Shown: piece after piece, positions 1 through 64,000 of the stretch
Position numbering within the stretch: position 1 is the first letter of the stretch
Layout of the letters: each line of letters begins with the position of its first letter
Source: Stenotrophomonas sp. WZN-1
GTDB lineage: Bacteria > Pseudomonadota > Gammaproteobacteria > Xanthomonadales > Xanthomonadaceae
Direction: 5' to 3'
DNA: 64,000 bases
Assembly (NCBI RefSeq): GCF_002192255.1
Contig: NZ_CP021768.1
Span: 1,692,001 to 1,756,000, forward strand
Notes under the pieces: model-generated
The model's input: the letters and a program-made list of their open reading frames with translations, nothing else
Databases searched by the model: none
Told to the model about the DNA's origin: nothing
Position numbers and translations under genes: made by a program

Positions 1-243
1 GACGGCCGCGCTGGCTGGGCCGAGCACGGTCCGTTCGATGCCATCGTGGTCACTGCCGCAGCGCCGGCGCTGGTCGACGAACTGGTCGGGCAGCTGGCCG
101 AAGGCGGGCGTCTGGTCGCACCGGTCGGTGGCCCAGGCGGGCAGTCACTGGTGCAGCTGGACCGCAAGCCCGACGGCAGCATCGAACAACACGTGCTGGC
201 GCCGGTCACGTTCGTGCCGCTGCTGTCTGGCATGCTCGACTAA
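1..243 (+). CDS. pcm: Protein-L-isoaspartate O-methyltransferase, C-terminal part
   Basis: This is the 3' end of a gene that begins before the window; 80 residues are visible, ending in TAA at 241-243. Pcm uses S-adenosylmethionine to methylate isoaspartyl residues in damaged proteins so that they can be repaired. The visible part has the segment [11 protein letters not shown] followed by [20 protein letters not shown], the last strand and helix of the Rossmann-like methyltransferase fold with the typical Pcm TAAAP motif. The next gene starts 18 bp downstream on the same strand, in the surE-pcm-(membrane protein)-nlpD order usual for Xanthomonads. The family is secure; the N-terminal half cannot be judged. 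Confidence 0.88.
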
Positions 244-261
244 TCCACGGAGCAGGGTTGC

Positions 262-876
262 ATGAAGATTTTCGGGCCGCTGTACGAGCGGGCGATGAAG
301 TGGGCGGCGCACGAACGCGCGCCGACCTACCTGACGGTGTTGAGCTTCTTCGAGGCGATCATCTTCCCGGTGATGCCGGAGGTGATGCTGGCGCCGATGT
401 GCGTGGCCCAGCCCAAGCGCGGTTGGTGGTTCGCCACCCTCAGCCTGGCCGGCTCGATGGTCGGCGCACTGGTTGGCTACGCGCTGGGTCATTACGCCTT
501 CGAGGCGATCAAGCCGCTGTTCGAAGCGCTGGGCATGCTGCCGGCCATCGAGCAGGGCATCACCACCGTGCAGGCGAAGATGGCCGAGTCGCCGTGGGCA
601 GTGTTCACCTTCCTGGTGCTGGGCGGATTCATGCCCATCCCGATGAAGGTCTTCACGTGGGCATCGGGTATCGTCGGTGTACCGATGCCGCAGTACCTGT
701 TGAGCATGCTGATCGGTCGTGGCAAGCGCGTGTTCGTGCTGGCTGCGGTCATCCGTATCGGTGGTGCGCGTGCTGAAGCGGCACTGCGTCGCTGGATTGA
801 ACCGCTGGGCTGGATCGCCACCGCGCTGGTGGTGGTGCTGATCGCCTGGCTTGTATGGAGGTCGAAGTTCGCATGA
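262..876 (+). CDS. YqaA/DedA-like inner-membrane protein (VTT domain)
   Basis: A 204-residue membrane protein with about four to five hydrophobic segments (roughly residues 23-47, 54-76, 113-140, 155-170 and 182-200). The region FFEAIIFPVMPEVMLAP near residue 29 and the later GGFMPIPMKVFTWASG resemble the re-entrant loops of the VTT/SNARE-associated family (YqaA, DedA), whose members are linked to lipid or ion transport across the inner membrane. The substrate cannot be read from sequence. Its TGA overlaps the ATG of the following nlpD-like gene (ATGA at 873-876), so the two are probably translationally coupled and cotranscribed with pcm. Confidence 0.8.
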   Translation: MKIFGPLYERAMKWAAHERAPTYLTVLSFFEAIIFPVMPEVMLAPMCVAQPKRGWWFATLSLAGSMVGALVGYALGHYAFEAIKPLFEALGMLPAIEQGITTVQAKMAESPWAVFTFLVLGGFMPIPMKVFTWASGIVGVPMPQYLLSMLIGRGKRVFVLAAVIRIGGARAEAALRRWIEPLGWIATALVVVLIAWLVWRSKFA

Positions 877-1658
877 GTCCTGATCGTCTGAGCAAGGGAG
901 TGCGCATCGGCGCGCTGGCGTTGCTGGTTTCCACCCTGGCCGCCTGCGGCACCGCCACCGTGGTTCGTCCTGGCGGCGGCAGTGCCGGTGGTGGCGTCAC
1001 CACGCCGAAGACTTCGGTGCCCAAGCCCGGGCAGACCGTGGTGGTGCGCAAGGGCGACACCATCTATGCGCTGGCCCGCATCCATGACATCACCCCGGCC
1101 GACCTGATTGCCTGGAACAGCCTGGACAACCCCTCGACGATCTATCCGGGGCAGGTGATCCGGCTGTATCCGGCCGGTGCCAGCGGCGGCCGCGCGCCCA
1201 CCACGGTGGTCACCCCGCCGCGCTCGGGTGGCAGCAGCACCGGCAGCACCGCACCAGCCCCGGCGCCGGTCGGTCCGGTGAAGAGCAACATCGCCTGGCG
1301 CTGGCCGGCCGATGGCGCCATCGTTGGCCGCTACGTGGCTGGTGATGCGACCAAGCAGGGCGTCGACATCGCAGGCACCAGCGGCCAGGCAGTCAAGGCC
1401 ACCGCCAATGGCGTGGTGGTGTATTCCGGCGCCGGCCTGGTCGGCTACGGCGAGCTGATCATCATCAAGCACAGCGACCAGTGGCTGTCGGCCTATGGCC
1501 ACAACCGCAAGCGCCTGGTGAATGAAGGGCAGAGCGTGAAGGCCGGTGAGCAGATCGCCGAAATGGGTCGCACCGGTGCGAACCGCGACATGGTCCACTT
1601 CGAGATTCGCTACAACGGCAAGCCGGTCGACCCGCAGCAGTACCTGCCGGCGCGTTGA
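873..1658 (+). CDS. nlpD: NlpD-like lipoprotein (LysM plus LytM/M23 domain)
   Basis: The start is placed at ATG 873, which overlaps the upstream stop by 4 bp and has GGAG about 12 bp ahead; an in-frame ATG at 855 is less likely. The 261-residue product has a lipoprotein signal with lipobox LAAC (Cys25), a LysM peptidoglycan-binding domain at about residues 55-100, a Pro/Ser/Thr-rich linker and a C-terminal M23 domain from about residue 155. The first metal-binding His of active M23 enzymes is missing (KQGVDIAG where HxGxD is expected), as in NlpD and EnvC, which activate cell-wall amidases instead of cutting themselves. A periplasmic amidase-activator role in cell separation is inferred. The usual downstream neighbour rpoS is absent here. 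Confidence 0.85.
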   Translation: MSPDRLSKGVRIGALALLVSTLAACGTATVVRPGGGSAGGGVTTPKTSVPKPGQTVVVRKGDTIYALARIHDITPADLIAWNSLDNPSTIYPGQVIRLYPAGASGGRAPTTVVTPPRSGGSSTGSTAPAPAPVGPVKSNIAWRWPADGAIVGRYVAGDATKQGVDIAGTSGQAVKATANGVVVYSGAGLVGYGELIIIKHSDQWLSAYGHNRKRLVNEGQSVKAGEQIAEMGRTGANRDMVHFEIRYNGKPVDPQQYLPAR

Positions 1659-1673
1659 CGCCGTTGGGGATCA

Positions 1674-1697
1674 GGCAGCGCCGGGCCATGCCCGGCG
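1674..1697. repeat. Short palindrome, SMAG/REP-like
   Basis: Two 8-bp arms, CGCCGGGC and GCCCGGCG, around a CAT loop just after the nlpD stop. It matches the CCGGGC class of SMAG palindromes seen elsewhere in the window, but with CAGC instead of GTAG at the front. It may act as a 3'-end mRNA stabiliser or weak terminator; there is no T-run. Confidence 0.6.
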
Positions 1698-1707
1698 TTG
1701 CTGACCT

Positions 1708-1731
1708 GTAGCGTCGAGCCATGCTCGACTC
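1708..1731 (+). repeat. SMAG (GTAG) palindrome, TCGAGC class
   Basis: Starts with GTAG and has complementary arms GTCGAGC and GCTCGAC around CAT. It lies 11 bp after the previous palindrome in the gap between nlpD and the next gene. Elements of this form are numerous in S. maltophilia genomes. Confidence 0.7.
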
Positions 1732-1840
1732 GGGTTCCTTGGAGATGCGGTCAACTGCGATCTCGTCTGTCGCTGGCTCACCTTCACGATGGATGGAGTA
1801 CCCGGCATTCTTGAGCGGATCCATCCGTCCCGGTGCCCCC

Positions 1841-2329
1841 ATGTTCCGCCTTGCTTCCGCTCTCGCGCTACTCATCGTCGCGCCGCTGGCCATCGCAGCC
1901 AGCGATCCGCGTGGCGTGGTTACCCGCTTCTACGACGCAATCCAGGCGCCAGCGCCGAAGGAAACGGCCATTCCGTCGCTGCTGGGCGATGCCCTGCGCT
2001 CAGCTGTCGCTGCGCAGCGCGCTTACGAGCGCGCCTGCGCCGCGCTGGCTGCGCACGACGAGAAGCCGCACATGCTCGACCAGAGTCCATATCTGCAGGC
2101 GCCGGACCGGCCGGAGACGATAACGGTGGGAACGCCCGGATCGAGCGGTGACGCCACCTGGATCCGCGTCGACATGGCGGTGGGCGACTACCGCTGGACC
2201 GACCGGATCCTGCTGCAGCGGCAGGGCCCGGACTGGAAGATCATGGATATCCGCTGGGGGCAGGGCGGCAGCCTGATCGGACGGCTGCAGCAGTTTTCGG
2301 CCTTCCGCTGCACACCTTCGGGCGGCTAG
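1841..2329 (+). CDS. Small secreted protein, DUF3828-like
   Basis: The start is put at ATG 1841, where a clear signal peptide begins (MFRLASALALLIVAPLAIAA, cleavage near residue 20); longer in-frame starts upstream would read through the palindromic spacer. The 162-residue product keeps the pattern GVVTRFYDAI near the N-terminus and WIRVDMAVGDYRWTDRILL followed by DWKIMDIRW near the end, which resembles the DUF3828/NTF2-like secreted proteins. The function is unknown. It is probably periplasmic. It stands alone between nlpD and two genes on the other strand. Confidence 0.65.
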   Translation: MFRLASALALLIVAPLAIAASDPRGVVTRFYDAIQAPAPKETAIPSLLGDALRSAVAAQRAYERACAALAAHDEKPHMLDQSPYLQAPDRPETITVGTPGSSGDATWIRVDMAVGDYRWTDRILLQRQGPDWKIMDIRWGQGGSLIGRLQQFSAFRCTPSGG

Positions 2330-2356
2330 CGCCGGGACGCGTCCGGCGATCCGAAC

Positions 2357-2731
2357 TCAGCCTTCCAGGATGAAGGCGGCCGCGACCTTGCGGCCTTCGC
2401 CGGCCAGGATGTTGAAGGTGCGTGCGGCGGCTGGGTTGTTCATCACTTCCAGGCCGATCCCGCGTGACAGGCAGGCGGCCATCACCACCGCCGGCGGGAA
2501 CACCTGGCGGTCACCGGTGCCGAGCACGACCAGCGCCGGATTCAGCGCCAGGATCGGCTCCAGGTCCGACAACTGCAGCGCAGTGGCACTCGCCACCGGC
2601 CAGTGCGTGACCAGCTGGTCCGGGGTCAGGAAAAAGCTGCTGCCCAGCACCTGGTCGTTGACCTTGGCCGAGCGGCCATCGGCGGCGCGTAGGCTGTAGG
2701 CGTAGTCAGGCGGTTCGTGGTTCAGCTGCAT
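2357..2731 (-). CDS. Mth938-like domain protein (DUF498)
   Basis: The start is ATG at 2731 (MQLNHEPP); 124 residues. It has the compact alpha/beta fold of the Mth938/NDUFAF3 family with the conserved run LEPILALNPALVVLGTGDRQVFPP and the later GIGLEVMNNPAAARTFNILAGEGRKVAAAFIL. Human NDUFAF3 helps to assemble respiratory complex I; the role of the bacterial single-domain forms is not known. Its start overlaps the 3' part of the CRM-domain gene upstream on the same strand (shared 2745 boundary within 14 bp), so the two are probably one transcript. Confidence 0.8.
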   Translation of the reverse strand: MQLNHEPPDYAYSLRAADGRSAKVNDQVLGSSFFLTPDQLVTHWPVASATALQLSDLEPILALNPALVVLGTGDRQVFPPAVVMAACLSRGIGLEVMNNPAAARTFNILAGEGRKVAAAFILEG

Positions 2732-2744
2732 GGGGTCAGGGCGC

Positions 2745-3050
2745 TCAGCCGCGCGGCAGCACGATCTGGCGCTGTTCCTTGCTCGGGCGGTACAGCACGG
2801 CAACGTGGCCGATGCGCTGCACCAGCGCGCTTTCGGTGGCTTCGACGATCTCGCCGATCATCACGTCACGGGCGTCGCGATCCTCGGCAGCGACCTTCAC
2901 CTTGACCAGTTCGTGGCGCTCCAGCACTTCGTTCAGCTCAGCGATGAAGGCCGGGGTCACGCCCTTGCCGCCGGTCTGCAGCAGGGCCTTCAGGTCGTGG
3001 GCTTGGCCGCGCAGGAAACGGGTCTGGGAGGCGGTCAGGGCGATGGACAT
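2745..3050 (-). CDS. yhbY: YhbY-family RNA-binding protein (CRM domain)
   Basis: 101 residues starting MSIALTASQ at 3050. The whole protein is one CRM (CRS1/YhbY) domain: QTRFLRGQAHDLKALLQTGGKG carries the start of the fold, and the GKGVT turn is in place of the family's GxxG loop. E. coli YhbY associates with pre-50S ribosomal particles, so a ribosome-assembly role is likely. It is divergent from rlmE-ftsH with 65 bp between starts, the same arrangement as in E. coli (yhbY-rlmE-ftsH), which supports the assignment. Confidence 0.9.
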   Translation of the reverse strand: MSIALTASQTRFLRGQAHDLKALLQTGGKGVTPAFIAELNEVLERHELVKVKVAAEDRDARDVMIGEIVEATESALVQRIGHVAVLYRPSKEQRQIVLPRG

Positions 3051-3115
3051 GCAGGAAAACACGGTTGAATGGGGCGATCAGGGTATCATGAGGACCCCAT
3101 CAGCCCCTATTTTCA

Positions 3116-3748
3116 ATGGCTACCCGCAGCAAAAGCAGCCAGCGCTGGCTCAAGGAACACTTCTCCGACCCCTTCGTGAAGAAGGCGCAGGCCGAAGGCA
3201 TGCGCTCGCGCGCCGCCTACAAGCTCGAGGAGCTGCTCGAACGTGACCGGTTGCTGAAGCCGCACATGGTGGTGGTCGACCTCGGCGCGGCGCCGGGTGG
3301 TTGGTCTCAGCAGGTTCGGAGACAGATTGGCGACACCGGCCGCGTGCTGGCCCTGGACATCCTGGACATGCCGCCCCTGGCCGGCGTGGAGTTCCTTCAT
3401 GGTGACTTCAGGGAAGAAGCCGTCCTATCGCAGTTTGAAGCCATGCTCGGGGATCAGCCGGTAGACCTTGTGCTGTCGGACATGGCCCCCAATAAGAGTG
3501 GTGTGGGCGCGGTCGACCAGCCGCGGATGATGCACCTGGCGGAGCTGGCCCTGGATTTTGCCGACAACCACCTGAAGACCGGTGGGGCGTTCCTGATCAA
3601 GCTGTTCCAGGGCGAAGGCTTTGACGACTACGTGCGCGACATGCGCCGCCGGTACGACAAGGTCTCCATCCGCAAGCCGGAAGCCTCGCGCAAGCGCTCT
3701 CCCGAGGTGTATGCCTTGGGTCAGGGAAAACGCGCCCACATGAAGTAA
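3116..3748 (+). CDS. rlmE: 23S rRNA 2'-O-ribose methyltransferase RlmE (FtsJ/RrmJ)
   Basis: 210 residues, normal for the family. It methylates the 2'-OH of U2552 in the A-loop of 23S rRNA late in 50S assembly. The Rossmann fold starts at [13 protein letters not shown] (S-adenosylmethionine binding), and the catalytic K-D-K-E set is visible: Lys36 (RAAYKLEE), Asp in VLSDMAPN, Lys in [10 protein letters not shown] and Glu in RSPEVYALG. It sits 63 bp upstream of ftsH on the same strand, the conserved heat-shock-type pair. No clear sigma32 promoter was identified. Confidence 0.95.
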
Positions 3749-3811
3749 GCTCGCAATGTACGCAAGTTCGACCCCAACGCAACGCCAGCACTGAGAGGAA
3801 CACCGGAGCCA

Positions 3812-5752
<1,941 letters not shown>

Positions 5753-5780
5753 CGGCCCGCTGCACGCGACACCAGACGAG

Positions 5781-5806
5781 GCCGGGGCGACCCGGCTTCG
5801 TCGTTT
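5781..5806 (+). terminator. Possible terminator after ftsH
   Basis: GCCGGG and CCCGGC pair around GCGA, followed by TTCGTCGTTT. The stem is short and the T-rich stretch is interrupted, so this is a weak candidate. Confidence 0.4.
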
Positions 5807-5854
5807 CCGGGCCACTGGCCCATTCCGAAAAACCGAACTGACGCTGGAGCCCGC

Positions 5855-6040
5855 ATGTCCGCCCCGAAGCCCGAACCGATTTCCCACAAGGCCGAAATGG
5901 TCATCGCCACCGTGGTCGGCGTGGGTGTGGGCCTGGGAGCCGACAACCTGCTGCTGGGCTGCGTGGTGGGTATCGGTGTCGGCATCGTGCTGAGCATTGC
6001 CAAGACCCTGTACGTGGACCACAAGCGCCGCCGCCGTTGA
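5855..6040 (+). CDS. Small glycine-rich membrane protein, 61 residues
   Basis: A short gene after ftsH with a plausible ATG at 5855 and GGAG about 8 bp ahead. The product has a polar N-terminus (MSAPKPEPISHKAE), one long hydrophobic Gly/Val/Ile-rich stretch from about residue 14 to 50 with repeated GVGxG and GIGxG motifs, and a basic end (DHKRRRR). One or two membrane passes with the basic tail in the cytoplasm fit best. The function is unknown. The stop is followed at once by palindromic island 1. Confidence 0.6.
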   Translation: MSAPKPEPISHKAEMVIATVVGVGVGLGADNLLLGCVVGIGVGIVLSIAKTLYVDHKRRRR

Positions 6041-6114
6041 GGGGTATCGGCAGGGCTGCGCCCTGCTCCGAGCCAGAGCAACAGCAACAGCAACAGCGGG
6101 TTTCTGGGGATGGC

Positions 6115-6212
6115 GGGGCGGTGTGGGTTGGCAGGACACGCCGTAAACCCGTCCATGGGGGCTCGATGGCGCCATCCATGGCGCCAACGGTCCTGCCAAC
6201 CCACACCGCCCC
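6115..6212 (+). repeat. Large multi-branched stem-loop, copy A
   Basis: Perfect 23-bp outer arms (6115-6137 and 6190-6212) enclose exactly 52 nt. The enclosed core holds hairpin 1 (CCCGT-CC-ATGGG) and hairpin 2 (TGGCGCCAT-CC-ATGGCGCCA). Same orientation as copies C and E. Confidence 0.88.
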
Positions 6213-6239
6213 ACCCCTGACAATTTCCTGCTGCTGTTG

Positions 6240-6263
6240 GTAGGTGTCGACCTTGGTCGACAC
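6240..6263 (+). repeat. SMAG palindrome, GTGTCGACC class
   Basis: GTAG followed by GTGTCGACC, TT, GGTCGACAC. The same element occurs at 42694-42717 in island 2, in the same position relative to the stem-loop. Confidence 0.75.
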
Positions 6264-6287
6264 GATAGATCCACGTCATGCGTGGAT
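6264..6287 (+). repeat. SMAG-like palindrome, ATCCACG class (degenerate start)
   Basis: ATCCACG and CGTGGAT pair around TCATG; the leading motif reads GATAG instead of GTAG. It directly abuts the preceding element, as in island 2. Confidence 0.6.
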
Positions 6288-6329
6288 GAATCTTCATCGA
6301 AATTGATTATCTCGATATCTGTGAGATCT

Positions 6330-6353
6330 GAGCCGAGCATGGCTCGGCTCTAC
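6330..6353 (-). repeat. SMAG palindrome, GAGCCGAGC class, reverse orientation
   Basis: On the minus strand it starts GTAGAGCCGAGC and continues CATGCTCGGCTC. Same class as the element after ubiB at 12613. Confidence 0.7.
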
Positions 6354-6388
6354 AGAAATGCCGACAGATCGCAGAAATCTGTCGAAGG

Positions 6389-6565
6389 CGGGGTGGGTCC
6401 GGTTGCGGGAGTGTCCGCGGCATGGGCCCGAGGCATGCCTCGGGCGGGTTGGGCAGGACGCCAAACCCCGGTCTTGCCGTGTGCGCAGGACAGCGCACAC
6501 GAGCAAGCCGCGGCCAAGCCCCCATGGATGGGTTCACGGCGTCTCCCGCAACCGGACCCACCCCG
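6389..6565 (-). repeat. Large multi-branched stem-loop, copy B, with expanded hairpin
   Basis: 23-bp outer arms (6389-6411 and 6543-6565) in reverse orientation to copy A. The enclosed part is about 131 nt, not 52: hairpin 2 has an insert of about 79 extra nt at its tip. That insert carries its own hairpins, GTGTGCGC/GCGCACAC nested in CTTGC/GCAAG, and the perfect palindrome GCCCGAGGCATGCCTCGGGC. The outer arms are almost the same as those of copy C. Confidence 0.82.
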
Positions 6566-6687
6566 GCTACCCTCAGGAAACCAGCTTCTGCTGTTGCTTG
6601 GGCTCTTGCTGTGGCCGTTGCCTCTGCGGGTGCAGGGCGCCGCCCTGCCGAACTAAACTACCCGCCGTTGTCCCTGCAGGATTGCCC

Positions 6688-7584
6688 ATGTTCGATACCT
6701 CGCCCCAGCTCGATTGCGCCGGCCGCATCCTGCGCCTCGACCGCGCCCGGGTCATGGGCATCGTGAACGTCACCCCGGACTCGTTCTCCGACGGCGGCGC
6801 GCACGACACCACCGAGTCGGCGGTCGCCCATGGCCTGAAGCTGGTCGAGGAGGGGGCGGACCTGCTCGATGTTGGCGGCGAATCGACCCGCCCGGGCGCC
6901 GCACCGGTATCGGTCGAGGAAGAGCTGCGCCGGGTGATTCCGGTGATCAAGCAACTGGCCGCCCGTACCCAGGTTCCGATCAGCATCGACACCTTCAAGC
7001 CGGAAGTGATGCGTGCGGCCGTGGCCGCCGGCGCGGGCATGATCAATGACATCCATGGCCTGCGCCAGGAGGGCGCGCTGGACGCCGCCGCTGAAGCCGG
7101 CGTGCCGGTGGTGCTGATGCACATGCAGGGCGAACCCGGTCACATGCAGGCCGATCCGCACTACGACGACGTGGTTGCGGAGGTACACGGTTTCCTGGTG
7201 CAGCGCCTGTTCGCTGCGGAAATGGCCGGTATCGCCAAGAAGAACCTGCTGGTCGATCTCGGTTTCGGCTTCGGCAAGACCACTGCCCACAACATGACCC
7301 TGCTGGCGCGCTCGGAACGCTTCCTGGAACTGGGCGTGCCGATGCTGGCCGGCCTCTCGCGCAAGCGCAGCCTCGGTGAACTGACTGGACGCGACCTGCC
7401 GTCCGAACGGGTAGCGGCCTCGGTGGCCGCGCATCTGATCGCGGTACAGCGCGGCGCCCGCATCGTTCGCGTGCATGACGTGGCGGCCACCGTCGATGCG
7501 TTGAAGGTCTGGCAGGCGGTCGACGCGGTGCCCGTGCCGCGCGCCGACGCCACGCCGACGATCCGTTGGCCGGGCGAAGACTGA
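6688..7584 (+). CDS. folP: Dihydropteroate synthase
   Basis: 298 residues from ATG 6688; longer in-frame starts would lie inside the palindromic island. It joins p-aminobenzoate to the pterin pyrophosphate to make dihydropteroate in folate synthesis, and is the sulfonamide target. TIM-barrel motifs are in place: [11 protein letters not shown] near residue 26, [42 protein letters not shown] and the final [15 protein letters not shown]. The stop TGA overlaps the ATG of miaA by one base. The usual neighbours ftsH (upstream) and glmM differ: ftsH is present, but glmM does not follow. Confidence 0.95.
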
Positions 7585-8537
7585 TGGGCATCGACCGGCG
7601 GCCGCTGGCGATCGCCGTGATGGGGCCGACCGCCAGTGGCAAGACCGCGACCGCGATTGCCCTGGCACAGCAGCTGGACGGCGAAATCGTCAGCGTCGAT
7701 TCGGCGCTGGTGTACCGCCACCTGGATATCGGCTCGGCCAAGCCCGATGCGGCCGAGCGCGCGCAGGCACGGCACCATCTGCTGGATCTGCGCGATCCCT
7801 GGCAGACCTACTCGGCGGCCGAATTCGCCGCTGATGCCGGCCGGGTCGTGGCCGACATCGTGGCGCGCGGCAGGACACCGATCCTGGCCGGTGGCACCGG
7901 CCTGTACTTCCGCGCACTGCTGCAGGGCCTGTCGCCGATGCCGGAGGCCGACCCGGGGATGCGTGCGACGTTGGCCGCCGAAGCCGCCGAACGCGGCTGG
8001 GCGGCACTGCATGCCGAACTGGCCAGGGTCGATCCGGCGGCGGCCGCACGCATCCATGCCACCGACCCGCAGCGCATCCAGCGGGCACTGGAGGTCTATC
8101 GCCTGACCGGTACCCCCATCACTGAATGGCAGCGCCGGCCGGGTGTGGCGCCATTGCCGGTGCGCACGCTGAAGCTGATCCTGGCCCCGCGTGACCGCGC
8201 GCTACTGCACCAGCGCATCGAGGCGCGCTTCGACGCCATGCTGGCGCAGGGCTTTCTGGACGAGGTACGGGCGCTGAGGGCGATGCCCGAAATGGCCGCC
8301 GTGGAGGCGCCGTTGGACCTGCCAGCGGTGCGGGCGGTCGGCTATCGCCAGGCCTGGGAGCACCTGGACGGGGAGGGCGATGCCGCCCGTTTCCGTGACA
8401 AGGCGATCTTCGCCACCCGCCAGCTGGCCAAGCGTCAGCTGACCTGGCTGCGCGGCGAGCTTGATGCGCGCTGGTTCGACCCCCATATCGACCAGGAGCG
8501 CTTGGCCGGCGCGGTGTCGGCCTTCGTCGCACGCTGA
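7584..8537 (+). CDS. miaA: tRNA dimethylallyltransferase MiaA
   Basis: 317 residues from ATG 7584, which overlaps the folP stop (TGATG). It transfers an isoprenyl group from dimethylallyl diphosphate to A37 of tRNAs that read UNN codons. The P-loop GPTASGKT lies near residue 14, followed by [18 protein letters not shown], and the later [19 protein letters not shown] and [12 protein letters not shown] motifs are typical. An ATG at 7566 would give 6 more residues, but the overlap start is preferred. hfq follows 96 bp downstream, the conserved miaA-hfq-hflX order. Confidence 0.95.
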
Positions 8538-8633
8538 ACCCCCGCCAGCCGTGTAACATCATCGGTCGGCGGGCGGCTCGGGGGCCGTGGCAACCGTCGG
8601 CAACCCAATAAGAACAATAATCAGGAGTGTGCA

Positions 8634-8909
8634 ATGTCCAAGGGGCAATCGCTGCAGGATCCTTTCTTGAACGCACTGCGGCGCGAACGCGTGCCGGTTT
8701 CGGTGTACCTGGTGAACGGCATCAAGCTGCAGGGCACGATCGAGTCGTTCGACCAGTTCGTGGTCCTGCTGCGCAACACGGTCAGTCAGATGGTCTACAA
8801 GCACGCCATTTCCACGGTGGTTCCGGCACGCAATGTGAAGGTCGGTCCGGGCGGTGGTTATGTGCAGTCGGGTGAAGGTGGTCAGGCAGGTGATGAAACA
8901 GACGAGTAA
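8634..8909 (+). CDS. hfq: RNA chaperone Hfq
   Basis: 91 residues. Hexameric Sm-like protein that pairs small RNAs with mRNAs. The Sm1 part ([30 protein letters not shown]) and the Sm2 motif ([12 protein letters not shown], the YKHA box) are complete. The C-terminal tail is short, Gly-rich and acidic, unlike the longer tail of E. coli Hfq. AGGAG lies 8 bp before the ATG. The 96-bp gap upstream may hold its own promoter. Together with csrA in this window it gives two global post-transcriptional regulators. Confidence 0.97.
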
Positions 8910-8923
8910 TACCGGAGCGGTGA

Positions 8924-10234
8924 ATGTTTGACCGCTCGAAAAAGGGCGAACACGCCCTGCTGATCCAGCCCCATTTCGGCAAGCTGGAAGACGATGTGCT
9001 TGAAGAGTTCGGTGATCTGGCCCGCTCGGCCGGGGCCAGCATCGCCGCGACGATCACCGCGCGGCTGGATCGTCCGAATCCGTCGACCCTGATCGGCAGC
9101 GGCAAGCTGGACGAGATCAAGGCCGCGGCCGATGCCAGCGGTGCCGACCTGATCCTGGTCAACCATGCGTTGAGCCCGGGCCAGGAGCGCAACCTGGAAC
9201 GCTTCCTCGAGCGCCGGGTGATCGACCGTACCGGCCTGATCCTGGACATCTTCGCCCAGCGTGCGCACAGCCATGAAGGCAAGCTGCAGGTCGAGCTGGC
9301 GCAGCTGCGTCACCTGGCCACGCGGCTGGTGCGTGGCTGGACCCACCTGGAGCGCCAGCGCGGCGGTTCGATCGGGCTGCGCGGCCCGGGTGAAACCCAG
9401 CTGGAAACCGACCGCCGCCTGCTGCAGAAGCGGGTCGAGCAGCTGCAGAAGCGCCTGGAAAAGGTGGAAGTGCAGCGCACCCAGATGCGCCGTGCGCGCG
9501 TGCGCAGCGAACTGCCGCGTGTCGCCCTGGTGGGCTATACCAATGCCGGCAAATCGACCCTGTTCAACGCCATGACCGGCGCTGAGGCCTACGCCGCCGA
9601 CCAGCTGTTCGCAACGCTGGATCCAACCGTGCGCCGCATCGCGGTGCCGGGCGGCAACGTGGTGCTGGCCGACACCGTCGGCTTCGTCCGTGATCTGCCG
9701 CATGATCTGGTCGCCGCGTTCCGCTCGACCCTGTCCGAGGCGCGCGAGGCCGATTTCCTGCTGCACGTGGTCGATGCTGCCGATCCGCACCGCGAGGAGC
9801 GCATCGCCCAGGTGGACGAGGTGCTGACCGCAGTCGGTGCCGGTGACCTGCCGCAGCTGCTGGTGTTCAACAAGATCGACCGCATCGACGGTGCCGACGT
9901 CCGCCACGATGGCCAGGATGGCGTGCCCGACGAGTCGCGTCGTGAGCGCGTCTGGATTTCCGCGCGTGACGGGCAGGGCCTTGAGCTTCTGCAGGCAGTG
10001 CTGGGCAAGCGCCTGGGCCTGCAGCACGTGACCGGTGAACTGCGCCTGCCGCCGGATGCCGGCCGCCTGCGTGCGCGCCTGCACCAGCTGGAAGTGATCC
10101 GCAGCGAACAGGCCGATGAAGAGGGCTGGCTGCTGCAGGTGGACCTGCCGATCGCCGAAGCCGAGAAGCTGGCCGCCAGTGCCGATGGCGCGCCGATCCG
10201 GGCGCTGCTGCCGGAGAAACTGCCGGAGTGGTGA
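8924..10234 (+). CDS. hflX: Ribosome-associated GTPase HflX
   Basis: 436 residues, 14 bp after hfq and probably in the same operon. HflX binds the 50S subunit and splits or rescues stalled ribosomes. The N-terminal HflX domain (GSGKLDEIKAAADASGADLILVNHALSPGQERNLE) is followed by a coiled coil with the RGPGETQLETDRR motif and the G domain: G1 GYTNAGKST near residue 204, G3 DTVGFVRDLP and G4 NKID. The C-terminal domain is also present. hflK and hflC, which follow hflX in E. coli, are not next to it here. Confidence 0.94.
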   Translation: MFDRSKKGEHALLIQPHFGKLEDDVLEEFGDLARSAGASIAATITARLDRPNPSTLIGSGKLDEIKAAADASGADLILVNHALSPGQERNLERFLERRVIDRTGLILDIFAQRAHSHEGKLQVELAQLRHLATRLVRGWTHLERQRGGSIGLRGPGETQLETDRRLLQKRVEQLQKRLEKVEVQRTQMRRARVRSELPRVALVGYTNAGKSTLFNAMTGAEAYAADQLFATLDPTVRRIAVPGGNVVLADTVGFVRDLPHDLVAAFRSTLSEAREADFLLHVVDAADPHREERIAQVDEVLTAVGAGDLPQLLVFNKIDRIDGADVRHDGQDGVPDESRRERVWISARDGQGLELLQAVLGKRLGLQHVTGELRLPPDAGRLRARLHQLEVIRSEQADEEGWLLQVDLPIAEAEKLAASADGAPIRALLPEKLPEW

Positions 10235-10235
10235 G

Positions 10236-10259
10236 GTAGCGCCGGGCCACGCCCGGCCG
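10236..10259 (+). repeat. SMAG palindrome, GCCGGGC class
   Basis: GTAGCGCCGGGC-CAC-GCCCGGCCG, starting 2 bp after the hflX stop. It sits at the 3' end of the miaA-hfq-hflX transcript and may stabilise or end it. Confidence 0.7.
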
Positions 10260-10331
10260 CTGCCATCGCGGCGGCCCGCGACATCAACCAGTCATCTGCG
10301 GTACAACGGGCAGATTCTTCACCCCACCATC

Positions 10332-10832
10332 ATGCCGATGTCCATTCCCACCGACGCCGATCTCAATGCCCAGTCCACGGTGCTCGGGCTGCGCCTGCAA
10401 CAGGCCTCGCTGCAGCTGGTCACCGCCGAAAGCTGCAGTGGCGGCTGGATCGCCAAGTGCATGACCGACATCGCCGGTTCCTCGGCGTTCTTCGACTGCG
10501 GCATGGTGGTCTACAGCTACGAGGCCAAGCAGCGCCTGCTGGGCGTACGTGCGCAGACCCTGGAGCAGTTCGGTGCGGTCAGCCGCGAAACCGTGCTGGA
10601 GATGGTGTCCGGTGCACTGGTCAATTCCGGTGCCGGCATCGCCGTTGCAGTGACTGGCATCGCCGGTCCCGGCGGAGGCAGCCCGGACAAGCCGGTCGGC
10701 AGCGTCTGGATTGGCTGGAAGCGCCGGGGCGGCTATGCGCGCGCCGAGCTGTTCCGGTTCGAAGGCGACCGCGAAGCCGTCCGCCGGCAAACCGTGGCGG
10801 CGGCATTGCGCGGTATCGACGCCCAGCTGTGA
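10332..10832 (+). CDS. pncC: Nicotinamide-nucleotide amidohydrolase (CinA C-terminal family)
   Basis: 166 residues starting at ATG 10332 or 10338 (MPMSIP/MSIP); neither has a strong ribosome binding site. It matches the stand-alone CinA C-terminal domain (YgaD/PncC), which deamidates nicotinamide mononucleotide to nicotinate mononucleotide in NAD recycling. The motifs TAESCSGGWIAKCMTDIAGSSAFFDCGMVVYS and AVTGIAGPGGGSPDKPVGSVWIG are diagnostic. In many proteobacteria this gene lies next to recA and shares the SOS locus; here it is 2 kb upstream of lexA. Confidence 0.92.
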   Translation: MPMSIPTDADLNAQSTVLGLRLQQASLQLVTAESCSGGWIAKCMTDIAGSSAFFDCGMVVYSYEAKQRLLGVRAQTLEQFGAVSRETVLEMVSGALVNSGAGIAVAVTGIAGPGGGSPDKPVGSVWIGWKRRGGYARAELFRFEGDREAVRRQTVAAALRGIDAQL

Positions 10833-10863
10833 CATGCTGCTCCGGTAATCGTCCGGAGCACGC

Positions 10864-12549
10864 ATGATGTGGGAAACGCTGGGCACGGTCCGTGACCTGG
10901 GCCGACTGCAGGAAATCGCCGTCGTCCTGATCCGCTATGGCTTCGGCGATGTGGTGCGGCGCATCGGCCTGGCCAGCACGCTGGAGCGGGCAGGGCGCCT
11001 GCTGCACTGGAACGAGGAGCGGCAGGAACTGCTGCGGATGACTGCGCCGGTGCGTGTGCGCAGCGCGATGCAGGATCTCGGTCCGACCTTCGTCAAGCTC
11101 GGCCAGGTACTGGCGACGCGCGTCGACCTGCTGCCGCCGGAATGGATCGCCGAGCTCTCCGAGCTGCAGAACGCGGTGCCGGCGCTGCCGTATGCGGATA
11201 TCCGTGAGCAGCTCGAAGCCGACATTGGCGCATCGCCTGCAGAGGTGTTCGCCTTCCTCGATGAAACCCCGATGGCTGCCGCCTCTCTGGCGCAGGCCCA
11301 TCGTGCGCGCCTGCATGATGGTCGCGAGGTGGTACTGAAGGTGCGGCGCCCCGGCATCCGCGATGTGGTCGAGGCCGACCTGCGGCTACTGGCCCGTCTG
11401 GCCGAGATCGTCGAGGCGCGCTTGCCGGACCTGCGCCGCTATCGCCCGGCCGAGGTCGTGCAGCAGTTCACCGTATCGCTGCGCCGTGAACTGGATTTCG
11501 CCGCCGAATGCCGCAATGCCGAGCGCATCGCGCGCAACTTCAAGGGCCGCGACGACATCCTGATTCCCGACGTGCATTGGCAGTGGACCTGCGAAAGCCT
11601 GAACGTGCAGGCTTTCGTCGACGGCATTCCGGCGCGCGATCTTGCCGGCGTCGACGCGGCAGGCCTGGACCGGCGCGAGCTGGCACGGCGTGGTGCCGAC
11701 ATCGTGCTGAAGATGGTGCTGGAGGACGGCAGCTTCCATGCCGACCCGCACCCCGGCAACATCATCTACCTGCGTGACGGCCGCATCGGCGTGATCGATT
11801 TCGGCATGGTCGGCGCGCTGTCTGAAGTGCGCCGCTTCCAGGTCGCGCAGCTTCTGCACGGGCTGGTCGAACAGGATCCGCAGGGCGTGGCCGACGTGCT
11901 GCTGGACTGGGCCGGCGGTGTGGAAGTGGACGAGAACCGGCTTCAGCACGACATCAGCCAGTTCGTCGACCAGTACCGTGGCGTGCCGCTGAAGGACCTG
12001 CGCATCGGCCTGATGCTGGGCGACATCACCCAGTTGCTGCGCAGTTACAGCCTGACCCTGCCGGCCGACCTGGCGTTGATGATCAAGGCGTTCCTGACCC
12101 TGGAGGGCATGGGCCGCCAGTTGGACCCGGATTTCGACATGGCCAGTGCTGCGCGCCCGTTCCTGGAGCGGGTAGTGCTGCAGCGCTATGCGCCCAAGGC
12201 GCTGCTCAAGCGCGGCCGGCGCAGCCTGCTGGGCCTGGTCGACTTCGCCGGTGAGTTGCCCCGCGACCTGCGCAAGCTGGTCCAGGCGGCGCGCCGGGGA
12301 CGCCTGCAGTTGAAGGTGGAAACCAGTGCATTGGAGGGCTTCGGCGAGCAGGTCAACCGCGCCGCGAACCGGCTGGTGATGGGCATCGTCACCGCCGCAT
12401 TGATCATCGGCTCGTCGATCGTGATGCACAGCGTTGGTGGGGTTTCCAGCCGCTGGTTGCTGGCGCTGGGCGTGTGCGGTTTCATCGGCGCCGGCTTCTG
12501 CGGCGTGTGGATCCTGTTTTCGATATGGAGAAGCGGTAAGCACACGTAG
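10864..12549 (+). CDS. ubiB: UbiB/ABC1 family atypical kinase
   Basis: 561 residues. UbiB is an atypical kinase/ATPase needed for ubiquinone biosynthesis. The KxGQ signature (FVKLGQVLATR) and the ASLAQAHRA loop are visible in the N-terminal half, the catalytic part FHADPHPGNIIY and DFGMVG in the middle, and two C-terminal membrane segments (about 505-525 and 530-553). The gene starts ATGATG, so the first Met may be either. It is not near other ubi genes here; a general ABC1-family protein with another lipid role is possible. Confidence 0.88.
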   Translation: MMWETLGTVRDLGRLQEIAVVLIRYGFGDVVRRIGLASTLERAGRLLHWNEERQELLRMTAPVRVRSAMQDLGPTFVKLGQVLATRVDLLPPEWIAELSELQNAVPALPYADIREQLEADIGASPAEVFAFLDETPMAAASLAQAHRARLHDGREVVLKVRRPGIRDVVEADLRLLARLAEIVEARLPDLRRYRPAEVVQQFTVSLRRELDFAAECRNAERIARNFKGRDDILIPDVHWQWTCESLNVQAFVDGIPARDLAGVDAAGLDRRELARRGADIVLKMVLEDGSFHADPHPGNIIYLRDGRIGVIDFGMVGALSEVRRFQVAQLLHGLVEQDPQGVADVLLDWAGGVEVDENRLQHDISQFVDQYRGVPLKDLRIGLMLGDITQLLRSYSLTLPADLALMIKAFLTLEGMGRQLDPDFDMASAARPFLERVVLQRYAPKALLKRGRRSLLGLVDFAGELPRDLRKLVQAARRGRLQLKVETSALEGFGEQVNRAANRLVMGIVTAALIIGSSIVMHSVGGVSSRWLLALGVCGFIGAGFCGVWILFSIWRSGKHT

Positions 12550-12573
12550 GCAGGTGCACGAAGTGCGCCTGTC

Positions 12574-12610
12574 GCGGTTCCACAGGAACCGCAGAATCGC
12601 GCAGCGATTC
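12574..12610. repeat. Two tandem small hairpins after ubiB
   Basis: GCGGTTCC-ACA-GGAACCGC (12574-12592) is followed by GAATCGC-GCA-GCGATTC (12594-12610), and a SMAG palindrome comes next. Three stem-loops in about 65 bp mark the 3' end of the ubiB transcript. No T-run. Confidence 0.6.
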
Positions 12611-12612
12611 CT

Positions 12613-12636
12613 GTAGAGCCGAGCCATGCTCGGCTG
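12613..12636 (+). repeat. SMAG palindrome, GAGCCGAGC class
   Basis: GTAG then AGCCGAGC, CAT, GCTCGGCT. Third stem-loop in the ubiB-lexA gap. Confidence 0.72.
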
Positions 12637-12734
12637 CTCTTGCCCAGGTCAGCCCAGCCGTTCGCGCGATTGCCTAGCACGGCTCGGCACGACAGATGTC
12701 GCCGTGTCGCTCCCAGCACTTGCACACCGGTCAG

Positions 12735-12753
12735 TTAGTAGTAATACTACTAA
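12735..12753. promoter_or_regulatory. LexA operator
   Basis: TTAGTAGTAATACTACTAA is a perfect 19-bp palindrome that fits the TTAG-N6-TACTA LexA motif known from Xylella and Xanthomonas. It ends 2 bp before the lexA ATG (12756), where a ribosome binding site would normally be. This implies autoregulation of lexA and either a leaderless message or an unusual start. Confidence 0.92.
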
Positions 12754-12755
12754 CC

Positions 12756-13391
12756 ATGGACCTGACCGACACCCAGCAGGCGATCCTGCAGTTGATCGCC
12801 GAGCGTATCGAGAGCGAAGGCGCGCCGCCGTCGCAGACTGAAATCGCACGTGCGTTCGGCTTCAAGGGCGTACGCGCGGCCCAGTACCACCTGGAAGCCC
12901 TGGAGCAGGCCGGTGCGATCCGTCGCATCCCAGGCCAGGCCCGCGGCATCCGCCTGGTGCAGGCACCGCCGGTCGAAAAGCTGGCCGAGCCGGGCCTGCC
13001 CGACAGCGTCCTGCGCCTGCCGGTGCTGGGCCGGGTCGCGGCCGGCCTGCCGATCGGCGCCGACATCGGCTCGGACGATTTCGTGGTGCTGGACCGGGTG
13101 TTCTTCTCACCGGCGCCGGATTACCTGCTGAAGGTGCAGGGCGATTCGATGATCGACGAGGGCATCTTCGACGGTGACCTGATCGGTGTGCACCGCACCC
13201 GCGATGCTCATTCCGGACAGATCGTGGTGGCCCGCATCGATGATGAGATCACCGTCAAGCTGCTGAAGATCGCCAAGGACCGCATCCGCCTGCTGCCGCG
13301 CAACCCCGACTACAAGCCGATCGAGGTGCTGCCCGATCAGGACTTCGCGATCGAAGGCCTCTATTGCGGCCTGCTGCGGCCCAACCGTTGA
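12756..13391 (+). CDS. lexA: SOS regulator LexA
   Basis: 211 residues from ATG 12756 (MDLTDTQQ). The repressor of the SOS regulon, which cleaves itself when stimulated by RecA filaments. The winged-helix DNA-binding part covers about residues 1-65 (recognition region QTEIARAFGFKGVRAAQYHL), the cleavage site is Ala96-Gly97 (VAAGLP), and the catalytic pair is Ser131 (GDSMIDEG) and Lys168 (ITVKLLK). The operator lies directly before the start. An in-frame ATG at 12696 would put the operator inside the gene and is rejected. recA follows 204 bp downstream. Confidence 0.96.
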   Translation: MDLTDTQQAILQLIAERIESEGAPPSQTEIARAFGFKGVRAAQYHLEALEQAGAIRRIPGQARGIRLVQAPPVEKLAEPGLPDSVLRLPVLGRVAAGLPIGADIGSDDFVVLDRVFFSPAPDYLLKVQGDSMIDEGIFDGDLIGVHRTRDAHSGQIVVARIDDEITVKLLKIAKDRIRLLPRNPDYKPIEVLPDQDFAIEGLYCGLLRPNR

Positions 13392-13595
13392 CCCGTTCCA
13401 TAGCGCATTACCCCGCGGTCTTTTGTGGCGATTCTCTGGTTCCACTGAGGTTGGTACGGATGTCCGATAATTCTTTTCAGAGCGCCGGGCAGAATCTCAG
13501 CCTGTGCGATACGTCCGACTTAAAGTGAACCCATGGCAAAGAAGACCCCCAAAGACAGCACCTCCAACGACACGACCTCTGCAAGGACCAATCCG

Positions 13596-14633
<1,038 letters not shown>

Positions 14634-14743
14634 GGCTTGCTGTGGGGCAGGGCGGCGCCGTCAGTGACGTCGCCCTGTCCCGCAGGTTCGAATGGCCCAG
14701 GGATGGGCAGGGCGCCAGGGATGGCGCCACCCTTGGAGCACCG

Positions 14744-15235
14744 ATGTCCGACGCTGACGACATTCCCACCGGCCGCAAACGCCGGCCGCGCGAGCAGACG
14801 CCCGTGCAACGGGCACTGGGCCTGCTGGTCCGCCGTGAGCATTCGCGCAAGGAACTCACCCGTAAGCTGACCGCCCGTGGCATCGAAGACGAAGCCGCGC
14901 AGGCCGCTGTCGCCAAGCTGACCGAAGCCGGCTGGCAGGACGACACCCGATTTGCCGAGAACCTGGTGCGGATGCGCGCCAACACCGGCTATGGCCCGAT
15001 CCATGTCCGTGCCGAGCTGGGTACCCATGGCCTGGACAGTGCAGCGATTGCGGCGGCGATGGACGGCTATGAGGGCGACTGGCAGGAAAATGCCCGTGAC
15101 CTGGTCCGCCGACGCTTCGGCGAGGCGGGTCCGCAGGACCTGGCGCAGCGCCGCAAGGCCGCCGATCTGCTGGCACGGCGGGGCTTCGACGGCGACAGTA
15201 TCCGCCGTGCGACCCGCTACGACCCGGATGACTGA
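14744..15235 (+). CDS. recX: Regulatory protein RecX
   Basis: 163 residues from ATG 14744 with TTGGAG about 6 bp ahead. RecX limits RecA filament growth. The product has the all-helical RecX repeats: [52 protein letters not shown] and a C-terminal [20 protein letters not shown]. An Arg/Lys-rich leader (GRKRRPREQ) precedes the first repeat. It lies 110 bp after recA, the usual linked pair; the region between them has no clear terminator, so partial cotranscription is likely. Confidence 0.93.
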
Positions 15236-15344
15236 GACTGGCGGCGCCGGGCCTGATACCCTTTAGGTTTTCGGCGATCCCTCGTGACCCTGGCCAACGC
15301 GGCCGGTGGTCCGGGTCCGCCGGCCCGCAGACTGCCAGCCCCCA

Positions 15345-17993
15345 ATGAACGCATCCGCCAAATTCACGACTTCCCAGATCCGCAGCGACTTCCTTGAATT
15401 CTTCAAGGGCAAAGGCCACACCATCGTGCCGTCGGCGCCGCTGGTGCCGGGCAATGATCCGACCCTGCTGTTCACCAACTCCGGCATGGTGCAGTTCAAG
15501 GACGTGTTCCTTGGCGCGGAGAAGCGCAGCTACGTGCGCGCGGCCGACGTGCAGCGCTGCCTGCGCGCGGGCGGCAAGCACAATGACCTCGACCAGGTCG
15601 GCTACACCGCACGCCACCACACCTTCTTCGAAATGCTGGGCAACTGGTCGTTCGGTGATTACTTCAAGAAGGATGCGATCGCCTGGGCCTGGGAGCTGCT
15701 GACCCAGGTCTGGAAGCTGCCGGCCGAGCGCCTGCTGGTCACCGTCTACCAGACTGACGACGAGGCCTACGCGCTGTGGCGCGACATGGTCGGCGTGCCG
15801 GAAGAGCGCATCGTGCGCATCGGCGACAACAAGGGCGCGCCGTTCGCCTCGGACAACTTCTGGCAGATGGCCGACACCGGTCCGTGCGGCCCGTGCACCG
15901 AGATCTTCTACGACCACGGCGACCATATCGCCGGCGGCCCCCCGGGCTCCCCGGATGAAGACGGCGACCGCTTCATCGAGATATGGAACCTGGTGTTCAT
16001 GCAGTTTGACCGCCAGCCCGACGGCACCCTGGTGCCGCTGCCGGCGCCGTGCGTGGATACCGGCATGGGCCTGGAGCGCCTGGCGGCGATCCTGCAGCAC
16101 GTGCACACCAACTACGAGATCGACCTGTTCCAGGCCCTGATCCGCAAGGCGTCCGAGCTGACCGGCACCGCCGACCTGGAAAACAAGTCGCTGCGCGTGA
16201 TCGCTGATCACATCCGCGCCTGTTCGTTCCTGATCGTCGACGGCGTGCTGCCGTCCAACGAAGGCCGCGGCTACGTGCTGCGCCGTATCATCCGCCGCGC
16301 CCTGCGCCATGGCTGGATGCTGGGCGTGCGCCAGCCGTTCTTCAGCAAGCTGGTGCCGACCCTGGTCGAGCAGATGGGCGAGGCTTACCCGGAGCTGCCG
16401 GCGGCGGCGGATACCGTCACCCGTGCGCTGCAGGCCGAGGAAGAGCGCTTTGCTGAAACCCTTGACGCCGGCATGAAGATCTTCGAGGACGTGGCCGGCA
16501 AGGCCAGCAATGGCGTGATCCCGGGCGTTGACGCCTTCCGCCTGTACGACACCTATGGCTTCCCGCTCGACCTGACCCAGGACATCGCCCGCGAGCGCGA
16601 CCTGACGGTCGACATCGCCGGCTTCGATGCCGCGATGGAACAGCAGCGCGAGACCGCACGCGCCGCCGGCAAGTTCGGCGGCGGCGTGACCCTGCCGGCG
16701 GAGCTGGTGGCCACCCTCAGCCCGACCGTGTTCCTGGGCTATGACCGCCTGCAGGCCGACGGCCTGAGCGTGCTGGCCCTGCTCAAGGGCGGTCGTCCGG
16801 TGCAGTCGGCCGATGCGGGTGATTCGGTCATCGTCATCACCAACCAGACCCCGTTCTACGCCGAATCCGGCGGCCAGGTCGGCGACACCGGCGTGCTGGC
16901 CGGCAACGGCGTGCGCCTGGCGGTGGAGGACACCCAGAAGTTCGCCGGCCAGTTCCATGGCCACGTCGGCACCCTGTCCGAAGGCGGCCTGAAGGTCGGC
17001 GATGTGCTGTCCGGCGAGGTCGATGGCGAGCGCCGTGGCGCCACCATCCTCAACCACTCGGCCACCCACCTGCTGCACGCCGCCTTGCGCGAAGTGCTGG
17101 GCACCCATGTGCAGCAGAAGGGCTCGCTGGTCGCTCCGGACCGCCTGCGTTTCGACTTCTCGCACTTCCAGCCGATCAGCGCGGAAGAGCTGGCGGTGAT
17201 CGAGCGCAAGGTCAACCAGCAGGTGCGTGCCAACAACGCTGCCGAAGTGCACACCATGGCCATGCAGGAAGCGCTGGACTTCGGCGCCATGGCCCTGTTC
17301 GGCGAGAAGTACGGTGAGCACGTGCGCGTGCTGAAGATGGGTGACTACTCCACCGAGCTGTGCGGGGGTACCCACGTCAACCGTACCGGCGACATCGGCT
17401 TGTTCAAGATCACCTCCGAGGGCGGTGTTTCCGCCGGCGTGCGCCGCATCGAGGCGGTCACCGGCCAGGGCGCCCTGGATTACGTGGACGCCGAAGAGGC
17501 CCGCCTGGCCGAGGCCGCTGACCTGCTCGGCGGCAGCGCTGCCGACGTGGTCGAGAAGATCCGTGCGCTCGGCCAGCGCCAGAAGCAGCTGGAACGCGAA
17601 CTGGAAGCCGTGAAGGCCAAGGTCGCCGCCGGTGCCACGGCCGACCTGTCCGGCCAGGCCGTTGAGGTTGCCGGCGTGAAGGTGCTGGCCGCCCGCCTGG
17701 AGGGCTTCGACGCCAAGGCCCTGCGTGATGCCATGGACCGCCTGAAGCAGCAGCTCGGCGACGCGGTGATCGTGCTGGCCGGCACCCAGGACGGCAAGGC
17801 GGCCCTGGTCGCGGGTGTGAACGGCAGCGCAATGGGCAAGGTCAAGGCCGGGGAACTGTTGTCCCATATCGCCAGTCAGATCGGGGGCAAGGGCGGCGGA
17901 CGCCCGGACCTCGCCCAGGGTGGTGGCGAGGACGGGCCCGCCCTTGCCACCGCGCTGGCTGCAGTCGTCGAATGGGTCAGCCCCCGCCTGTGA
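15345..17993 (+). CDS. alaS: Alanyl-tRNA synthetase
   Basis: 882 residues from ATG 15345 ([13 protein letters not shown]), close to the usual 875. Class II synthetase that charges tRNA-Ala. The catalytic core starts with [23 protein letters not shown] and motif [19 protein letters not shown]; the editing domain has the zinc ligands H571-H575 (HSATH) and C673 (CGGTH); the C-terminal C-Ala domain follows a coiled coil ([15 protein letters not shown]). It belongs to the recA-recX-alaS-csrA order common in gammaproteobacteria. Confidence 0.97.
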
Positions 17994-18001
17994 TGAACCC
18001 T

Positions 18002-18032
18002 GCCGTCCCCCTCCTTGTAGGAGCGGGACGGC
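18002..18032 (+). terminator. Hairpin after alaS, possible terminator
   Basis: GCCGTCCC-C-CTCC pairs with GGAG-C-GGGACGGC around TTGTA, a 12-bp stem with one C/C mismatch, 8 bp after the alaS stop. A T-rich run follows only about 20 bp later, so it may be an attenuator or processing site rather than a full terminator. Confidence 0.5.
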
Positions 18033-18078
18033 TGACGGTACCATTGCGAATCTTTTCCCTTTGTCGTGGTAGCGCTTC

Positions 18079-18109
18079 TTGACGGAGCGTCAAGCCGGTG
18101 GGGGATACC
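18079..18109 (+). promoter_or_regulatory. Candidate csrA promoter
   Basis: TTGACG (18079-18084) and GGATAC/GATACC (18103-18109) with 18-19 bp between them, about 32 bp before the csrA start. The -35 box is part of an inverted repeat TTGACG-GAG-CGTCAA. The -10 is weak, so this is tentative. Confidence 0.35.
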
Positions 18110-18140
18110 CTTCCACACGGTTCCATGGAGACTTACAAAA

Positions 18141-18344
18141 ATGTTGATCCTGACTCGCCGCGTCGGCGAAACCCTGATGATCGGAGACTCGGTGAGCGTC
18201 ACCGTGCTTGGCGTCAAGGGTAACCAGGTGCGTATCGGCATCACTGCGCCGAAGGACGTCGCTGTGCATCGCGAAGAGATCTACCAGCGCATCCAGCGTG
18301 GTGATGAAGCCGGCGGCACCGGTAGCGAAAATTCTGCCGAATAA
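18141..18344 (+). CDS. csrA: Carbon storage regulator CsrA (RsmA)
   Basis: 67 residues from ATG 18141, with GGAG 10 bp upstream. CsrA binds GGA motifs in mRNA leaders and controls carbon storage, motility, biofilm and virulence genes. The core [51 protein letters not shown] is complete, including Leu4 and Arg44-type RNA contacts. The C-terminal tail is Gly/Ser/Glu-rich. It lies between alaS and tRNA-Ser, the classic order. A GacA/UvrY-type regulator at 63472 could act on the same circuit through small RNAs that are not in the window. Confidence 0.96.
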
Positions 18345-18347
18345 CGC

Positions 18348-18377
18348 TTTACCTTCGCACTCGATTAACGTTATGAT
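18348..18377 (+). promoter_or_regulatory. Promoter for tRNA-Ser
   Basis: TTTACC and TATGAT with an 18-bp spacer, 45 bp before the tRNA. A GC-rich stretch (CGCCCCGC) follows the -10, as in stringently controlled stable-RNA promoters. Confidence 0.6.
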
Positions 18378-18422
18378 TCACGCCCCGCTGAGGTGCAACG
18401 CACCAGACGCGGTGAAAACCCC

Positions 18423-18515
18423 GGAGTGATGCCCGAGCGGCTGAAGGGGCTCCCCTGCTAAGGGAGTATAGGGTCAAAAGCTCTATCGAGGGTTCGAATC
18501 CCTCTCACTCCGCCA
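18423..18515 (+). tRNA. tRNA-Ser(GCT)
   Basis: 93 nt including CCA. The acceptor arms GGAGTGA and TCACTCC pair with discriminator G; the anticodon loop reads CTGCTAA, so the anticodon is GCT, which reads AGC/AGU. The long variable arm (TATAGGGTCAAAAGCTCTATC) and T-loop GGTTCGAATCC are typical of serine tRNAs. It follows csrA, as in many gammaproteobacteria, and has its own promoter and terminator. Confidence 0.97.
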
Positions 18516-18527
18516 GATACAAAGAAG

Positions 18528-18559
18528 CGCCTGCAGATCCTCGATCTGCAGGCGTTTTT
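18528..18559 (+). terminator. Rho-independent terminator of tRNA-Ser
   Basis: A 12-bp perfect stem, CGCCTGCAGATC and GATCTGCAGGCG, with loop CTC, followed by TTTTTC. Confidence 0.92.
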
Positions 18560-18635
18560 CTTTGCTCCGGTACTCATCTCTGAATCACCATCCACCGATC
18601 ATCGATCCGTGGATGGCGGCGGATCCACTGTCCGC

Positions 18636-20966
18636 TCAGAGCTTCACCGTCACACCCACCTGGAAACCACGCCCCGGCAGCGGCGCGATGTATTTCAGCG
18701 GGGAGTTGTGCGGTCGCGCTTCCTCATTGAGCAGGTTGCTGCCGTTGACGAAGATTTCCATGCTGGCGATGTAGCTGTTGCGCACCGGCAGTTCGCGGCT
18801 GACCTGCAGGTCGACCAGGTTGAATGCATCCAGCGGCACTTCCTCGCTGACGTTGCGACCAAGGTACTTCTGGGTGTCGTAGTAGGTGCTGGACAGTTGT
18901 GCCTTCCAGCCTTCGCGCTGCCACTGCAGGTTGGCGCCGTAGCGGTTGGTCGGCATGTTCGGCAGGTACTCGCCGTCGTTGTGGGCGCGCAGCGAATCCG
19001 GGTGGTCGGCCTTGTTCTTCACCAGGTCGGCGAAGGCGGAGACGTTCAACGTGCCATAGCGGCCCAGGTCCAGTGCCTGCGACGCGTCGATCTCGAAGCC
19101 CTTCACCGTGGTGTCGGTCTGCTTCCAGTACTTCAGTGGCAGGCGGTTGGCGGTCTGCAGGCCGGAGTAGCCGAGGTAGAGGTAGTTCTCGTACCGCATC
19201 CGGTACGCGGTGGCGGACAGCTCGAAACCACCGAGGTGGAACAGGCCGGTCAGTTCCAGGGTCTTCGCGCGTTCCGGTTCCAGGTTCTGGTTGCCTTCTT
19301 CCTGTGTCATTACCGAATAGTGTGCGTTGCTGGCATACAGCTCGTTGATCTCCGGGGCGCGCTGTGAGGATGAGTAACGGACCTTGGCCGCGAACAAGGG
19401 GCCGAGCTCGACGTACGAGCCGAGGCTGTAGCTGTTGAGCCGGTAGTCGCGGTCCTGCAGTTTCGTGTTGGCAGCATTACGCGCGGTCTTGAAGCGGCTG
19501 GGCTGCAGCTCGTGATCCACGCGTTCGTGGCGCGCGCCGGCATCGAAGGTGGCCCAGCCGAAGTCCAGCGTATCCTTCAGGAATACCGCATTGCTGAGGG
19601 TGTCCACGTCCGGCAGGTAGCGCTGCGGGCCGCTGCCGGTGACATCACGCGACTGATGGCTGAAACCGAGCAGGCCGCTGAGCGGGCCGACCCGCTGGTG
19701 GCTCAGCAGCAGCTCGGCCTGGGTGCTCTCGAAGTCGTAGTCGTTGGCTTTCTTTGCGCCCAGCCGCTCACCGGAGGTGTTGTCCAGCTTCGAGACCCGC
19801 AGCTCAGCGCGTTCAACGTAGGGCAGTGGATCGCGCAGCAGGGCTTCCAGCGCGTAGCGCTGCTGCTTGATCACCACGCCCACCGGCAGGCCGTCGGCGT
19901 AGTTCGAACCGAACGACAGGTTCTGCATCGAAAAGCCCGGTACGCCGTACTCGCTGTCCTTGGCATCGATGCTGACACCGACGTAGCCGCGATCGAAGAA
20001 CAGGGTCGAGCCGAAGGCCACCTGCGAGTTGCGCGCATGGCTGTTGCCCAGACGGTGATGGTAGTCGGGCGTGACATCGCTGTTGATCTGCTTCTGCACG
20101 TACGACGGCGTGCCGGGCACGTAGGCTGGGTTGACCGGATTGATGTAGGTGCTGCGCTGCCAGATCGAGGTCGGGCTGTTGGTGTAGAACGAGAAATCGC
20201 CGTCGGCCCAGTCCGGGTTCTCGGTCATGAACTGGTCGATGTACGGCTGCGAGGCCTTGTTGTAGATCTGCTGGACGCGTGCTTCCTTCTGGCAGCTGTC
20301 GGCCAGCGCCGAATTGACGCCGCCGCCGACCGGGAACAGCCCGGTGTTGCAGACACTGGCCTTGCTGTTGCCGGGGATGTCGTAGTGCGAGATGCGCTGG
20401 CGCGAGACCTGCAGGTTGGTGGAGAGATTGCGCTGGTTGTTGAAGTTCATGCGGAAGCCCTGCGCGTCGGCGGCGTTGAAGCCCTTGCGCAGGACCAGCT
20501 CCATCGACTGGTCCTTGTCTTCCATGCTGTGCGAGATCAGGCCCGAATCGATCTCTACGCTGCCACCGATCGCATTGCCGCCGTAGCGCACGGTGTCCGA
20601 GGACTTGTTGACGGTGACGCTGCGCACGAACAGGGGATCGAACGGAATGTTGATGTCGCCGCTGATCGCGTTCATGCCCAGAATCGACTGGCCGTCCTGC
20701 AGGATCTGCACGCGGTTGCCGCTGAGGCTGCGAATGACCGGGGCGCCCGCGTTCGGCCCGAAGGCGGTGCTCTGCACACCGGAGACGTGTTCGAGCAGGC
20801 CGCCAAGGGTGCGGTTCTGCGCCTGTGGGTTGTCGACGGTGACCCGGCTGTCGATGCGCGAGGGCTGGGAGGCCTGGACCTGGAGGGTGGGGAGGGTGGG
20901 TTCGTCTGCGGCCTCGGCGGTGTGGACGGCGAACAGAATGGCTGCAGCAAGGAGATGGCGGCGCAT
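18636..20966 (-). CDS. TonB-dependent outer-membrane receptor, ZnuD-like, probably zinc
   Basis: 776 residues from ATG 20966, with a signal peptide (about residues 1-19) and then a plug domain (TLGGLLEHVSGVQSTAFGPNAGAPVIRSLSGNRVQILQDGQ) and a 22-strand barrel. The barrel contains YSSSQRAPEINELYASN, PERAKTLELTGLFHLGGFELSATAYRMRYENYLYLGY and a disulfide-forming Cys pair in an extracellular loop, as in the zinc receptor ZnuD. A Zur-like box 24 bp upstream supports zinc as the substrate. No TonB box was clearly identified; the region after the signal peptide, TLPTLQVQA, is the best candidate. It is monocistronic as far as visible. Confidence 0.82.
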   Translation of the reverse strand: MRRHLLAAAILFAVHTAEAADEPTLPTLQVQASQPSRIDSRVTVDNPQAQNRTLGGLLEHVSGVQSTAFGPNAGAPVIRSLSGNRVQILQDGQSILGMNAISGDINIPFDPLFVRSVTVNKSSDTVRYGGNAIGGSVEIDSGLISHSMEDKDQSMELVLRKGFNAADAQGFRMNFNNQRNLSTNLQVSRQRISHYDIPGNSKASVCNTGLFPVGGGVNSALADSCQKEARVQQIYNKASQPYIDQFMTENPDWADGDFSFYTNSPTSIWQRSTYINPVNPAYVPGTPSYVQKQINSDVTPDYHHRLGNSHARNSQVAFGSTLFFDRGYVGVSIDAKDSEYGVPGFSMQNLSFGSNYADGLPVGVVIKQQRYALEALLRDPLPYVERAELRVSKLDNTSGERLGAKKANDYDFESTQAELLLSHQRVGPLSGLLGFSHQSRDVTGSGPQRYLPDVDTLSNAVFLKDTLDFGWATFDAGARHERVDHELQPSRFKTARNAANTKLQDRDYRLNSYSLGSYVELGPLFAAKVRYSSSQRAPEINELYASNAHYSVMTQEEGNQNLEPERAKTLELTGLFHLGGFELSATAYRMRYENYLYLGYSGLQTANRLPLKYWKQTDTTVKGFEIDASQALDLGRYGTLNVSAFADLVKNKADHPDSLRAHNDGEYLPNMPTNRYGANLQWQREGWKAQLSSTYYDTQKYLGRNVSEEVPLDAFNLVDLQVSRELPVRNSYIASMEIFVNGSNLLNEEARPHNSPLKYIAPLPGRGFQVGVTVKL

Positions 20967-20989
20967 GACACGATCCGTGAAGTTGAAGT

Positions 20990-21013
20990 GAAATGTTATA
21001 ACGTAACTATTTG
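20990..21013 (-). promoter_or_regulatory. Zur-like operator upstream of the ZnuD-like receptor
   Basis: On the plus strand the sequence reads GAAATGTTATA, A, CGTAACTATTTG. The left half is identical to the E. coli Zur half-site GAAATGTTATA, and the right half keeps the AAC core. It lies 24 bp before the receptor's ATG, where it would cover the promoter. Confidence 0.72.
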
Positions 21014-21187
21014 TATCGACAAGGGTGGATTGGGCCTTGCCGGCGGGCCAGAAACGCGGAAGGCGCAGATGCGGTTGCCTTGCGTTCAGTGCACTGCTTG
21101 TGCGGGTCGCCGATGCTGTGCACGATCCGAGGCGCTGCCCCCCACCGCGCCACACGCAGCGCCTTCTTCACTGGAACGGAGCAACCC

Positions 21188-21670
21188 ATGAAGCTGTTGT
21201 CCGCTGTGTTGTTGTCTGCGCTTTCACTTCCCGCCGTTCCGGCGCTGGCAGTGGAGGCTTCATCCTCGCCGTTGCTGGGACGCTGGTCGCTGGATATCAC
21301 CACATCAGCGCTGCCCGAGGCGCAACGCCCGAAGCAGGTGGTGCTGGAGTTCAAGGACGCCGGTGCCGGGCGCTGGAGTTCACACGTGGACATCGTCCTG
21401 CACGACGGCAAGACCATGAAATCCGATGGCACGCTGGCCCTGGATGGCACGCCGGGCGCCCTGTCCGGCACCTATGGCGCGGACAAGGCCAACCTGAAAC
21501 TGCCTGCACCGAACACGCTGGTGATGCAGCTGGTGGACCACGGCACGCCGGCCTCCACCCGCATCTACACGGTGGCGGATGACCAGGCGACGATGACCGA
21601 GACCAAGGCGTTCTACGGTCACGACGGTACACCGATCCTGCAGACCAACCTGTTCAAGCGCATGCCGTAG
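21188..21670 (+). CDS. Small secreted protein of unknown function
   Basis: 160 residues from ATG 21188, with a signal peptide ending near ALA-V (residues 20-22). The mature part begins LLGRWSLDITTSALPEAQRPKQVVLEFKDAGAGRWSSHVDI, a lipocalin-like opening of the kind seen in extracellular small-molecule or stress proteins. No known catalytic motif was seen. It is divergent from the zinc receptor with about 220 bp between the two starts, which contains the Zur-like box; shared control is possible but not shown. Confidence 0.6.
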   Translation: MKLLSAVLLSALSLPAVPALAVEASSSPLLGRWSLDITTSALPEAQRPKQVVLEFKDAGAGRWSSHVDIVLHDGKTMKSDGTLALDGTPGALSGTYGADKANLKLPAPNTLVMQLVDHGTPASTRIYTVADDQATMTETKAFYGHDGTPILQTNLFKRMP

Positions 21671-21721
21671 CGATGCTGTGTTCACCGCGCCCGCCGAACG
21701 GGCGTGGTGAACGCAGCGGCC

Positions 21722-24394
21722 TTATACGGCGGCCGGATCGCGCTTGCCGGTGTCGATGCCGTACATGTCGATGGCGTGCTGCATCCGCGAGCGCTCGATG
21801 CGACCTTCATCGGCCAGCGACTTCAGGGCGGCCAGCACGATGAAGTGGCGATCCACCTCGAAGAAGGTCCGCAGCGATTCACGCGTGTCGGAGCGGCCGA
21901 AGCCATCGGTGCCCAACGCGGTGAAGCGGCGGTCGTTGATGAAGGGGCGGATCTGGTCGCCGACGATCTTCATGTAGTCGGTGGCCACCACCACTGGGCC
22001 TTCATGGCCCTGCAGGCACTGCTGCACGTAGGGCACGCGCGGTTCCCCGGCCGGATGCAGCAGGTTCCAGCGCTCAGCAGCCAGCCCATCGCGGCGCAGT
22101 TCGGTCAGGCTGGTCGCGCTCCACACATCGCTGGCGACGCCGAAGTCCTGCTGCAGCAGGTCTGCCGCGGCTTCCACTTCGCGCAGGATCGAACCGCTGC
22201 CCATCAGCTGCACGCGTGGCTGCGAGGTGCTGTCGGAGGCTGCAGGGCGCAGCAGGTACAGGCCCTTCAGGATGCCGGCCTCGGCGCCTTCGGGCAGTGC
22301 CGGCTGCGGATAGTTCTCGTTGAGTACGGTGATGTAGTAGTAGATGTCTTCCTGCTCGACGTACATGCGGCGCAGGCCGTCGTGGATGATCACCGCCAGC
22401 TCGTAGTTGTAGGTCGGGTCGTAGGAGACGCAGCTTGGAATCACCGACGACAGCACGTGGCTGTGGCCGTCATCGTGCTGCAGGCCTTCGCCCATCAGCG
22501 TGGTGCGGCCCGACGTGGCACCGAGCAGGAAGCCGCGGGTGCGCGCGTCGGCAGCGGCCCAGGCAAGGTCACCCACGCGCTGCAGGCCGAACATCGAGTA
22601 GAAGATATAAAACGGAATCGTCGCCAGGCCGTGGTTGCTGTAGGCGGTGCCGGCGGCGATCCACGAACAGATCGCTCCGGATTCGTTGATGCCTTCCTGC
22701 AGGATCTGGCCGTCCTTGGCTTCCTTGTAGTAGCTCAGCTGGCCGGCATCCTGCGGGGTGTACAGCTGGCCCAGGTGCGAATGGATGCCGATCTGGCGGA
22801 ACAGGCCTTCCATGCCGAAGGTGCGCGATTCATCGGGCACGATCGGAATGACCAGCCCGCCCAGTTCCGGGTCCTTCAGCAGGCGGGTGAGGATACGCAC
22901 GAAGCCCATGGTGGTGGACTGGCCGCGATCGCCGCTGCCCTGCAGCTGTGTGTTGAAAATCGACAGCGGCGGCAGCGGCAGCGGATCCACCTTCGCCAGC
23001 CGCGCCGGCAGCTGGCCGCCCTGGATGCGGCGGCGCTCGGTGAAGTAGGTCGCCTCGGCGCTGCCCGGCTCCGGACGCAGGTACGGCATTTCCTCCAGCT
23101 GCCCATCGCTGACCGGCAGGTCGAAGCGGTCGCGGAAGGCGCGTACCGCATCGGCGCTCATCTTCTTCAGCTGGTGGTTGATGTTCTGGCCCTCGCCGGC
23201 CTCACCCATGCCGAAACCCTTGACCGTCTTGGCCAGGATCACCGTCGGCCGGCCGCTGGTGTTCACTGCCTGCTGGTAGGCGGCGAAGACCTTCTGCGGA
23301 TCATGGCCACCACGCGCCAGCGCCCAGATGTCGTCGTCGCTCATGTGCGCGACCAGCTCCAGCAGCTCGGGGTAGCGGCCGAAGAAGTGCTCGCGCACGT
23401 AGGCGCCATTCTGCGACTTGAAGGTCTGGTAGTCGCCGTCCACGCATTCCATCATGCGCTGGCGCAGCAGCCCGCTGTGATCGCGGGCCAGCAGGTCGTC
23501 CCAGCCGCTGCCCCAGATCAGCTTGATCACGTTCCAGCCGGCCGCGCGGAAGGTACCTTCCAGTTCCTGGATGACCTTGGCGTTGCCGCGTACTGGTCCG
23601 TCCAGGCGCTGCAGGTTGCAGTTGACCACGAACACGATGTTGTCCAGCCGCTCGCGGCCGGCCAGCGAGATCGCCGCCAGCGATTCGGGCTGGTCCATCT
23701 CGCCGTCGCCGAGGAAGGCCCAGACCTTGCGGCCCTGGTGTTCCTTCAGGCCGCGGTACTCCAGGTAGCGCATGTAGCGGGCCTGGTAGGCGGCGGTCAG
23801 CGGGCCCAGCCCCATCGACACGGTGGGGAACTGCCAGAACTCCGGCATCAATCGCGGGTGCGGATACGAGGACAGGCCTTCGCGGCCCGCTTCGCGGCGG
23901 AAGTTGTCCATCCGGGCCGGATCGATGCGGCCTTCCACGTACGCGCGACCGTAGATGCCTGGCGCGGAGTGGCCCTGGATGTAGACCATGTCGCCGTCGA
24001 AGGTATCGGTGCGGCCGCGGAAGAAGTGGTCGAAGCCCACGTCGTACAGCACCGCCGCCGACTGGTAGGTGGCGATGTGACCACCGACGTTGGAGTGCTT
24101 GCCCGCGCGCAGCACCATCACCATCGCATTCCAGCGGATCATCGCGTTCAGGCGGCGCTCGATGGCCAGGTCACCCGGATAGGCCGGCTGGCGCTCGGGC
24201 GGGATGGTGTTGACGTAGGCGGTCCATGCGCGCGCATGCAGGTCGCCGTGCTGCTGCGCATCCAGCTCGCTGAGCTGGTCGATCAGGTAGTGCGCGCGTG
24301 GCCGTCCACCGGCCTGCATCACCGCCTCCAGAGATTCACGCCACTCCTGCGTTTCCAGTGGGTCGGTATCGAAGGGGATGAGGGCTTGGTTCAT
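21722..24394 (-). CDS. aceE: Pyruvate dehydrogenase E1 component, homodimeric type
   Basis: 890 residues from ATG 24394 (MNQALIPFDTDPLETQEW). The E1 of the pyruvate dehydrogenase complex, which decarboxylates pyruvate with thiamine diphosphate and passes the acetyl group to E2. The TPP motif GDGEMDQPESLAAISLAGRERLDNIVFVVNCN is present, as are the E1 landmarks EDGRGQ-type region PTVILAKTVKGFGMGEAGEGQNINHQ and GATSGRTTLMGEGLQHDDGHSH. No aceF or lpd gene lies beside it, so the complex must be encoded elsewhere. Its promoter must lie in the 327-bp gap at 24395-24721. Confidence 0.96.
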   Translation of the reverse strand: MNQALIPFDTDPLETQEWRESLEAVMQAGGRPRAHYLIDQLSELDAQQHGDLHARAWTAYVNTIPPERQPAYPGDLAIERRLNAMIRWNAMVMVLRAGKHSNVGGHIATYQSAAVLYDVGFDHFFRGRTDTFDGDMVYIQGHSAPGIYGRAYVEGRIDPARMDNFRREAGREGLSSYPHPRLMPEFWQFPTVSMGLGPLTAAYQARYMRYLEYRGLKEHQGRKVWAFLGDGEMDQPESLAAISLAGRERLDNIVFVVNCNLQRLDGPVRGNAKVIQELEGTFRAAGWNVIKLIWGSGWDDLLARDHSGLLRQRMMECVDGDYQTFKSQNGAYVREHFFGRYPELLELVAHMSDDDIWALARGGHDPQKVFAAYQQAVNTSGRPTVILAKTVKGFGMGEAGEGQNINHQLKKMSADAVRAFRDRFDLPVSDGQLEEMPYLRPEPGSAEATYFTERRRIQGGQLPARLAKVDPLPLPPLSIFNTQLQGSGDRGQSTTMGFVRILTRLLKDPELGGLVIPIVPDESRTFGMEGLFRQIGIHSHLGQLYTPQDAGQLSYYKEAKDGQILQEGINESGAICSWIAAGTAYSNHGLATIPFYIFYSMFGLQRVGDLAWAAADARTRGFLLGATSGRTTLMGEGLQHDDGHSHVLSSVIPSCVSYDPTYNYELAVIIHDGLRRMYVEQEDIYYYITVLNENYPQPALPEGAEAGILKGLYLLRPAASDSTSQPRVQLMGSGSILREVEAAADLLQQDFGVASDVWSATSLTELRRDGLAAERWNLLHPAGEPRVPYVQQCLQGHEGPVVVATDYMKIVGDQIRPFINDRRFTALGTDGFGRSDTRESLRTFFEVDRHFIVLAALKSLADEGRIERSRMQHAIDMYGIDTGKRDPAAV

Positions 24395-24721
24395 GACTGT
24401 CTCCAGAGGGCCGCGGTCGGACTCCTGCCTGGGCGACAACACCGGCAGGGCGCACAGCACTGGAGCGGAGTCGCAACGGCGGGGCCGTGACGCGAAGGGC
24501 GACCATCGCGGTCACCGGGGAGGCAAGCGTAGGCCTGGCCCCGTGCCTTCGATAGGCGGGCCCGGCTTGGGTCTCTGGCAAGCAAGGGTTGGCGCGGTGC
24601 GCCGTATCATGGGCGGATGTGCTGGGCGTGGAGTGCCTGGCATGGCCGCCTGCTGCAACGCCACTGTCATCGATGGCCGTCACCCTGCTGGCCTTTCCAG
24701 CCTCGGGGTGGTTGGCCGGCC
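24395..24721. other. Divergent intergenic region between aceE and the ECF sigma gene
   Basis: 327 bp without a credible gene; it must hold the aceE promoter (minus strand) and, if the sigma gene starts at GTG 24722, also the sigma promoter. An ATG at 24617 would extend the sigma gene by 35 Trp/Pro/His-rich residues that do not look like sigma sequence. No palindrome, Pho-box or iron-box was recognised. Confidence 0.5.
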
Positions 24722-25237
24722 GTGAACAGCGTGAGGATATGGGAGAAGAGCTACGCGCTGCGCAGACGGCTGCTGCGTGGCTTCTTCCTGCGCCGCGGTT
24801 CTGCCAGCGAAGACGCCGAGGACCTGGCGCAGGAGGTGTACCTGCGGCTGCTGCGGACCACCGGCGAGAATGCCGCAGCGATCGAGAATCCGGAGGCCTA
24901 CCTGTTCACGGTCGCGGCCAACCTCGCGCGCGAGCATGCGCGCTCGCGTTCGTCGCTGCCGCCGCTGGAAGACGTTGGTCTGCTGGCGGAAGTGCTGAAA
25001 AGCGAAGAAGACATCGAAGGCGAGTTCGAGCGCGCGCAGCGCTGGAACGATATCCGCACCACCATCGCACGGCTGCCGGCGACCACGCGGCGGGTGATGG
25101 AGCTGCATTACCGCGACGGGCTGGACTGCCCGGCAGTCAGCCAGCAGCTGCAGGTGTCGGTGCACATGGTGCGCAAGCACATCGGCAAGGGGCTGGAAGC
25201 CTGCAGGAAGGCGCTGGGCGCCCGGGAGCACACATGA
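24722..25237 (+). CDS. ECF RNA polymerase sigma factor, FecI-like
   Basis: 171 residues if it starts at GTG 24722; GTG 24731 is an alternative, and the start is uncertain because no clear ribosome site is seen. Region 2 is visible as SASEDAEDLAQEVYLRLLRT and region 4 as LPATTRRVMELHYRDGLDCPAVSQQLQVSVHMVRKHIGKGL. It overlaps the FecR-like gene by 4 bp (ATGA), and a TonB receptor with a signalling domain follows, the standard cell-surface signalling layout. It probably drives transcription of the downstream receptor when the anti-sigma factor is relieved by ligand binding. Confidence 0.85.
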   Translation: MNSVRIWEKSYALRRRLLRGFFLRRGSASEDAEDLAQEVYLRLLRTTGENAAAIENPEAYLFTVAANLAREHARSRSSLPPLEDVGLLAEVLKSEEDIEGEFERAQRWNDIRTTIARLPATTRRVMELHYRDGLDCPAVSQQLQVSVHMVRKHIGKGLEACRKALGAREHT

Positions 25238-26256
25238 ACCGGAACGCATCGCCTGTGGCCGACGCCACGATCGCCTGCGAGGCCATGGACTGGTTCCTGC
25301 GCAATCGCGAGGGCGTGCTGGGCGAGGCCGAGCAGGATGCGTTCCTGCACTGGATGAAGCGCTCGCCCGAACATGTGCGCGCCTATATGCACGCCCTCGC
25401 GCTGCACCGGCAGGTTGGTGAGGCACTGCAATCGCCGTTGCCTGAAGAGGCGCCGGCGCCGTCACGGCAGGCGGCCGCCAAGGTGGTGCCGCTGTTCGGT
25501 GGCGCACCCGCCGCGCCGCCCGCTGCACCGCGTCGCAGCCGCGCGCGCCGGTGGGCGCTGGCTGCCGCAGCCTGTATCGCCCTGCTCGGCGTGGGCCTGG
25601 TTCCGCAGCTGATGCCCGCCGAACAGGTGTACAGCGCTGGCCACGGTGAACTGCGTGACCTGGTGCTGCCCGACCGGACACAGGTACGGCTCAATGCGGA
25701 CAGCCGACTGCGGGTACGCATGGGCTGGTTCAGCCGCAAGGCGGAACTGTTGCAGGGCGAGGCGACGTTCGACATCGCACGCGATCGGCGACCATTTGAA
25801 GTGCAGGTGAACGGCCTGGAGATCCGAGACATCGGCACCGTGTTCGATGTATCACGGCGGCTGCAGAGCACGCGCATCGGCGTGGTCTCCGGCGAGGTCG
25901 AGGTCTGGAGCCACGGTGCGGACGCCCGGCGTCTTGCGCAACTGGGCGAAGGCCGGGTGGTGCAGGTCGACGCGCGCAGCCATGCGGTGGAGTTGTTGGA
26001 TGTGCCGCTGTCGATGCTGTTGGACTGGCAGCAACGCAAGGTCTCTTTCCTGGACGAGCGACTGGATGAGGTGGCCGCTGCCTTCAATCGCCACAACCAG
26101 GTGCAGGTTAGGGTGCTGGATGAAAGTGCGGCGTCGGCGCGGTTGTCCGGCAGCCTGGATGCGCATCGCATCGGTGCGCTGCAGGCCTTCCTCGAACGCG
26201 ACCCGCGCTTCGTGGTGAGGCGCGAAGGCGACACCGTGCGGGTTGGCAGTCGCTGA
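25234..26256 (+). CDS. FecR-type anti-sigma factor/signal transducer
   Basis: 340 residues from ATG 25234, overlapping the sigma gene. It has the FecR N-terminal domain (EAMDWFLRNREGVLGEAEQDAFLHWMKRSPEHVRAYMHA) in the cytoplasm, one membrane segment (about 108-128, WALAAAACIALLGVGLVPQLM) and the periplasmic FecR domain (GELRDLVLPDRTQVRLNADSRL and EGEATFDIARD). A short STN-like segment is at the C-terminus (VSFLDERLDEVAAAFNRHNQ). It would hold the sigma factor until the STN domain of the downstream TonB receptor signals. Confidence 0.88.
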   Translation: MNRNASPVADATIACEAMDWFLRNREGVLGEAEQDAFLHWMKRSPEHVRAYMHALALHRQVGEALQSPLPEEAPAPSRQAAAKVVPLFGGAPAAPPAAPRRSRARRWALAAAACIALLGVGLVPQLMPAEQVYSAGHGELRDLVLPDRTQVRLNADSRLRVRMGWFSRKAELLQGEATFDIARDRRPFEVQVNGLEIRDIGTVFDVSRRLQSTRIGVVSGEVEVWSHGADARRLAQLGEGRVVQVDARSHAVELLDVPLSMLLDWQQRKVSFLDERLDEVAAAFNRHNQVQVRVLDESAASARLSGSLDAHRIGALQAFLERDPRFVVRREGDTVRVGSR

Positions 26257-26274
26257 GGTCGACGTGGCCGTGGG

Positions 26275-26292
26275 CTGTCAGAAAAAATTCAT
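26275..26292 (+). promoter_or_regulatory. Candidate Pho box upstream of the STN-TonB receptor
   Basis: CTGTCAG-AAAA-AATTCAT: two 7-mers separated by an A-only 4-bp spacer. The first matches CTGTCAT at 6 of 7 positions, the second at 4 of 7. The A/T spacer fits the PhoB consensus. About 105 bp before the receptor ATG. The weakest of the three boxes. Confidence 0.45.
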
Positions 26293-26397
26293 CGAATCCG
26301 CGTTCTCCACTTCGGTGGTTACGGGCTCTTACTTGGGAGAAGCCGCTGCCGAGTCACGCAGCGGCGCCTGCTGCCTTCTCTCTCTCAAGGACCCGTG

Positions 26398-29331
26398 ATG
26401 CGCAACACGCTCTACCTGTCGATCATCCTCGCCCTGTCCCCCTGCAGCATGCCGCTGGCCTTCGCCGCCGGTGCCGATGGCCTTGAGGCGCGTGTGTCCA
26501 CGCCGATCGCGGCGCAGCCGCTGGCGCGCGCGCTGGAGCAGCTGTCGCGCAGTTCTGGGGTGCAGTTCCTGTACTCGGCCGATGGCAATGCCCGCATGGC
26601 CGGTGCGGTGCCGCGCGGTGCCACCGTCAAGCAGGCGCTGGATGCACTGCTGGCAGGGACCGGCCTGGGCTACACCGTGGTCGATGGCAACGTGATCGCC
26701 ATCGATCCGGCGCCCGCACGCAACGAACCGAAGCCGGTCGCGCCGAAGCCGCGCGAGGCCGAGGCGGTGGTGGCACCGACCCTGGACACGGTGAAGGTGA
26801 TTGCCGCGCATGAGGTGATCGACCAGAAGAAGACCTCGCCGGTGATCAAGGATTCGGTGGTCTACGACGAGATGGACAGCTACGGCGACGAAACCCTGGC
26901 CGAGAGCCTGATGGCCGCGCCGGGGCTGAGCGCGGTGGAAGACGCTGGCGAACCGCGTTATGTCACGGTACGTGGCGTGCAGGCCAACCTCAACTACACC
27001 ACCATCGATGGCATCGCGATTGCCAGTGTGGGTGGAAGTGGCTCGGGTGAGCGCATGAACAACCTGCAGCTGATTCCCAGCGATATCGGCACCCGCACCG
27101 ACATCTACAAGAGCTTCAGTGCCGAACAGGCGCCGGATGCGATCGGCGGCGTGATCGACATCATCAGCCGCAGCGCCTTCGACCGTTCCGGAAAGTACGT
27201 GTTCGCCGATGTGGCCGGTATCTATTCCACGGCCGAGACCAATGTCGAGCGCAGCGCCGGTGGCAACCACGAGACCCTGGGCCACTTCGGCAAGAGCGCC
27301 AAGATGGTGTTCTCCAACCAGTTCGGTGCCGACCAGGAATTCGGCATCGTCGCGGTGGCGCGCTATGAGCAGCGTTCGCGCAACAGCGTCAAGCGCTGGG
27401 TGGAGTCGAACTACTACTACAACGACGCCGGCAAGTACCTCACCGACGGCACTACCGGGCCGGACCAGGCCAAGGGCTGGAACGGGCTGCGTGCGCCCGG
27501 CAATTTCAGCACCGGTACCTACACCAACTTCATCACCAACTTCGGTGGCTCGGCCAAGCTGGAATGGAAGCCGTCGGACGATCCGTTCTACGCGTCGCTG
27601 CTGCTGTACTCGTACCGGTTCTACGAGAACTCGACGATGAACAAGACCGATCTGTACGGCAATGCCAAGTTTCCGATCCGCAACCAGACCGAAGACAGCG
27701 GCACCACCCAGATCAACAGCATCTACATCAAGAACCGCCACGACCGCTGGGACCGCAGCAACCGCGGCGCCATCGCCAGCTTCAACTGGGATATCGGTGA
27801 TCGCTCGCGGCTGACCCTGCGTGGTGGCCACACCGAAGAGACCTTCCACAACAGCCAGGTCTACTGGGGGGTACGCGCCTACCCGAGCAACCTGTTCGTC
27901 GACTACGAGAACGACAGCCATGGCTTTCCCAATGCGGTGGCGGTATCCGATACCAGCCTGCTGACCAGCTCGGCGTTCAAGCTCAACCCGGCACAGGCCT
28001 ATGTCTCGCCGCGGGATGCCAAGGAGAGCATCGACAACCTGCGTGCCGACTTCGGCTACAACATCGACGCCGATGCCCGTGGCTTTGGCCTGGCCGCCGG
28101 TGCCGAGTACCGCCACCTGAAGATCTGGCAGGACATCGACTTCGACTACTACAAGAGCAGTGCCACGCTGAACGATTACCTGTACCCGGGTTCGACGCTG
28201 CTGGGCAGCGTGCCGGGCTTCCCGTTGATCGACAACCGCAAGTGGAACGAGGAGCTGGCGCCGACGCTGGGCAGCAACAACGCGGCCTATCCGAATGCCA
28301 ACTTCACCAGTGACTACAAGTACGTGGAGGACATCACCAACGCCTACGTGTCCGCACACTACGCCTGGGACCGGCTGCTGCTGATCGGCGGCCTGCGCTA
28401 CGACCACACCCGCTTCGATGCCTACAGCCCATCCAGCGATGATGGCGGCGCTACGTATACCTCCGCCTTCCGCAACACGAGCGGTGGCTACAACAACCTG
28501 CTGCCCTCATTGAATGCGACGTTCAAACTGAGCGAGGACCAGCGCCTGCGCTTCTCCGCCAGCCGCACGCTGGGCCGGCCGACGCCGAGCAACATCGCCC
28601 AGGCCAGCAGCACCAGCTGTGGCGATGACGAGGAGGGCAGGGGCTTCTGCACCATCAAGCAGGGCAATGCCAACCTGCAGCCGCGGCGCTCCACCAACAT
28701 CGACTTGGCGTGGGACCTGTACTTCAACGGCAACAACGGCCTGGTCTCGATCGCGCTGTTCGACAAGGTGATCAAGGACGACATCTACACCCTGACCACC
28801 TTCGAGAACGTGGGCGACACCCGCTACCGGGTCACCCAGCCGATGAACACCGACGAGTCCAGGCTGCGCGGCGTCGAGTTCGCGGTGGCCAACCGTAACC
28901 TGCAGTGGGGCCGCCAGCGCTTCGACATGTACTTCAACGCCACGCGGCTGGACGGCCAGACCAACTACCGCATCAGCGATGGCACCGAGCGCCGCCTGGA
29001 TCGCCTGCTGTACCAGCCGGACTGGTCGCTCAATGGTTCGGTGATCTGGCGCATGCCGTGGAAGAGCGCGCAGCTGCGCCTGTCCGGAACCTACCGCAGC
29101 CGGATGCTGGTCGACTTCGGCGATACCCAGTGGCTGGATTCGTACTACGACCCGTACATGACCTTCAACATGGCCTTCAGCCACAAGGTCAGCAGGCACG
29201 TGACGCTGAAGTACGAGGCCAAGAACCTGTTCAACACCCAGCCGACCTACAGCACCGGTCCGAACGGGCGCTTCCGTACCGAGATCGACGACTACGGCCG
29301 CTTCTTCTACTTCCACATCATCTACAACTGA
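26398..29331 (+). CDS. TonB-dependent receptor with STN signalling domain
   Basis: 977 residues from ATG 26398 (AAGGA 6 bp ahead; a GTG at 26395 is an alternative). A signal peptide (about 1-24) is followed by the STN domain (ALEQLSRSSGVQFLYSADGNARMAGAVPRGATVKQALDALLAGTGLGYTVVDGNVIAID), the plug (DETLAESLMAAPGLSAVEDAGEPRYVTVRGVQANLNYTTIDGIAIASVG) and a long barrel ending FYFHIIYN. The STN domain contacts FecR-type regulators in the periplasm, so this is the transducing receptor of the sigma/FecR pair upstream. A PhoD-type phosphatase follows 10 bp downstream, suggesting that the ligand is a phosphorylated compound; this is inference from context. Confidence 0.88.
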   Translation: MRNTLYLSIILALSPCSMPLAFAAGADGLEARVSTPIAAQPLARALEQLSRSSGVQFLYSADGNARMAGAVPRGATVKQALDALLAGTGLGYTVVDGNVIAIDPAPARNEPKPVAPKPREAEAVVAPTLDTVKVIAAHEVIDQKKTSPVIKDSVVYDEMDSYGDETLAESLMAAPGLSAVEDAGEPRYVTVRGVQANLNYTTIDGIAIASVGGSGSGERMNNLQLIPSDIGTRTDIYKSFSAEQAPDAIGGVIDIISRSAFDRSGKYVFADVAGIYSTAETNVERSAGGNHETLGHFGKSAKMVFSNQFGADQEFGIVAVARYEQRSRNSVKRWVESNYYYNDAGKYLTDGTTGPDQAKGWNGLRAPGNFSTGTYTNFITNFGGSAKLEWKPSDDPFYASLLLYSYRFYENSTMNKTDLYGNAKFPIRNQTEDSGTTQINSIYIKNRHDRWDRSNRGAIASFNWDIGDRSRLTLRGGHTEETFHNSQVYWGVRAYPSNLFVDYENDSHGFPNAVAVSDTSLLTSSAFKLNPAQAYVSPRDAKESIDNLRADFGYNIDADARGFGLAAGAEYRHLKIWQDIDFDYYKSSATLNDYLYPGSTLLGSVPGFPLIDNRKWNEELAPTLGSNNAAYPNANFTSDYKYVEDITNAYVSAHYAWDRLLLIGGLRYDHTRFDAYSPSSDDGGATYTSAFRNTSGGYNNLLPSLNATFKLSEDQRLRFSASRTLGRPTPSNIAQASSTSCGDDEEGRGFCTIKQGNANLQPRRSTNIDLAWDLYFNGNNGLVSIALFDKVIKDDIYTLTTFENVGDTRYRVTQPMNTDESRLRGVEFAVANRNLQWGRQRFDMYFNATRLDGQTNYRISDGTERRLDRLLYQPDWSLNGSVIWRMPWKSAQLRLSGTYRSRMLVDFGDTQWLDSYYDPYMTFNMAFSHKVSRHVTLKYEAKNLFNTQPTYSTGPNGRFRTEIDDYGRFFYFHIIYN

Positions 29332-29341
29332 GGGCGCAGCC

Positions 29342-30937
29342 GTGGATACGATCAATCGCAGGCGATTCCTGGCCCTGGCCGGCCTGTCCGCCGCCGGCGC
29401 CTGGATGGGCACGGCGCACGCGCTGGACGCACAGACCGATGCCACCGCGCTGAACCCGCGCAACCTGCTGGCCTCGCCGCGGTTCGCCAGCACGCCGTTC
29501 GCCCTGGGCGTGGCCTCGGGTGATCCTTCGGCCGATGGCATGGTGTTGTGGACGCGCTTGGCGACCGAGCCACTGGAGTTCGGCGGTGGCATGCCGACAC
29601 GGCCGATGGTGGTCGAGTGGCAGCTGGCCGCGGACGAGGGCATGCGCAGGGTGGTACGCCAGGGCTCGGCAATGGCGCATCCCGAACTCGGCCACGCCGT
29701 GCACGTGGAGCTGGAAGGATTGGCACCGGGCCGGCCCTACTGGTACCGCTTCACCATAGGCGGTCACGCCAGTGCGGTCGGTTGCACCCGCACGCTGCCC
29801 GCAGCCACTGCCGCAGTGGATCGCGTGCGCTTTGCGGTGGCCGGTTGCCAGCACTACGAAGAAGGCCACTACACCGCGTGGCGGCGCATCGCCGAGGAAC
29901 CGCTGGATTTCGTCTTCCACTACGGCGATTACATCTACGAAGGCGAAAGCCAGCCGGGCCTGCGGAAGATGAACGGCCAGCCGTTCACCAACCTGCGCAA
30001 TCATGTCGGGCCGCAGACCTACACGCTGGACGACTACCGCCGCCGCTACGCCCAGTACAGGAGCGATGCCGACCTGCAGGCCGCACATGCGTCTGCACCG
30101 TGGTTCGTCACTTTCGATGACCATGAAGTGGACAACAACTGGGCAGGTGCCGAAGACCAGGACGATACCCCCGGCGAGGTGTTCCTGCTGCGCCGCGCAC
30201 AGGCCTTCCAGGCCTACTACGAGAACATGCCGCTGCGTCGCTCGGCATTTCCGCGGGATGGCCACATGCAGCTGTACCGGCGCGCACGCTACGGCGCGCT
30301 GATGGACCTGCACCTGCTCGACACACGCCAGTACCGCAGCAAGCAGGTGAACATGGCGCTGCGTGAGGAGGTGGAATCACCGGAGCGCAGCATTGTGGGT
30401 GCGAAGCAGGAGCGCTGGCTGTTCGACGGCCTGGCCGATGCCGCGCCGCGTTGGCACACCATTGCCCACCAGGTGGCACTGGGCAACTACATGCGCGAGA
30501 AGGGCGGGGTAGTGCAGTCGTCCGACGACCAGTGGTCGGGCTATCTGGACAGCCGTCGGCGCCTGCTCGACCACATCCAGAAAGTCGGCTTCGGCAACGT
30601 GGTGACGGCGTGTGGCGACGCGCACCGGCATTACGCCAGCGACCTGGTGCAGGATCATCGCGATTCGGGCGTGGTCTCCAGCGAGTTCCTTGCCACTTCG
30701 ATCACTTCGGGAGCCGATGGCCAGGGCGTGGACGTGTATGCGCAGAATCAGCTGCGGCACAGCCCGCACCTGAAGGCGACCATCGACAAGCGCGGCTATG
30801 TGCTGTGCGATGTCACACGTGATGCATGGATCGGCGACATGAAGACGCTGGATACCGTGATGCAGCCGAGTGGCGCGCTGCAGAGCTGGAAGCGCTACGC
30901 GGTGGAGCACGGCCGGCCGGGGTTGCAGGAGGCCTGA
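29342..30937 (+). CDS. phoD: PhoD-family alkaline phosphatase/phosphodiesterase
   Basis: 531 residues starting at GTG 29342, 10 bp after the receptor gene and so in the same operon. The N-terminus has a twin-arginine signal (NRRRFLALAGLSAAGAWMG), which fits PhoD export of a folded Ca/Fe-dependent enzyme. The family landmarks LGVASGDPSADGMVLWTRLA, HYGDYIYEGE, WFVTFDDHEVDNNWAG and GDAHRHYASDL are present. It releases phosphate from phosphomonoesters or diesters at the cell surface. The pairing with a TonB receptor and the Pho boxes nearby point to use of organic phosphate. Confidence 0.9.
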   Translation: MDTINRRRFLALAGLSAAGAWMGTAHALDAQTDATALNPRNLLASPRFASTPFALGVASGDPSADGMVLWTRLATEPLEFGGGMPTRPMVVEWQLAADEGMRRVVRQGSAMAHPELGHAVHVELEGLAPGRPYWYRFTIGGHASAVGCTRTLPAATAAVDRVRFAVAGCQHYEEGHYTAWRRIAEEPLDFVFHYGDYIYEGESQPGLRKMNGQPFTNLRNHVGPQTYTLDDYRRRYAQYRSDADLQAAHASAPWFVTFDDHEVDNNWAGAEDQDDTPGEVFLLRRAQAFQAYYENMPLRRSAFPRDGHMQLYRRARYGALMDLHLLDTRQYRSKQVNMALREEVESPERSIVGAKQERWLFDGLADAAPRWHTIAHQVALGNYMREKGGVVQSSDDQWSGYLDSRRRLLDHIQKVGFGNVVTACGDAHRHYASDLVQDHRDSGVVSSEFLATSITSGADGQGVDVYAQNQLRHSPHLKATIDKRGYVLCDVTRDAWIGDMKTLDTVMQPSGALQSWKRYAVEHGRPGLQEA

Positions 30938-30950
30938 TCGGGCCACCGGC

Positions 30951-30981
30951 TTGTAGAGTCGAGCACGGCTCGACTCTACAA
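30951..30981. terminator. Perfect 14-bp palindrome between convergent phoD and phospholipase C
   Basis: TTGTAGAGTCGAGC and GCTCGACTCTACAA flank ACG. It is a symmetrical pair of GTAG (SMAG-type) ends and lies exactly between two convergent stop codons (30937 and 30993). A two-way terminator or stabiliser is likely; only a weak A/T run flanks it. Confidence 0.6.
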
Positions 30982-30992
30982 CGGCGGAGGGC

Positions 30993-33113
30993 TCAATCGT
31001 GCTCGAACCGCAGTGGTTCGCTGCCCATCGCAGGGTCACTGGTGCCGGCGCGACCATCCTCGGCGCGCCCCGCCAGGCGCAGCACACTCTCACCTGCGCT
31101 GACGCGCAGGTCATACCAGCCGGCGGTAGGCGTTGCATCCCACGCCAACGAAGTCTCTGCATGTGCGGGCAGTGCCAGCGTCTGCTCGGGCATGTGCCCG
31201 GCATAGGCACCGGCATGCACGCGCAATTGCTGCGTGATGTCACCCATATTGCGCAGGTGCAGCCGCAGCTGACCGTCGGCAGGCTCGATCGCCGCCTGTA
31301 CGGCGGGCGCCTTTGCCGCCCCCTGGAAATGGCGGTGGAAGCCGTTCGGGCCCAGCAGCCACAGGTCGTAACGACCGTGTGCATCCAGCCGCCAGCGCTC
31401 CCGCAGTGGCATGCCCGGCACCAGCGTATAGCGGCGTGGCACCGCATCCAGCCTCAGCCGGTCGTAGATATGCAGCACCGCCGCCGCACCTTCGCAGGAC
31501 AGCGCCAGATCCACGCCCGAGCCGTCGACCGCAGCAATCGATGCCTGCGGCCGGTAGGGCAGGGCACGCGCCGGGCGTACGCCGCTTTCCTGTTTCGCCG
31601 GCTTCAGTCCGTCAGGCAACGCCGGCACCGTGCGTCCCGGCAGGGCGGCGGCACGTGCGGCCACCGCGCTCACGTCGGGCAGGCCGCGTACGAACGGACG
31701 GGTATCGCGCTGGGCGAAGTCGAAGGCATTGCTCAGGTCTCCGCAGACCGCGCGGCGCCAGGGCGAGATGTCCGGTGCAGCCACGCCAAAGCGGCGTTCG
31801 ATCAGCCGTATGACCGAGGTGTGGTCGTACACCTGCGAATCGACCCAGCCACCGCGGCTCCAGGGCGAAATCACGTACAGCGGCACGCGTGGGCCCAGCC
31901 CATACGGGCGGCCGCGCAGGTCGGCCGCGTCGTACTTTTCGTCACCCGTTGCCGGATGGCGGTGGTACTCGCCCTCGGTACTGACCGAAGACGCACCCGC
32001 CCAGCCGCCGTCCACCGGCGAAGGCGGTGCCGGTGGCGGCATGTGGTCGAAGAAGCCGTCGTTCTCGTCGAACATCAGCAGCAGGGCGGTGCGGCTCCAC
32101 ACCTCTGGATCGGCAGTCAGCGCATCCAGCACGCGCGCGGTATAGGCCGCGCCCTGGGCCGGGCTGGAGGGGCCGGGATGCTCGCTCCCGGCTGCGTCGG
32201 CGATGATGAAGCTGACCTGTGGCAGACGCCCATCGATCACGTCCTGGCGCAGCTGCGCCAGTCCACGAGTGCTGACGCCGCGTGCACGCAGCTGCGGGTC
32301 ATGCCCTGGCGCAGTGCGGTAAGCCTGGCGGAACGCCTCGAAACCGGCCAGCGGGTTGTCGGTGAAGTTGTCGGCCATGTCCTGGTAGATCTGCCAGGAA
32401 ACGCCTGCCTTCTGCAGGCGTTCGACATAGCTGGTCCAGCGATACGACGCCGGATGCCCGCCGTGCTCGGGGAAGTTATCGTGCGAGTTGGCGATCACCG
32501 GGCCGCCAGCACGCGCGTGTGCATCATTGTGACCGGTCCACAGGAAGACCCGGTTCGGGTTGGTTCCGGCCTGCATCGCGCAGTGGTAGGCGTCGCAGAT
32601 GGTGAAGGCATCGGCCAGGGCGAACTGGAACGGCAGGTCGCTGCGCTGGAAGTAGCCCATCGAGTGGTTCTGCTTGGCCGTCGGCCATTGCCCCATGCGT
32701 CCGTGGTCCCAGGCCCGTTGTGCATCCGGCCAGGTGTGCGGTGTGCCCTCCACCCGCATGTAGCCGAAGTGCGCGGCGGTATCCAGCGGGAATGGCGCGA
32801 TCGCGCGCTGGCCGCTGGCATCGGGTTGCAGCCACAGGCTGCGCGCGCGGCCGCCGGCCTGCAGTGCCGGCGCCGGAGCGACGAAGCGATCGCCGAAACC
32901 ACGCACGCCCGGCAGCGTGCCGAAGTAGTGGTCGAACGAGCGGTTCTCCTGCATGAACACCACGATGTGCTGCAGGTCTTCGAGGCTGCGCGTCTGCGCG
33001 GCGGGAGCGATCGCTGCAGCCCGGGCGATGCTGGGCAGCAGCGGGGAAAGGCCGGCGGCAACGCCGGCCTGCAACAACCGGCGTCGGCCGATATCGGTCA
33101 CGGGCTCACTCAC
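30993..33113 (-). CDS. Phosphocholine-specific phospholipase C (PlcN/PlcH-type)
   Basis: 706 residues starting at GTG 33113, whose GTGA overlaps the receptor stop by 3 bp. A twin-arginine signal (IGRRRLLQAGVAAG) precedes the phosphoesterase domain: VFMQENRSFDHYFGTLPGVRGFGDR (active-site Glu56-Asn57), later NDAHARAGGPVIANS and LLLMFDENDGFFDHMPPP. Two C-terminal DUF756 domains follow from about residue 520. It hydrolyses phosphatidylcholine or similar lipids to release phosphocholine, so it can supply phosphate. It is cotranscribed with a TonB receptor behind a Pho-box-like site. Confidence 0.92.
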   Translation of the reverse strand: MSEPVTDIGRRRLLQAGVAAGLSPLLPSIARAAAIAPAAQTRSLEDLQHIVVFMQENRSFDHYFGTLPGVRGFGDRFVAPAPALQAGGRARSLWLQPDASGQRAIAPFPLDTAAHFGYMRVEGTPHTWPDAQRAWDHGRMGQWPTAKQNHSMGYFQRSDLPFQFALADAFTICDAYHCAMQAGTNPNRVFLWTGHNDAHARAGGPVIANSHDNFPEHGGHPASYRWTSYVERLQKAGVSWQIYQDMADNFTDNPLAGFEAFRQAYRTAPGHDPQLRARGVSTRGLAQLRQDVIDGRLPQVSFIIADAAGSEHPGPSSPAQGAAYTARVLDALTADPEVWSRTALLLMFDENDGFFDHMPPPAPPSPVDGGWAGASSVSTEGEYHRHPATGDEKYDAADLRGRPYGLGPRVPLYVISPWSRGGWVDSQVYDHTSVIRLIERRFGVAAPDISPWRRAVCGDLSNAFDFAQRDTRPFVRGLPDVSAVAARAAALPGRTVPALPDGLKPAKQESGVRPARALPYRPQASIAAVDGSGVDLALSCEGAAAVLHIYDRLRLDAVPRRYTLVPGMPLRERWRLDAHGRYDLWLLGPNGFHRHFQGAAKAPAVQAAIEPADGQLRLHLRNMGDITQQLRVHAGAYAGHMPEQTLALPAHAETSLAWDATPTAGWYDLRVSAGESVLRLAGRAEDGRAGTSDPAMGSEPLRFEHD

Positions 33114-35488
33114 AGGTCCACACGGAAGGAGATGCCGACGGTGCGCGGTGCGCCGATGAAGGCGTTGTCGCGGCCGTCCACCCCTGCAAGATACCGCTTG
33201 TCTGTCAGATTGCTCACCACCAGGTTGGCGCCCATGCCCTTCAGGCGCGGCGACAGGCCCTGCAGGTCGAAGCCGATGTTGGCGTTGAACACGGTGGCCG
33301 AAGGCAGCTTGTTGACGTTGGCGGCATCGAGGTAGCGCGTGCCCAGGTAGCGACCGGACAGGCCGAAGTTCCAGTTCTCACCCTGCCAGTCCGCCGACAG
33401 CACCAGGGTCTGTTCGGGCTGGCCGATCACCTTGGCGCCGTCGACGATGCCCAACTGGGTATCACGTGCGGCATCGCCACTGCCCAGGTACTTGGAGCGG
33501 TTGTAGGTATAGGCGGCGTTGAGGCGCCAGCCATTGTCCCAGCCATAGCCGAACGCCGCCTCCAGGCCGTTGCTTTCCACGCCGCCGAAGTTCTCGTAGA
33601 CGCCGTCGGTCTCGCCGAGATAGTCGATGCCGCTGACGAAACCGGCCGGCAGGTAGACGATGCGGTTGTCGAACTTGATGTTGTACAGGGTGACCGAGGC
33701 GGTCAGCGGCCAGCGGCTGATGCGCATGCCCACTTCGATGTTGTCGGCGGTCTCCGGCTCGACGTTGCGGAAGCGCTGCGGGTCGGTCTCGCCGAGCACG
33801 CCGGAGGGGATGGCGGCGAAGTTCTGCGAGAAGCCAGCGAACAGCTCCATGCCTTCCACGCCGGGCGCCCAGGTGAAGCCGGTGGACAGCAGCGGATCGG
33901 ACTTGGAATCGGATGTGACGTGCTCGCTGGCACCGATCACGCGGCGGCGCGACTGGTCCACGAAGAACTGCTTCACGCCCAGGCGTGCACTGAACGGGCC
34001 GAAGCGGGCCACGTCCTCGACGTAGTACATCTGCTCGTCGACCTTGTACTTGTCCTCGAACTGCACCCAGTAGGGCTGGTGGTCGAAGGCGATGTCCTGG
34101 CCGACGTTGAGCAGGCGGTGCCAGTCGCGGCGCGCCGAGCGGTCCAGCTTCTCCACCCACAGGCCGCCGCGGATCGTGTTGTCGACCGCACCGAAGGTCT
34201 GGCGCCACTCGACGTCGGCGGTCACGCCCATGCGGTCATTGTCGTAGTGGGTGTGGCGATACGACTGCGCGCCCAGCACGTTGCCGGCATAGCAGTTCGG
34301 ATCGTATTCGGCAGTGAAGCCCAGCCGCGGCGTGCAGCTGGCCAGGCGCTGCGCGGCGCTGCCATCGGGATTGACGAAGAAGATCTGGCCGCGGTTGCTG
34401 CCGCCATACACGGTCTTTCCACCGATGTACTCCGACTCGGGGCGGCCGGCACCCTCATCGCTGACCTGTGCCAGGTACGGTGGCAGCCAGTCGCCACGAC
34501 CTTGCATGCGGTGCCCGTAGGCCGCCACCGAGGCCTTGAAGCCGTTGCCGCCGTCGAAGGCCGCGCGCAGGTAGCCGAAGGTGTTCTCGCGCAGCGCACG
34601 CGAACCGGAACGGTAGTTCTGGTCCAGGTAGGGGATGCCGGTGAGAGTGCCGACCAGGTTGTCGCGGTCCGGATTGGTGGCGAAGCCCTTCGGCGAGACG
34701 CTGGTGTACTCGGGCTCGTCGGCATCGTTGTAGGACAGGTAGCCGGTCAGCGTCCAACGGTCCAGCTCGGTGATGAACTTGCCGGCGATGTGGTCGTTGC
34801 TGGTCTTGCCGCTGCCATCGATCCAGTCATGCATGCGCGCCGACGAGGCACTCACCCAGGCGCGGGTATGGCCGCCGAGCAGGCCGGTGTCGTAGCGCAC
34901 GTAGTACTTGCGTGCTTCGTTGTCACCGGCACCCACCACGAAGCGCAGGCGGCTGTCCTGCAGCGGATCGCTGGTGAGGAAGTTGAGCGTGCCACCCAGC
35001 GCTTCGTTCGAGCGCGAGGAGATGTCGGCGGTGCCCTGGCTGACTTCCACCGTTTCCAGATCGAGGGTGTCGATGTAGCGGTTGGCCAGCGAACCACCGC
35101 CGTAGCCGGAGCCTCCGTTGGGCAGGCCGTCGATGGTGGTGCCGATCTGCTGGGTATCACGGTTGGTGACGAAGCCACGCATGCTGATCTGCGTGCCCCA
35201 CACCGACGAGCCGGTGGCGTCGGCTTCGCTGACCACCACGCCGGGCACTTCGTTGAGCGCGTCGTTGACGCTGCTCATCACGGTCTGCCGGTTCAGCGTT
35301 TCCGCACGCACCGAGGTCTTGGCGTAGCTGGTAGCCTGGCCGATCACCTGCACCTGGTCGAGGGTTCGCGCATCGCTGCTGCGCGCTTCGGCCGCGTCGC
35401 CCTGCGGTGCTTCGGCCAGGGCGTCCAGTGCGGGGGCGATCAGCAGGGCAAGCAGCGGGACACGGGGAAAGCGCGCAGACGTTCGCAT
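33110..35488 (-). CDS. TonB-dependent receptor paired with phospholipase C
   Basis: 792 residues from ATG 35488, with a signal peptide (about 1-26) and plug (SSVNDALNEVPGVVVSEADATGSSVWGTQISMRGF then TTIDGLPNGGSGYGGGS). A 22-strand barrel follows, ending VGISFRVDL. No STN domain, so it does not signal through a sigma factor. Its stop overlaps the start of the phospholipase gene, so translation is coupled. A Pho-box-like repeat 50 bp upstream and the linked phospholipase suggest import of a phosphocholine-, phosphoglycerol- or phosphate-containing compound. The substrate is not determined. Confidence 0.86.
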   Translation of the reverse strand: MRTSARFPRVPLLALLIAPALDALAEAPQGDAAEARSSDARTLDQVQVIGQATSYAKTSVRAETLNRQTVMSSVNDALNEVPGVVVSEADATGSSVWGTQISMRGFVTNRDTQQIGTTIDGLPNGGSGYGGGSLANRYIDTLDLETVEVSQGTADISSRSNEALGGTLNFLTSDPLQDSRLRFVVGAGDNEARKYYVRYDTGLLGGHTRAWVSASSARMHDWIDGSGKTSNDHIAGKFITELDRWTLTGYLSYNDADEPEYTSVSPKGFATNPDRDNLVGTLTGIPYLDQNYRSGSRALRENTFGYLRAAFDGGNGFKASVAAYGHRMQGRGDWLPPYLAQVSDEGAGRPESEYIGGKTVYGGSNRGQIFFVNPDGSAAQRLASCTPRLGFTAEYDPNCYAGNVLGAQSYRHTHYDNDRMGVTADVEWRQTFGAVDNTIRGGLWVEKLDRSARRDWHRLLNVGQDIAFDHQPYWVQFEDKYKVDEQMYYVEDVARFGPFSARLGVKQFFVDQSRRRVIGASEHVTSDSKSDPLLSTGFTWAPGVEGMELFAGFSQNFAAIPSGVLGETDPQRFRNVEPETADNIEVGMRISRWPLTASVTLYNIKFDNRIVYLPAGFVSGIDYLGETDGVYENFGGVESNGLEAAFGYGWDNGWRLNAAYTYNRSKYLGSGDAARDTQLGIVDGAKVIGQPEQTLVLSADWQGENWNFGLSGRYLGTRYLDAANVNKLPSATVFNANIGFDLQGLSPRLKGMGANLVVSNLTDKRYLAGVDGRDNAFIGAPRTVGISFRVDL

Positions 35489-35537
35489 CGAGACCGGACC
35501 TTCAGAGGAGGGAAGCCCCGGAGTGTCGGCAACGCCA

Positions 35538-35555
35538 ATGACATCGGCATGACGT
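35538..35555 (-). promoter_or_regulatory. Pho box upstream of the receptor-phospholipase C operon
   Basis: On the minus strand: ACGTCAT-GCCG-ATGTCAT, two 7-mers with an 11-bp period. Each keeps the GTCAT core of the PhoB repeat CTGTCAT. It lies 50 bp before the ATG at 35488, a normal distance for an activator site. Confidence 0.62.
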
Positions 35556-35603
35556 GACGATGCAGGAATCGTGTTGTGCGACGGCCGGCACCCGCCGCTT
35601 GCT

Positions 35604-36530
35604 TCAGTACCGTGCGTCCTTGGGTTTCGGATCGCGCGGCCAGTCCTTGCTCTTGTTGGCGAAGTCCGGCCGCGGCTGGTTGATGAAATAGCCGGCGATG
35701 TCCACTGCATCCTGGTCGGGCATCACCTGCTGCCCCAGCGGCGGTTCGCGGGTCACCGCCGGCGGCATGTTGTGCTTGATGAAGCCGGCCGCCTTGTACA
35801 GGCGCGCCATGCCAGCGCCGATGTTGAAGCTGTGGTCGCCCCACAGCGGCGGGAAGGCGATGTCACCGCTGGCGTCGCGCCGGCCTTCGCCGTTGTCGCC
35901 ATGACAGGCGGCGCACTGCACGGCGTACAGCGCCTGGCCGCGGATCGGGTCCGGGGTCAGCGTGCTGTCGATCGGCCCCTCGCTGGGGGCGGCCACCTTT
36001 GCACCGCCTGGCACGGGACTGCTCAGCCACGCCATGTAATCGAGCATCGCGCGCATCTGCGGCGCGTCCTTCGGCAGCGGCTTGCCGTTCATCGAACGCT
36101 GCAGGCAACCATTGATACGCTCGGTCAGCCCGATCACCTTGCCTGGGCGCGGCATGTAGCGCGGATAGGCGCCGCCACCCGTGTTGAAGTAGTGGTTGCC
36201 GAACGGCCGCTTGCCCTCGGCCATGTGGCACGAATTGCAGTTCAGATCGTTGCCGACGTTGTCCGGCAGCAGGCGCGCGGTCTCGTTGAGGATGCGCCGG
36301 CCGAGCATCACCGATTCGGCATTGCCCAGCCCGGCGATCTCTTCGGCGCTGGGTGCGTGGTAGTGGCCGACCACTTTGCCCTGCGCATCGAGGATATCGA
36401 TCGTGCTGGCTACGGCGGCATCCAGGTCCGGGTACAGATGGCGATAGGCGAGGGTGCCGGCGCCGGCCAGCAGCACGAGGGTGACCACGCTGCCGACCAG
36501 CAGGCGGGAGCGTCTGCGCGAACGTTTCAT
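35604..36530 (-). CDS. Diheme c-type cytochrome, TsdA-like
   Basis: 308 residues with an N-terminal membrane anchor (about 9-29) and two heme c sites, C98-NSCH and a second CAACH near residue 204. The stretch after the first heme, NHYFNTGGGAYPRYMPRPGKVIGLTERINGCLQRSMNGKPLPKDAPQMRAMLDYMAWLS, matches the region of thiosulfate dehydrogenase TsdA that supplies a Cys heme ligand. It may oxidise thiosulfate or serve as an electron-transfer partner; the exact reaction is inferred. It overlaps the triheme gene by 4 bp (36527-36530), so the two act together. Confidence 0.8.
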   Translation of the reverse strand: MKRSRRRSRLLVGSVVTLVLLAGAGTLAYRHLYPDLDAAVASTIDILDAQGKVVGHYHAPSAEEIAGLGNAESVMLGRRILNETARLLPDNVGNDLNCNSCHMAEGKRPFGNHYFNTGGGAYPRYMPRPGKVIGLTERINGCLQRSMNGKPLPKDAPQMRAMLDYMAWLSSPVPGGAKVAAPSEGPIDSTLTPDPIRGQALYAVQCAACHGDNGEGRRDASGDIAFPPLWGDHSFNIGAGMARLYKAAGFIKHNMPPAVTREPPLGQQVMPDQDAVDIAGYFINQPRPDFANKSKDWPRDPKPKDARY

Positions 36531-37873
36531 GGTGCGGCCTCCTGCGGAACGTAGTGCACCGGCTTGTCACGCACCACCCGGCGCATGCGCGCCACGTCGA
36601 CCTCGCTCACTGCGCTGGCCTGGTTGCCCCAGCTGCTGCGGATGAAGGTCAGGATCTGTGCCAGCTGCGCATTCGGCAGCTGCTCGAAGCCAGGCATGGT
36701 GAACGCCATGCGGTCGTGCGGGGTATGCGGCGTGCGTCCGCCGATCAGGGTCACCTGTACCAGCGAACTGGGATCATCGGCGAACACGATCGAGTTGCCG
36801 GCCAGGGCCGGATAGACGCGGGGCATGCCACGGCCATCAGCACGGTGGCAGGCCTGGCAGTGCTCTGCATAGGCCAGCGAGCCGGCCACGCGGTAGTCGC
36901 CGCTGCGCAGTGCGGCGGTGGTGGTGTCGGTACCGGGTGACCACTGTGCGCTGCGGCCCTCACGCGCCGGCAGCTGCTTCAGATAGCGCGCCATCGCCAG
37001 CAGGTCAGCGTCGGACAGGTACTGCGTGCTGTGCTCGACTACGTCGGCCATGCCGCCGAAGGCTGCCGAGCGATCGGTGCGTCCGGTGCGCAGGAAGTCG
37101 ACGATCTCGCCCTCGCTCCAGCTGGCCAGGCCGGTCGACTCGTTGCGCAGGTTCTTCGCGTACCAGCCTTCGAGCACCGAGCCGGACAGGAACTGGCGGC
37201 TGCCATCATCGGCCATCGCCTTTTCCTGGAATGCCAGGCCACGTGGCGTGTGGCAGGCACCGCAGTGGGCCAGGCCCTCCACCAGTTCGGCGCCACGCTG
37301 CTGGCCGGCATCCAGCGACGGATCGGGGCTGAAGCTGCGTGGTCGTGCGAACAGCAGCTGCCACCAGGCCAAAGGCCAGCGCATGTTGGCCGGCCACGGA
37401 ATCGTGCTGTCGGCGTTGTCCTGCTTCACCGGCTGCACCGAACCCATGAAATAGGCATACAGCGCCTTGATCTCGGCATCGCTGGCGATCACGTACGAGG
37501 CATACGGCATCGCCGGATACAGCGGCTGGCCATCGTGGCGGAAGCCGCGGCGCACCGCGCGCTCGAAGTCGGCGTAGTCGTAGGCACCAATGCCGGTGTC
37601 CGGATCCGGCGTGATGTTGGTCGAGTAGATCGTGCCCATCGGCGTCTGCATGCCCAGGCCACCGGCGAACGGCTTGCCGCCCGGCGCGGTGTGGCAGGCC
37701 GCGCAGTCGGCGGCGCGCGACAGGTACTGCCCCCGCGCGATCAGTGCCGCGTCGTGGATGTCGACCTTCGCCACCTGTCGTGGGGCAAACCAGTAGGGCG
37801 TGGTGCGGGCGATGCCATAGGCGACGGCCACCGTGGCGGCCAGGGCAATGGCGAGCTTGAACGAGGTGCGCAT
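36527..37873 (-). CDS. Membrane-bound triheme cytochrome c subunit
   Basis: 448 residues from ATG 37873; an upstream in-frame ATG at 37921 would start inside the FNR-type box and is rejected. One N-terminal membrane helix (about 7-24) and three CxxCH sites, the first at C57-H61 (CAACHTAPGGKPFAGG), the others HCGACHTPRG and HCQACHRADG. This is the cytochrome subunit of membrane alcohol/aldehyde/gluconate dehydrogenases (quinohemoprotein type), but no dehydrogenase subunit lies next to it. It is paired with a TsdA-like diheme protein instead. A perfect FNR-type box lies 35 bp upstream. Confidence 0.84.
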   Translation of the reverse strand: MRTSFKLAIALAATVAVAYGIARTTPYWFAPRQVAKVDIHDAALIARGQYLSRAADCAACHTAPGGKPFAGGLGMQTPMGTIYSTNITPDPDTGIGAYDYADFERAVRRGFRHDGQPLYPAMPYASYVIASDAEIKALYAYFMGSVQPVKQDNADSTIPWPANMRWPLAWWQLLFARPRSFSPDPSLDAGQQRGAELVEGLAHCGACHTPRGLAFQEKAMADDGSRQFLSGSVLEGWYAKNLRNESTGLASWSEGEIVDFLRTGRTDRSAAFGGMADVVEHSTQYLSDADLLAMARYLKQLPAREGRSAQWSPGTDTTTAALRSGDYRVAGSLAYAEHCQACHRADGRGMPRVYPALAGNSIVFADDPSSLVQVTLIGGRTPHTPHDRMAFTMPGFEQLPNAQLAQILTFIRSSWGNQASAVSEVDVARMRRVVRDKPVHYVPQEAAP

Positions 37874-37907
37874 GACGGCACTGTGGGCACTCCCGCGCGC
37901 GGGTTCA

Positions 37908-37921
37908 TTGATCCGGATCAA
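37908..37921. promoter_or_regulatory. FNR/ANR-type box
   Basis: TTGATCCGGATCAA is a perfect match to TTGAT-N4-ATCAA and fully palindromic; it extends to ATTGATCCGGATCAAT. It lies 35 bp upstream of the triheme cytochrome start (37873), so the cytochrome pair is probably induced when oxygen is low. Confidence 0.8.
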
Positions 37922-37967
37922 TGACTGAACGGATACAGCTTGTACACCAAACTGAATCGTTCCCGCC

Positions 37968-37985
37968 TTGTCATCAAGCCGTCAT
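37968..37985 (+). promoter_or_regulatory. Pho box upstream of the lipoprotein hydrolase
   Basis: TTGTCATCAAGCCGTCAT: two 7-mers, each 6 of 7 to CTGTCAT, 11-bp period. On the plus strand, 74 bp before the hydrolase ATG at 38059. The best of the three boxes in the region. Confidence 0.65.
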
Positions 37986-38058
37986 CCAGGCGCGATAGAT
38001 GGCCGGTCTATTGGGGCGTTAACGTCTCGATCTGTCTGATTCGCCCCTATGACGTGAT

Positions 38059-39177
38059 ATGAAGCGCCTGCTGCTGTTGTTGCTGGCGTGCGCCGGCCTG
38101 TGGCTGGCTGCATGCTCCTCCTCGATCAATGCCGCATCCACCTCGCTCGCTGATCGGCTGATTGCGCCAGGTGGCGTGTCGACCCTGCTCGATCGCCCGC
38201 GCATTGCTGCAGCCATCGCCGAGCTGCCCAACCGCCATGGCTTCGCGCCGGGCCGCGATGGCGTGCCTATCTTCTGGCGTGTGTTCGATCCCGGCGATTA
38301 CGGCGCGCGTTACCACTACCTGCCGCAGCACCACGAGAACGGTCTGCCGCTGGATACCGGCCTGAGCCTGGCAGTACCACAACCGTTCCGTGCGCAGGCA
38401 CCGCGCGGCACCGTGGTGGTGCTGCACGGCTGGATGATGAACGGTGATTCGATGCTGCCGTGGTCGCTGCAGCTGGCCGAATCCGGTTATCGCGTGATCA
38501 CCCTCGACCTGCGCAACCATGGCCAGTCCGGCGCCGGTCCGTCCGGATATGGCACCTATGAATCCGATGACGTGGTCGATGTGATCGGTGAGCTGCGTGC
38601 ACGTGGCGAAGTGACCGGGCCGCTGTACCTGTTCGGTGTGTCCTACGGCGCGGCCACGGCGGTGTTCACCGCCGACAAGCTGGGCGACCAGGTGGAAGGC
38701 GTGGTGGCGATGGAATCGTTCGCCAATGCCGGCGTGGCAATCCGCACCATGATCCCGCACCTGATGGGGCTGCAGCCGGAAGGCCTGAAGGCGCAGGCGG
38801 TGGCCTCGTTTGCACGCTGGCGCTATGGCGGCCAGGACATCAACCAGGTGATCGCCGCCGCCAGCCGCCGCATCGACGTCGATCTGGACCGCGTGGACGT
38901 GGCGCGCGCGCTGGCCGATACCCGCGCCTGCGTACTGCTGCTGCACGGGCAGGGCGACCAGCACATTCCGGTCAGCCAGGGTCGCGAACTGGCGTTGGCC
39001 AACCCGCGCGCGCACTACATCGAAATGCGCGGCGAGGATCACATCACCCTGCCGTTGCGGCTTGACCTGCTGGCCGGGGTGGTCGATGACTGGATGGCGC
39101 GCGACGAGCACCATCCGCAGAGCGCTTGCCCGGCACCGCAGCTGCCGGCGCAGGCCGAGTGGCTGACGCGCAGCTGA
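38059..39177 (+). CDS. Alpha/beta-hydrolase lipoprotein, possible esterase or lipase
   Basis: 372 residues with a lipoprotein signal (lipobox LAAC, Cys19). The alpha/beta-hydrolase landmarks are the oxyanion region VVVLHGWMMNGDS, the acidic-loop region LDLRNHGQSG, the nucleophile elbow GVSYGA (Ser195), and a late acid-histidine pair HGQGDQHIP followed by MRGEDHITL. It should sit at the outer membrane and hydrolyse an ester or lipid. A Pho-box-like repeat upstream would place it with the phospholipase and phosphatase as a phosphate-scavenging enzyme; the substrate is inferred. Confidence 0.78.
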   Translation: MKRLLLLLLACAGLWLAACSSSINAASTSLADRLIAPGGVSTLLDRPRIAAAIAELPNRHGFAPGRDGVPIFWRVFDPGDYGARYHYLPQHHENGLPLDTGLSLAVPQPFRAQAPRGTVVVLHGWMMNGDSMLPWSLQLAESGYRVITLDLRNHGQSGAGPSGYGTYESDDVVDVIGELRARGEVTGPLYLFGVSYGAATAVFTADKLGDQVEGVVAMESFANAGVAIRTMIPHLMGLQPEGLKAQAVASFARWRYGGQDINQVIAAASRRIDVDLDRVDVARALADTRACVLLLHGQGDQHIPVSQGRELALANPRAHYIEMRGEDHITLPLRLDLLAGVVDDWMARDEHHPQSACPAPQLPAQAEWLTRS

Positions 39178-39178
39178 G

Positions 39179-39254
39179 AAAAGGGGACGGAGGGGATTAA
39201 GTCGTTTCCAGCCCAGGTGTGCGGGAAACGACTTAATCCCCTCCGTCCCCTTTT
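39179..39254. terminator. Perfect 31-bp inverted repeat between convergent genes
   Basis: Arms 39179-39209 and 39224-39254 are perfect complements over 31 bp, with a 14-nt loop (AGCCCAGGTGTGCG). The left arm starts AAAAGGGGACGG and ends TCGTTTCC. It begins one base after the hydrolase stop and ends 4 bp before the MFS stop on the other strand. A- and T-runs on both sides make it a two-way terminator. The arm length is unusually large for a simple terminator. Confidence 0.85.
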
Positions 39255-39258
39255 TCTG

Positions 39259-40398
39259 TCAGGGCAGGCGGCGTGCCAGTGATCGCGCGGATGCGGCGAC
39301 GCCGAGCAGCAACGCGGCCACGCACAGGAAGGCGAAGCCGAGGCTGGTGGCGTGTGCCAGTGCGCCGATCGCTGCCGGGCCGGCGAGGATGCCGGCGTAG
39401 CCCAGCGTGGTGACCGCAGTGATGGCGATGCTCTCCGGCATCACCCGCTGCTGGCCCGCCATCGAGAACAGCGCCGGCACGATGTTGGCGCAGCCCAGCC
39501 CGACCAATACATAGCCGGCCAACGCCACCGGGAACGAGGGCACCAGCGTGGCCAAGGTGAAGCCAGCTGCCGCGGTGATGCCGCCGATGACCAGGGTGCG
39601 GGTCCGGCCGAGGCGCTCGACGATGCCGTCGCCGAACAGGCGCATCGCGGTCATCGCCAGGGTGAACAACGCAAAGCCGGCGCCGGCCTGGTCGCGCGGC
39701 ACCTGGCGTACGTCGGCCAGGAACACCGCGCTCCAGTCCAGCATCGAGCCCTCGGCGAGGAACACTACGAAGGCCAGCACGCCGATGAACAGCACCACGC
39801 CATGCGGCAGCGCCAGCAGTGGCCCTTCATGCAGGATCCGTTGCGGGCGCCAGTGCGGTGCCGACAGCACCGCGACCAGCAGCAGTGCCGCCACCGACAC
39901 CAGCGCGGCCAGCCAGAGTGGTGTGCCGAGGATCAGCAGGCCGGTCATGCAACCGGCACCGACGAAACCACCGATGCTGTAGAAAGCGTGGAACCCGGAC
40001 ATCATCGCGCGCCCGGCATCACGCTCGATCGCTACGGCCTGCATGTTCATCGCGCAGTCCAGCGCGCCGACGCCTGCACCGAATATGAAAAGCGCCGCAC
40101 CCAGTGCCACGGGTGAGGGCGCCAGCACCAGCAAGGGCAGGGCACACAGCACCATCGCGCAGGTGATCACCATCACCCGGCGGCAGCCCAGCCGGCCGGT
40201 CAGCGCGCCGGCCAAAGGCATCGCCAGCAACGAACCCAGCCCAAGGCACAGCAGCACCGCGCCAAGGCTGGCATCGGTCAGCCCGGCCTTGGCCTTGGCA
40301 TAGGGCACCATCGGCGCCCACGCGGCAGTGGCGAATCCGGGAATGAAGAAGGCGGCACGGGTGGCGTGCTGCTGGGCACGTGGGGATGAAGGCGTCAT
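39259..40398 (-). CDS. Major facilitator superfamily transporter
   Basis: 379 residues from ATG 40398 (MTPSSPRAQQHATRAAF); an earlier ATG at 40455 would add 19 residues. Twelve hydrophobic segments and the MFS loop motif GALTGRLGCRRV near residue 65 are present. The repeat of the second half, FGDGIVERLGRTRT, confirms the fold. It resembles the YbjJ/fucose-permease-like group. No substrate can be assigned. It is convergent with the lipoprotein hydrolase and has about 288 bp upstream with a GGTGACGC/GCGTCACC inverted repeat. Confidence 0.82.
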   Translation of the reverse strand: MTPSSPRAQQHATRAAFFIPGFATAAWAPMVPYAKAKAGLTDASLGAVLLCLGLGSLLAMPLAGALTGRLGCRRVMVITCAMVLCALPLLVLAPSPVALGAALFIFGAGVGALDCAMNMQAVAIERDAGRAMMSGFHAFYSIGGFVGAGCMTGLLILGTPLWLAALVSVAALLLVAVLSAPHWRPQRILHEGPLLALPHGVVLFIGVLAFVVFLAEGSMLDWSAVFLADVRQVPRDQAGAGFALFTLAMTAMRLFGDGIVERLGRTRTLVIGGITAAAGFTLATLVPSFPVALAGYVLVGLGCANIVPALFSMAGQQRVMPESIAITAVTTLGYAGILAGPAAIGALAHATSLGFAFLCVAALLLGVAASARSLARRLP

Positions 40399-40473
40399 GC
40401 GCGATGCGAAGCTCCAAGGAACACCCATGAAAACGATTTCAGGCTGGGTCGGCAAGTGCCTTGCGTGACATTG

Positions 40474-40511
40474 GGTGACGCATACGATTGCAGTGACCCG
40501 ATTGCGTCACC
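40474..40511. promoter_or_regulatory. Inverted repeat upstream of the MFS gene, possible operator
   Basis: GGTGACGC (40474-40481) and GCGTCACC (40504-40511), 22 bp apart, with additional TGAC half-sites between and before them. It lies about 75-115 bp upstream of the MFS start. No regulator can be named. Confidence 0.35.
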
Positions 40512-40686
40512 AGCGATTAACGCCACGCACGGACAGTGGGTGCACGGTCGGCATTCCGCCGGCCGCTGTCGCAGGCCTGTACATGAGCACGACTGTGGTG
40601 ATCTGGAAGGCGCCGCTAGCCAGTACCTCCGGTGATGTTCTGTACAGAATCGCCCGCGGTGCGTCATGGCATCGCGGGCGCTACGG

Positions 40687-41388
40687 TTACAGCGGCAGGT
40701 CGAACACCAGCACTTCGGCGTCGTTGCCGTTTTCCAGGGTCAGCTGCGCCTCGTCGCTGACCTGCAGCGCATCACCGGCTTCCAGGGTGATGCCATTGAC
40801 CTGCAGCTGGCCGCGGGCCACCTGCACATAGGCGCCACGGCCATTGCCGAGCGCGTGGTGCAGCTTCTGGCCACCATCGAGGATGGTGGCGAAGATGCGG
40901 GCATCCTGGTGGATGCGCAGCGAACCGTCGGCACCGTCCGGCGAGGCGATCAGGCGCAGCTGGCCGCGCTTGGTTTCCGGAGCAAAGTGGGTCTCCTCGT
41001 AGGACGGCGTGATGTTCTCGGTGTCCGGGAAGATCCAGATCTGCAGGAAGTGCACGGTTTCGTCGGCCGAGTGGTTGAACTCGCTGTGGCTGACACCGCT
41101 GCCGGCGCTCATGCGCTGCACGTCGCCGTAGCGCAGCACCGAGCCGGTGCCCATCGAGTCCTTGTGCTCCAGCGCGCCGCCCAGCACATAGGAAACGATC
41201 TCCATGTTGCTGTGGCTGTGGGTGCCGAAGCCCTGGCCGCCGATCACCTTGTCCTCGTTGATCACCCGCAGCGGGCCGAAGCTGACGTAGCGGGGGTCGT
41301 AGTAGTTGGCGAAGGAGAAGGTATGGCGCGAGGACAGCCAGCCATGCTCGGCCAGGCCACGGGTAGCGCTCTTGCGGATCTGCAGCAT
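40687..41388 (-). CDS. Pirin-family protein (bicupin)
   Basis: 233 residues from ATG 41388, with GGAG 8 bp upstream; longer in-frame extensions run through the regulator gene and are rejected. The metal site is visible as FGTHSHSNMEIVSYVLGG (His, His, Glu) with GVSHSEFNHS further on. Pirins are bicupins with quercetin-2,3-dioxygenase-type or regulatory roles; the E. coli paralogue YhhW has the dioxygenase activity. It is divergent from a LysR regulator, which probably controls it. Confidence 0.88.
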   Translation of the reverse strand: MLQIRKSATRGLAEHGWLSSRHTFSFANYYDPRYVSFGPLRVINEDKVIGGQGFGTHSHSNMEIVSYVLGGALEHKDSMGTGSVLRYGDVQRMSAGSGVSHSEFNHSADETVHFLQIWIFPDTENITPSYEETHFAPETKRGQLRLIASPDGADGSLRIHQDARIFATILDGGQKLHHALGNGRGAYVQVARGQLQVNGITLEAGDALQVSDEAQLTLENGNDAEVLVFDLPL

Positions 41389-41529
41389 GATGGAATCTCC
41401 TTGTTCGATGGTTTCGATGGGGCGGGGTGGGGCGGTAGTAGCCATGTTTCCCCCGTTGGAGAGAAGTATCCGCTTGCGCCGGGGATTTGAAAAACGGATA
41501 GTTTTGACAGCCATCATCGAAAAATTCGA

Positions 41530-42450
41530 ATGCTCAAGCTCAGCCTCGATGCCCTGCAGATCCTGGACGCCATCGACCGCCGCGGCTCGTTCGCCGGCGC
41601 CGGCAAGGCCCTGCACAAGGTGCCCTCGACCATTTCCTACACCGTGGCCAAGCTGGAGGAGGACCTCGGCGTCCAGCTGTTCGACCGGGTCGGCCCGCGT
41701 GCCGAACCGACCGAGGCCGGCCGCGCCCTGCTGGACGAGGGGCGGCATCTGCTGCGCGCGGCGCGCGAGCTGGAGCTGCGGGTGCGCCGGGTGGCGTCGG
41801 GCTGGGAGACCGAGCTGACGCTGGCGGTGGACTCGGTATTTCCGACCTGGCTGCTGGGTCCGGACATCGCCGCGTTTCGTGAGGCGGAGGCGCCGACCCG
41901 GCTGCGGCTGATCGGCGAGGCCCTGTCCGGCACCTGGGAGGCCCTGCTGGACCGCCGCGCCGACCTGCTGGTCGGTGCACCGGGCGAGGGGCCCAGTGGC
42001 GGTGGTTACGTGGTCGAACCGCTGGGCACGGTGGAGTTCGTGTTCGCGGTCGCGCCGGATCATCCGTTGGCCAGCGTGCCGGGCGTGCTCGGTCGCGAGC
42101 AGCTGGTCGAGCACTGCGCGATCGCCGTTTCCGATTCGGCGCGGCGGCTGCTGCCGCGCACGGTGGGCCTGTTGATGGGGCAGGAGATGCTGACCGTGCC
42201 GGACATGGCCAGCAAGCTGAAGCTGCAATGCGAAGGCGTGGGCTTCGGTTTCCTGCCCGAGCCGTGCGCGCGCGCGGCGGTGGCGCGTGGCCAGCTGGTG
42301 ATCCGCGAGGTGGAGGAACACAAGCCGGAAGAGACCTTCTGGCTGGCTTGGCGCACCGGTGAGGATGGTGCCGCACTGCGCTGGTGGCGCGAGCGCCTGC
42401 GCAGGCCGGAGCTGCTGTCGCAGTGGTGGCAGGCAATGGCCAGGGGGTAG
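41530..42450 (+). CDS. LysR-family transcription regulator, likely of pirin
   Basis: 306 residues. N-terminal winged helix (LDALQILDAIDRRGSFAGAGKALHKVPSTISYTVAKLEEDLGVQLFDR) and C-terminal effector-binding domain. It is divergent from the pirin gene with about 140 bp between starts, where LysR regulators of this kind usually bind; the GATAGTTTTGACAGCCATCATC stretch near 41497 contains T-N11-A-like steps. It probably activates pirin in response to an unknown small molecule. The stop codon is followed 5 bp later by palindromic island 2. Confidence 0.88.
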   Translation: MLKLSLDALQILDAIDRRGSFAGAGKALHKVPSTISYTVAKLEEDLGVQLFDRVGPRAEPTEAGRALLDEGRHLLRAARELELRVRRVASGWETELTLAVDSVFPTWLLGPDIAAFREAEAPTRLRLIGEALSGTWEALLDRRADLLVGAPGEGPSGGGYVVEPLGTVEFVFAVAPDHPLASVPGVLGREQLVEHCAIAVSDSARRLLPRTVGLLMGQEMLTVPDMASKLKLQCEGVGFGFLPEPCARAAVARGQLVIREVEEHKPEETFWLAWRTGEDGAALRWWRERLRRPELLSQWWQAMARG

Positions 42451-42490
42451 GGGTACGGCAGGGCTGCGCCCTGCGCCCGCTACGAGCTGG

Positions 42491-42525
<35 letters not shown>

Positions 42526-42545
42526 AAGCTGGTTTCCTGAGGGAT

Positions 42546-42647
42546 GGCGGGGTGGGTCCGGTTGCGGGGGACGCTGCAAGTACGTCCATGTAAGCTCGGT
42601 CGCCGCATCCATGCGGCTCACGCCCCCGCAACCGGACCCACCCCGCC
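42546..42647 (+). repeat. Large multi-branched stem-loop, copy C
   Basis: Perfect 25-bp outer arms (42546-42570, 42623-42647) enclose exactly 52 nt. Hairpin 1 is TACGT-CC-ATGTA and hairpin 2 GCCGCAT-CC-ATGCGGC. Both differ from copy A by compensatory changes. Confidence 0.9.
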
Positions 42648-42693
42648 TTCGACAGATTTCCGCGATCTGTCGGAACGGCATGGACCGCTGTTG

Positions 42694-42741
42694 GTAGGTG
42701 TCGACCTTGGTCGACACAGTAGATTCACGCCATGCGTGGAT
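42694..42741 (+). repeat. Pair of SMAG palindromes in island 2
   Basis: GTAG-GTGTCGACC-TT-GGTCGACAC (42694-42717) is followed after one base by GTAGATTCACGCCATGCGTGGAT (42719-42741). The same pair, in the same order, is in island 1 at 6240-6287. Confidence 0.75.
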
Positions 42742-42785
42742 GCTTTTCGATCTCGATTCGAAATATTCGATTCCGATGAAGATTC

Positions 42786-42808
42786 ATCCACGCATGGCGT
42801 GGATCCAT
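42786..42808 (-). repeat. SMAG-like palindrome facing the previous pair
   Basis: ATCCACGCATGGCGTGGATC, the complement of the preceding ATCCACG-class element, so the two form an inverted dimer with a spacer of about 45 bp that is A/T-rich (ATTCGAAATATTCGATT). Confidence 0.65.
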
Positions 42809-42833
42809 CAGATCGCGGAAATCTGTCAGAGGT

Positions 42834-42929
42834 GGGGCGGTGTCGGAGTGCGGGGTGTCCGCGGCATGGATGCCGCGGCCAAGCCCCCATGGACGGGTTC
42901 ACGGCGTCCCCGCACTCCGACACCGCCCC
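42834..42929 (-). repeat. Large multi-branched stem-loop, copy D
   Basis: Perfect 22-bp outer arms (42834-42855, 42908-42929), extendable with a G-T pair to 25, enclosing exactly 52 nt in reverse orientation. On the minus strand hairpin 1 is CCCGT-CC-ATGGG and hairpin 2 CCGCGGCAT-CC-ATGCCGCGG. Confidence 0.9.
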
Positions 42930-43017
42930 GCCACCCCACGGAATGCGTGCTGTTGCTATTGCTCCGGCCGTTGCTTCGGCGGGTGCAGGGCGCAGCCCTG
43001 CCGAAAAACACACATAA

Positions 43018-43045
43018 AAAAACAGCAGGCCGGGGCCTGCTGTTT
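43018..43045 (-). terminator. Terminator of the tRNA-Arg operon
   Basis: On the minus strand AAACAGCAGGCC pairs with GGCCTGCTGTTT (12 bp, 2-nt loop) and a run of seven T follows. It lies 9 bp after the last tRNA-Arg and 15 bp before island 2. Confidence 0.88.
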
Positions 43046-43053
43046 CGGTGTAA

Positions 43054-43130
43054 TGGTGCGCCCGGAGAGATTCGAACTCCCGACCGCCTGGTTCGTAGCC
43101 AGGTACTCTATCCAACTGAGCTACGGGCGC
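43054..43130 (-). tRNA. tRNA-Arg(ACG), third in the transcript
   Basis: 77 nt including CCA. Acceptor GCGCCCG, anticodon loop CTACGAA with anticodon ACG (A34 becomes inosine to read CGU/CGC/CGA). Identical to the two other copies in the cluster; 32 bp from the next. Confidence 0.97.
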
Positions 43131-43162
43131 CAATTACATAAACTTGTTGTGCTGACTGTGTA

Positions 43163-43239
43163 TGGTGCGCCCGGAGAGATTCGAACTCCCGACCGCCTGG
43201 TTCGTAGCCAGGTACTCTATCCAACTGAGCTACGGGCGC
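43163..43239 (-). tRNA. tRNA-Arg(ACG), second in the transcript
   Basis: 77 nt including CCA, same sequence as its neighbours. 69 bp downstream of the first copy in the transcript. Confidence 0.97.
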
Positions 43240-43308
43240 GCGGTACACAATCAACTTACTACTTAATTTTACTGCATTTCCAGCGGCGGATGCTGGAAAC
43301 CTGTCGAG

Positions 43309-43385
43309 TGGTGCGCCCGGAGAGATTCGAACTCCCGACCGCCTGGTTCGTAGCCAGGTACTCTATCCAACTGAGCTACGGGCGC
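43309..43385 (-). tRNA. tRNA-Arg(ACG), first in the transcript, overlapping the hydrolase gene
   Basis: 77 nt including CCA. The 10 first nucleotides, GCGCCCGTAG, are also the last codons and the TAG stop of the alpha/beta-hydrolase gene on the same strand (43376-44302). No separate promoter can fit between them, so the tRNA cluster is either transcribed from within the hydrolase gene or as part of thiD-hydrolase-tRNA mRNA. Confidence 0.95.
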
Positions 43386-44302
43386 CCTGCGACAGGAGCG
43401 GAATTATGCGGATGTCGGCGCGCACCGTCAACAGTTTTGTGAAAATTTTCATCCAACTGAATGAAAAAGCTGTCAGCCACGGCGTCCGGGGCCTTCAGCC
43501 AGGCGAAATGATCGGCGCGCGTGCCCAGTTCCTGCGCGGACAGCACGCGCAGCTGCGCGTCCACATTCGGCAGCTTCGCCAGCAACGTCTGCATCGATCC
43601 GGTCGGTGCCAACCAGTCGTGCTCCATCAGCACCGCCTGCGCGCTGCCATGCACGCGCGCCATCTGCGCATCAAGATCTTCGTCCATGCCGGCCGCGGCA
43701 TAGTGGTTGTTCAGGCCGACGCGTGCCCAGTCGGCGATCAGTCCGTGCGCTTCGGTGCCACCGAAGCCGAGGCGCCGACCATGCAGCACGCCCTGGCGGT
43801 GCGCGATCCACGGCAGGAAGCGGTAGACCAGCGGCAGCAGCCAGCCGCGCGGTGGCGGGAAGCCGCGCCAGAACGGTGAGCCGCTGGCCGCCAACCACAA
43901 GCGATTGAAGCGCTGCGGATTGCGGCCGGCATGCACGCAGGCCAGCTGGCCGCCGAGGCTGTGGCCACCGATGATCCAGGGCAGGGCGCCGGCCTCATCA
44001 TCCGCCGCGACAAGCACCGCCTGGCTGGTAGGTAGATCCTGCTCCAGTACTTCGCGATAGCCCCAGTCCTGCGTGCGCGACGGGCGCAGCGAGCTGCTGC
44101 CGTTGCCGCGCCACTCATGCAGGTACACCGCCACGCCCTTCGCCGCCAGCGCCTGCGCAAGCGGCAGGTAGTGGCGCGCGGCCACGCCCAGCGCCGGCAA
44201 CCACAGCAGGCGCGCGATGGGCCTTGCGGGCACGCAGGCAATCACTTCATAGCGATGGCCATCAGTGCACTGCACGGCAATGACATCCGGTGCGAGGCTC
44301 AT
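43376..44302 (-). CDS. Alpha/beta-hydrolase, hypothetical
   Basis: 308 residues from ATG 44302, which overlaps the thiD stop (ATGA). The hydrolase landmarks are LYWLPALGVAARHY-type entry (LLWLPALGVAARHY), EWRGNGSSS, the nucleophile elbow IGGHSLGGQLA and the late VLMEHDWLAPTGS and TRADHFAW acid and histidine regions. It resembles the YheT/embryogenesis-type alpha/beta-hydrolases; the substrate is unknown. The last three codons and the TAG stop lie inside tRNA-Arg, so RNase P processing of the tRNA would remove the stop codon. Confidence 0.82.
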   Translation of the reverse strand: MSLAPDVIAVQCTDGHRYEVIACVPARPIARLLWLPALGVAARHYLPLAQALAAKGVAVYLHEWRGNGSSSLRPSRTQDWGYREVLEQDLPTSQAVLVAADDEAGALPWIIGGHSLGGQLACVHAGRNPQRFNRLWLAASGSPFWRGFPPPRGWLLPLVYRFLPWIAHRQGVLHGRRLGFGGTEAHGLIADWARVGLNNHYAAAGMDEDLDAQMARVHGSAQAVLMEHDWLAPTGSMQTLLAKLPNVDAQLRVLSAQELGTRADHFAWLKAPDAVADSFFIQLDENFHKTVDGARRHPHNSAPVAGRP

Positions 44303-45108
44303 GCGTGCGGTGCCGCGCCGAAGTGATCCAGCACCAGCACCTCGCTGCGGCCGGGGGCATAGCCCTGCTGCAGGCCGCGTGCAACGTAGTCGATGCCGGC
44401 TTCGCAGGCGTTGGCCAGGCTCAGGCCGTTGCACAGCTGCGCGGCGATGGCCGAGGCCAGCGTGCAGCCGGTGCCATGTGCATCCAGTGGCAGGCGGGCG
44501 TGGATGAATTCTTCGCTGCTGACGCCGTCGAAGTAGCGGTCGATCACGCGGTTGCCTTCCTGCAGATGGCCACCTTTCAGCAGCACCGCACCGGCGCCCA
44601 GGTCGAGCAGGGCGGAAGCGGCGCGCTCCGCGTCATCGCCGTTGCCGATCTTTCGTCCGACCAGCAGCTCTGCTTCCGGCGTGTTCGGGGTGATCAGCGT
44701 GGCCAGCGGGATCAGGCGCTCGCGCATCGCCTGCAGGGCGCTGTCTTCCAGCAGGCGTGCGCCGCTGGTGGCGACCATCACCGGGTCCAGCACCACGTGC
44801 GGCGGGCGATGGCGCTCCAGTGCGTCGGCGACGGTGTTGATCACCTCGGCGTTGGCCAGCATGCCGAGCTTCACCGCGTGGATGTCGAAGTCGTCGAAGC
44901 AGGCGTCCAGTTGTGCGCGCAGGAAATCGATCGGCGGCACATGCACGGCGATGACGCCTCGGGTGTTCTGTGCGGTCAGCGCGGCGATCGCGGAGAGACC
45001 GTGCACGCGATGCGCTGCAAAGGCCTTCAGGTCGGCCTGGATGCCTGCGCCGCCGCCGGAGTCGGAGCCGGCGATGGTGAGGGCGGATACGGGAGTGGTC
45101 GGGCTCAT
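44299..45108 (-). CDS. thiD: Hydroxymethylpyrimidine/phosphomethylpyrimidine kinase
   Basis: 269 residues from ATG 45108 ([10 protein letters not shown]). It phosphorylates HMP and HMP-P for thiamine synthesis. The ribokinase-like markers are [20 protein letters not shown] near the N-terminus (substrate binding), [10 protein letters not shown], and the late [18 protein letters not shown] with the catalytic Asp-Ala-His-Gly-Thr-Gly. No other thi gene is visible here. It begins a transcript that runs into the hydrolase and the tRNA-Arg cluster. A SMAG palindrome lies just upstream of its start. Confidence 0.95.
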
Positions 45109-45140
45109 CCAGCGATTGTGCCGTGGTCCCGCTGGGGAAG

Positions 45141-45163
45141 GTAGATCCACGCCATGCGTGGAT
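45141..45163 (+). repeat. SMAG palindrome, ATCCACG class
   Basis: GTAG then ATCCACGCCATGCGTGGAT. Same class as the elements in islands 1 and 2. It lies between the DUF1275 gene's 3' end and the thiD start. Confidence 0.72.
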
Positions 45164-45172
45164 GTCCTTGAT

Positions 45173-45841
45173 TCAATGCCTCCAACGCGCCCATTGCTGG
45201 TACAGCACATAGCCCAGCCCGGTCAGGCCGGTCAGCAGGGCCGGGGCGAGCAGGGCGTCGTACTGCCAGCGCATGAACAGCCAGGCGCCGATCATGCCGC
45301 CGGCGAGGAAGCCGCTGATGATCAGTCCGCTGAGGGTCAGCCGCCGTACCTGCAGCGGCAGTCCGCGCAGCAGGTGGCCCAGGCCGATGCCGAGATCGGT
45401 GAACATGCCGCTGAGGTGGGTGGTGCGCACCACCGCGCCGCTGAAGGTGGTGGCCATTGCATTCTGCAGGCCGCAGGCCATGGCGGCGGCCAGTGCGCCC
45501 CAGATCTGGTGCCGCTCGAACAGCGGAATGGCCACCAGCAACAATGCCGATTCCAGCGCCAGCGCCACGCCGTAGCGGCGGCCCAGCTGCAGGGTGCTGT
45601 CCTGGATCAGCAGGCCGCTGAGCATCGCGCCCAGCGAGAAGGCGATCAGCAGGCCCCACAGGTGGCCAACCGCGCGCCAGTCACCCTGGGCCAGTGCCAT
45701 GCCGAGCTGGCTGGTACTGCCGGTCATGTGGCTGACCGCCTGGTGTTCGAAACCCAGGAAGCCGACCACATTGACCATGCCGGCCACGCACGACAGCGCG
45801 ACCGCGCCGATCCAGACCCAGGTGGGCAGGCGTATTCCCAT
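45173..45841 (-). CDS. DUF1275/YoaK-family membrane protein
   Basis: 222 residues with about six membrane segments. It carries the DUF1275 marks [35 protein letters not shown] near the N-terminus and [37 protein letters not shown] in the middle. The function of the family is not known; it has been linked to transport. It is 11 bp before a lipoprotein gene on the same strand and may be cotranscribed with it. Confidence 0.85.
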
Positions 45842-45852
45842 CGGCGGGCCCC

Positions 45853-46359
45853 TCAGGGCCCGCCTAAGCCGCCGTTGAACTGCAGCTCGCTGAAGGTGTT
45901 GCTGGCCGGGTCGAACACCGCGCCCCAGAACTGCGCGCCGCCATCGCAGACGCGGATCGCTTCGCGGGCTGGATTGATGCCGCTGTCGTCGGGCAGGTGG
46001 AAGGCGTTGATGTAGATCAGCCGTTGGCCTGCGCTTTCGATGCCGACGTACTGACGGTCAAAGTCGAGCACCTTCGGCACCTGGGCTTCCAGCGAAGACA
46101 GTTTCGCTTCCAGCTGGTCGACCTGCTGCCGGCTGGGCGCCCAGTAGCCGCTGACCCGCCCGGCCTCGCGGCCGGGGCTGGGCCGCGAGCAAGTGTCGAG
46201 CACCTGCGCGGCAATGATCGGGCGGGTGACCACCCAGGATTGGCCGGTACGCTCGGCGGTCGGCACGCTGGCCGGGCCGCGCGTGGTGGTGCAGGCACCC
46301 AGAACGGCTGCGAGCGCGATCGCAGCCGTGGGCAGCAGCAGGCGGGTGCAGCGGTTCAC
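45853..46359 (-). CDS. Lipoprotein of unknown function
   Basis: 168 residues with a lipoprotein signal (lipobox LGAC, Cys23). The mature part has a short coiled-coil-like segment ([22 protein letters not shown]) and later an aromatic segment [28 protein letters not shown]. Its start overlaps the phoH stop by 4 bp (ATGA), so the two are probably translated together. The function is unknown. Confidence 0.7.
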
Positions 46360-47756
46360 AACACCTCCGAAGCGTAATCGGCCAGGCGCGAGCGTTCGCC
46401 ACGGCGCAGGGTGATGTGCGCACTATGCGGCCAGTTCTTGAAGCGATCCACCGCGTAGGTCAGGCCCGAGGTGGTCTCGGTCAGGTAAGGCGTGTCGATC
46501 TGCTCGACGTTGCCCAGGCAGACGATCTTGGTGCCGGGGCCGGCACGGGTGATCAGCGTCTTCATCTGCTTCGGGGTGAGGTTCTGTGCCTCGTCCAGGA
46601 TCAGGTAGCGCGACAGGAACGTGCGGCCGCGCATGAAGTTCATCGAGCGGATCTTGATGCGGCTGGCGAGCAGGTCGTTGGTGGCCTGGCGCCCCCACGT
46701 GCCGCCTTCCTGGTTGTGCGTGAGCACCTCCAGGTTGTCGGTCAGTGCGCCCATCCACGGCGTCATCTTCTCTTCTTCGGTGCCGGGCAGGAAACCGATG
46801 TCCTCGCCGACGCTGACCGTGGCGCGGGTCATGATGATCTCGCGGTAGCGCTGCTGGTCCATGGTCTGCGCCAGGCCGGCGGCCAGTGCCAGCAGGGTCT
46901 TGCCGGTGCCGGCGGTACCCAGCAGCGTGACGAAGTCGATCTCCGGGTCCATCAGTGCGTTGAGGGCGAAGTTCTGCTCGCGGTTGCGTGCGCTGATGCC
47001 CCACACGGCGTGGCTGCCGTGACGGAAATCATCGACCAGCGACAGCACCACCTTGCCATCGCCGACCACGCGGCTGACGCGCAGCTCGACTTCATCTTCG
47101 CCGGGCAGGTAGACGTACTGGTTCGGGTACCACTCCTCGCCATCCTGCGCCAGGATTTCGTAATGCGTGCGGCCCTTGTCGCTCCAGCTGCGCAGGTCGT
47201 CGCCGTGGCGCTTCCAGAAGTCTTCCGGCAGTTCGGTGGCGCCGGTGTAGAGCAGGCTGAAATCGTCCAGCGCGCGGTCGTTCTCGTAGTCCTCGGACAC
47301 GATGCCGGCGATGGCGGCCTTGATCCGCAGGTTGATGTCCTTGGAAACGAACACCACCGGCAGGTCCGGGGTTTCTTCCTTCAGGGCCAGGATCGCGCCG
47401 AGGATGGCGTTGTCCGGGATCACCTTGCCGAAGCTCTTGCCGGCGTCGAAATGGCTGGTCTGGAAGCGCAGCTTGCCGGCGCTCTGCTTGCCGCGCAGCT
47501 GCAGCCCATTGGGGCGCTGCAGCGGAATGCCGTCGGCCAGGTTGTCCAGGCCGGAGGCCTGCACCAGCTCATTGAGGAAGCGGCTCACCTGGCGGGCGTT
47601 GCGGCTCGCCTCGGAAGTGCCCTTCTTGCCGTTGTCCAGCTCCTCGATCACCTGCATGGGCAGGTAGACGTCGTGCTCCTCGAATTTGAACAGCGCGGTG
47701 GGATCGTGCATCAGCACGTTGGTATCCAGCACGTAGATGCGCTTGCCTCGGGTCAT
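46356..47756 (-). CDS. phoH: PhoH-family ATPase with N-terminal PIN domain
   Basis: 466 residues from ATG 47756 (MTRGKRIYVLDTNVLMHDP). The N-terminal PIN nuclease domain (YVLDTNVLMHD, PMQVIEELDNGKKG, VVFVSKDINLRIKA) is followed by an extra domain and the PhoH ATPase: Walker [12 protein letters not shown] near residue 300 and Walker B YLILDEAQNLTPKQMKTL. This is the PhoH2/PIN-PhoH type, a predicted helicase-nuclease for RNA. It is not known to be phosphate-linked in this form, and no Pho box was found. A gene overlap ties it to the lipoprotein downstream. Confidence 0.93.
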   Translation of the reverse strand: MTRGKRIYVLDTNVLMHDPTALFKFEEHDVYLPMQVIEELDNGKKGTSEASRNARQVSRFLNELVQASGLDNLADGIPLQRPNGLQLRGKQSAGKLRFQTSHFDAGKSFGKVIPDNAILGAILALKEETPDLPVVFVSKDINLRIKAAIAGIVSEDYENDRALDDFSLLYTGATELPEDFWKRHGDDLRSWSDKGRTHYEILAQDGEEWYPNQYVYLPGEDEVELRVSRVVGDGKVVLSLVDDFRHGSHAVWGISARNREQNFALNALMDPEIDFVTLLGTAGTGKTLLALAAGLAQTMDQQRYREIIMTRATVSVGEDIGFLPGTEEEKMTPWMGALTDNLEVLTHNQEGGTWGRQATNDLLASRIKIRSMNFMRGRTFLSRYLILDEAQNLTPKQMKTLITRAGPGTKIVCLGNVEQIDTPYLTETTSGLTYAVDRFKNWPHSAHITLRRGERSRLADYASEVL

Positions 47757-47840
47757 CGTCGATTCCTGGTTACGGACAGGGAAAAACCACCACGGCCTGC
47801 TGCAGGGCAGGGTGATGGCAGGCACAGTAGGCAGTGGGAC

Positions 47841-48320
47841 TCACTTGGACTGGGAGGCCTTCAGTTCGGCGAGAACGGCATCGGCATGGCCGGCAACCTT
47901 TACCTTGCGCCAGGACTGCACGATGCGGCTGTCGGGGGAAATCAGGAAGGTGCTGCGCTCGATGCCACGTACCTGCTTGCCGTACATGTTCTTCATCTTG
48001 ATCACGTCGAAGGCGCTGCACAGCGCTTCATCGCCATCGCTGACCAGCGGGAAGCTGAAGCCCTGCTTGGCACAGAAATTGTCGTGCGACTTCACCGAAT
48101 CGCGCGAGACGCCCAGCACGACCGCGCCGGCCTTCCTGAACTTCGGCAGCAGCGCGTTGAAGTCGATGCCTTCGGTGGTGCAGCCGGGGGTGCTGTCCTT
48201 GGGGTAGAAGTACAGCACCAGCCAGTGGCCGGCATAGTCGCCGAGGGTGGCCTGGTCGCCACCGGACAGCGCCAGTGGCAGGGAGAGGGTGGTGCTGTCC
48301 AGGGTATCGCCGTTGTTCAT
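47841..48320 (-). CDS. bcp: Thiol peroxidase Bcp/PrxQ (peroxiredoxin)
   Basis: 159 residues from ATG 48320. It reduces hydroperoxides with thioredoxin. The peroxidatic Cys47 lies in DSTPGCTTEG, but the +5 Cys of E. coli Bcp is replaced by Ile; the second Cys is Cys83 (HDNFCAKQGF), 36 residues later, which is the resolving-Cys arrangement described for Xanthomonas PrxQ. It lies between phoH and gcvR, and the gcvR-bcp adjacency beside dapA is the same in E. coli. Confidence 0.93.
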   Translation of the reverse strand: MNNGDTLDSTTLSLPLALSGGDQATLGDYAGHWLVLYFYPKDSTPGCTTEGIDFNALLPKFRKAGAVVLGVSRDSVKSHDNFCAKQGFSFPLVSDGDEALCSAFDVIKMKNMYGKQVRGIERSTFLISPDSRIVQSWRKVKVAGHADAVLAELKASQSK

Positions 48321-48399
48321 GAGGTCCTTCTGTCGAGCCTGGGTTCTTTCCAAGACAATTGCATGAAACGCCACGCGCCCGTGAGAGGCGCGCGAAAAA

Positions 48400-48960
48400 T
48401 CAGAATTTCATCGGGTCCATGATCGCGTCCAGGTTCAGGTGGTCGCAGAACTCAAGGAAATCGTCGCGCAGCGCGGCGATGTGCATGTTGGCCGGCACGC
48501 CGATGGTGACCTGTGCACTGAACATTTCCGCACCGGTCTGCATGGCGCGGTAGCGCGTGCTCTGCAGGTTCTCGATGGTGATGCCCTGGCGGTCGAAGAA
48601 GTCGGCCAGCTGGAACAGGATGCCCGGCTTGTCGGCGGCGATCACTTCGACGATGTACGGCAGCAGGTTGGACTGCGCCTGCTTGGCAGCGGTGCGGTAC
48701 CAGACCAGCTTCAGGCCCTCTTCGCGCTCCAGCCGGGTCAGCATCGCCTCGAGCTTGGCCACCGAGTCCCAGGAGCCGGTGGCCAGCGCGGTGACCGAGA
48801 CATCGCGGCCGACCGTGGCCAGGCGTGCGTCCACCAGGTTGCAACCGCTGTCGGCGATGCGGCGGGTGACGGACAGCAGGGGGGACTCCGGATGCGTCGT
48901 ATAGGCGTTGATCAGGAGGTGGTTTTCGCTCGGCGCGGGGCGCGTGGTGGTGTCGGTCAA
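48400..48960 (-). CDS. gcvR: Glycine cleavage system transcriptional repressor (GcvR-like)
   Basis: 186 residues if it starts at TTG 48960 (read as Met; TDTTTRPAP...); no ATG fits, so the start is moderately certain. The product has two tandem ACT domains, the first [33 protein letters not shown], the second [31 protein letters not shown], as in GcvR. In E. coli GcvR binds glycine and GcvA. It is divergent from dapA with 163 bp between starts, and bcp follows, as in E. coli (dapA, gcvR, bcp). Confidence 0.9.
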
Positions 48961-49123
48961 GGCGATTCCGGGTAATGCATGCGTTAGTCTGAATGCCCGC
49001 CAGAGGCGGGGATCCACCGGTGTCCAGCATACTTGCCCGTGCTTTCGCGCCGCAAGTAACATTCAGGTCGCCCCCAGCCTTTCGTGGCGGGCGTTTCCCT
49101 TCCCAGCCAAGAGCAGCACGTCC

Positions 49124-50017
49124 TTGTCCCTTTCCGGCCTCATCACCGCGCTGGCGACCCCGTTCCGGGCCGACGGCGCCCTCGATCCCGACGGTTGGCA
49201 GCGCCTGCTGCACCTGCAACTGGAAGGTGGCGTCCATGGCGTTGTCGTAGCCGGCTCGACCGGTGAAGCGGCGACCCTCACCGATGCCGAGTACGACCTG
49301 CTGCTGGCCAGCGCGGTCGAGCGCATCGGCGGCCGCATCCCGGTCATGGCCGGTACCGGCCTTTCGGGCACCGCCAAGACCATCGAACAGACCCGCCGTG
49401 CCGCCGCGCTCGGCGCCAGCCATGCGCTGGTGGTCACCCCGCCTTACGTGCGGCCGACCCAGGCCGGCCTGATCGCGCACTACCGTGCAGTTGCCGACCA
49501 GGGCGGGCTGCCGGTCGTGCTGTACAACGTGCCCGGCCGCACCGGTTGCGATATGCAGCCGGAGACCGTCGCCGAGCTGGCCAGCCACCCCAACATCGTC
49601 GGCATCAAGGAGGCGGTGGGCGACACCGGCCGGGTGCAGGCGTTGCTGGCCCTGCGCAGCCCGCAGTTCGCCGTGCTCAGCGGCGACGACGGTACGGCGG
49701 CGCGTTCGATCCAGGCCGGTATCGATGGCCTGATCTCGGTGGGTTCCAACGTTCTGCCGGGCGCCTACCGCCGGATGTGCGAACTGGCAGCCGCGCACGA
49801 TCACGAAGCCACCGGGTCGTGGGATGCGCGCCTGCATCCGTTCCATGATTTCTGTGGCGTCGAACCCAACCCGATCCCGGTCAAGGCGCTGCTGCGCCGC
49901 ATCGGCATCGGTCATGACCTGCGCCTGCCGCTGCTGCCGCTGTCGGCATCGCACCATGCGGCGGCCGACCATCTCGCCGGCGACATCGCCGCCCTCGAAG
50001 CCCTTTCCAGCCACTGA
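49124..50017 (+). CDS. dapA: 4-Hydroxy-tetrahydrodipicolinate synthase
   Basis: 297 residues from TTG 49124 (read as Met; [14 protein letters not shown]). It condenses aspartate semialdehyde with pyruvate, the first committed step of lysine and diaminopimelate synthesis. The TIM-barrel landmarks are [14 protein letters not shown], the GSTGEAATL loop, the Tyr in YNVPGRTG and the Schiff-base Lys in [10 protein letters not shown] (about residue 161). It is divergent from gcvR and followed by a BamC-like lipoprotein gene. Both divergent starts are TTG. Confidence 0.95.
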
Positions 50018-50049
50018 CCTTCCGTCTTGGTCTGATCCAGGAGATTCAC

Positions 50050-50565
50050 ATGCGTCAATCCGTTTCCACCGTCCGCGTGCTGTCCTATGCCCTGCTTGCA
50101 GTGGCCGTCGCCGCCGGCACCACCGGCTGCTTCAAGCGTGGCGTCAAGGGCGACTACGCCCTGGCCCCGGAAATGCGTCCGCTGGAAGTGCCGCCGGACC
50201 TGAACCTGCCCAACGCCACCACCGACACCAAGGTGCCGACACTGGCCTCGGCCACCAAGCCGGCCGCGCCGGTCGCCGCAGCGCCGGCGGTGGGCAACAC
50301 AGGTTTCACCATTGCCGGTGGCAAGGATGAAGCCTTCGCCAAGGTCGGTACCGCACTGGAAGGCGTGGAAGGCGTGACCATCGCCAGCCGCGCACAGCTG
50401 CTGGGCTCGTACGACGTGGCCTACGAAGGCAGCAACTTCCTGGTCCGCGTGGTGGCGGTCGATGCCGGCGCCTACATCTCCGCGGTCGACCCGCGTGGCC
50501 TGCCGGCCACCGCCGAAGCGCCGGTGAAGCTGATCGCCGCACTGAAGGCGAAGCTGGCCCAGTAA
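50050..50565 (+). CDS. BamC-like (NlpB-like) lipoprotein, shortened
   Basis: 171 residues with a lipoprotein signal (TTGC, Cys27). The mature N-terminus (KRGVKGDYALAPEMRPLEVPPDLNLPNA) matches the start of BamC/NlpB, an outer-membrane lipoprotein of the BAM complex, and the C-terminal part (FLVRVVAVDAGAYISAVDPRGLPATAEAPVKLIAALKAKL) resembles one BamC helix-grip domain. E. coli BamC has 344 residues with two such domains, so this is about half length. It follows dapA by 32 bp, as bamC follows dapA in E. coli. Whether it works in the BAM complex is inferred. Confidence 0.72.
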   Translation: MRQSVSTVRVLSYALLAVAVAAGTTGCFKRGVKGDYALAPEMRPLEVPPDLNLPNATTDTKVPTLASATKPAAPVAAAPAVGNTGFTIAGGKDEAFAKVGTALEGVEGVTIASRAQLLGSYDVAYEGSNFLVRVVAVDAGAYISAVDPRGLPATAEAPVKLIAALKAKLAQ

Positions 50566-50606
50566 GGGCCGGTAGGGTGGGTGTGGGCCTTGGTCCGCAC
50601 CCTCTG

Positions 50607-50675
50607 GTAGCGCCGGGCCATGCCCGGCGAGCATATAGCGCGATCACGGTTCCGCCGGGCATGGCCCGGCGCTAC
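50607..50675. repeat. Inverted dimer of SMAG palindromes, GCCGGGC class
   Basis: GTAGCGCCGGGCCATGCCCG... at 50607-50630 and its reverse, ending CGGCGCTAC, at 50653-50675, 22 bp apart. It can form one long hairpin or two. Lies between the lipoprotein gene and fdxA. Confidence 0.75.
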
Positions 50676-50680
50676 CGGAA

Positions 50681-50713
50681 ACGAAAAAGGGCGCCATGGG
50701 CGCCCTTTTTCGT
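50681..50713. terminator. Perfect two-way terminator between the lipoprotein gene and fdxA
   Basis: ACGAAAAAGGGCGCC and GGCGCCCTTTTTCGT, 15-bp arms with loop ATG; A5 and T5 runs make it functional on either strand. Confidence 0.92.
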
Positions 50714-50731
50714 TGCCGCAGCGGGCGCTTC

Positions 50732-51055
50732 TCAGCGCTCCAGCAGCTTCAGCTTGTCCGGCTTGCCGTCCCATTCGCCGGCGTCGGCGGGTGGGTCCTT
50801 GCGCACGGTCAGCACCGGCCACTCCTTCGCCAGCTCGGCGTTGAGGGCAACGAAGCCCTCCTGGCCCGCAGGAACGTCGTCCTCCGGGAAGATCGCATTG
50901 ACCGGGCACTCCGGCTCGCAGAGGGTGCAGTCGATGCACTCATCCGGGTCGATCACCAGGAAGTTCGGGCCTTCGTGGAAGCAATCCACGGGGCACACTT
51001 CCACGCAATCGGTGTGTTTGCACTTGATGCAGTTTTCGGTGACGACAAAGGGCAT
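50732..51055 (-). CDS. fdxA: Seven-iron ferredoxin FdxA
   Basis: 107 residues from ATG 51055 ([26 protein letters not shown]). The first cluster ligands are C-x2-C-x4-C-x3-C-P with a 3Fe-4S-type extra Cys, and the second is C-x2-C-x2-C-x3-C-P ([15 protein letters not shown]), as in 7Fe8S ferredoxins of the Azotobacter FdI type. It carries electrons in the cytoplasm. Its partner is unknown. It is monocistronic, with a strong two-way terminator after it. Confidence 0.94.
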
Positions 51056-51235
51056 GGGCTTGGGGGTGGATCGATTCCTGAACCCGCCAATTCTAGAACA
51101 GGTTGGCCCCCGGTGTCGGCGCGGGACGGAAAACGGGCGTCTGGCAGGCGCGGCCATTGGCGGCACGGCAGGCCTGTGCGACGCTGCGCGGCACCCGGTC
51201 CTGGTGGCCGGGCTCCCTTCCCAGCAGGATCATCC

Positions 51236-52660
51236 ATGTCCCAAGCCCAGTCCGGCACCGCCTCCCACGGTGGTGAAAACACAGCGTTCATCGTCCTGAT
51301 CAGTTGCGTGGCCACGCTTGGTGGGTTCCTGTTCGGCTTCGACAGTGGTGTCATCAACGGCACGGTTGATGGCCTGCGCCAGGCCTTCAACTCCAGCGAG
51401 GCGGCGCTGGGCTTCGAAGTCGCCTCGATGCTGCTGGGCTGCGCGATCGGTGCATTCCTGGCCGGTTGGTTGGGCGACCGCCTGGGGCGCCGTGGTGTCC
51501 TGATCGTGTCCGCGCTGATGTTCCTGGTTTCGGCGCTGGGCGCCGGTGCCGCCCATGCTTCCTGGCTGTTCATCGCGGCCCGCGTGCTGGGCGGCTTCGC
51601 GGTGGGGGCGGCCAGCGTGATGTCGCCGGCCTACATCGCCGAAGTCGCCTCGGCGCGCTATCGCGGCCGACTGGCCACGGTGCAGCAGATGGCGATCATC
51701 TGCGGCCTGTTCGCGGCCTTCCTCAGCAATTACCTGCTGGCCCGCGCCGCCGGCGCCTCGACCGAGCCCTTGTGGCTGGGCCATGAGGCCTGGCGCTGGA
51801 TGTTCTGGATGCAGGCGCTGCCGTCGGGGGTGTTCCTGCTGCTGTTGCTGCTGATCCCGGAAAGCCCGCGTTTCCTGGTGCTGAAGGGCCGCCAGGCGCA
51901 GGCGAGGGCGGTGCTGACGCGGCTGTACGGTGAGGTCGCCGCCACGGCCAAGCAGGCTGAGATCGAGGCCAGCCTGGCCCAGGACCAGCACAAGCCGCGT
52001 TTCGGCGACCTGCGCGACAAGGTCACCGGCAAGCTGCGCCCGATCCTCTGGGTGGGCATCGGCCTGGCCATGTTCCAGCAGCTGGTCGGCATCAATGTGG
52101 TGTTCTACTACGGTGCGGTGCTCTGGCAGGCAGTGGGCTTCTCGGAAAGCGATGCGCTGCTGATCAATGTGTTGTCCGGTGCACTGAGCATCGGTGCCTG
52201 CCTGCTGACGGTACTGCTGATCGACCGCATCGGGCGCAAGCCGCTGCTGTGGGTCGGCTCGGTCGGCATGTCGGTGGCGCTGGTGCTGATGGTGGTGGCG
52301 TTTGCCAGTGGCAGCCTGGTCGACGGGCGCCTGCAGCTGTCCGATGGCATGGGGCGGCTGGCGCTGGTCGCGGCCAACGTCTACGTGGTGTTCTTCAACA
52401 TGTCCTGGGGCCCGGTGATGTGGGTGATGCTGGGCGAGATGTTCCCCAACCAGATCCGCGGCCCGGCGCTGGCCGTGGCGGGGGCCGCGCAATGGACCTC
52501 GAACTTCGCGATCACCGTGACCTTCCCGATGCTGCTGGCCGGCATCGGCCTGGCTGGCGCCTATGGCATCTATGCGGTCGCGGCGATCCTCTCGATCTTC
52601 TTCGTGGTCCGCTACGTGCGCGAGACCAAGGGCAAGGAGCTGGAGCAGATGGAAGGCTGA
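51236..52660 (+). CDS. Sugar transporter of the MFS sugar-porter family
   Basis: 474 residues from ATG 51236 (MSQAQSGTASHGG). Twelve membrane segments with sugar-porter signatures: GFLFGFDSGVINGTVDGLRQAF, GDRLGRRG, the RYRGRLATVQQ loop, PESPRFLVLKGR, QQLVGINVVFYYG and DRIGRKPLLW, then PETKG-type end (RETKGKELEQME). It matches XylE/GalP-like proton-coupled transporters; the sugar cannot be told. It is alone in the region, followed by stem-loop copy E. Confidence 0.92.
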   Translation: MSQAQSGTASHGGENTAFIVLISCVATLGGFLFGFDSGVINGTVDGLRQAFNSSEAALGFEVASMLLGCAIGAFLAGWLGDRLGRRGVLIVSALMFLVSALGAGAAHASWLFIAARVLGGFAVGAASVMSPAYIAEVASARYRGRLATVQQMAIICGLFAAFLSNYLLARAAGASTEPLWLGHEAWRWMFWMQALPSGVFLLLLLLIPESPRFLVLKGRQAQARAVLTRLYGEVAATAKQAEIEASLAQDQHKPRFGDLRDKVTGKLRPILWVGIGLAMFQQLVGINVVFYYGAVLWQAVGFSESDALLINVLSGALSIGACLLTVLLIDRIGRKPLLWVGSVGMSVALVLMVVAFASGSLVDGRLQLSDGMGRLALVAANVYVVFFNMSWGPVMWVMLGEMFPNQIRGPALAVAGAAQWTSNFAITVTFPMLLAGIGLAGAYGIYAVAAILSIFFVVRYVRETKGKELEQMEG

Positions 52661-52710
52661 CGTCGTCTGGCTTCGGTTGCATTCCGTTGGCGCCTCGGCG
52701 TCATCGAGGG

Positions 52711-52815
52711 CGAAGGCGGGCAGCCCAAGCCGGGGCACGCCGTGAACCCATCCATGGGGGCTCGATGGCGCCATCCATGGCGCCAACGGTCCCGGCTTGA
52801 GCTGCCCCGCCTTCG
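52711..52815 (+). repeat. Large multi-branched stem-loop, copy E (solitary)
   Basis: Outer arms 52711-52736 and 52789-52815, about 26 bp with one bulge, one C-A mismatch and one G-T pair, enclosing exactly 52 nt. Hairpin 1 is CCCAT-CC-ATGGG; hairpin 2 is the same as in copy A. No terminal inverted repeat, no CAACAG tract and no partner copy. Confidence 0.85.
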
Positions 52816-53007
52816 CGTCAGGCATTGCGGTTCTGGCGGACGCAGGTCTGCGCGTCGGGATTGAATTGGCTGCGGAGGAGCGAGGCTGTTCGTGCCGCCG
52901 TCGCGGCAAATCGTCTGGAGGGGGTGGCCCGCCCCCTCCCACGCAGGAACAGGGGGGCGCTACTGCGACCAGGCCGACCGATGCCAATGCAAACCCCGGA
53001 AAACAGA
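52816..53007. other. Intergenic remainder after copy E
   Basis: About 190 bp without a gene before the tRNA-Glu terminator. It contains one GC hairpin, GGAGGGGG and CCCCCTCC around TGGCCCG (52917-52939), which may be a leftover element. Nothing else was recognised. Confidence 0.5.
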
Positions 53008-53031
53008 AAAGCCCGCACAATGGCGGGCTCT
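53008..53031 (-). terminator. Terminator of tRNA-Glu
   Basis: On the minus strand AGCCCGC-CATTGT-GCGGGCT followed by TTTCTGTTTT; 7-bp stem. Confidence 0.78.
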
Positions 53032-53052
53032 TTCGGTTCCTGCTGCGGCGAC

Positions 53053-53127
53053 TGGCGCTCCCTAGGGGACTCGAACCCCTGTTTTAGCCTTGAGAGGGCC
53101 ACGTCCTAACCACTAGACGAAGGGAGC
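53053..53127 (-). tRNA. tRNA-Glu(CTC)
   Basis: 75 nt including CCA. Acceptor GCTCCCT with its partner AGGGAGC, anticodon loop CTCTCAA with anticodon CTC, T-loop GGTTCGAGTCC. The anticodon reads GAG; the main tRNA-Glu(TTC) must be elsewhere. Confidence 0.95.
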
Positions 53128-53173
53128 GTAACTGTGTCGCTGCCGAGGCAGGAGCGCTAGTATATGCACCTCG

Positions 53174-54559
53174 ATGCCATTGGGCAATCCCGAAACTTCA
53201 ACCGGAAGCGCCAACATCATTTCCTCTGCTACATCACCGTTCAGCCTGCGCGTCATCCCGCGCGACCAGCACACGATCTCCCGCAAGGACATCAGCCCGA
53301 ACGCCCTGCGCGTGCTTTATCGCCTGCGCGATGCCGGCTTCGGCGCCTACCTTGTCGGCGGCGCGGTGCGCGATCTGCTGGTCAATGGCCAACCCAAGGA
53401 TTTCGACGTGGCCACCGACGCCACGCCCGAGCAGGTCAAGCAGTTGTTCCGCAACTGCCGCCTGATCGGCCGCCGGTTCCGCCTCGCCCATGTGGTGTTC
53501 GGCCGCGAGATCATCGAAGTCGCCACCTTCCGTGCCAACAGCGATGACGGCAGCGGCGACCGCGAGATGGAAAACGGCATGCTCGTGCGCGACAACGTGT
53601 ACGGCACCATCGAAGACGACGCCATCCGCCGCGACTTCACCTGCAACGCCCTGTACTACGCCATTGAGGACTTCTCGGTGCGCGACTACACCGGGGGCTT
53701 CGAGGACGTGCAGGCGCGCCTGATGAAGCTGATCGGCGACCCGGAGCAGCGTTACCGCGAAGATCCGGTGCGCATGCTGCGTGCGGTGCGCCTGGCGGCC
53801 AAGCTCGGCTTCCAGATCGAAGAGGGCACTGCCACGCCGATCCCGCACCTGGCCGGCCTGCTCAACGAAGCCGCGCCGGCGCGCCTGTTCGAGGAAGTGC
53901 TCAAGCTGTTCCTGTCCGGGCATGGCGTGGCCAGCTTCGAAGGCCTTGAGCGGTACGGCCTGCTCGACGTGCTGTTCCCGGAAAGCGCCAAGGCGCTGAA
54001 GGCCAACCGCACCGGCGCGCTGCGCCGCATGCTGGTCGAGGGCCTGGCCAACACCGATGCGCGCGTGGCCAACGACGAACCGGTGTCGCCGGCGTTCCTG
54101 TTCGCGCTGCTGCTGTGGCCGGCGTTCTGCCGTGCACAGGCGACCCTGCTCAAGCAGGGCGTCGCACCTGAAGAGGCGCAGCGCCGCGCCGCCGACCGCG
54201 TCACCGTGCAGCAGCTCAGCACCATCGCGCTGCCGCGCCGCTTCTCGCTGCCGATGCAGGAAATCTGGCTGCTGCAGTCGCGCTTCAGCTCGCGCCAGCG
54301 CAAGCGCGTGTTCCGTACCCTGACCCATCCGCGCTTCCGCGCCGCGTTCGATTTCCTCAGCCTGCGCCAGGTGGCTTCGTCCGAGCACGCTGCCGATGTC
54401 GAATTCTGGCGCGAAGCGCAGGCGCAATCCGGTCGTGAACTGGAGTCGTCGCTGGATGCGATGCACAGCGAAGACGGCGATGATGAAAGCGGGGCACCGC
54501 GCAAGCGCCGCCGTCGCCGCCGCCGTCCGGGCGCCCCGGCCGGTGCAACGGGCGAGTAA
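53174..54559 (+). CDS. pcnB: Poly(A) polymerase I
   Basis: 461 residues. It adds poly(A) tails to mRNA 3' ends and so marks RNA for decay; it also controls plasmid copy number. The nucleotidyltransferase motif LVGGAVRDLLVNGQPKDFDVATDAT (residues about 60-84) and the metal pair DFD are complete, as is the RRDFTCNALYY motif. The extended C-terminal tail is basic (RKRRRRRRRPGAP), which fits RNA binding. No obvious ribosome site. folK follows 3 bp later, as in many gammaproteobacteria. Confidence 0.94.
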   Translation: MPLGNPETSTGSANIISSATSPFSLRVIPRDQHTISRKDISPNALRVLYRLRDAGFGAYLVGGAVRDLLVNGQPKDFDVATDATPEQVKQLFRNCRLIGRRFRLAHVVFGREIIEVATFRANSDDGSGDREMENGMLVRDNVYGTIEDDAIRRDFTCNALYYAIEDFSVRDYTGGFEDVQARLMKLIGDPEQRYREDPVRMLRAVRLAAKLGFQIEEGTATPIPHLAGLLNEAAPARLFEEVLKLFLSGHGVASFEGLERYGLLDVLFPESAKALKANRTGALRRMLVEGLANTDARVANDEPVSPAFLFALLLWPAFCRAQATLLKQGVAPEEAQRRAADRVTVQQLSTIALPRRFSLPMQEIWLLQSRFSSRQRKRVFRTLTHPRFRAAFDFLSLRQVASSEHAADVEFWREAQAQSGRELESSLDAMHSEDGDDESGAPRKRRRRRRRPGAPAGATGE

Positions 54560-54562
54560 GCA

Positions 54563-55048
54563 ATGACCCTTGCCTGGATCGGCCTCGGCGCCAACCTCGG
54601 CGACGCGGCCGCCACCGTCGACGCGGCGATCGCCGCGCTCGACGGCCTGCCTGCGACCCGGCTGCGCCAGGCCTCGCGCCTGTATGCCACGCCGGCCTGG
54701 GGCAATGAAGACCAGCCACCGTTCGTCAATGCGGTGGCTGCGGTCGAAACCACATTGCCGGCCGATGAGTTGTTGCAGGCGATGCTGGCGCTGGAGCAGC
54801 GCTTCGGTCGCGTGCGCGATCCGGCAGTGCACTGGGGCCCGCGCGCGCTGGACCTGGACCTGCTGCTGTACGGCGCGCAGGAGTTCGATCAGCCCGGGCT
54901 GAAGGTACCGCACCCATGTATGCACGAGCGTGCCTTCGTGTTGGTGCCGCTGGCCGAAATCGCGCCGGATCTGGCCATTCCCGGCCACGGTCGCGTGCAG
55001 GATGCAGTGGTGCGGGTCGATACCTGCGGGATCGCGCCGATAGGGTGA
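54563..55048 (+). CDS. folK: 2-Amino-4-hydroxy-6-hydroxymethyldihydropteridine pyrophosphokinase
   Basis: 161 residues. It pyrophosphorylates 6-hydroxymethyl-7,8-dihydropterin before the FolP step (folP at 6688 in this window). The markers are [22 protein letters not shown] at the start, the [25 protein letters not shown] stretch, and [10 protein letters not shown] with [22 protein letters not shown]. It is 3 bp after pcnB and 34 bp before panB, in one transcript. Confidence 0.95.
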
Positions 55049-55082
55049 TAATGACCGGGTTATCTCCCCCGGTTATCAGCAC

Positions 55083-55898
55083 ATGAGCACCCACGCAGAC
55101 AGCAAGCCCTGGACCGTTCCCGCCCTGGCCGAGGCCAAGCGCAATGGCCAGAAGCTGGTCATGTTGACCGCCTACGACGCCGGCTTTGCCCGCACTTTCG
55201 ACGCCAACGGCGTTGACCTGATCCTGATCGGCGACTCGCTGGGCATGGTCGTGCAGGGCCATGATTCGACCCTGCCGGTGACCGTGGCCGACATGGTCTA
55301 CCACACCCGCGCCGTAGCCCGCGTGCTGCAGCGTGCGCTGCTGGTGGCCGACCTGCCGTTCGGCGCCGACGCTACGCCCGAACGCGCGCTGGATGCCTCG
55401 CTGCAGCTGCTGCAGGCCGGTGCCGAGATGGTCAAGATCGAAGGTGCAGGCTTCAAGGTCGACATCATCCGCTACCTGGTGGAGCGCGAGATCCCGGTCT
55501 GCGCGCATCTGGGCCTGACCCCGCAGTCGGTGCTGCGACTGGGCGGCTTCAAGATCCAGGGCCGTGGCGATGCCGCGCGCCAGCTGGTGGAAGATGCCAG
55601 GGCCGTGGCCGCTGCCGGCGCCAGCATCATGGTGCTCGAATGCGTGCCGACTCCGGTCGCCGCCGAAGTGACCGCTGCAGTGGATGTGCCGACCATCGGC
55701 ATTGGCGCGGGCCCGCAGTGCGATGGCCAGGTGCTGGTGCTGCACGATTTCCTCGGCCTGGACAGTGGCCATCGCCGTCCCAAGTTCGTCAAGGATTTCC
55801 TTGCCGAAGGCGGTTCGGTGGCCGGTGCCACCCGCGCCTATGCCGACGCCGTGCGCGACGGCAGCTTCCCCGACGAACAGCACGCCTACGCCCAATGA
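55083..55898 (+). CDS. panB: 3-Methyl-2-oxobutanoate hydroxymethyltransferase
   Basis: 271 residues. First step of pantothenate synthesis: it adds a hydroxymethyl group from methylenetetrahydrofolate to 2-oxoisovalerate. TIM-barrel markers are [53 protein letters not shown] and [23 protein letters not shown], with [19 protein letters not shown]. It overlaps panC by 4 bp (ATGA at 55895), so the two are coupled. Confidence 0.96.
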
Positions 55899-56734
55899 TC
55901 CAGACCTTCAACGAGCTCGGCGCACTGCGCGAGCAGATCGCCCAGTGGAAGCGCGAGGGGCTGCGCGTGGCGCTGGTGCCGACCATGGGCAACCTGCATG
56001 GGGGCCACCATTCGCTGGTGACCCTGGCCCGCCAGTACGCCGACAAGGTGGTGGCGAGCATCTTCGTCAACCCCACCCAGTTTGGCCCCAACGAGGACTT
56101 CAGCCGTTACCCGCGCACACCCGAGGCCGACGTGGCCGGGCTGGAGCAGGTCGGCTGCGATGCCGTGTGGCTGCCCAGCGTGGAGGCGATGTATCCGCTG
56201 GGCGTGGACAGGACCACGCGCATGCACGCGCCGGGTGTCAGTGAAGTGCTGGAAGGCGCCAGCCGTCCGGGTCACTTCGATGGCGTGTGCACGGTGGTGG
56301 CGCGGCTGTTCCTGCAGGTGCAGCCGGACGTGGCCGTGTTCGGCCGCAAGGACTACCAGCAGCTTGCCGTGATCAAGCAGATGGTGGCCGAGCTGTCGTT
56401 CCCGATCCAGATCGTCGGTGCGGAGATCGTGCGGGACGAGGATGGCCTGGCCAAGAGTTCGCGCAACCAGTACCTGAGCGCCGAACAGCGCCCGGTCGCG
56501 ACCACCATCCACCGCACCCTGCTGGGCATGCGCGAGGGCTACGTCGCCGGGCAGGCACGCGAGCGCATCGAGGCCGATGCCACCGCTGCGCTGCAGGCCG
56601 CCGGTTTCCAGGTGGACTACGCCGTGCTGCGCACTCCGGAACTGGCCGAGCCGACCTTCGACGGCGGTGGCCGCGTGGCGCTGATTGCCGCGCGGCTGGG
56701 CACCACCCGCCTGATCGACAACCTGGAGTTCTGA
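55895..56734 (+). CDS. panC: Pantothenate synthetase
   Basis: 279 residues from ATG 55895. It joins pantoate and beta-alanine with ATP. The nucleotidyl motif [18 protein letters not shown], the [19 protein letters not shown] stretch and the KMSKS-type [12 protein letters not shown] are visible. It overlaps panB and is followed by a membrane-protein gene and panD. Two hairpins, AGCCGCATGCGGCT and GGCGCCCG-CAT-CGGGCGCC, lie just after the stop. Confidence 0.95.
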
Positions 56735-56770
56735 GCCGCATGCGGCTCCGGGGCGCCCGCATCGGGCGCC
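56734..56770. repeat. Two hairpins after panC
   Basis: AGCCGCATGCGGCT (56734-56747) and GGCGCCCG-CAT-CGGGCGCC (56752-56770), no T-run. They may limit read-through or stabilise the panBC mRNA before the membrane-protein gene. Confidence 0.5.
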
Positions 56771-56800
56771 TCTGACCATCCCAAGGACGGGAGACTGGAC

Positions 56801-57298
56801 ATGACACCCCGCACCAACGACGCCGGCCGCCTTGCCCAGGCCTCGATCCTCGCTGTGCTGGCTGCCGGAATGCTGCCGGCGCAGCTGTTCGGCGGCCTGC
56901 TGTTTGCATTGGACCTCGGGCGTACGCCGGTGCCGGCCCTGATCGGTGGCGGGCTGATGTTCGTACTGGCGGTCTGCAATGCCATTGCCGTGCTGTTGCC
57001 GATGGCGCTGATCCTGCAGTCTCAGCAGCGCCTGCGCCGGGTCGGTTTCGTCCTTGTGGGGTTCGGCCTGGGCGCGCTGGCCATGGCCACCTGTGCCTGG
57101 CCGGGCGATGACAGTGGCCCGCTGCTGCAGCGCCTGCGCTACGTCGACACCTTCGATGTGATCCGCTATGGCCTGTCAGTGCTGGCTGCCGGGGGCTTCG
57201 GTGCGGTGGCGGGCTGGGCGTTCCATGCGGTATTCCGCCTGTCGCTGGCAGGTAGCGTTGGCCCCATGCCGCCAGCGCTGCCGGGCGAGCGCGCCTGA
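56801..57298 (+). CDS. Membrane protein of unknown function between panC and panD
   Basis: 165 residues from ATG 56801, with GGGAG about 9 bp ahead. Four hydrophobic segments (about 14-36, 44-72, 83-100, 124-147) with a short polar end (PALPGERA). No domain is recognised. Its position splits the pan genes (panBC, this gene, panD), as happens in some Xanthomonads, but nothing links it to pantothenate. Confidence 0.6.
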   Translation: MTPRTNDAGRLAQASILAVLAAGMLPAQLFGGLLFALDLGRTPVPALIGGGLMFVLAVCNAIAVLLPMALILQSQQRLRRVGFVLVGFGLGALAMATCAWPGDDSGPLLQRLRYVDTFDVIRYGLSVLAAGGFGAVAGWAFHAVFRLSLAGSVGPMPPALPGERA

Positions 57299-57385
57299 AC
57301 GGCCTTCAGCGTCCTGCTGCAGCCCCCTGATGACGGCCAAGCGGGTGCTAGAATCCGCTCTTTCCTTTGCCGTTGCAGCGCCCCC

Positions 57386-57766
57386 ATGCACCTGTCCCTG
57401 CTCAAGACCAAGATCCACCGCGCCACCGTCACCCATTCCGAGCTGAACTACGAAGGCTCGATCGCCATCGATGACAACCTGCTGGCTGCCACCGGCATCC
57501 GCGAGTTCGAGCAGGTGCACATCTGGGACGTGACCAACGGTGCGCGTTTCTCGACCTACGCCATCCGCGCCGAAGCCGGCAGCGGCGTTGTCTCGCTCAA
57601 CGGTGGCGCCGCGCGCCACGTGCAGGTCGGTGACATCATCATCATCGCCGCGTTCGCCAGCATGACCGAGCAGGAAGCTGACAGCTTCAAGCCGAAGCTG
57701 GTGTACGTTGATGGCAACAACCAGATCACCCACACCAACGACACGATCCCGACCCAGGCCGCATGA
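57386..57766 (+). CDS. panD: Aspartate 1-decarboxylase
   Basis: 126 residues. It makes beta-alanine from aspartate and becomes active by self-cleavage at Gly24-Ser25 ([10 protein letters not shown]), giving a pyruvoyl cofactor. The rest ([36 protein letters not shown] and [18 protein letters not shown]) is typical. It overlaps pgi by 4 bp (ATGA at 57763). Last gene of the pan block. Confidence 0.96.
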
Positions 57767-59277
57767 CAACGAACAACGGATTCGACTCGCTGCATTCCCA
57801 CGCCCAGCGCCTGAAGGGCGCAAGCATTCCCAGCCTGCTCGCCGCCGAACCCGGTCGTGTACAGGAGCTGGCGCTGCGGGTCGGTCCGTTGTATGTCAAT
57901 TTCGCCCGGCAGAAATACGATGCCGCGGCGTTGCAGGCGCTGTTGGCGCTGGCTGCCGAGCGTGATGTCGGCGGCGCGATCGCGCGCCTGTTCCGCGGCG
58001 AGCAGGTCAACCTGACCGAAGGCCGCGCCGCGCTGCACACCGCGCTGCGTGGCGATGTGGTCGATGCGCCGGTGGCGGCCGAGGCCTATGCCACCGCGCG
58101 CGCGATCCGCCAGCGCATGGGCGTGCTGGTGCGTGCGCTGGAAGACAGTGGCGTGACCGATGTGGTCAGTGTCGGCATCGGTGGTTCCGACCTTGGCCCG
58201 CGCCTGGTCGCCGACGCGCTGCGCCCGGTCTCCGGTGCACGCCTGCGCGTGCATTTCGTGTCGAACGTGGACGGCGCCGCCATGCAGCGCACGCTGGCCA
58301 TGCTGGATCCGGCGAAGACCGCCGGCATCCTCATCTCCAAGACCTTCGGTACGCAGGAAACGCTGCTCAACGGCCAGATCCTGCACGATTGGCTGGGCGG
58401 CAGCGAGCGCCTGTACGCGGTCAGCGCCAATCCGGAACGTGCCGCCAAGGCCTTCGCGATCGCCGCCGATCGCGTACTGCCGATGTGGGACTGGGTCGGT
58501 GGCCGTTATTCGCTGTGGTCGGCGGTCGGTTTCCCGATCGCGCTGGCGATCGGCTTCGAGCGCTTCGAGCAGCTGCTGGAAGGCGCGGCGCAGATGGATG
58601 CGCATGCGCTGGATGCACCGCTGGAGCGCAACCTGCCGGTGCTGCACGGCCTGACCGACATCTGGAACCGCAACGTGCTGGGCCATGCCACGCATGCGGT
58701 GATGACCTACGACCAGCGCCTGGCGCTGCTGCCGGCCTACCTGCAGCAGCTGGTGATGGAAAGCCTGGGCAAGCGCGTGCAGCGTGATGGTGCGCCGGTC
58801 ACCACCGACACCGTGCCGGTGTGGTGGGGTGGGGCAGGCACCGATGTGCAGCACAGCTTCTTCCAGGCGCTGCACCAGGGCACCAGCATCGTTCCGGCCG
58901 ATTTCATCGGCTGTGTGCACAACGATGATCCCTACACGATCAATCACCAGGCCCTGCTGGCCAACCTGCTCGCACAGACCGAGGCGCTGGCCAACGGCCA
59001 GAGCAGCGATGATCCGCACCGTGACTACCCGGGCGGTCGCCCGAGCACGCTGATCCTGCTCGACGCGCTGACCCCGCAGGCGCTGGGTGCGCTGATCGCC
59101 ATGTACGAACACGCCGTGTACGTGCAGTCGGTGATCTGGAACATCAACGCGTTCGACCAGTTCGGTGTCGAGCTCGGCAAGCAGCTGGCCAGTGGCCTGC
59201 TGCCGGCGCTGCAGGGCGAGGATGTGGCGATTGCCGATCCGATGACCCGCGAGATCCTGGCGCAGCTGAAGGGCTGA
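57763..59277 (+). CDS. pgi: Glucose-6-phosphate isomerase
   Basis: 504 residues. It interconverts glucose-6-phosphate and fructose-6-phosphate in glycolysis and gluconeogenesis. The phosphate-binding [17 protein letters not shown], the catalytic Glu in [10 protein letters not shown], the His in [15 protein letters not shown] and the Lys in [11 protein letters not shown] are present. It overlaps panD by 4 bp and ends before an inverted pair of SMAG palindromes and the convergent regulator gene. Confidence 0.96.
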
Positions 59278-59292
59278 TCCGGGTTGGGAATG

Positions 59293-59354
59293 CCGCCGGG
59301 CATGGCCCGGCGCTACCCTTCGTTGCGCTGGTAGCGCCGGGCCATGCCCGGCGG
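59293..59354. repeat. Inverted dimer of SMAG palindromes between convergent pgi and regA
   Basis: A reverse GTAG element (59293-59316) and a forward GTAG element (59331-59354) are perfect complements over 24 bp with 14 bp between. They can pair into one long hairpin at the convergent ends of pgi (59277) and the regulator gene (59368). Confidence 0.75.
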
Positions 59355-59367
59355 ACACGACGCCGCG

Positions 59368-59937
59368 TCACCGGCTCGGGTCGCGCTCCGGGCTCGGCCG
59401 CTTGGCCAGCTTGCGCTGCAGCGAGCGCCGGTGCATGCCGAGCAGGCGTGCCGCCGCTGACACGTTGCCGCCGGTCTCGTGCATCGCCTGCTGGATGTGT
59501 TCCCACTGCAGGCGGCTGATCGGCGTCATCGCATCGGGCACTTCCATTTCGCCATCGTCGGCCGGGCCGTCGTCTTCCTCGCCGAGGGCGCGCAGGATCA
59601 TCGGCACCGTGGCCGGCTTCGGCAGGTAGTCATCCGCACCCAGCTTGATCGCCTCCACCGCGGTGGCGATGCTGGCGTAGCCGGTCACCAGCAGGATCCG
59701 CATGTCCGCGCGCAGCGCGCGCAGCGGCTGGATCAGTGCCAGGCCGGAATCGCTGCCCAGCTTCAGGTCGATCAGCGCGAACGCCGGTGGATGCTGGCGG
59801 GCCAGCGCCAGCGCACTGGCGGCATCCTGTGCGGTCTGCGTTTCAAGTCCCTTGCGGGCCAGGCTGCGTTGCAGGGTGCGCAGGTACAGCTCGTCGTCGT
59901 CGACCAGCAGGCCCAGGGGGGAATGGTGAAGGCTCAT
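59368..59937 (-). CDS. regA: Response regulator, RegA/PrrA/ActR family
   Basis: 189 residues from ATG 59937. Receiver domain with the acidic pocket LLVDDDELY and phospho-acceptor Asp57 (LIDLKLGSD), then the Thr/Ser in TGY and the Lys in PKPAT. The C-terminal DNA-binding part is a short Fis-like helix-turn-helix (NVSAAARLLGMHRRSLQRKL), characteristic of the RegA/PrrA/ActR group, whose usual partner is RegB. It overlaps the kinase gene by 4 bp. In related bacteria this pair controls respiration and redox genes. Confidence 0.88.
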   Translation of the reverse strand: MSLHHSPLGLLVDDDELYLRTLQRSLARKGLETQTAQDAASALALARQHPPAFALIDLKLGSDSGLALIQPLRALRADMRILLVTGYASIATAVEAIKLGADDYLPKPATVPMILRALGEEDDGPADDGEMEVPDAMTPISRLQWEHIQQAMHETGGNVSAAARLLGMHRRSLQRKLAKRPSPERDPSR

Positions 59938-61160
59938 GGGGTGTCCTCGCGTGGGGCCAGCGGCAGGCGGAAGCCGACGCGGCTGCCGGCCCCCTGGGCC
60001 GGGCGCATCCACATCTCGCCGTCGAGGCGTTCGATGGTGGCATGGGACAGGGCAAGGCCGACGCCCATGCCCTCGCTCTTGCTGCTGCCGAACAGCTTGC
60101 CCGGCAGCACGGCGGCACGGGCGTCGAAGCCATGGCCGTAGTCGCGGACTTCGCCGATCAGGTCGTCGCCTTCGATGCGCAGGTCCAGGTCCACGCGCGG
60201 CCGGCCGGCCTTTTCGCCGGCATCGGCGGCATTGTTGAGCAGGACCATCAGCAGATGGCCCACGCCCGGATCGAGTGGCAGCCGTAGCGGCGCATCGTCG
60301 TTGCGGTGCAGGTCGATGGTCGGCCGCACCAGGCGCCATTGTTCCAGCACCTGCTGGGCGCTGGAGTGGCTGCGGCCCGGTGCGTCGGCCGAGGCCGGCG
60401 CAGCCAGTGCCAGCACGCGCTCCCGGCACTGCACCAGCAGCTCGCGCAGCGTTTCCATGTCCTCGCGCACTTCCGGCTCTTCGCTGCGCTCGGCCACGTC
60501 GTCGGCGAGCAGGGTCATGGTCGCCAGCGGCGTGTTCAGTTCATGCGCCACCGAGGCGGCATGGGTGGCCAGCGCGACGATGCCCTCGTTGCGGGCGAAG
60601 CGCTCGCGCAGTGCCGACAGTTCCAGTTCGCGCTCCCGCAGGGCCAGCGCCAGCCGGGTGGAGAAGGCCAGTACCACCGCGGCGGAAATCAGGAAGTTGG
60701 CGACCACGCCCCAGCGATTGAGGTCCTGCGCGCGGAAATAACCATCCGGCAATGGCTGGCCGAAGATGCCGCTGGCGGCGTAGCCGAGCAGGCAGGCCAG
60801 CGCCACCGCCAGTGCCCAGCGCAGGGGCAGGGCGAACGCGGCCAGCGCGATCAGGATCAGGAACAGCGAGCTGAACGGGTTGGCCATGCCGCCGCTCCAG
60901 CCGACCATCCAGGTCAGGATGATCACGTCCACCAGGATGTGGCCGAACGCGGTCAGCGGTGCGGTGTCGGCCGCTTCCGGACGCAACTGGGTATAGATGT
61001 TGAACAGGGCCAGCACCGCCACGCCGGCCCATAGCGGCAGCTGCGGCAACGGCAGGCCCAGCACCCAGGTGGCAACCAGGATGGTGGCGGCCTGGCCGCC
61101 TACGGCAAGCCAGCGCAGGCTGCACAGGGTACGGAGAAACGGGGCGTCGGGACCGGTCAT
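59934..61160 (-). CDS. regB: Redox-sensing histidine kinase, RegB/PrrB family
   Basis: 408 residues with about six membrane segments, the H-box His206 (VAHELNTPLATM) and a kinase domain with NNAADAG and FGSSKSEGMGVGLALS. Two RegB marks are present: the quinone-binding motif GGMANPF at residues 90-96 and a redox-active Cys at 245 (LLVQCRERVL). Together they predict sensing of the ubiquinone pool and disulfide formation, then control of the RegA-type regulator at 59368. The genes overlap, so they are made together. Confidence 0.9.
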   Translation of the reverse strand: MTGPDAPFLRTLCSLRWLAVGGQAATILVATWVLGLPLPQLPLWAGVAVLALFNIYTQLRPEAADTAPLTAFGHILVDVIILTWMVGWSGGMANPFSSLFLILIALAAFALPLRWALAVALACLLGYAASGIFGQPLPDGYFRAQDLNRWGVVANFLISAAVVLAFSTRLALALRERELELSALRERFARNEGIVALATHAASVAHELNTPLATMTLLADDVAERSEEPEVREDMETLRELLVQCRERVLALAAPASADAPGRSHSSAQQVLEQWRLVRPTIDLHRNDDAPLRLPLDPGVGHLLMVLLNNAADAGEKAGRPRVDLDLRIEGDDLIGEVRDYGHGFDARAAVLPGKLFGSSKSEGMGVGLALSHATIERLDGEMWMRPAQGAGSRVGFRLPLAPREDTP

Positions 61161-61274
61161 TCACGCTCATCGTATGCGTTCACGGGCGACCGTGCCTGCG
61201 ACAATAGGCCGCAGCCGTGCCACCGGCTGAATGCGAGTCACCCGGAATGCGGGGGCGGGCGGTAGAATGCGCCC

Positions 61275-62540
61275 ATGCACGACGCCGTCACCCGCCCGAC
61301 TCCTCCCTCCGATGCCACCTCCTGGCCCCGCCGCCAGACCCATGCCGTGCAGATCGGCGGGGTCACCGTAGGCGGAGGCAAGCCGGTCGTGGTGCAGTCG
61401 ATGACCAACACCGACACGTCCGACGTGGCCTCCAGCGTGAAGCAGGTGGCCGAGCTGTGGCGGGCCGGTTCGGAAATGGTGCGTTTGACCGTCAATACCG
61501 TGGAAGCCGCTGCGGCGATCCCGCGCATCGTCGACAAGCTGGCGATGATGGGCATCGACGTGCCGCTGATCGGCGACTTCCATTACAACGGCCACCAGCT
61601 GCTGACCGCCGAGCCGGCGTGTGCCGAAGCGCTGGCCAAGTACCGTATCAACCCGGGCAACGTCGGTTTCGGCAAGAAGAAGGACCTGCAGTTCGCCCAG
61701 TTGATCGAGTTCGCGATCCGCTACAACAAGCCGGTGCGCATCGGTGCCAACTGGGGCTCGCTGGACCAGGCCCTGGCGGCGAAGCTGATGGACGAGAACA
61801 ACCTGCGCGAGCAGCCTTGGGACGCCGGTCGCGTGCTGCGCGAGGCGCTGATCCGCTCGGCGCTGGATTCGGCCGAGCAGGCGGTGGAGCTCGGCCTGCC
61901 GCGCGACCGCATCGTGCTGTCGGCCAAGGTCAGTGGCGTGCAGGAGCTGATCGCGGTGTACCGCGACCTGGCCCAGCGCTCCGACTTTGCCCTGCACCTG
62001 GGCCTGACCGAGGCCGGTATCGGCAGCAAGGGCATCGTCGCCTCGTCGGCGGCGCTGAGCGTGCTGCTGCAGGAAGGCATCGGTGACACCATCCGCATCT
62101 CGCTGACCCCGGAGCCGGGCCAGTCGCGCACGCAGGAAGTGATCGTCGCCCAGGAACTGTTGCAGACCACCGGCCAGCGTGCCTTCACGCCGCTGGTCAC
62201 GGCCTGCCCGGGTTGCGGCCGCACCACCTCCGAGTTCTTCCAGGAACTGGCCAAGGTGGTGCAGAACCACGTGCGTGAGAAGATGCCGCTGTGGAAGATC
62301 CACCATCCGGGTGCGGAGAACATGACCCTGGCGGTGATGGGCTGCATCGTCAATGGGCCGGGTGAATCGCGGCACGCCAACATCGGTATTTCGTTGCCGG
62401 GCACCGGTGAAACCCCCGCTGCGCCCGTGTTCGTCGATGGCGAGAAGAAGGTGACCCTGCGTGGCGAGAACATCGCCCAGGAGTTCGTCGCCCTGATCGA
62501 CGATTACGTCGAACACAAATATGTCCGAAGCGCCGGATAA
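61275..62540 (+). CDS. ispG: 4-Hydroxy-3-methylbut-2-en-1-yl diphosphate synthase (flavodoxin)
   Basis: 421 residues, slightly longer than the usual 370-375. It makes HMBPP in the methylerythritol phosphate route to isoprenoids with a 4Fe-4S cluster. The cluster Cys residues are in [17 protein letters not shown] and the later [22 protein letters not shown]. The N-terminal TIM-barrel part starts with [19 protein letters not shown]. It overlaps the PAP2 gene by 20 bp. The MEP pathway also feeds undecaprenyl and ubiquinone synthesis, relevant to ubiB here. Confidence 0.95.
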
Positions 62541-63270
62541 GCCTGCGATCCTCGCTGCGCCGGAGTCCGCCTCCGGTTTCCGCCACTGGATGGCGCGCAA
62601 TGCCTGGCGCCTGGTGCTGCTGTTCGGTGGCGTGCTGCTGCCGTTGGCCGGTTTCGTCGCCCTGGCTGACGAAGTGCACGAGTTTGAATCGTTCCATTTC
62701 GATGCGCCGCTGCTGTGGCAGATGCATGGCCTGCATTCACCGCTGCTGGACCGCTTCTTCGTGCTCATTTCCAGGCTGGGCTACGAATGGTTCCTGATTC
62801 CGGCCGACGTGCTGATCATCGGCGTGCTGCTGGGCTGCCGGCGTTGGCGCGAGGCCACGTTCGTGGGGGTCAGCTTCGTCGGCTCGGCGCTGCTGAACAT
62901 GGGCAGCAAGCATTTCTTCCAGCGCCAGCGCCCCAGCCTGTGGGAATCGATCGCGCCGGAATCGACGTTCAGCTTTCCCAGCGGACACGCAATGGGCTCG
63001 ATGACCCTGGCCGTGACGCTGGTGCTGCTGGCCTGGAACACCCGCTGGCGCTGGCCGGTGCTGCTGCTGGCGCCCTCGTTCAGCCTGCTGGTCAGCGTCT
63101 CCCGGGTCTATCTGGGCGTGCATTACCCCTCCGACATCCTGGCCGGATGGTGTGCCGCGCTGGTTTGGGTGGTAGGGTGCTATCTGGTCATGTTCAGTCG
63201 CCGGCATCCTTGGCGACGTCAGGATTCGCCGCCAGCGACGGCCAGCGAAGCATCATCACAGGGGGATTGA
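62521..63270 (+). CDS. PAP2-superfamily phosphatase, membrane
   Basis: 249 residues, starting 20 bp before the ispG stop. Six or so membrane segments with all three PAP2 motifs: [10 protein letters not shown] (C1), FPSGHAM (C2) and [16 protein letters not shown] (C3). Members remove phosphate from lipid diphosphates, including undecaprenyl diphosphate, which would link it to isoprenoid use after IspG, but phosphatidate or lipid A phosphatase is also possible. The tail is Ser/Ala-rich. Confidence 0.85.
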
Positions 63271-63471
63271 CGTGGATGGCCCCTCCGGGGCGTCTACGTA
63301 ATAGATCAGTTGTTTCGTTGCAGCAGGTTCTGCAAGACAGGGGGCAAGCACAACGCGCGGTACTGTGATGCGCAAGGCAGAATGCCTGGGTCGCATCTCG
63401 AACGCGCTTGCAGGGGTATCGGCGCCCTGCCTAGCTTGACCTGCAATGGCCGCATTCGAAGAGGTACGTGA
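63271..63471. other. Upstream region of the GacA-type regulator
   Basis: 201 bp between the PAP2 gene and the regulator, without a gene or a recognised palindrome. It must contain the regulator promoter; no -35/-10 pair was convincing. Confidence 0.45.
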
Positions 63472-64000
63472 ATGACGATTCGAGTCTACCTGGTGGATGA
63501 CCACGCGCTGGTCCGCACCGGGATGAAGATGATCCTGTCGGGGGAGACCGACATCGAGGTGGTGGGCGAAGCCGAGACCGGTGAAGACGCGCTGCGCGAT
63601 GTTCGCCAGCTGCTGCCGGACGTGGTGCTGTGCGACCTGCACCTGCCCGGCGTGAGTGGCATGGAAGTGACCGAGCGCATCGTCCGCAGTCACCGCAACA
63701 CCCGCGTGGTGATCGTGTCGGTGCTGGAAGACGGGCCGCTGCCGAAGCGGTTGCTGGAAGCGGGGGCTGCGGGCTACATCGGCAAGGGCTGCGATGCGCA
63801 GGAGCTGTTGCGTGCGGTGCGCGACGTGGCCATGGGCCGGCGCTACCTGGGCACCAGCATCGCGCAGAACCTGGCCTTGTCGACCGTGGAAGGCAACGGT
63901 TCGCCGTTCGACAGCCTGTCGCCGCGCGAGCTGGAAGTGGCGTTGCTGCTGACCCAGGGCCTGCGCCAGGAAGACATCGCGCGGCGCCTGAGCCTGAGCG
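63472..64000 (+). CDS. Response regulator, LuxR/GacA-UvrY type, partial
   Basis: The first 176 residues are visible; the gene runs off the window. Receiver domain MTIRVYLVDDHALVRTGMKMIL with phospho-acceptor Asp55 (VLCDLHLPG), then the beginning of a LuxR-type helix-turn-helix (SPRELEVALLLTQGLRQEDIARRLSLS). The architecture and length fit GacA/UvrY, which activates small RNAs that titrate CsrA. A csrA gene is in this window at 18141, so the circuit is plausible, but the NarL type cannot be excluded without the rest. Confidence 0.85.
   Translation, partial: MTIRVYLVDDHALVRTGMKMILSGETDIEVVGEAETGEDALRDVRQLLPDVVLCDLHLPGVSGMEVTERIVRSHRNTRVVIVSVLEDGPLPKRLLEAGAAGYIGKGCDAQELLRAVRDVAMGRRYLGTSIAQNLALSTVEGNGSPFDSLSPRELEVALLLTQGLRQEDIARRLSLS

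What the first reader, a model, noticed from the sequence alone, without database searches (positions are those of the whole stretch)
6115..52815. Family of large multi-branched stem-loops with a conserved 52-nt core and covarying arms
Five copies (A 6115-6212, B 6389-6565, C 42546-42647, D 42834-42929, E 52711-52815) share a plan: a 22-26 bp outer stem around two inner hairpins whose loops are always CC flanked by T/A (GTCCAT and ATCCATG). In A, C, D and E the enclosed part is exactly 52 nt. The outer arm sequences differ between copies but stay complementary. In hairpin 1, copy C has T-A and A-T where the others have two C-G pairs, and B and E have A-T where A, C and D have G-T. In hairpin 2, pairs 35-44, 31-48 and 30-49 change on both sides between A, C and D. 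Compensatory changes in both stems mean selection or a copying mechanism acting on structure, in DNA or RNA. I know no described element with this exact form, though I cannot search.
Basis: partly seen in the sequence, partly recalled or inferred. Interest (0 to 1): 0.88.

Follow-up and report, generated by a model that had tools for sequence, protein, structure and literature searches.

The report
Paired RNA stem-loop repeats between genes
The stem-loops belong to a known but little-studied family of intergenic repeats (TwoAYGGAY RNA, called YPAL in Yersinia), present in this bacterium in more than a hundred copies, often as mirror-image pairs, and shaped as if to hold two docking loops for the regulator CsrA, which has not been tested here.

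Summary
The stem-loops are real and far commoner than five. A covariance model of four copies finds 139 matches in this genome: 49 head-to-head pairs and 41 singles. A typical copy is a ~25-bp outer stem closing a three-way junction of two hairpins; arms differ but stay complementary.

The family is catalogued. Rfam's TwoAYGGAY model hits this genome 20 times, each time on one of these copies, opposite strand, one match over its cut-off. The Yersinia repeat YPAL carries the same head. Pairing is conserved on that opposite strand: outside Xanthomonadaceae it shows 62 G-U against 13 A-C. Read there, both loops show A-N-GGA, the CsrA/RsmA motif. csrA lies in this window.

Between closely related genomes, 20 of 61 elements had many arm pairs changed on both sides at once and 7 the head alone: block replacement, probably recombination between copies.

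Most likely these are intergenic, RNA-level CsrA/RsmA-binding elements spread and homogenised as repeats. RNA-level selection is well supported, CsrA binding inferred, a genome-wide sponge speculative. New: strict head-to-head pairing, composite unit, turnover, and the YPAL-TwoAYGGAY link.

The parts
6115..6212 (-). Copy A (core 6138-6189); strand given is the conserved, GGA-loop strand
6389..6565 (+). Copy B, with an 83-nt insert replacing the loop of the second hairpin; GGA strand +
   Evidence: (weak match 1698486-1698548)
6049..6649 (.). Composite unit around A and B: terminal hairpin 6049-6066, CAACAG-type run, A, REP-like repeats, B, terminal hairpin 6632-6649
42546..42647 (-). Copy C (core 42571-42622); GGA strand -
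42834..42929 (+). Copy D (core 42856-42907); GGA strand +
42457..43002 (.). Composite unit around C and D: terminal hairpins 42457-42474 and 42985-43002, CAACAG-type run, REP-like repeats between C and D
52711..52815 (-). Copy E, single (core 52737-52788); GGA strand -
18141..18344 (+). csrA (rsmA) gene, the proposed binding partner
   Evidence: NCBIfam NF002469 2.5e-33, TIGR00202 3.8e-27; Pfam PF02599 2.5e-26

Best explanation
Each stem-loop is a copy of the TwoAYGGAY/YPAL family. SHOWN: high copy number between genes; head-to-head pairs; a conserved three-way-junction head on varying but complementary arms; pairing conserved on the strand opposite to A/C/E as printed; A-N-GGA in the loops of that strand; replacement of arms and heads in blocks between close relatives. 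INFERRED: transcripts running out of neighbouring genes fold this strand; a CsrA/RsmA dimer clamps the two GGA loops, 23 nt apart; the long stem protects or marks the RNA end; copies are spread and kept alike by recombination between copies, which swaps both arms at once. In a pair, read-through RNA from either side includes one GGA-strand copy. SPECULATIVE: the copies together titrate RsmA.
For: Rfam TwoAYGGAY: 20 of 20 matches in this genome lie on copies, opposite strand, 1 over the cut-off; over the cut-off in 6 of 13 genomes asked, 0 of 14 control genomes; cmscan over the cut-off in 4 of 6 loci, each on an opposite-strand match of our model. YPAL/RU-2 holds the head. Strand: A-C 42 and G-T 18 in 117 own copies, 77 and 40 with G017, 62 and 13 in 62 copies outside Xanthomonadaceae, 39 and 9 with one per arm cluster; the other strand folds more stably in 90 of 117 and 51 of 62. 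GGA in the second loop in 61 of 62 wider copies, a loop not in the search pattern. csrA in the window. Independent prediction of two CsrA-type sites in TwoAYGGAY (PMC4333381 passages). Block replacement: 20 of 61 elements.
Against: No expression or binding data. 19 of 20 own TwoAYGGAY matches are below the cut-off, and cmscan did not list the family in the window, in 12 other loci or in L449. Our model found nothing in two loci that TwoAYGGAY hit weakly (L460, L461). Wobble pairs are rare even on the favoured strand (under 4%), and mismatches other than A-C/G-T are as common as A-C in the wider set (64 against 62). In retained orthologues A-C 10, G-T 7 and other 19 show no clear bias. Orientation to genes is loose: of 41 own singles the gene upstream on the GGA strand is co-directional in 27, and 5 of 49 pairs lie between divergent genes. 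No other gene of the Rsm system was searched.
Confidence: 0.5

Rival explanations
1. RNA-level 3'-end element without CsrA: the long stem blocks exonucleases or is cut by RNase III and so sets the stability of neighbouring mRNAs; the GGA loops serve something else.
For: Pairs are commoner than expected between convergent genes (21 of 49, against 27 of 133 element-free gaps) and rarer between divergent ones (5 of 49 against 46 of 133) (the background repeats one syntenic region in twelve relatives, so it is not independent). [quoted passage not shown]
Against: It does not explain GGA kept in 61 of 62 second loops whose stems vary freely.
Confidence: 0.25
2. DNA-level mobile palindrome only: the head is a recognition site for a mobilising enzyme acting on one single strand, and RNA is irrelevant.
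For: Repeat-like spread, intergenic; YPAL is described as a mobile repeat with TA duplications (PMC2759123 passages); head-to-head pairs as in REPINs. A strand bias of mismatches could also come from a folded single DNA strand.
Against: No copy in 33 RAYT loci; no transposase recognised by eye in ten intervals or between two enclosing pairs. A clean insertion with target duplication was not shown here.
Confidence: 0.18
3. Arms are kept complementary by hairpin-templated copying of one arm onto the other (template switching), without selection.
For: One own copy (L151 1507-1568) has lost the first hairpin and become a perfect palindrome. L092 against L266 has one paired change with the rest nearly identical. 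Switching is known to make arms alike (abstract of PMC8604942 in the listing).
Against: That process also inverts spacers (same abstract), yet 211 of 212 heads in two genomes keep the same polarity to G-rich arms. In retained orthologues 36 changes are one-sided and 5 paired. It predicts no A-C/G-T bias.
Confidence: 0.05

Closest known systems
TwoAYGGAY RNA (Rfam RF01731, clan CL00106)
   Same: Two hairpins with GGA loops inside an outer stem; model matches lie on our copies and strand. Second loop ATGGAT in 116 of 117 own copies.
   Different: Most own copies score below the cut-off. First loop fits AYGGAY strictly in 69 of 117. High copy number and pairing are not mentioned in the passages that I read.
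YPAL / RU-2, Yersinia palindromic sequence (about 168 bp)
   Same: Same head on the same strand: 79% over 53 nt with copy D; locus L448, 98% identical to RU-2, is hit by our model at 8.2e-15. Intergenic and multi-copy.
   Different: Arms unrelated; Yersinia copies have outer inverted repeats and TA ends that I did not find or test here. The YPAL paper is not held.
Ysr224 (Rfam RF02770)
   Same: Its consensus contains the head on the opposite strand (alignment).
   Different: 0 of 13 genomes over the cut-off; 119 weak matches in the own genome; 5 of 14 control genomes also ring weakly.
CsrB/CsrC, RsmX/Y/Z decoy RNAs (recalled)
   Same: GGA in hairpin loops, in pairs.
   Different: Those are single genes with many sites; here many dispersed copies with two sites each; no binding shown.
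REP/REPIN and TIR repeats with RAYT/TIRYT (PMC3733652, PMC3686654: passages and one section read)
   Same: Dispersed intergenic palindromes, head-to-head; such REPs lie in the same units.
   Different: No GTAG or CGTC foot at the element and no copy in 33 RAYT loci. The sequences of the K279a TIR families are in a figure that is not held, so identity with them is not formally excluded.

Membership tests
TwoAYGGAY (RF01731) | Score at or above the curated cut-off (43 bits) | tested here: inconclusive
   Own genome: 1 of 20 matches over; other genera over in Halopseudomonas, Saccharospirillum, Marinobacter, Haliea, Microbulbifer (the Haliea locus not listed by cmscan)
TwoAYGGAY (RF01731) | Two hairpins with AYGGAY loops | tested here: met
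   A-N-GGA in both loops of 117 intact heads (chosen partly by these loops); strict AYGGAY in 116 (second) and 69 (first); GGA in 61 of 62 wider second loops
TwoAYGGAY (RF01731) | Same strand and position as the model's matches | tested here: met
   20 of 20
YPAL / RU-2 | Homologous head | tested here: met
YPAL / RU-2 | Terminal inverted repeats with TA and TA target duplication | not tested
   Ends of a mobile unit were not defined here; feature taken from PMC2759123
CsrA/RsmA-binding RNA | GGA exposed in hairpin loops, at least two | tested here: met
CsrA/RsmA-binding RNA | Binds CsrA/RsmA | not testable with these tools
   No assay
REP/REPIN mobilised by RAYT | Copies flank a RAYT gene | tested here: not met
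   0 of 33 RAYT loci, a part of those listed
Intrinsic terminator | Run of T after the stem | tested here: not met
   TTTT within 20-45 nt after the core: GGA strand 4 of 117, other strand 6 of 117; six T: 0

The most novel reading that the evidence does not exclude
A distributed sponge: more than a hundred intergenic repeats per genome, paired so that read-through RNA from either side presents one copy, together offer hundreds of RsmA/CsrA sites and set the free level of the regulator in Stenotrophomonas and other gamma-Proteobacteria, a regulatory network carried and renewed by a dispersed repeat.
Probability: 0.2. Interest if true: 0.88.

Novelty: new variant of a known kind. Interest (0 to 1): 0.6.

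Why it matters
It joins entries that I found nowhere joined (no held paper has both YPAL and TwoAYGGAY): a Yersinia mobile repeat, a candidate structured RNA of unknown function, and a predicted CsrA-site RNA. If binding is confirmed, dispersed repeats become a genome-wide part of the Csr/Rsm network, and the question of what keeps such intergenic palindromes becomes testable copy by copy. It also warns that paired changes between dispersed copies may come from block replacement and should not be counted as independent compensatory events.

Tried and rejected
RAYT/TIR origin: the four Y1-transposase genes of this genome have GTAG-type REPs or a GGGGTCAGA repeat beside them, not this element; 33 RAYT loci (4 own, 29 of other genus genomes; a part of the matches listed) held no copy.

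Autonomous element: two own pairs enclose a gene, one KDPG-aldolase-like and one that I cannot name (judged by eye). In ten loci the reading frames near or between copies were judged by eye from their first residues; I recognised no transposase.

DNA-only palindrome correction was my first reading, because wobble pairs are rare (note). I gave it up when the wider set showed A-C far above G-T, with fixed polarity in two genomes and mostly one-sided recent changes. The G-rich left arm is not general: in the wider set 38 of 62 are G>C, 16 G<C, 8 equal.

Phage and plasmid collections: no match to copy C. Viral contigs: 3 stretches. Oligo searches of the paper library (12 oligos) listed five papers, unrelated by title and abstract start. 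Low-threshold Rfam hits to microRNA families are taken as chance matches to a long hairpin.

Gene calls behind the context counts are my own heuristic. The first ortholog script had a wrong pattern and found no heads; only its flank matching was used, and heads were taken.
Full report
NOTATION. 'EL' is one stem-loop element; EL '+' is the orientation in which A, C and E lie on the window's + strand. The conserved RNA strand turns out to be the reverse complement of EL '+'.

OBSERVATION. The five copies exist as described, with small corrections. Cores of A, C, D and E are exactly 52 nt. In B an 83-nt insert replaces the second loop.

COPY NUMBER AND LAYOUT. A covariance model (R1) of the cores of A, C, D and E with 6 bp of stem finds 139 matches at E <= 0.1 in the 4.51-Mb own genome. 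Matches closer than 1.5 kb form 49 groups of two, all '+' then '-', leaving 41 singles (19 '+', 22 '-'). 47 of the 49 pairs have starts 218-370 bp apart; two (1,014 and 1,120 bp) enclose a gene. In relative G017, 120 of 121 matches (the one on its second contig left out by me) form 45 '+-' pairs, 18 '+' and 12 '-'. Together 94 of 94 groups of two are '+-'. In copies outside Xanthomonadaceae, neighbours within 450 bp were '+-' 5, '++' 1, '--' 1; the table also shows one '-+' (L356).

THE COMPOSITE UNIT. Pairs whose surroundings I printed (every fourth, and A/B, C/D) sit in units of about 0.5 kb that are themselves near mirror images: a terminal block (in A/B and C/D the hairpin GGCAGGGCTGCGCCCTGC), often CAACAG-type runs, EL, a GACAG flank, other short palindromes, then the same in reverse. 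At the A/B locus downstream of ftsH, two ELs are found in the own genome and in L189-L192, L194, L195, L199, L200 and L202 (L190 is cut by its contig end; L193 is not among them, though its number lies in that run); one in L196; L197, L198 and L201 keep pieces; L203-L208, L193, L221-L225 show no EL; L226 and L227 could not be anchored. At further loci I read deletion derivatives in relatives; one leaves a single terminal hairpin (L317).

STRUCTURE AND COVARIATION. 117 of 139 matches have an intact head by my pattern; 22 (inserts, truncations, shifts) were left out. Of the 117, 106 have outer stems of 22-28 bp; 98 arm sequences are distinct; 2,794 of 2,890 pairs are Watson-Crick. At 11 of 18 inner pairs and 25 of 28 outer positions, pairing exceeds every column shuffle; shuffles ignore relatedness, and several of the other pairs hardly vary. 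With one representative per arm cluster (26 clusters at 70% identity, own and G017), 515 of 572 pairs are Watson-Crick. The refined fold is a three-way junction: H1 3-25, 4-24, 5-23, bulge 6-10, 11-22 to 14-19; H2 27-52, 28-51, 30-49 to 37-42.

WHICH STRAND. In EL+ orientation the non-Watson-Crick pairs include A-C 42 and G-T 18; with G017 A-C 77, G-T 40 of 4,991. In 62 copies outside Xanthomonadaceae they are A-C 62, G-T 13 and other 64 of 1,658; with one copy per arm cluster (34) A-C 39, G-T 9. That set came from 79 of 122 loci (43 set aside by title or as suspected contamination), with 95 head matches, 33 of which had no good stem by my score. On the other strand an A-C becomes G-U, so pairing seems conserved as RNA (or single-stranded DNA) of the reverse complement. 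Folding agrees: that strand is more stable in 90 of 117 own copies (21 the other way) and 51 of 62 others (11 the other way). There the loops read A-N-GGA (first) and A-T-GGA (second, 116 of 117), with GGA to GGA 23 nt (that set was chosen partly by these loops). Without the head filter, GGA is in place in the first loop of 124 and the second of 120 of 139 matches. In the wider set the second loop, not part of the search pattern, keeps GGA in 61 of 62.

IDENTITY. The loops recalled Rfam's TwoAYGGAY. Its model gives 20 matches in this genome at E <= 10; 20 of 20 lie on EL copies, opposite strand; one is over the cut-off; one of 14 control genomes rings below it. Over 13 genomes, 11 have a match at E <= 1 and 6 one over the cut-off; the Marinobacter and Saccharospirillum genomes have 46 and 48 matches; 0 of 14 controls. 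cmscan on six fetched loci reports it over the cut-off in four, each on an opposite-strand R1 match; R1 found something in 12 of the 14 TwoAYGGAY loci given (not in L460, L461). Against this, cmscan did not list the family in the window, in 12 other loci, in L449 or in L457, and most own copies score below the cut-off. PMC2864571 lists TwoAYGGAY as a probable RNA (table row). PMC4333381 reports two matches to a CsrA-site model and proposes CsrA binding, untested (passages). The RU-2/YPAL sequence printed in PMC2759123 (passages) contains the head; it is 98% identical over 167 bases to viral-contig locus L448, which R1 hits at 8.2e-15, and 79% over 53 bases to copy D. Rfam's Ysr224 contains the same head on the other strand, below its cut-off in 13 of 13 genomes. 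The YPAL paper itself is not held.

SPREAD. Matches occur in 31 of 41 genus genomes, own included, and in 37 of 149 family genomes, 15 of 54 genera (stricter filters).

TURNOVER. 58 of 90 own loci had both flanks matched in a fetched G017 locus, giving 61 comparable elements between flanks 90-97% identical. 20 had at least five arm pairs changed on both sides, 18 of them with at least seven head differences; 7 had the head changed with arms kept; 23 were retained; 11 were mixed or shifted by indels. For 12 of the 20, both versions have a relative of at least 0.90 identity elsewhere in their own genome's set; for 3 neither reaches 0.85. Retained ones show 36 one-sided and 5 paired changes in 575 pairs. 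So many paired differences arise in blocks, as expected of recombination between copies, while one-sided mutations accumulate and are later replaced or purged. The donor was not shown in any single case.

CONTEXT. By my own gene calls, pairs lie in convergent 21, tandem 23, divergent 5 of 49 gaps; element-free gaps of at least 60 bp in the window and twelve stretches of relatives are 27, 60, 46 of 133. Those twelve stretches are largely one syntenic region, so the comparison is indicative only.

MECHANISM. Strand, loops, spacing and range fit a CsrA/RsmA dimer site (the A-N-GGA consensus and dimer spacing are from memory), and csrA lies in the window. No experiment supports binding here. In a pair, read-through RNA from either side contains one GGA-strand copy. 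Whether the net effect is end protection, local regulation or titration cannot be told from sequence.

Noticed in passing
Copy B 6389-6565 and 7 other own matches: An insert beginning TTGCTCG, itself palindromic, sits in the loop of the second hairpin (8 of 139 matches); five other matches have a TTCGCAAGCAAAGCG insert in the first hairpin. Nested insertion into hairpin loops looks like a pattern.
   Followed up: partly
L151 1507-1568: A copy that lost its first hairpin and became a perfect palindrome, as template switching would make.
   Followed up: partly
L117 1787-1848: Another long perfect palindrome (27-bp arms, 8-nt loop), unrelated in sequence.
   Followed up: no
6049-6649 and 42457-43002: The units also hold GTAG-type REPs, CAACAG hexamer runs and terminal hairpins; in relatives a self-complementary GGGGTCAGA repeat, like that beside one own RAYT gene, appears in the middle.
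   Followed up: partly
L388, L399: Two contigs filed under a Klebsiella pneumoniae MAG carry the head; I suspect Stenotrophomonas contamination and set them aside.
   Followed up: no
L327 2356-2420: In a Methylomicrobium MAG a copy lies between genes that look like fliP and fliQ (judged by eye), inside what seems an operon.
   Followed up: no
5855-6040 (+): Small 61-aa reading frame between ftsH and copy A; no Pfam or NCBIfam match.
   Followed up: partly
L448: A viral contig carries a near-exact YPAL copy.
   Followed up: partly
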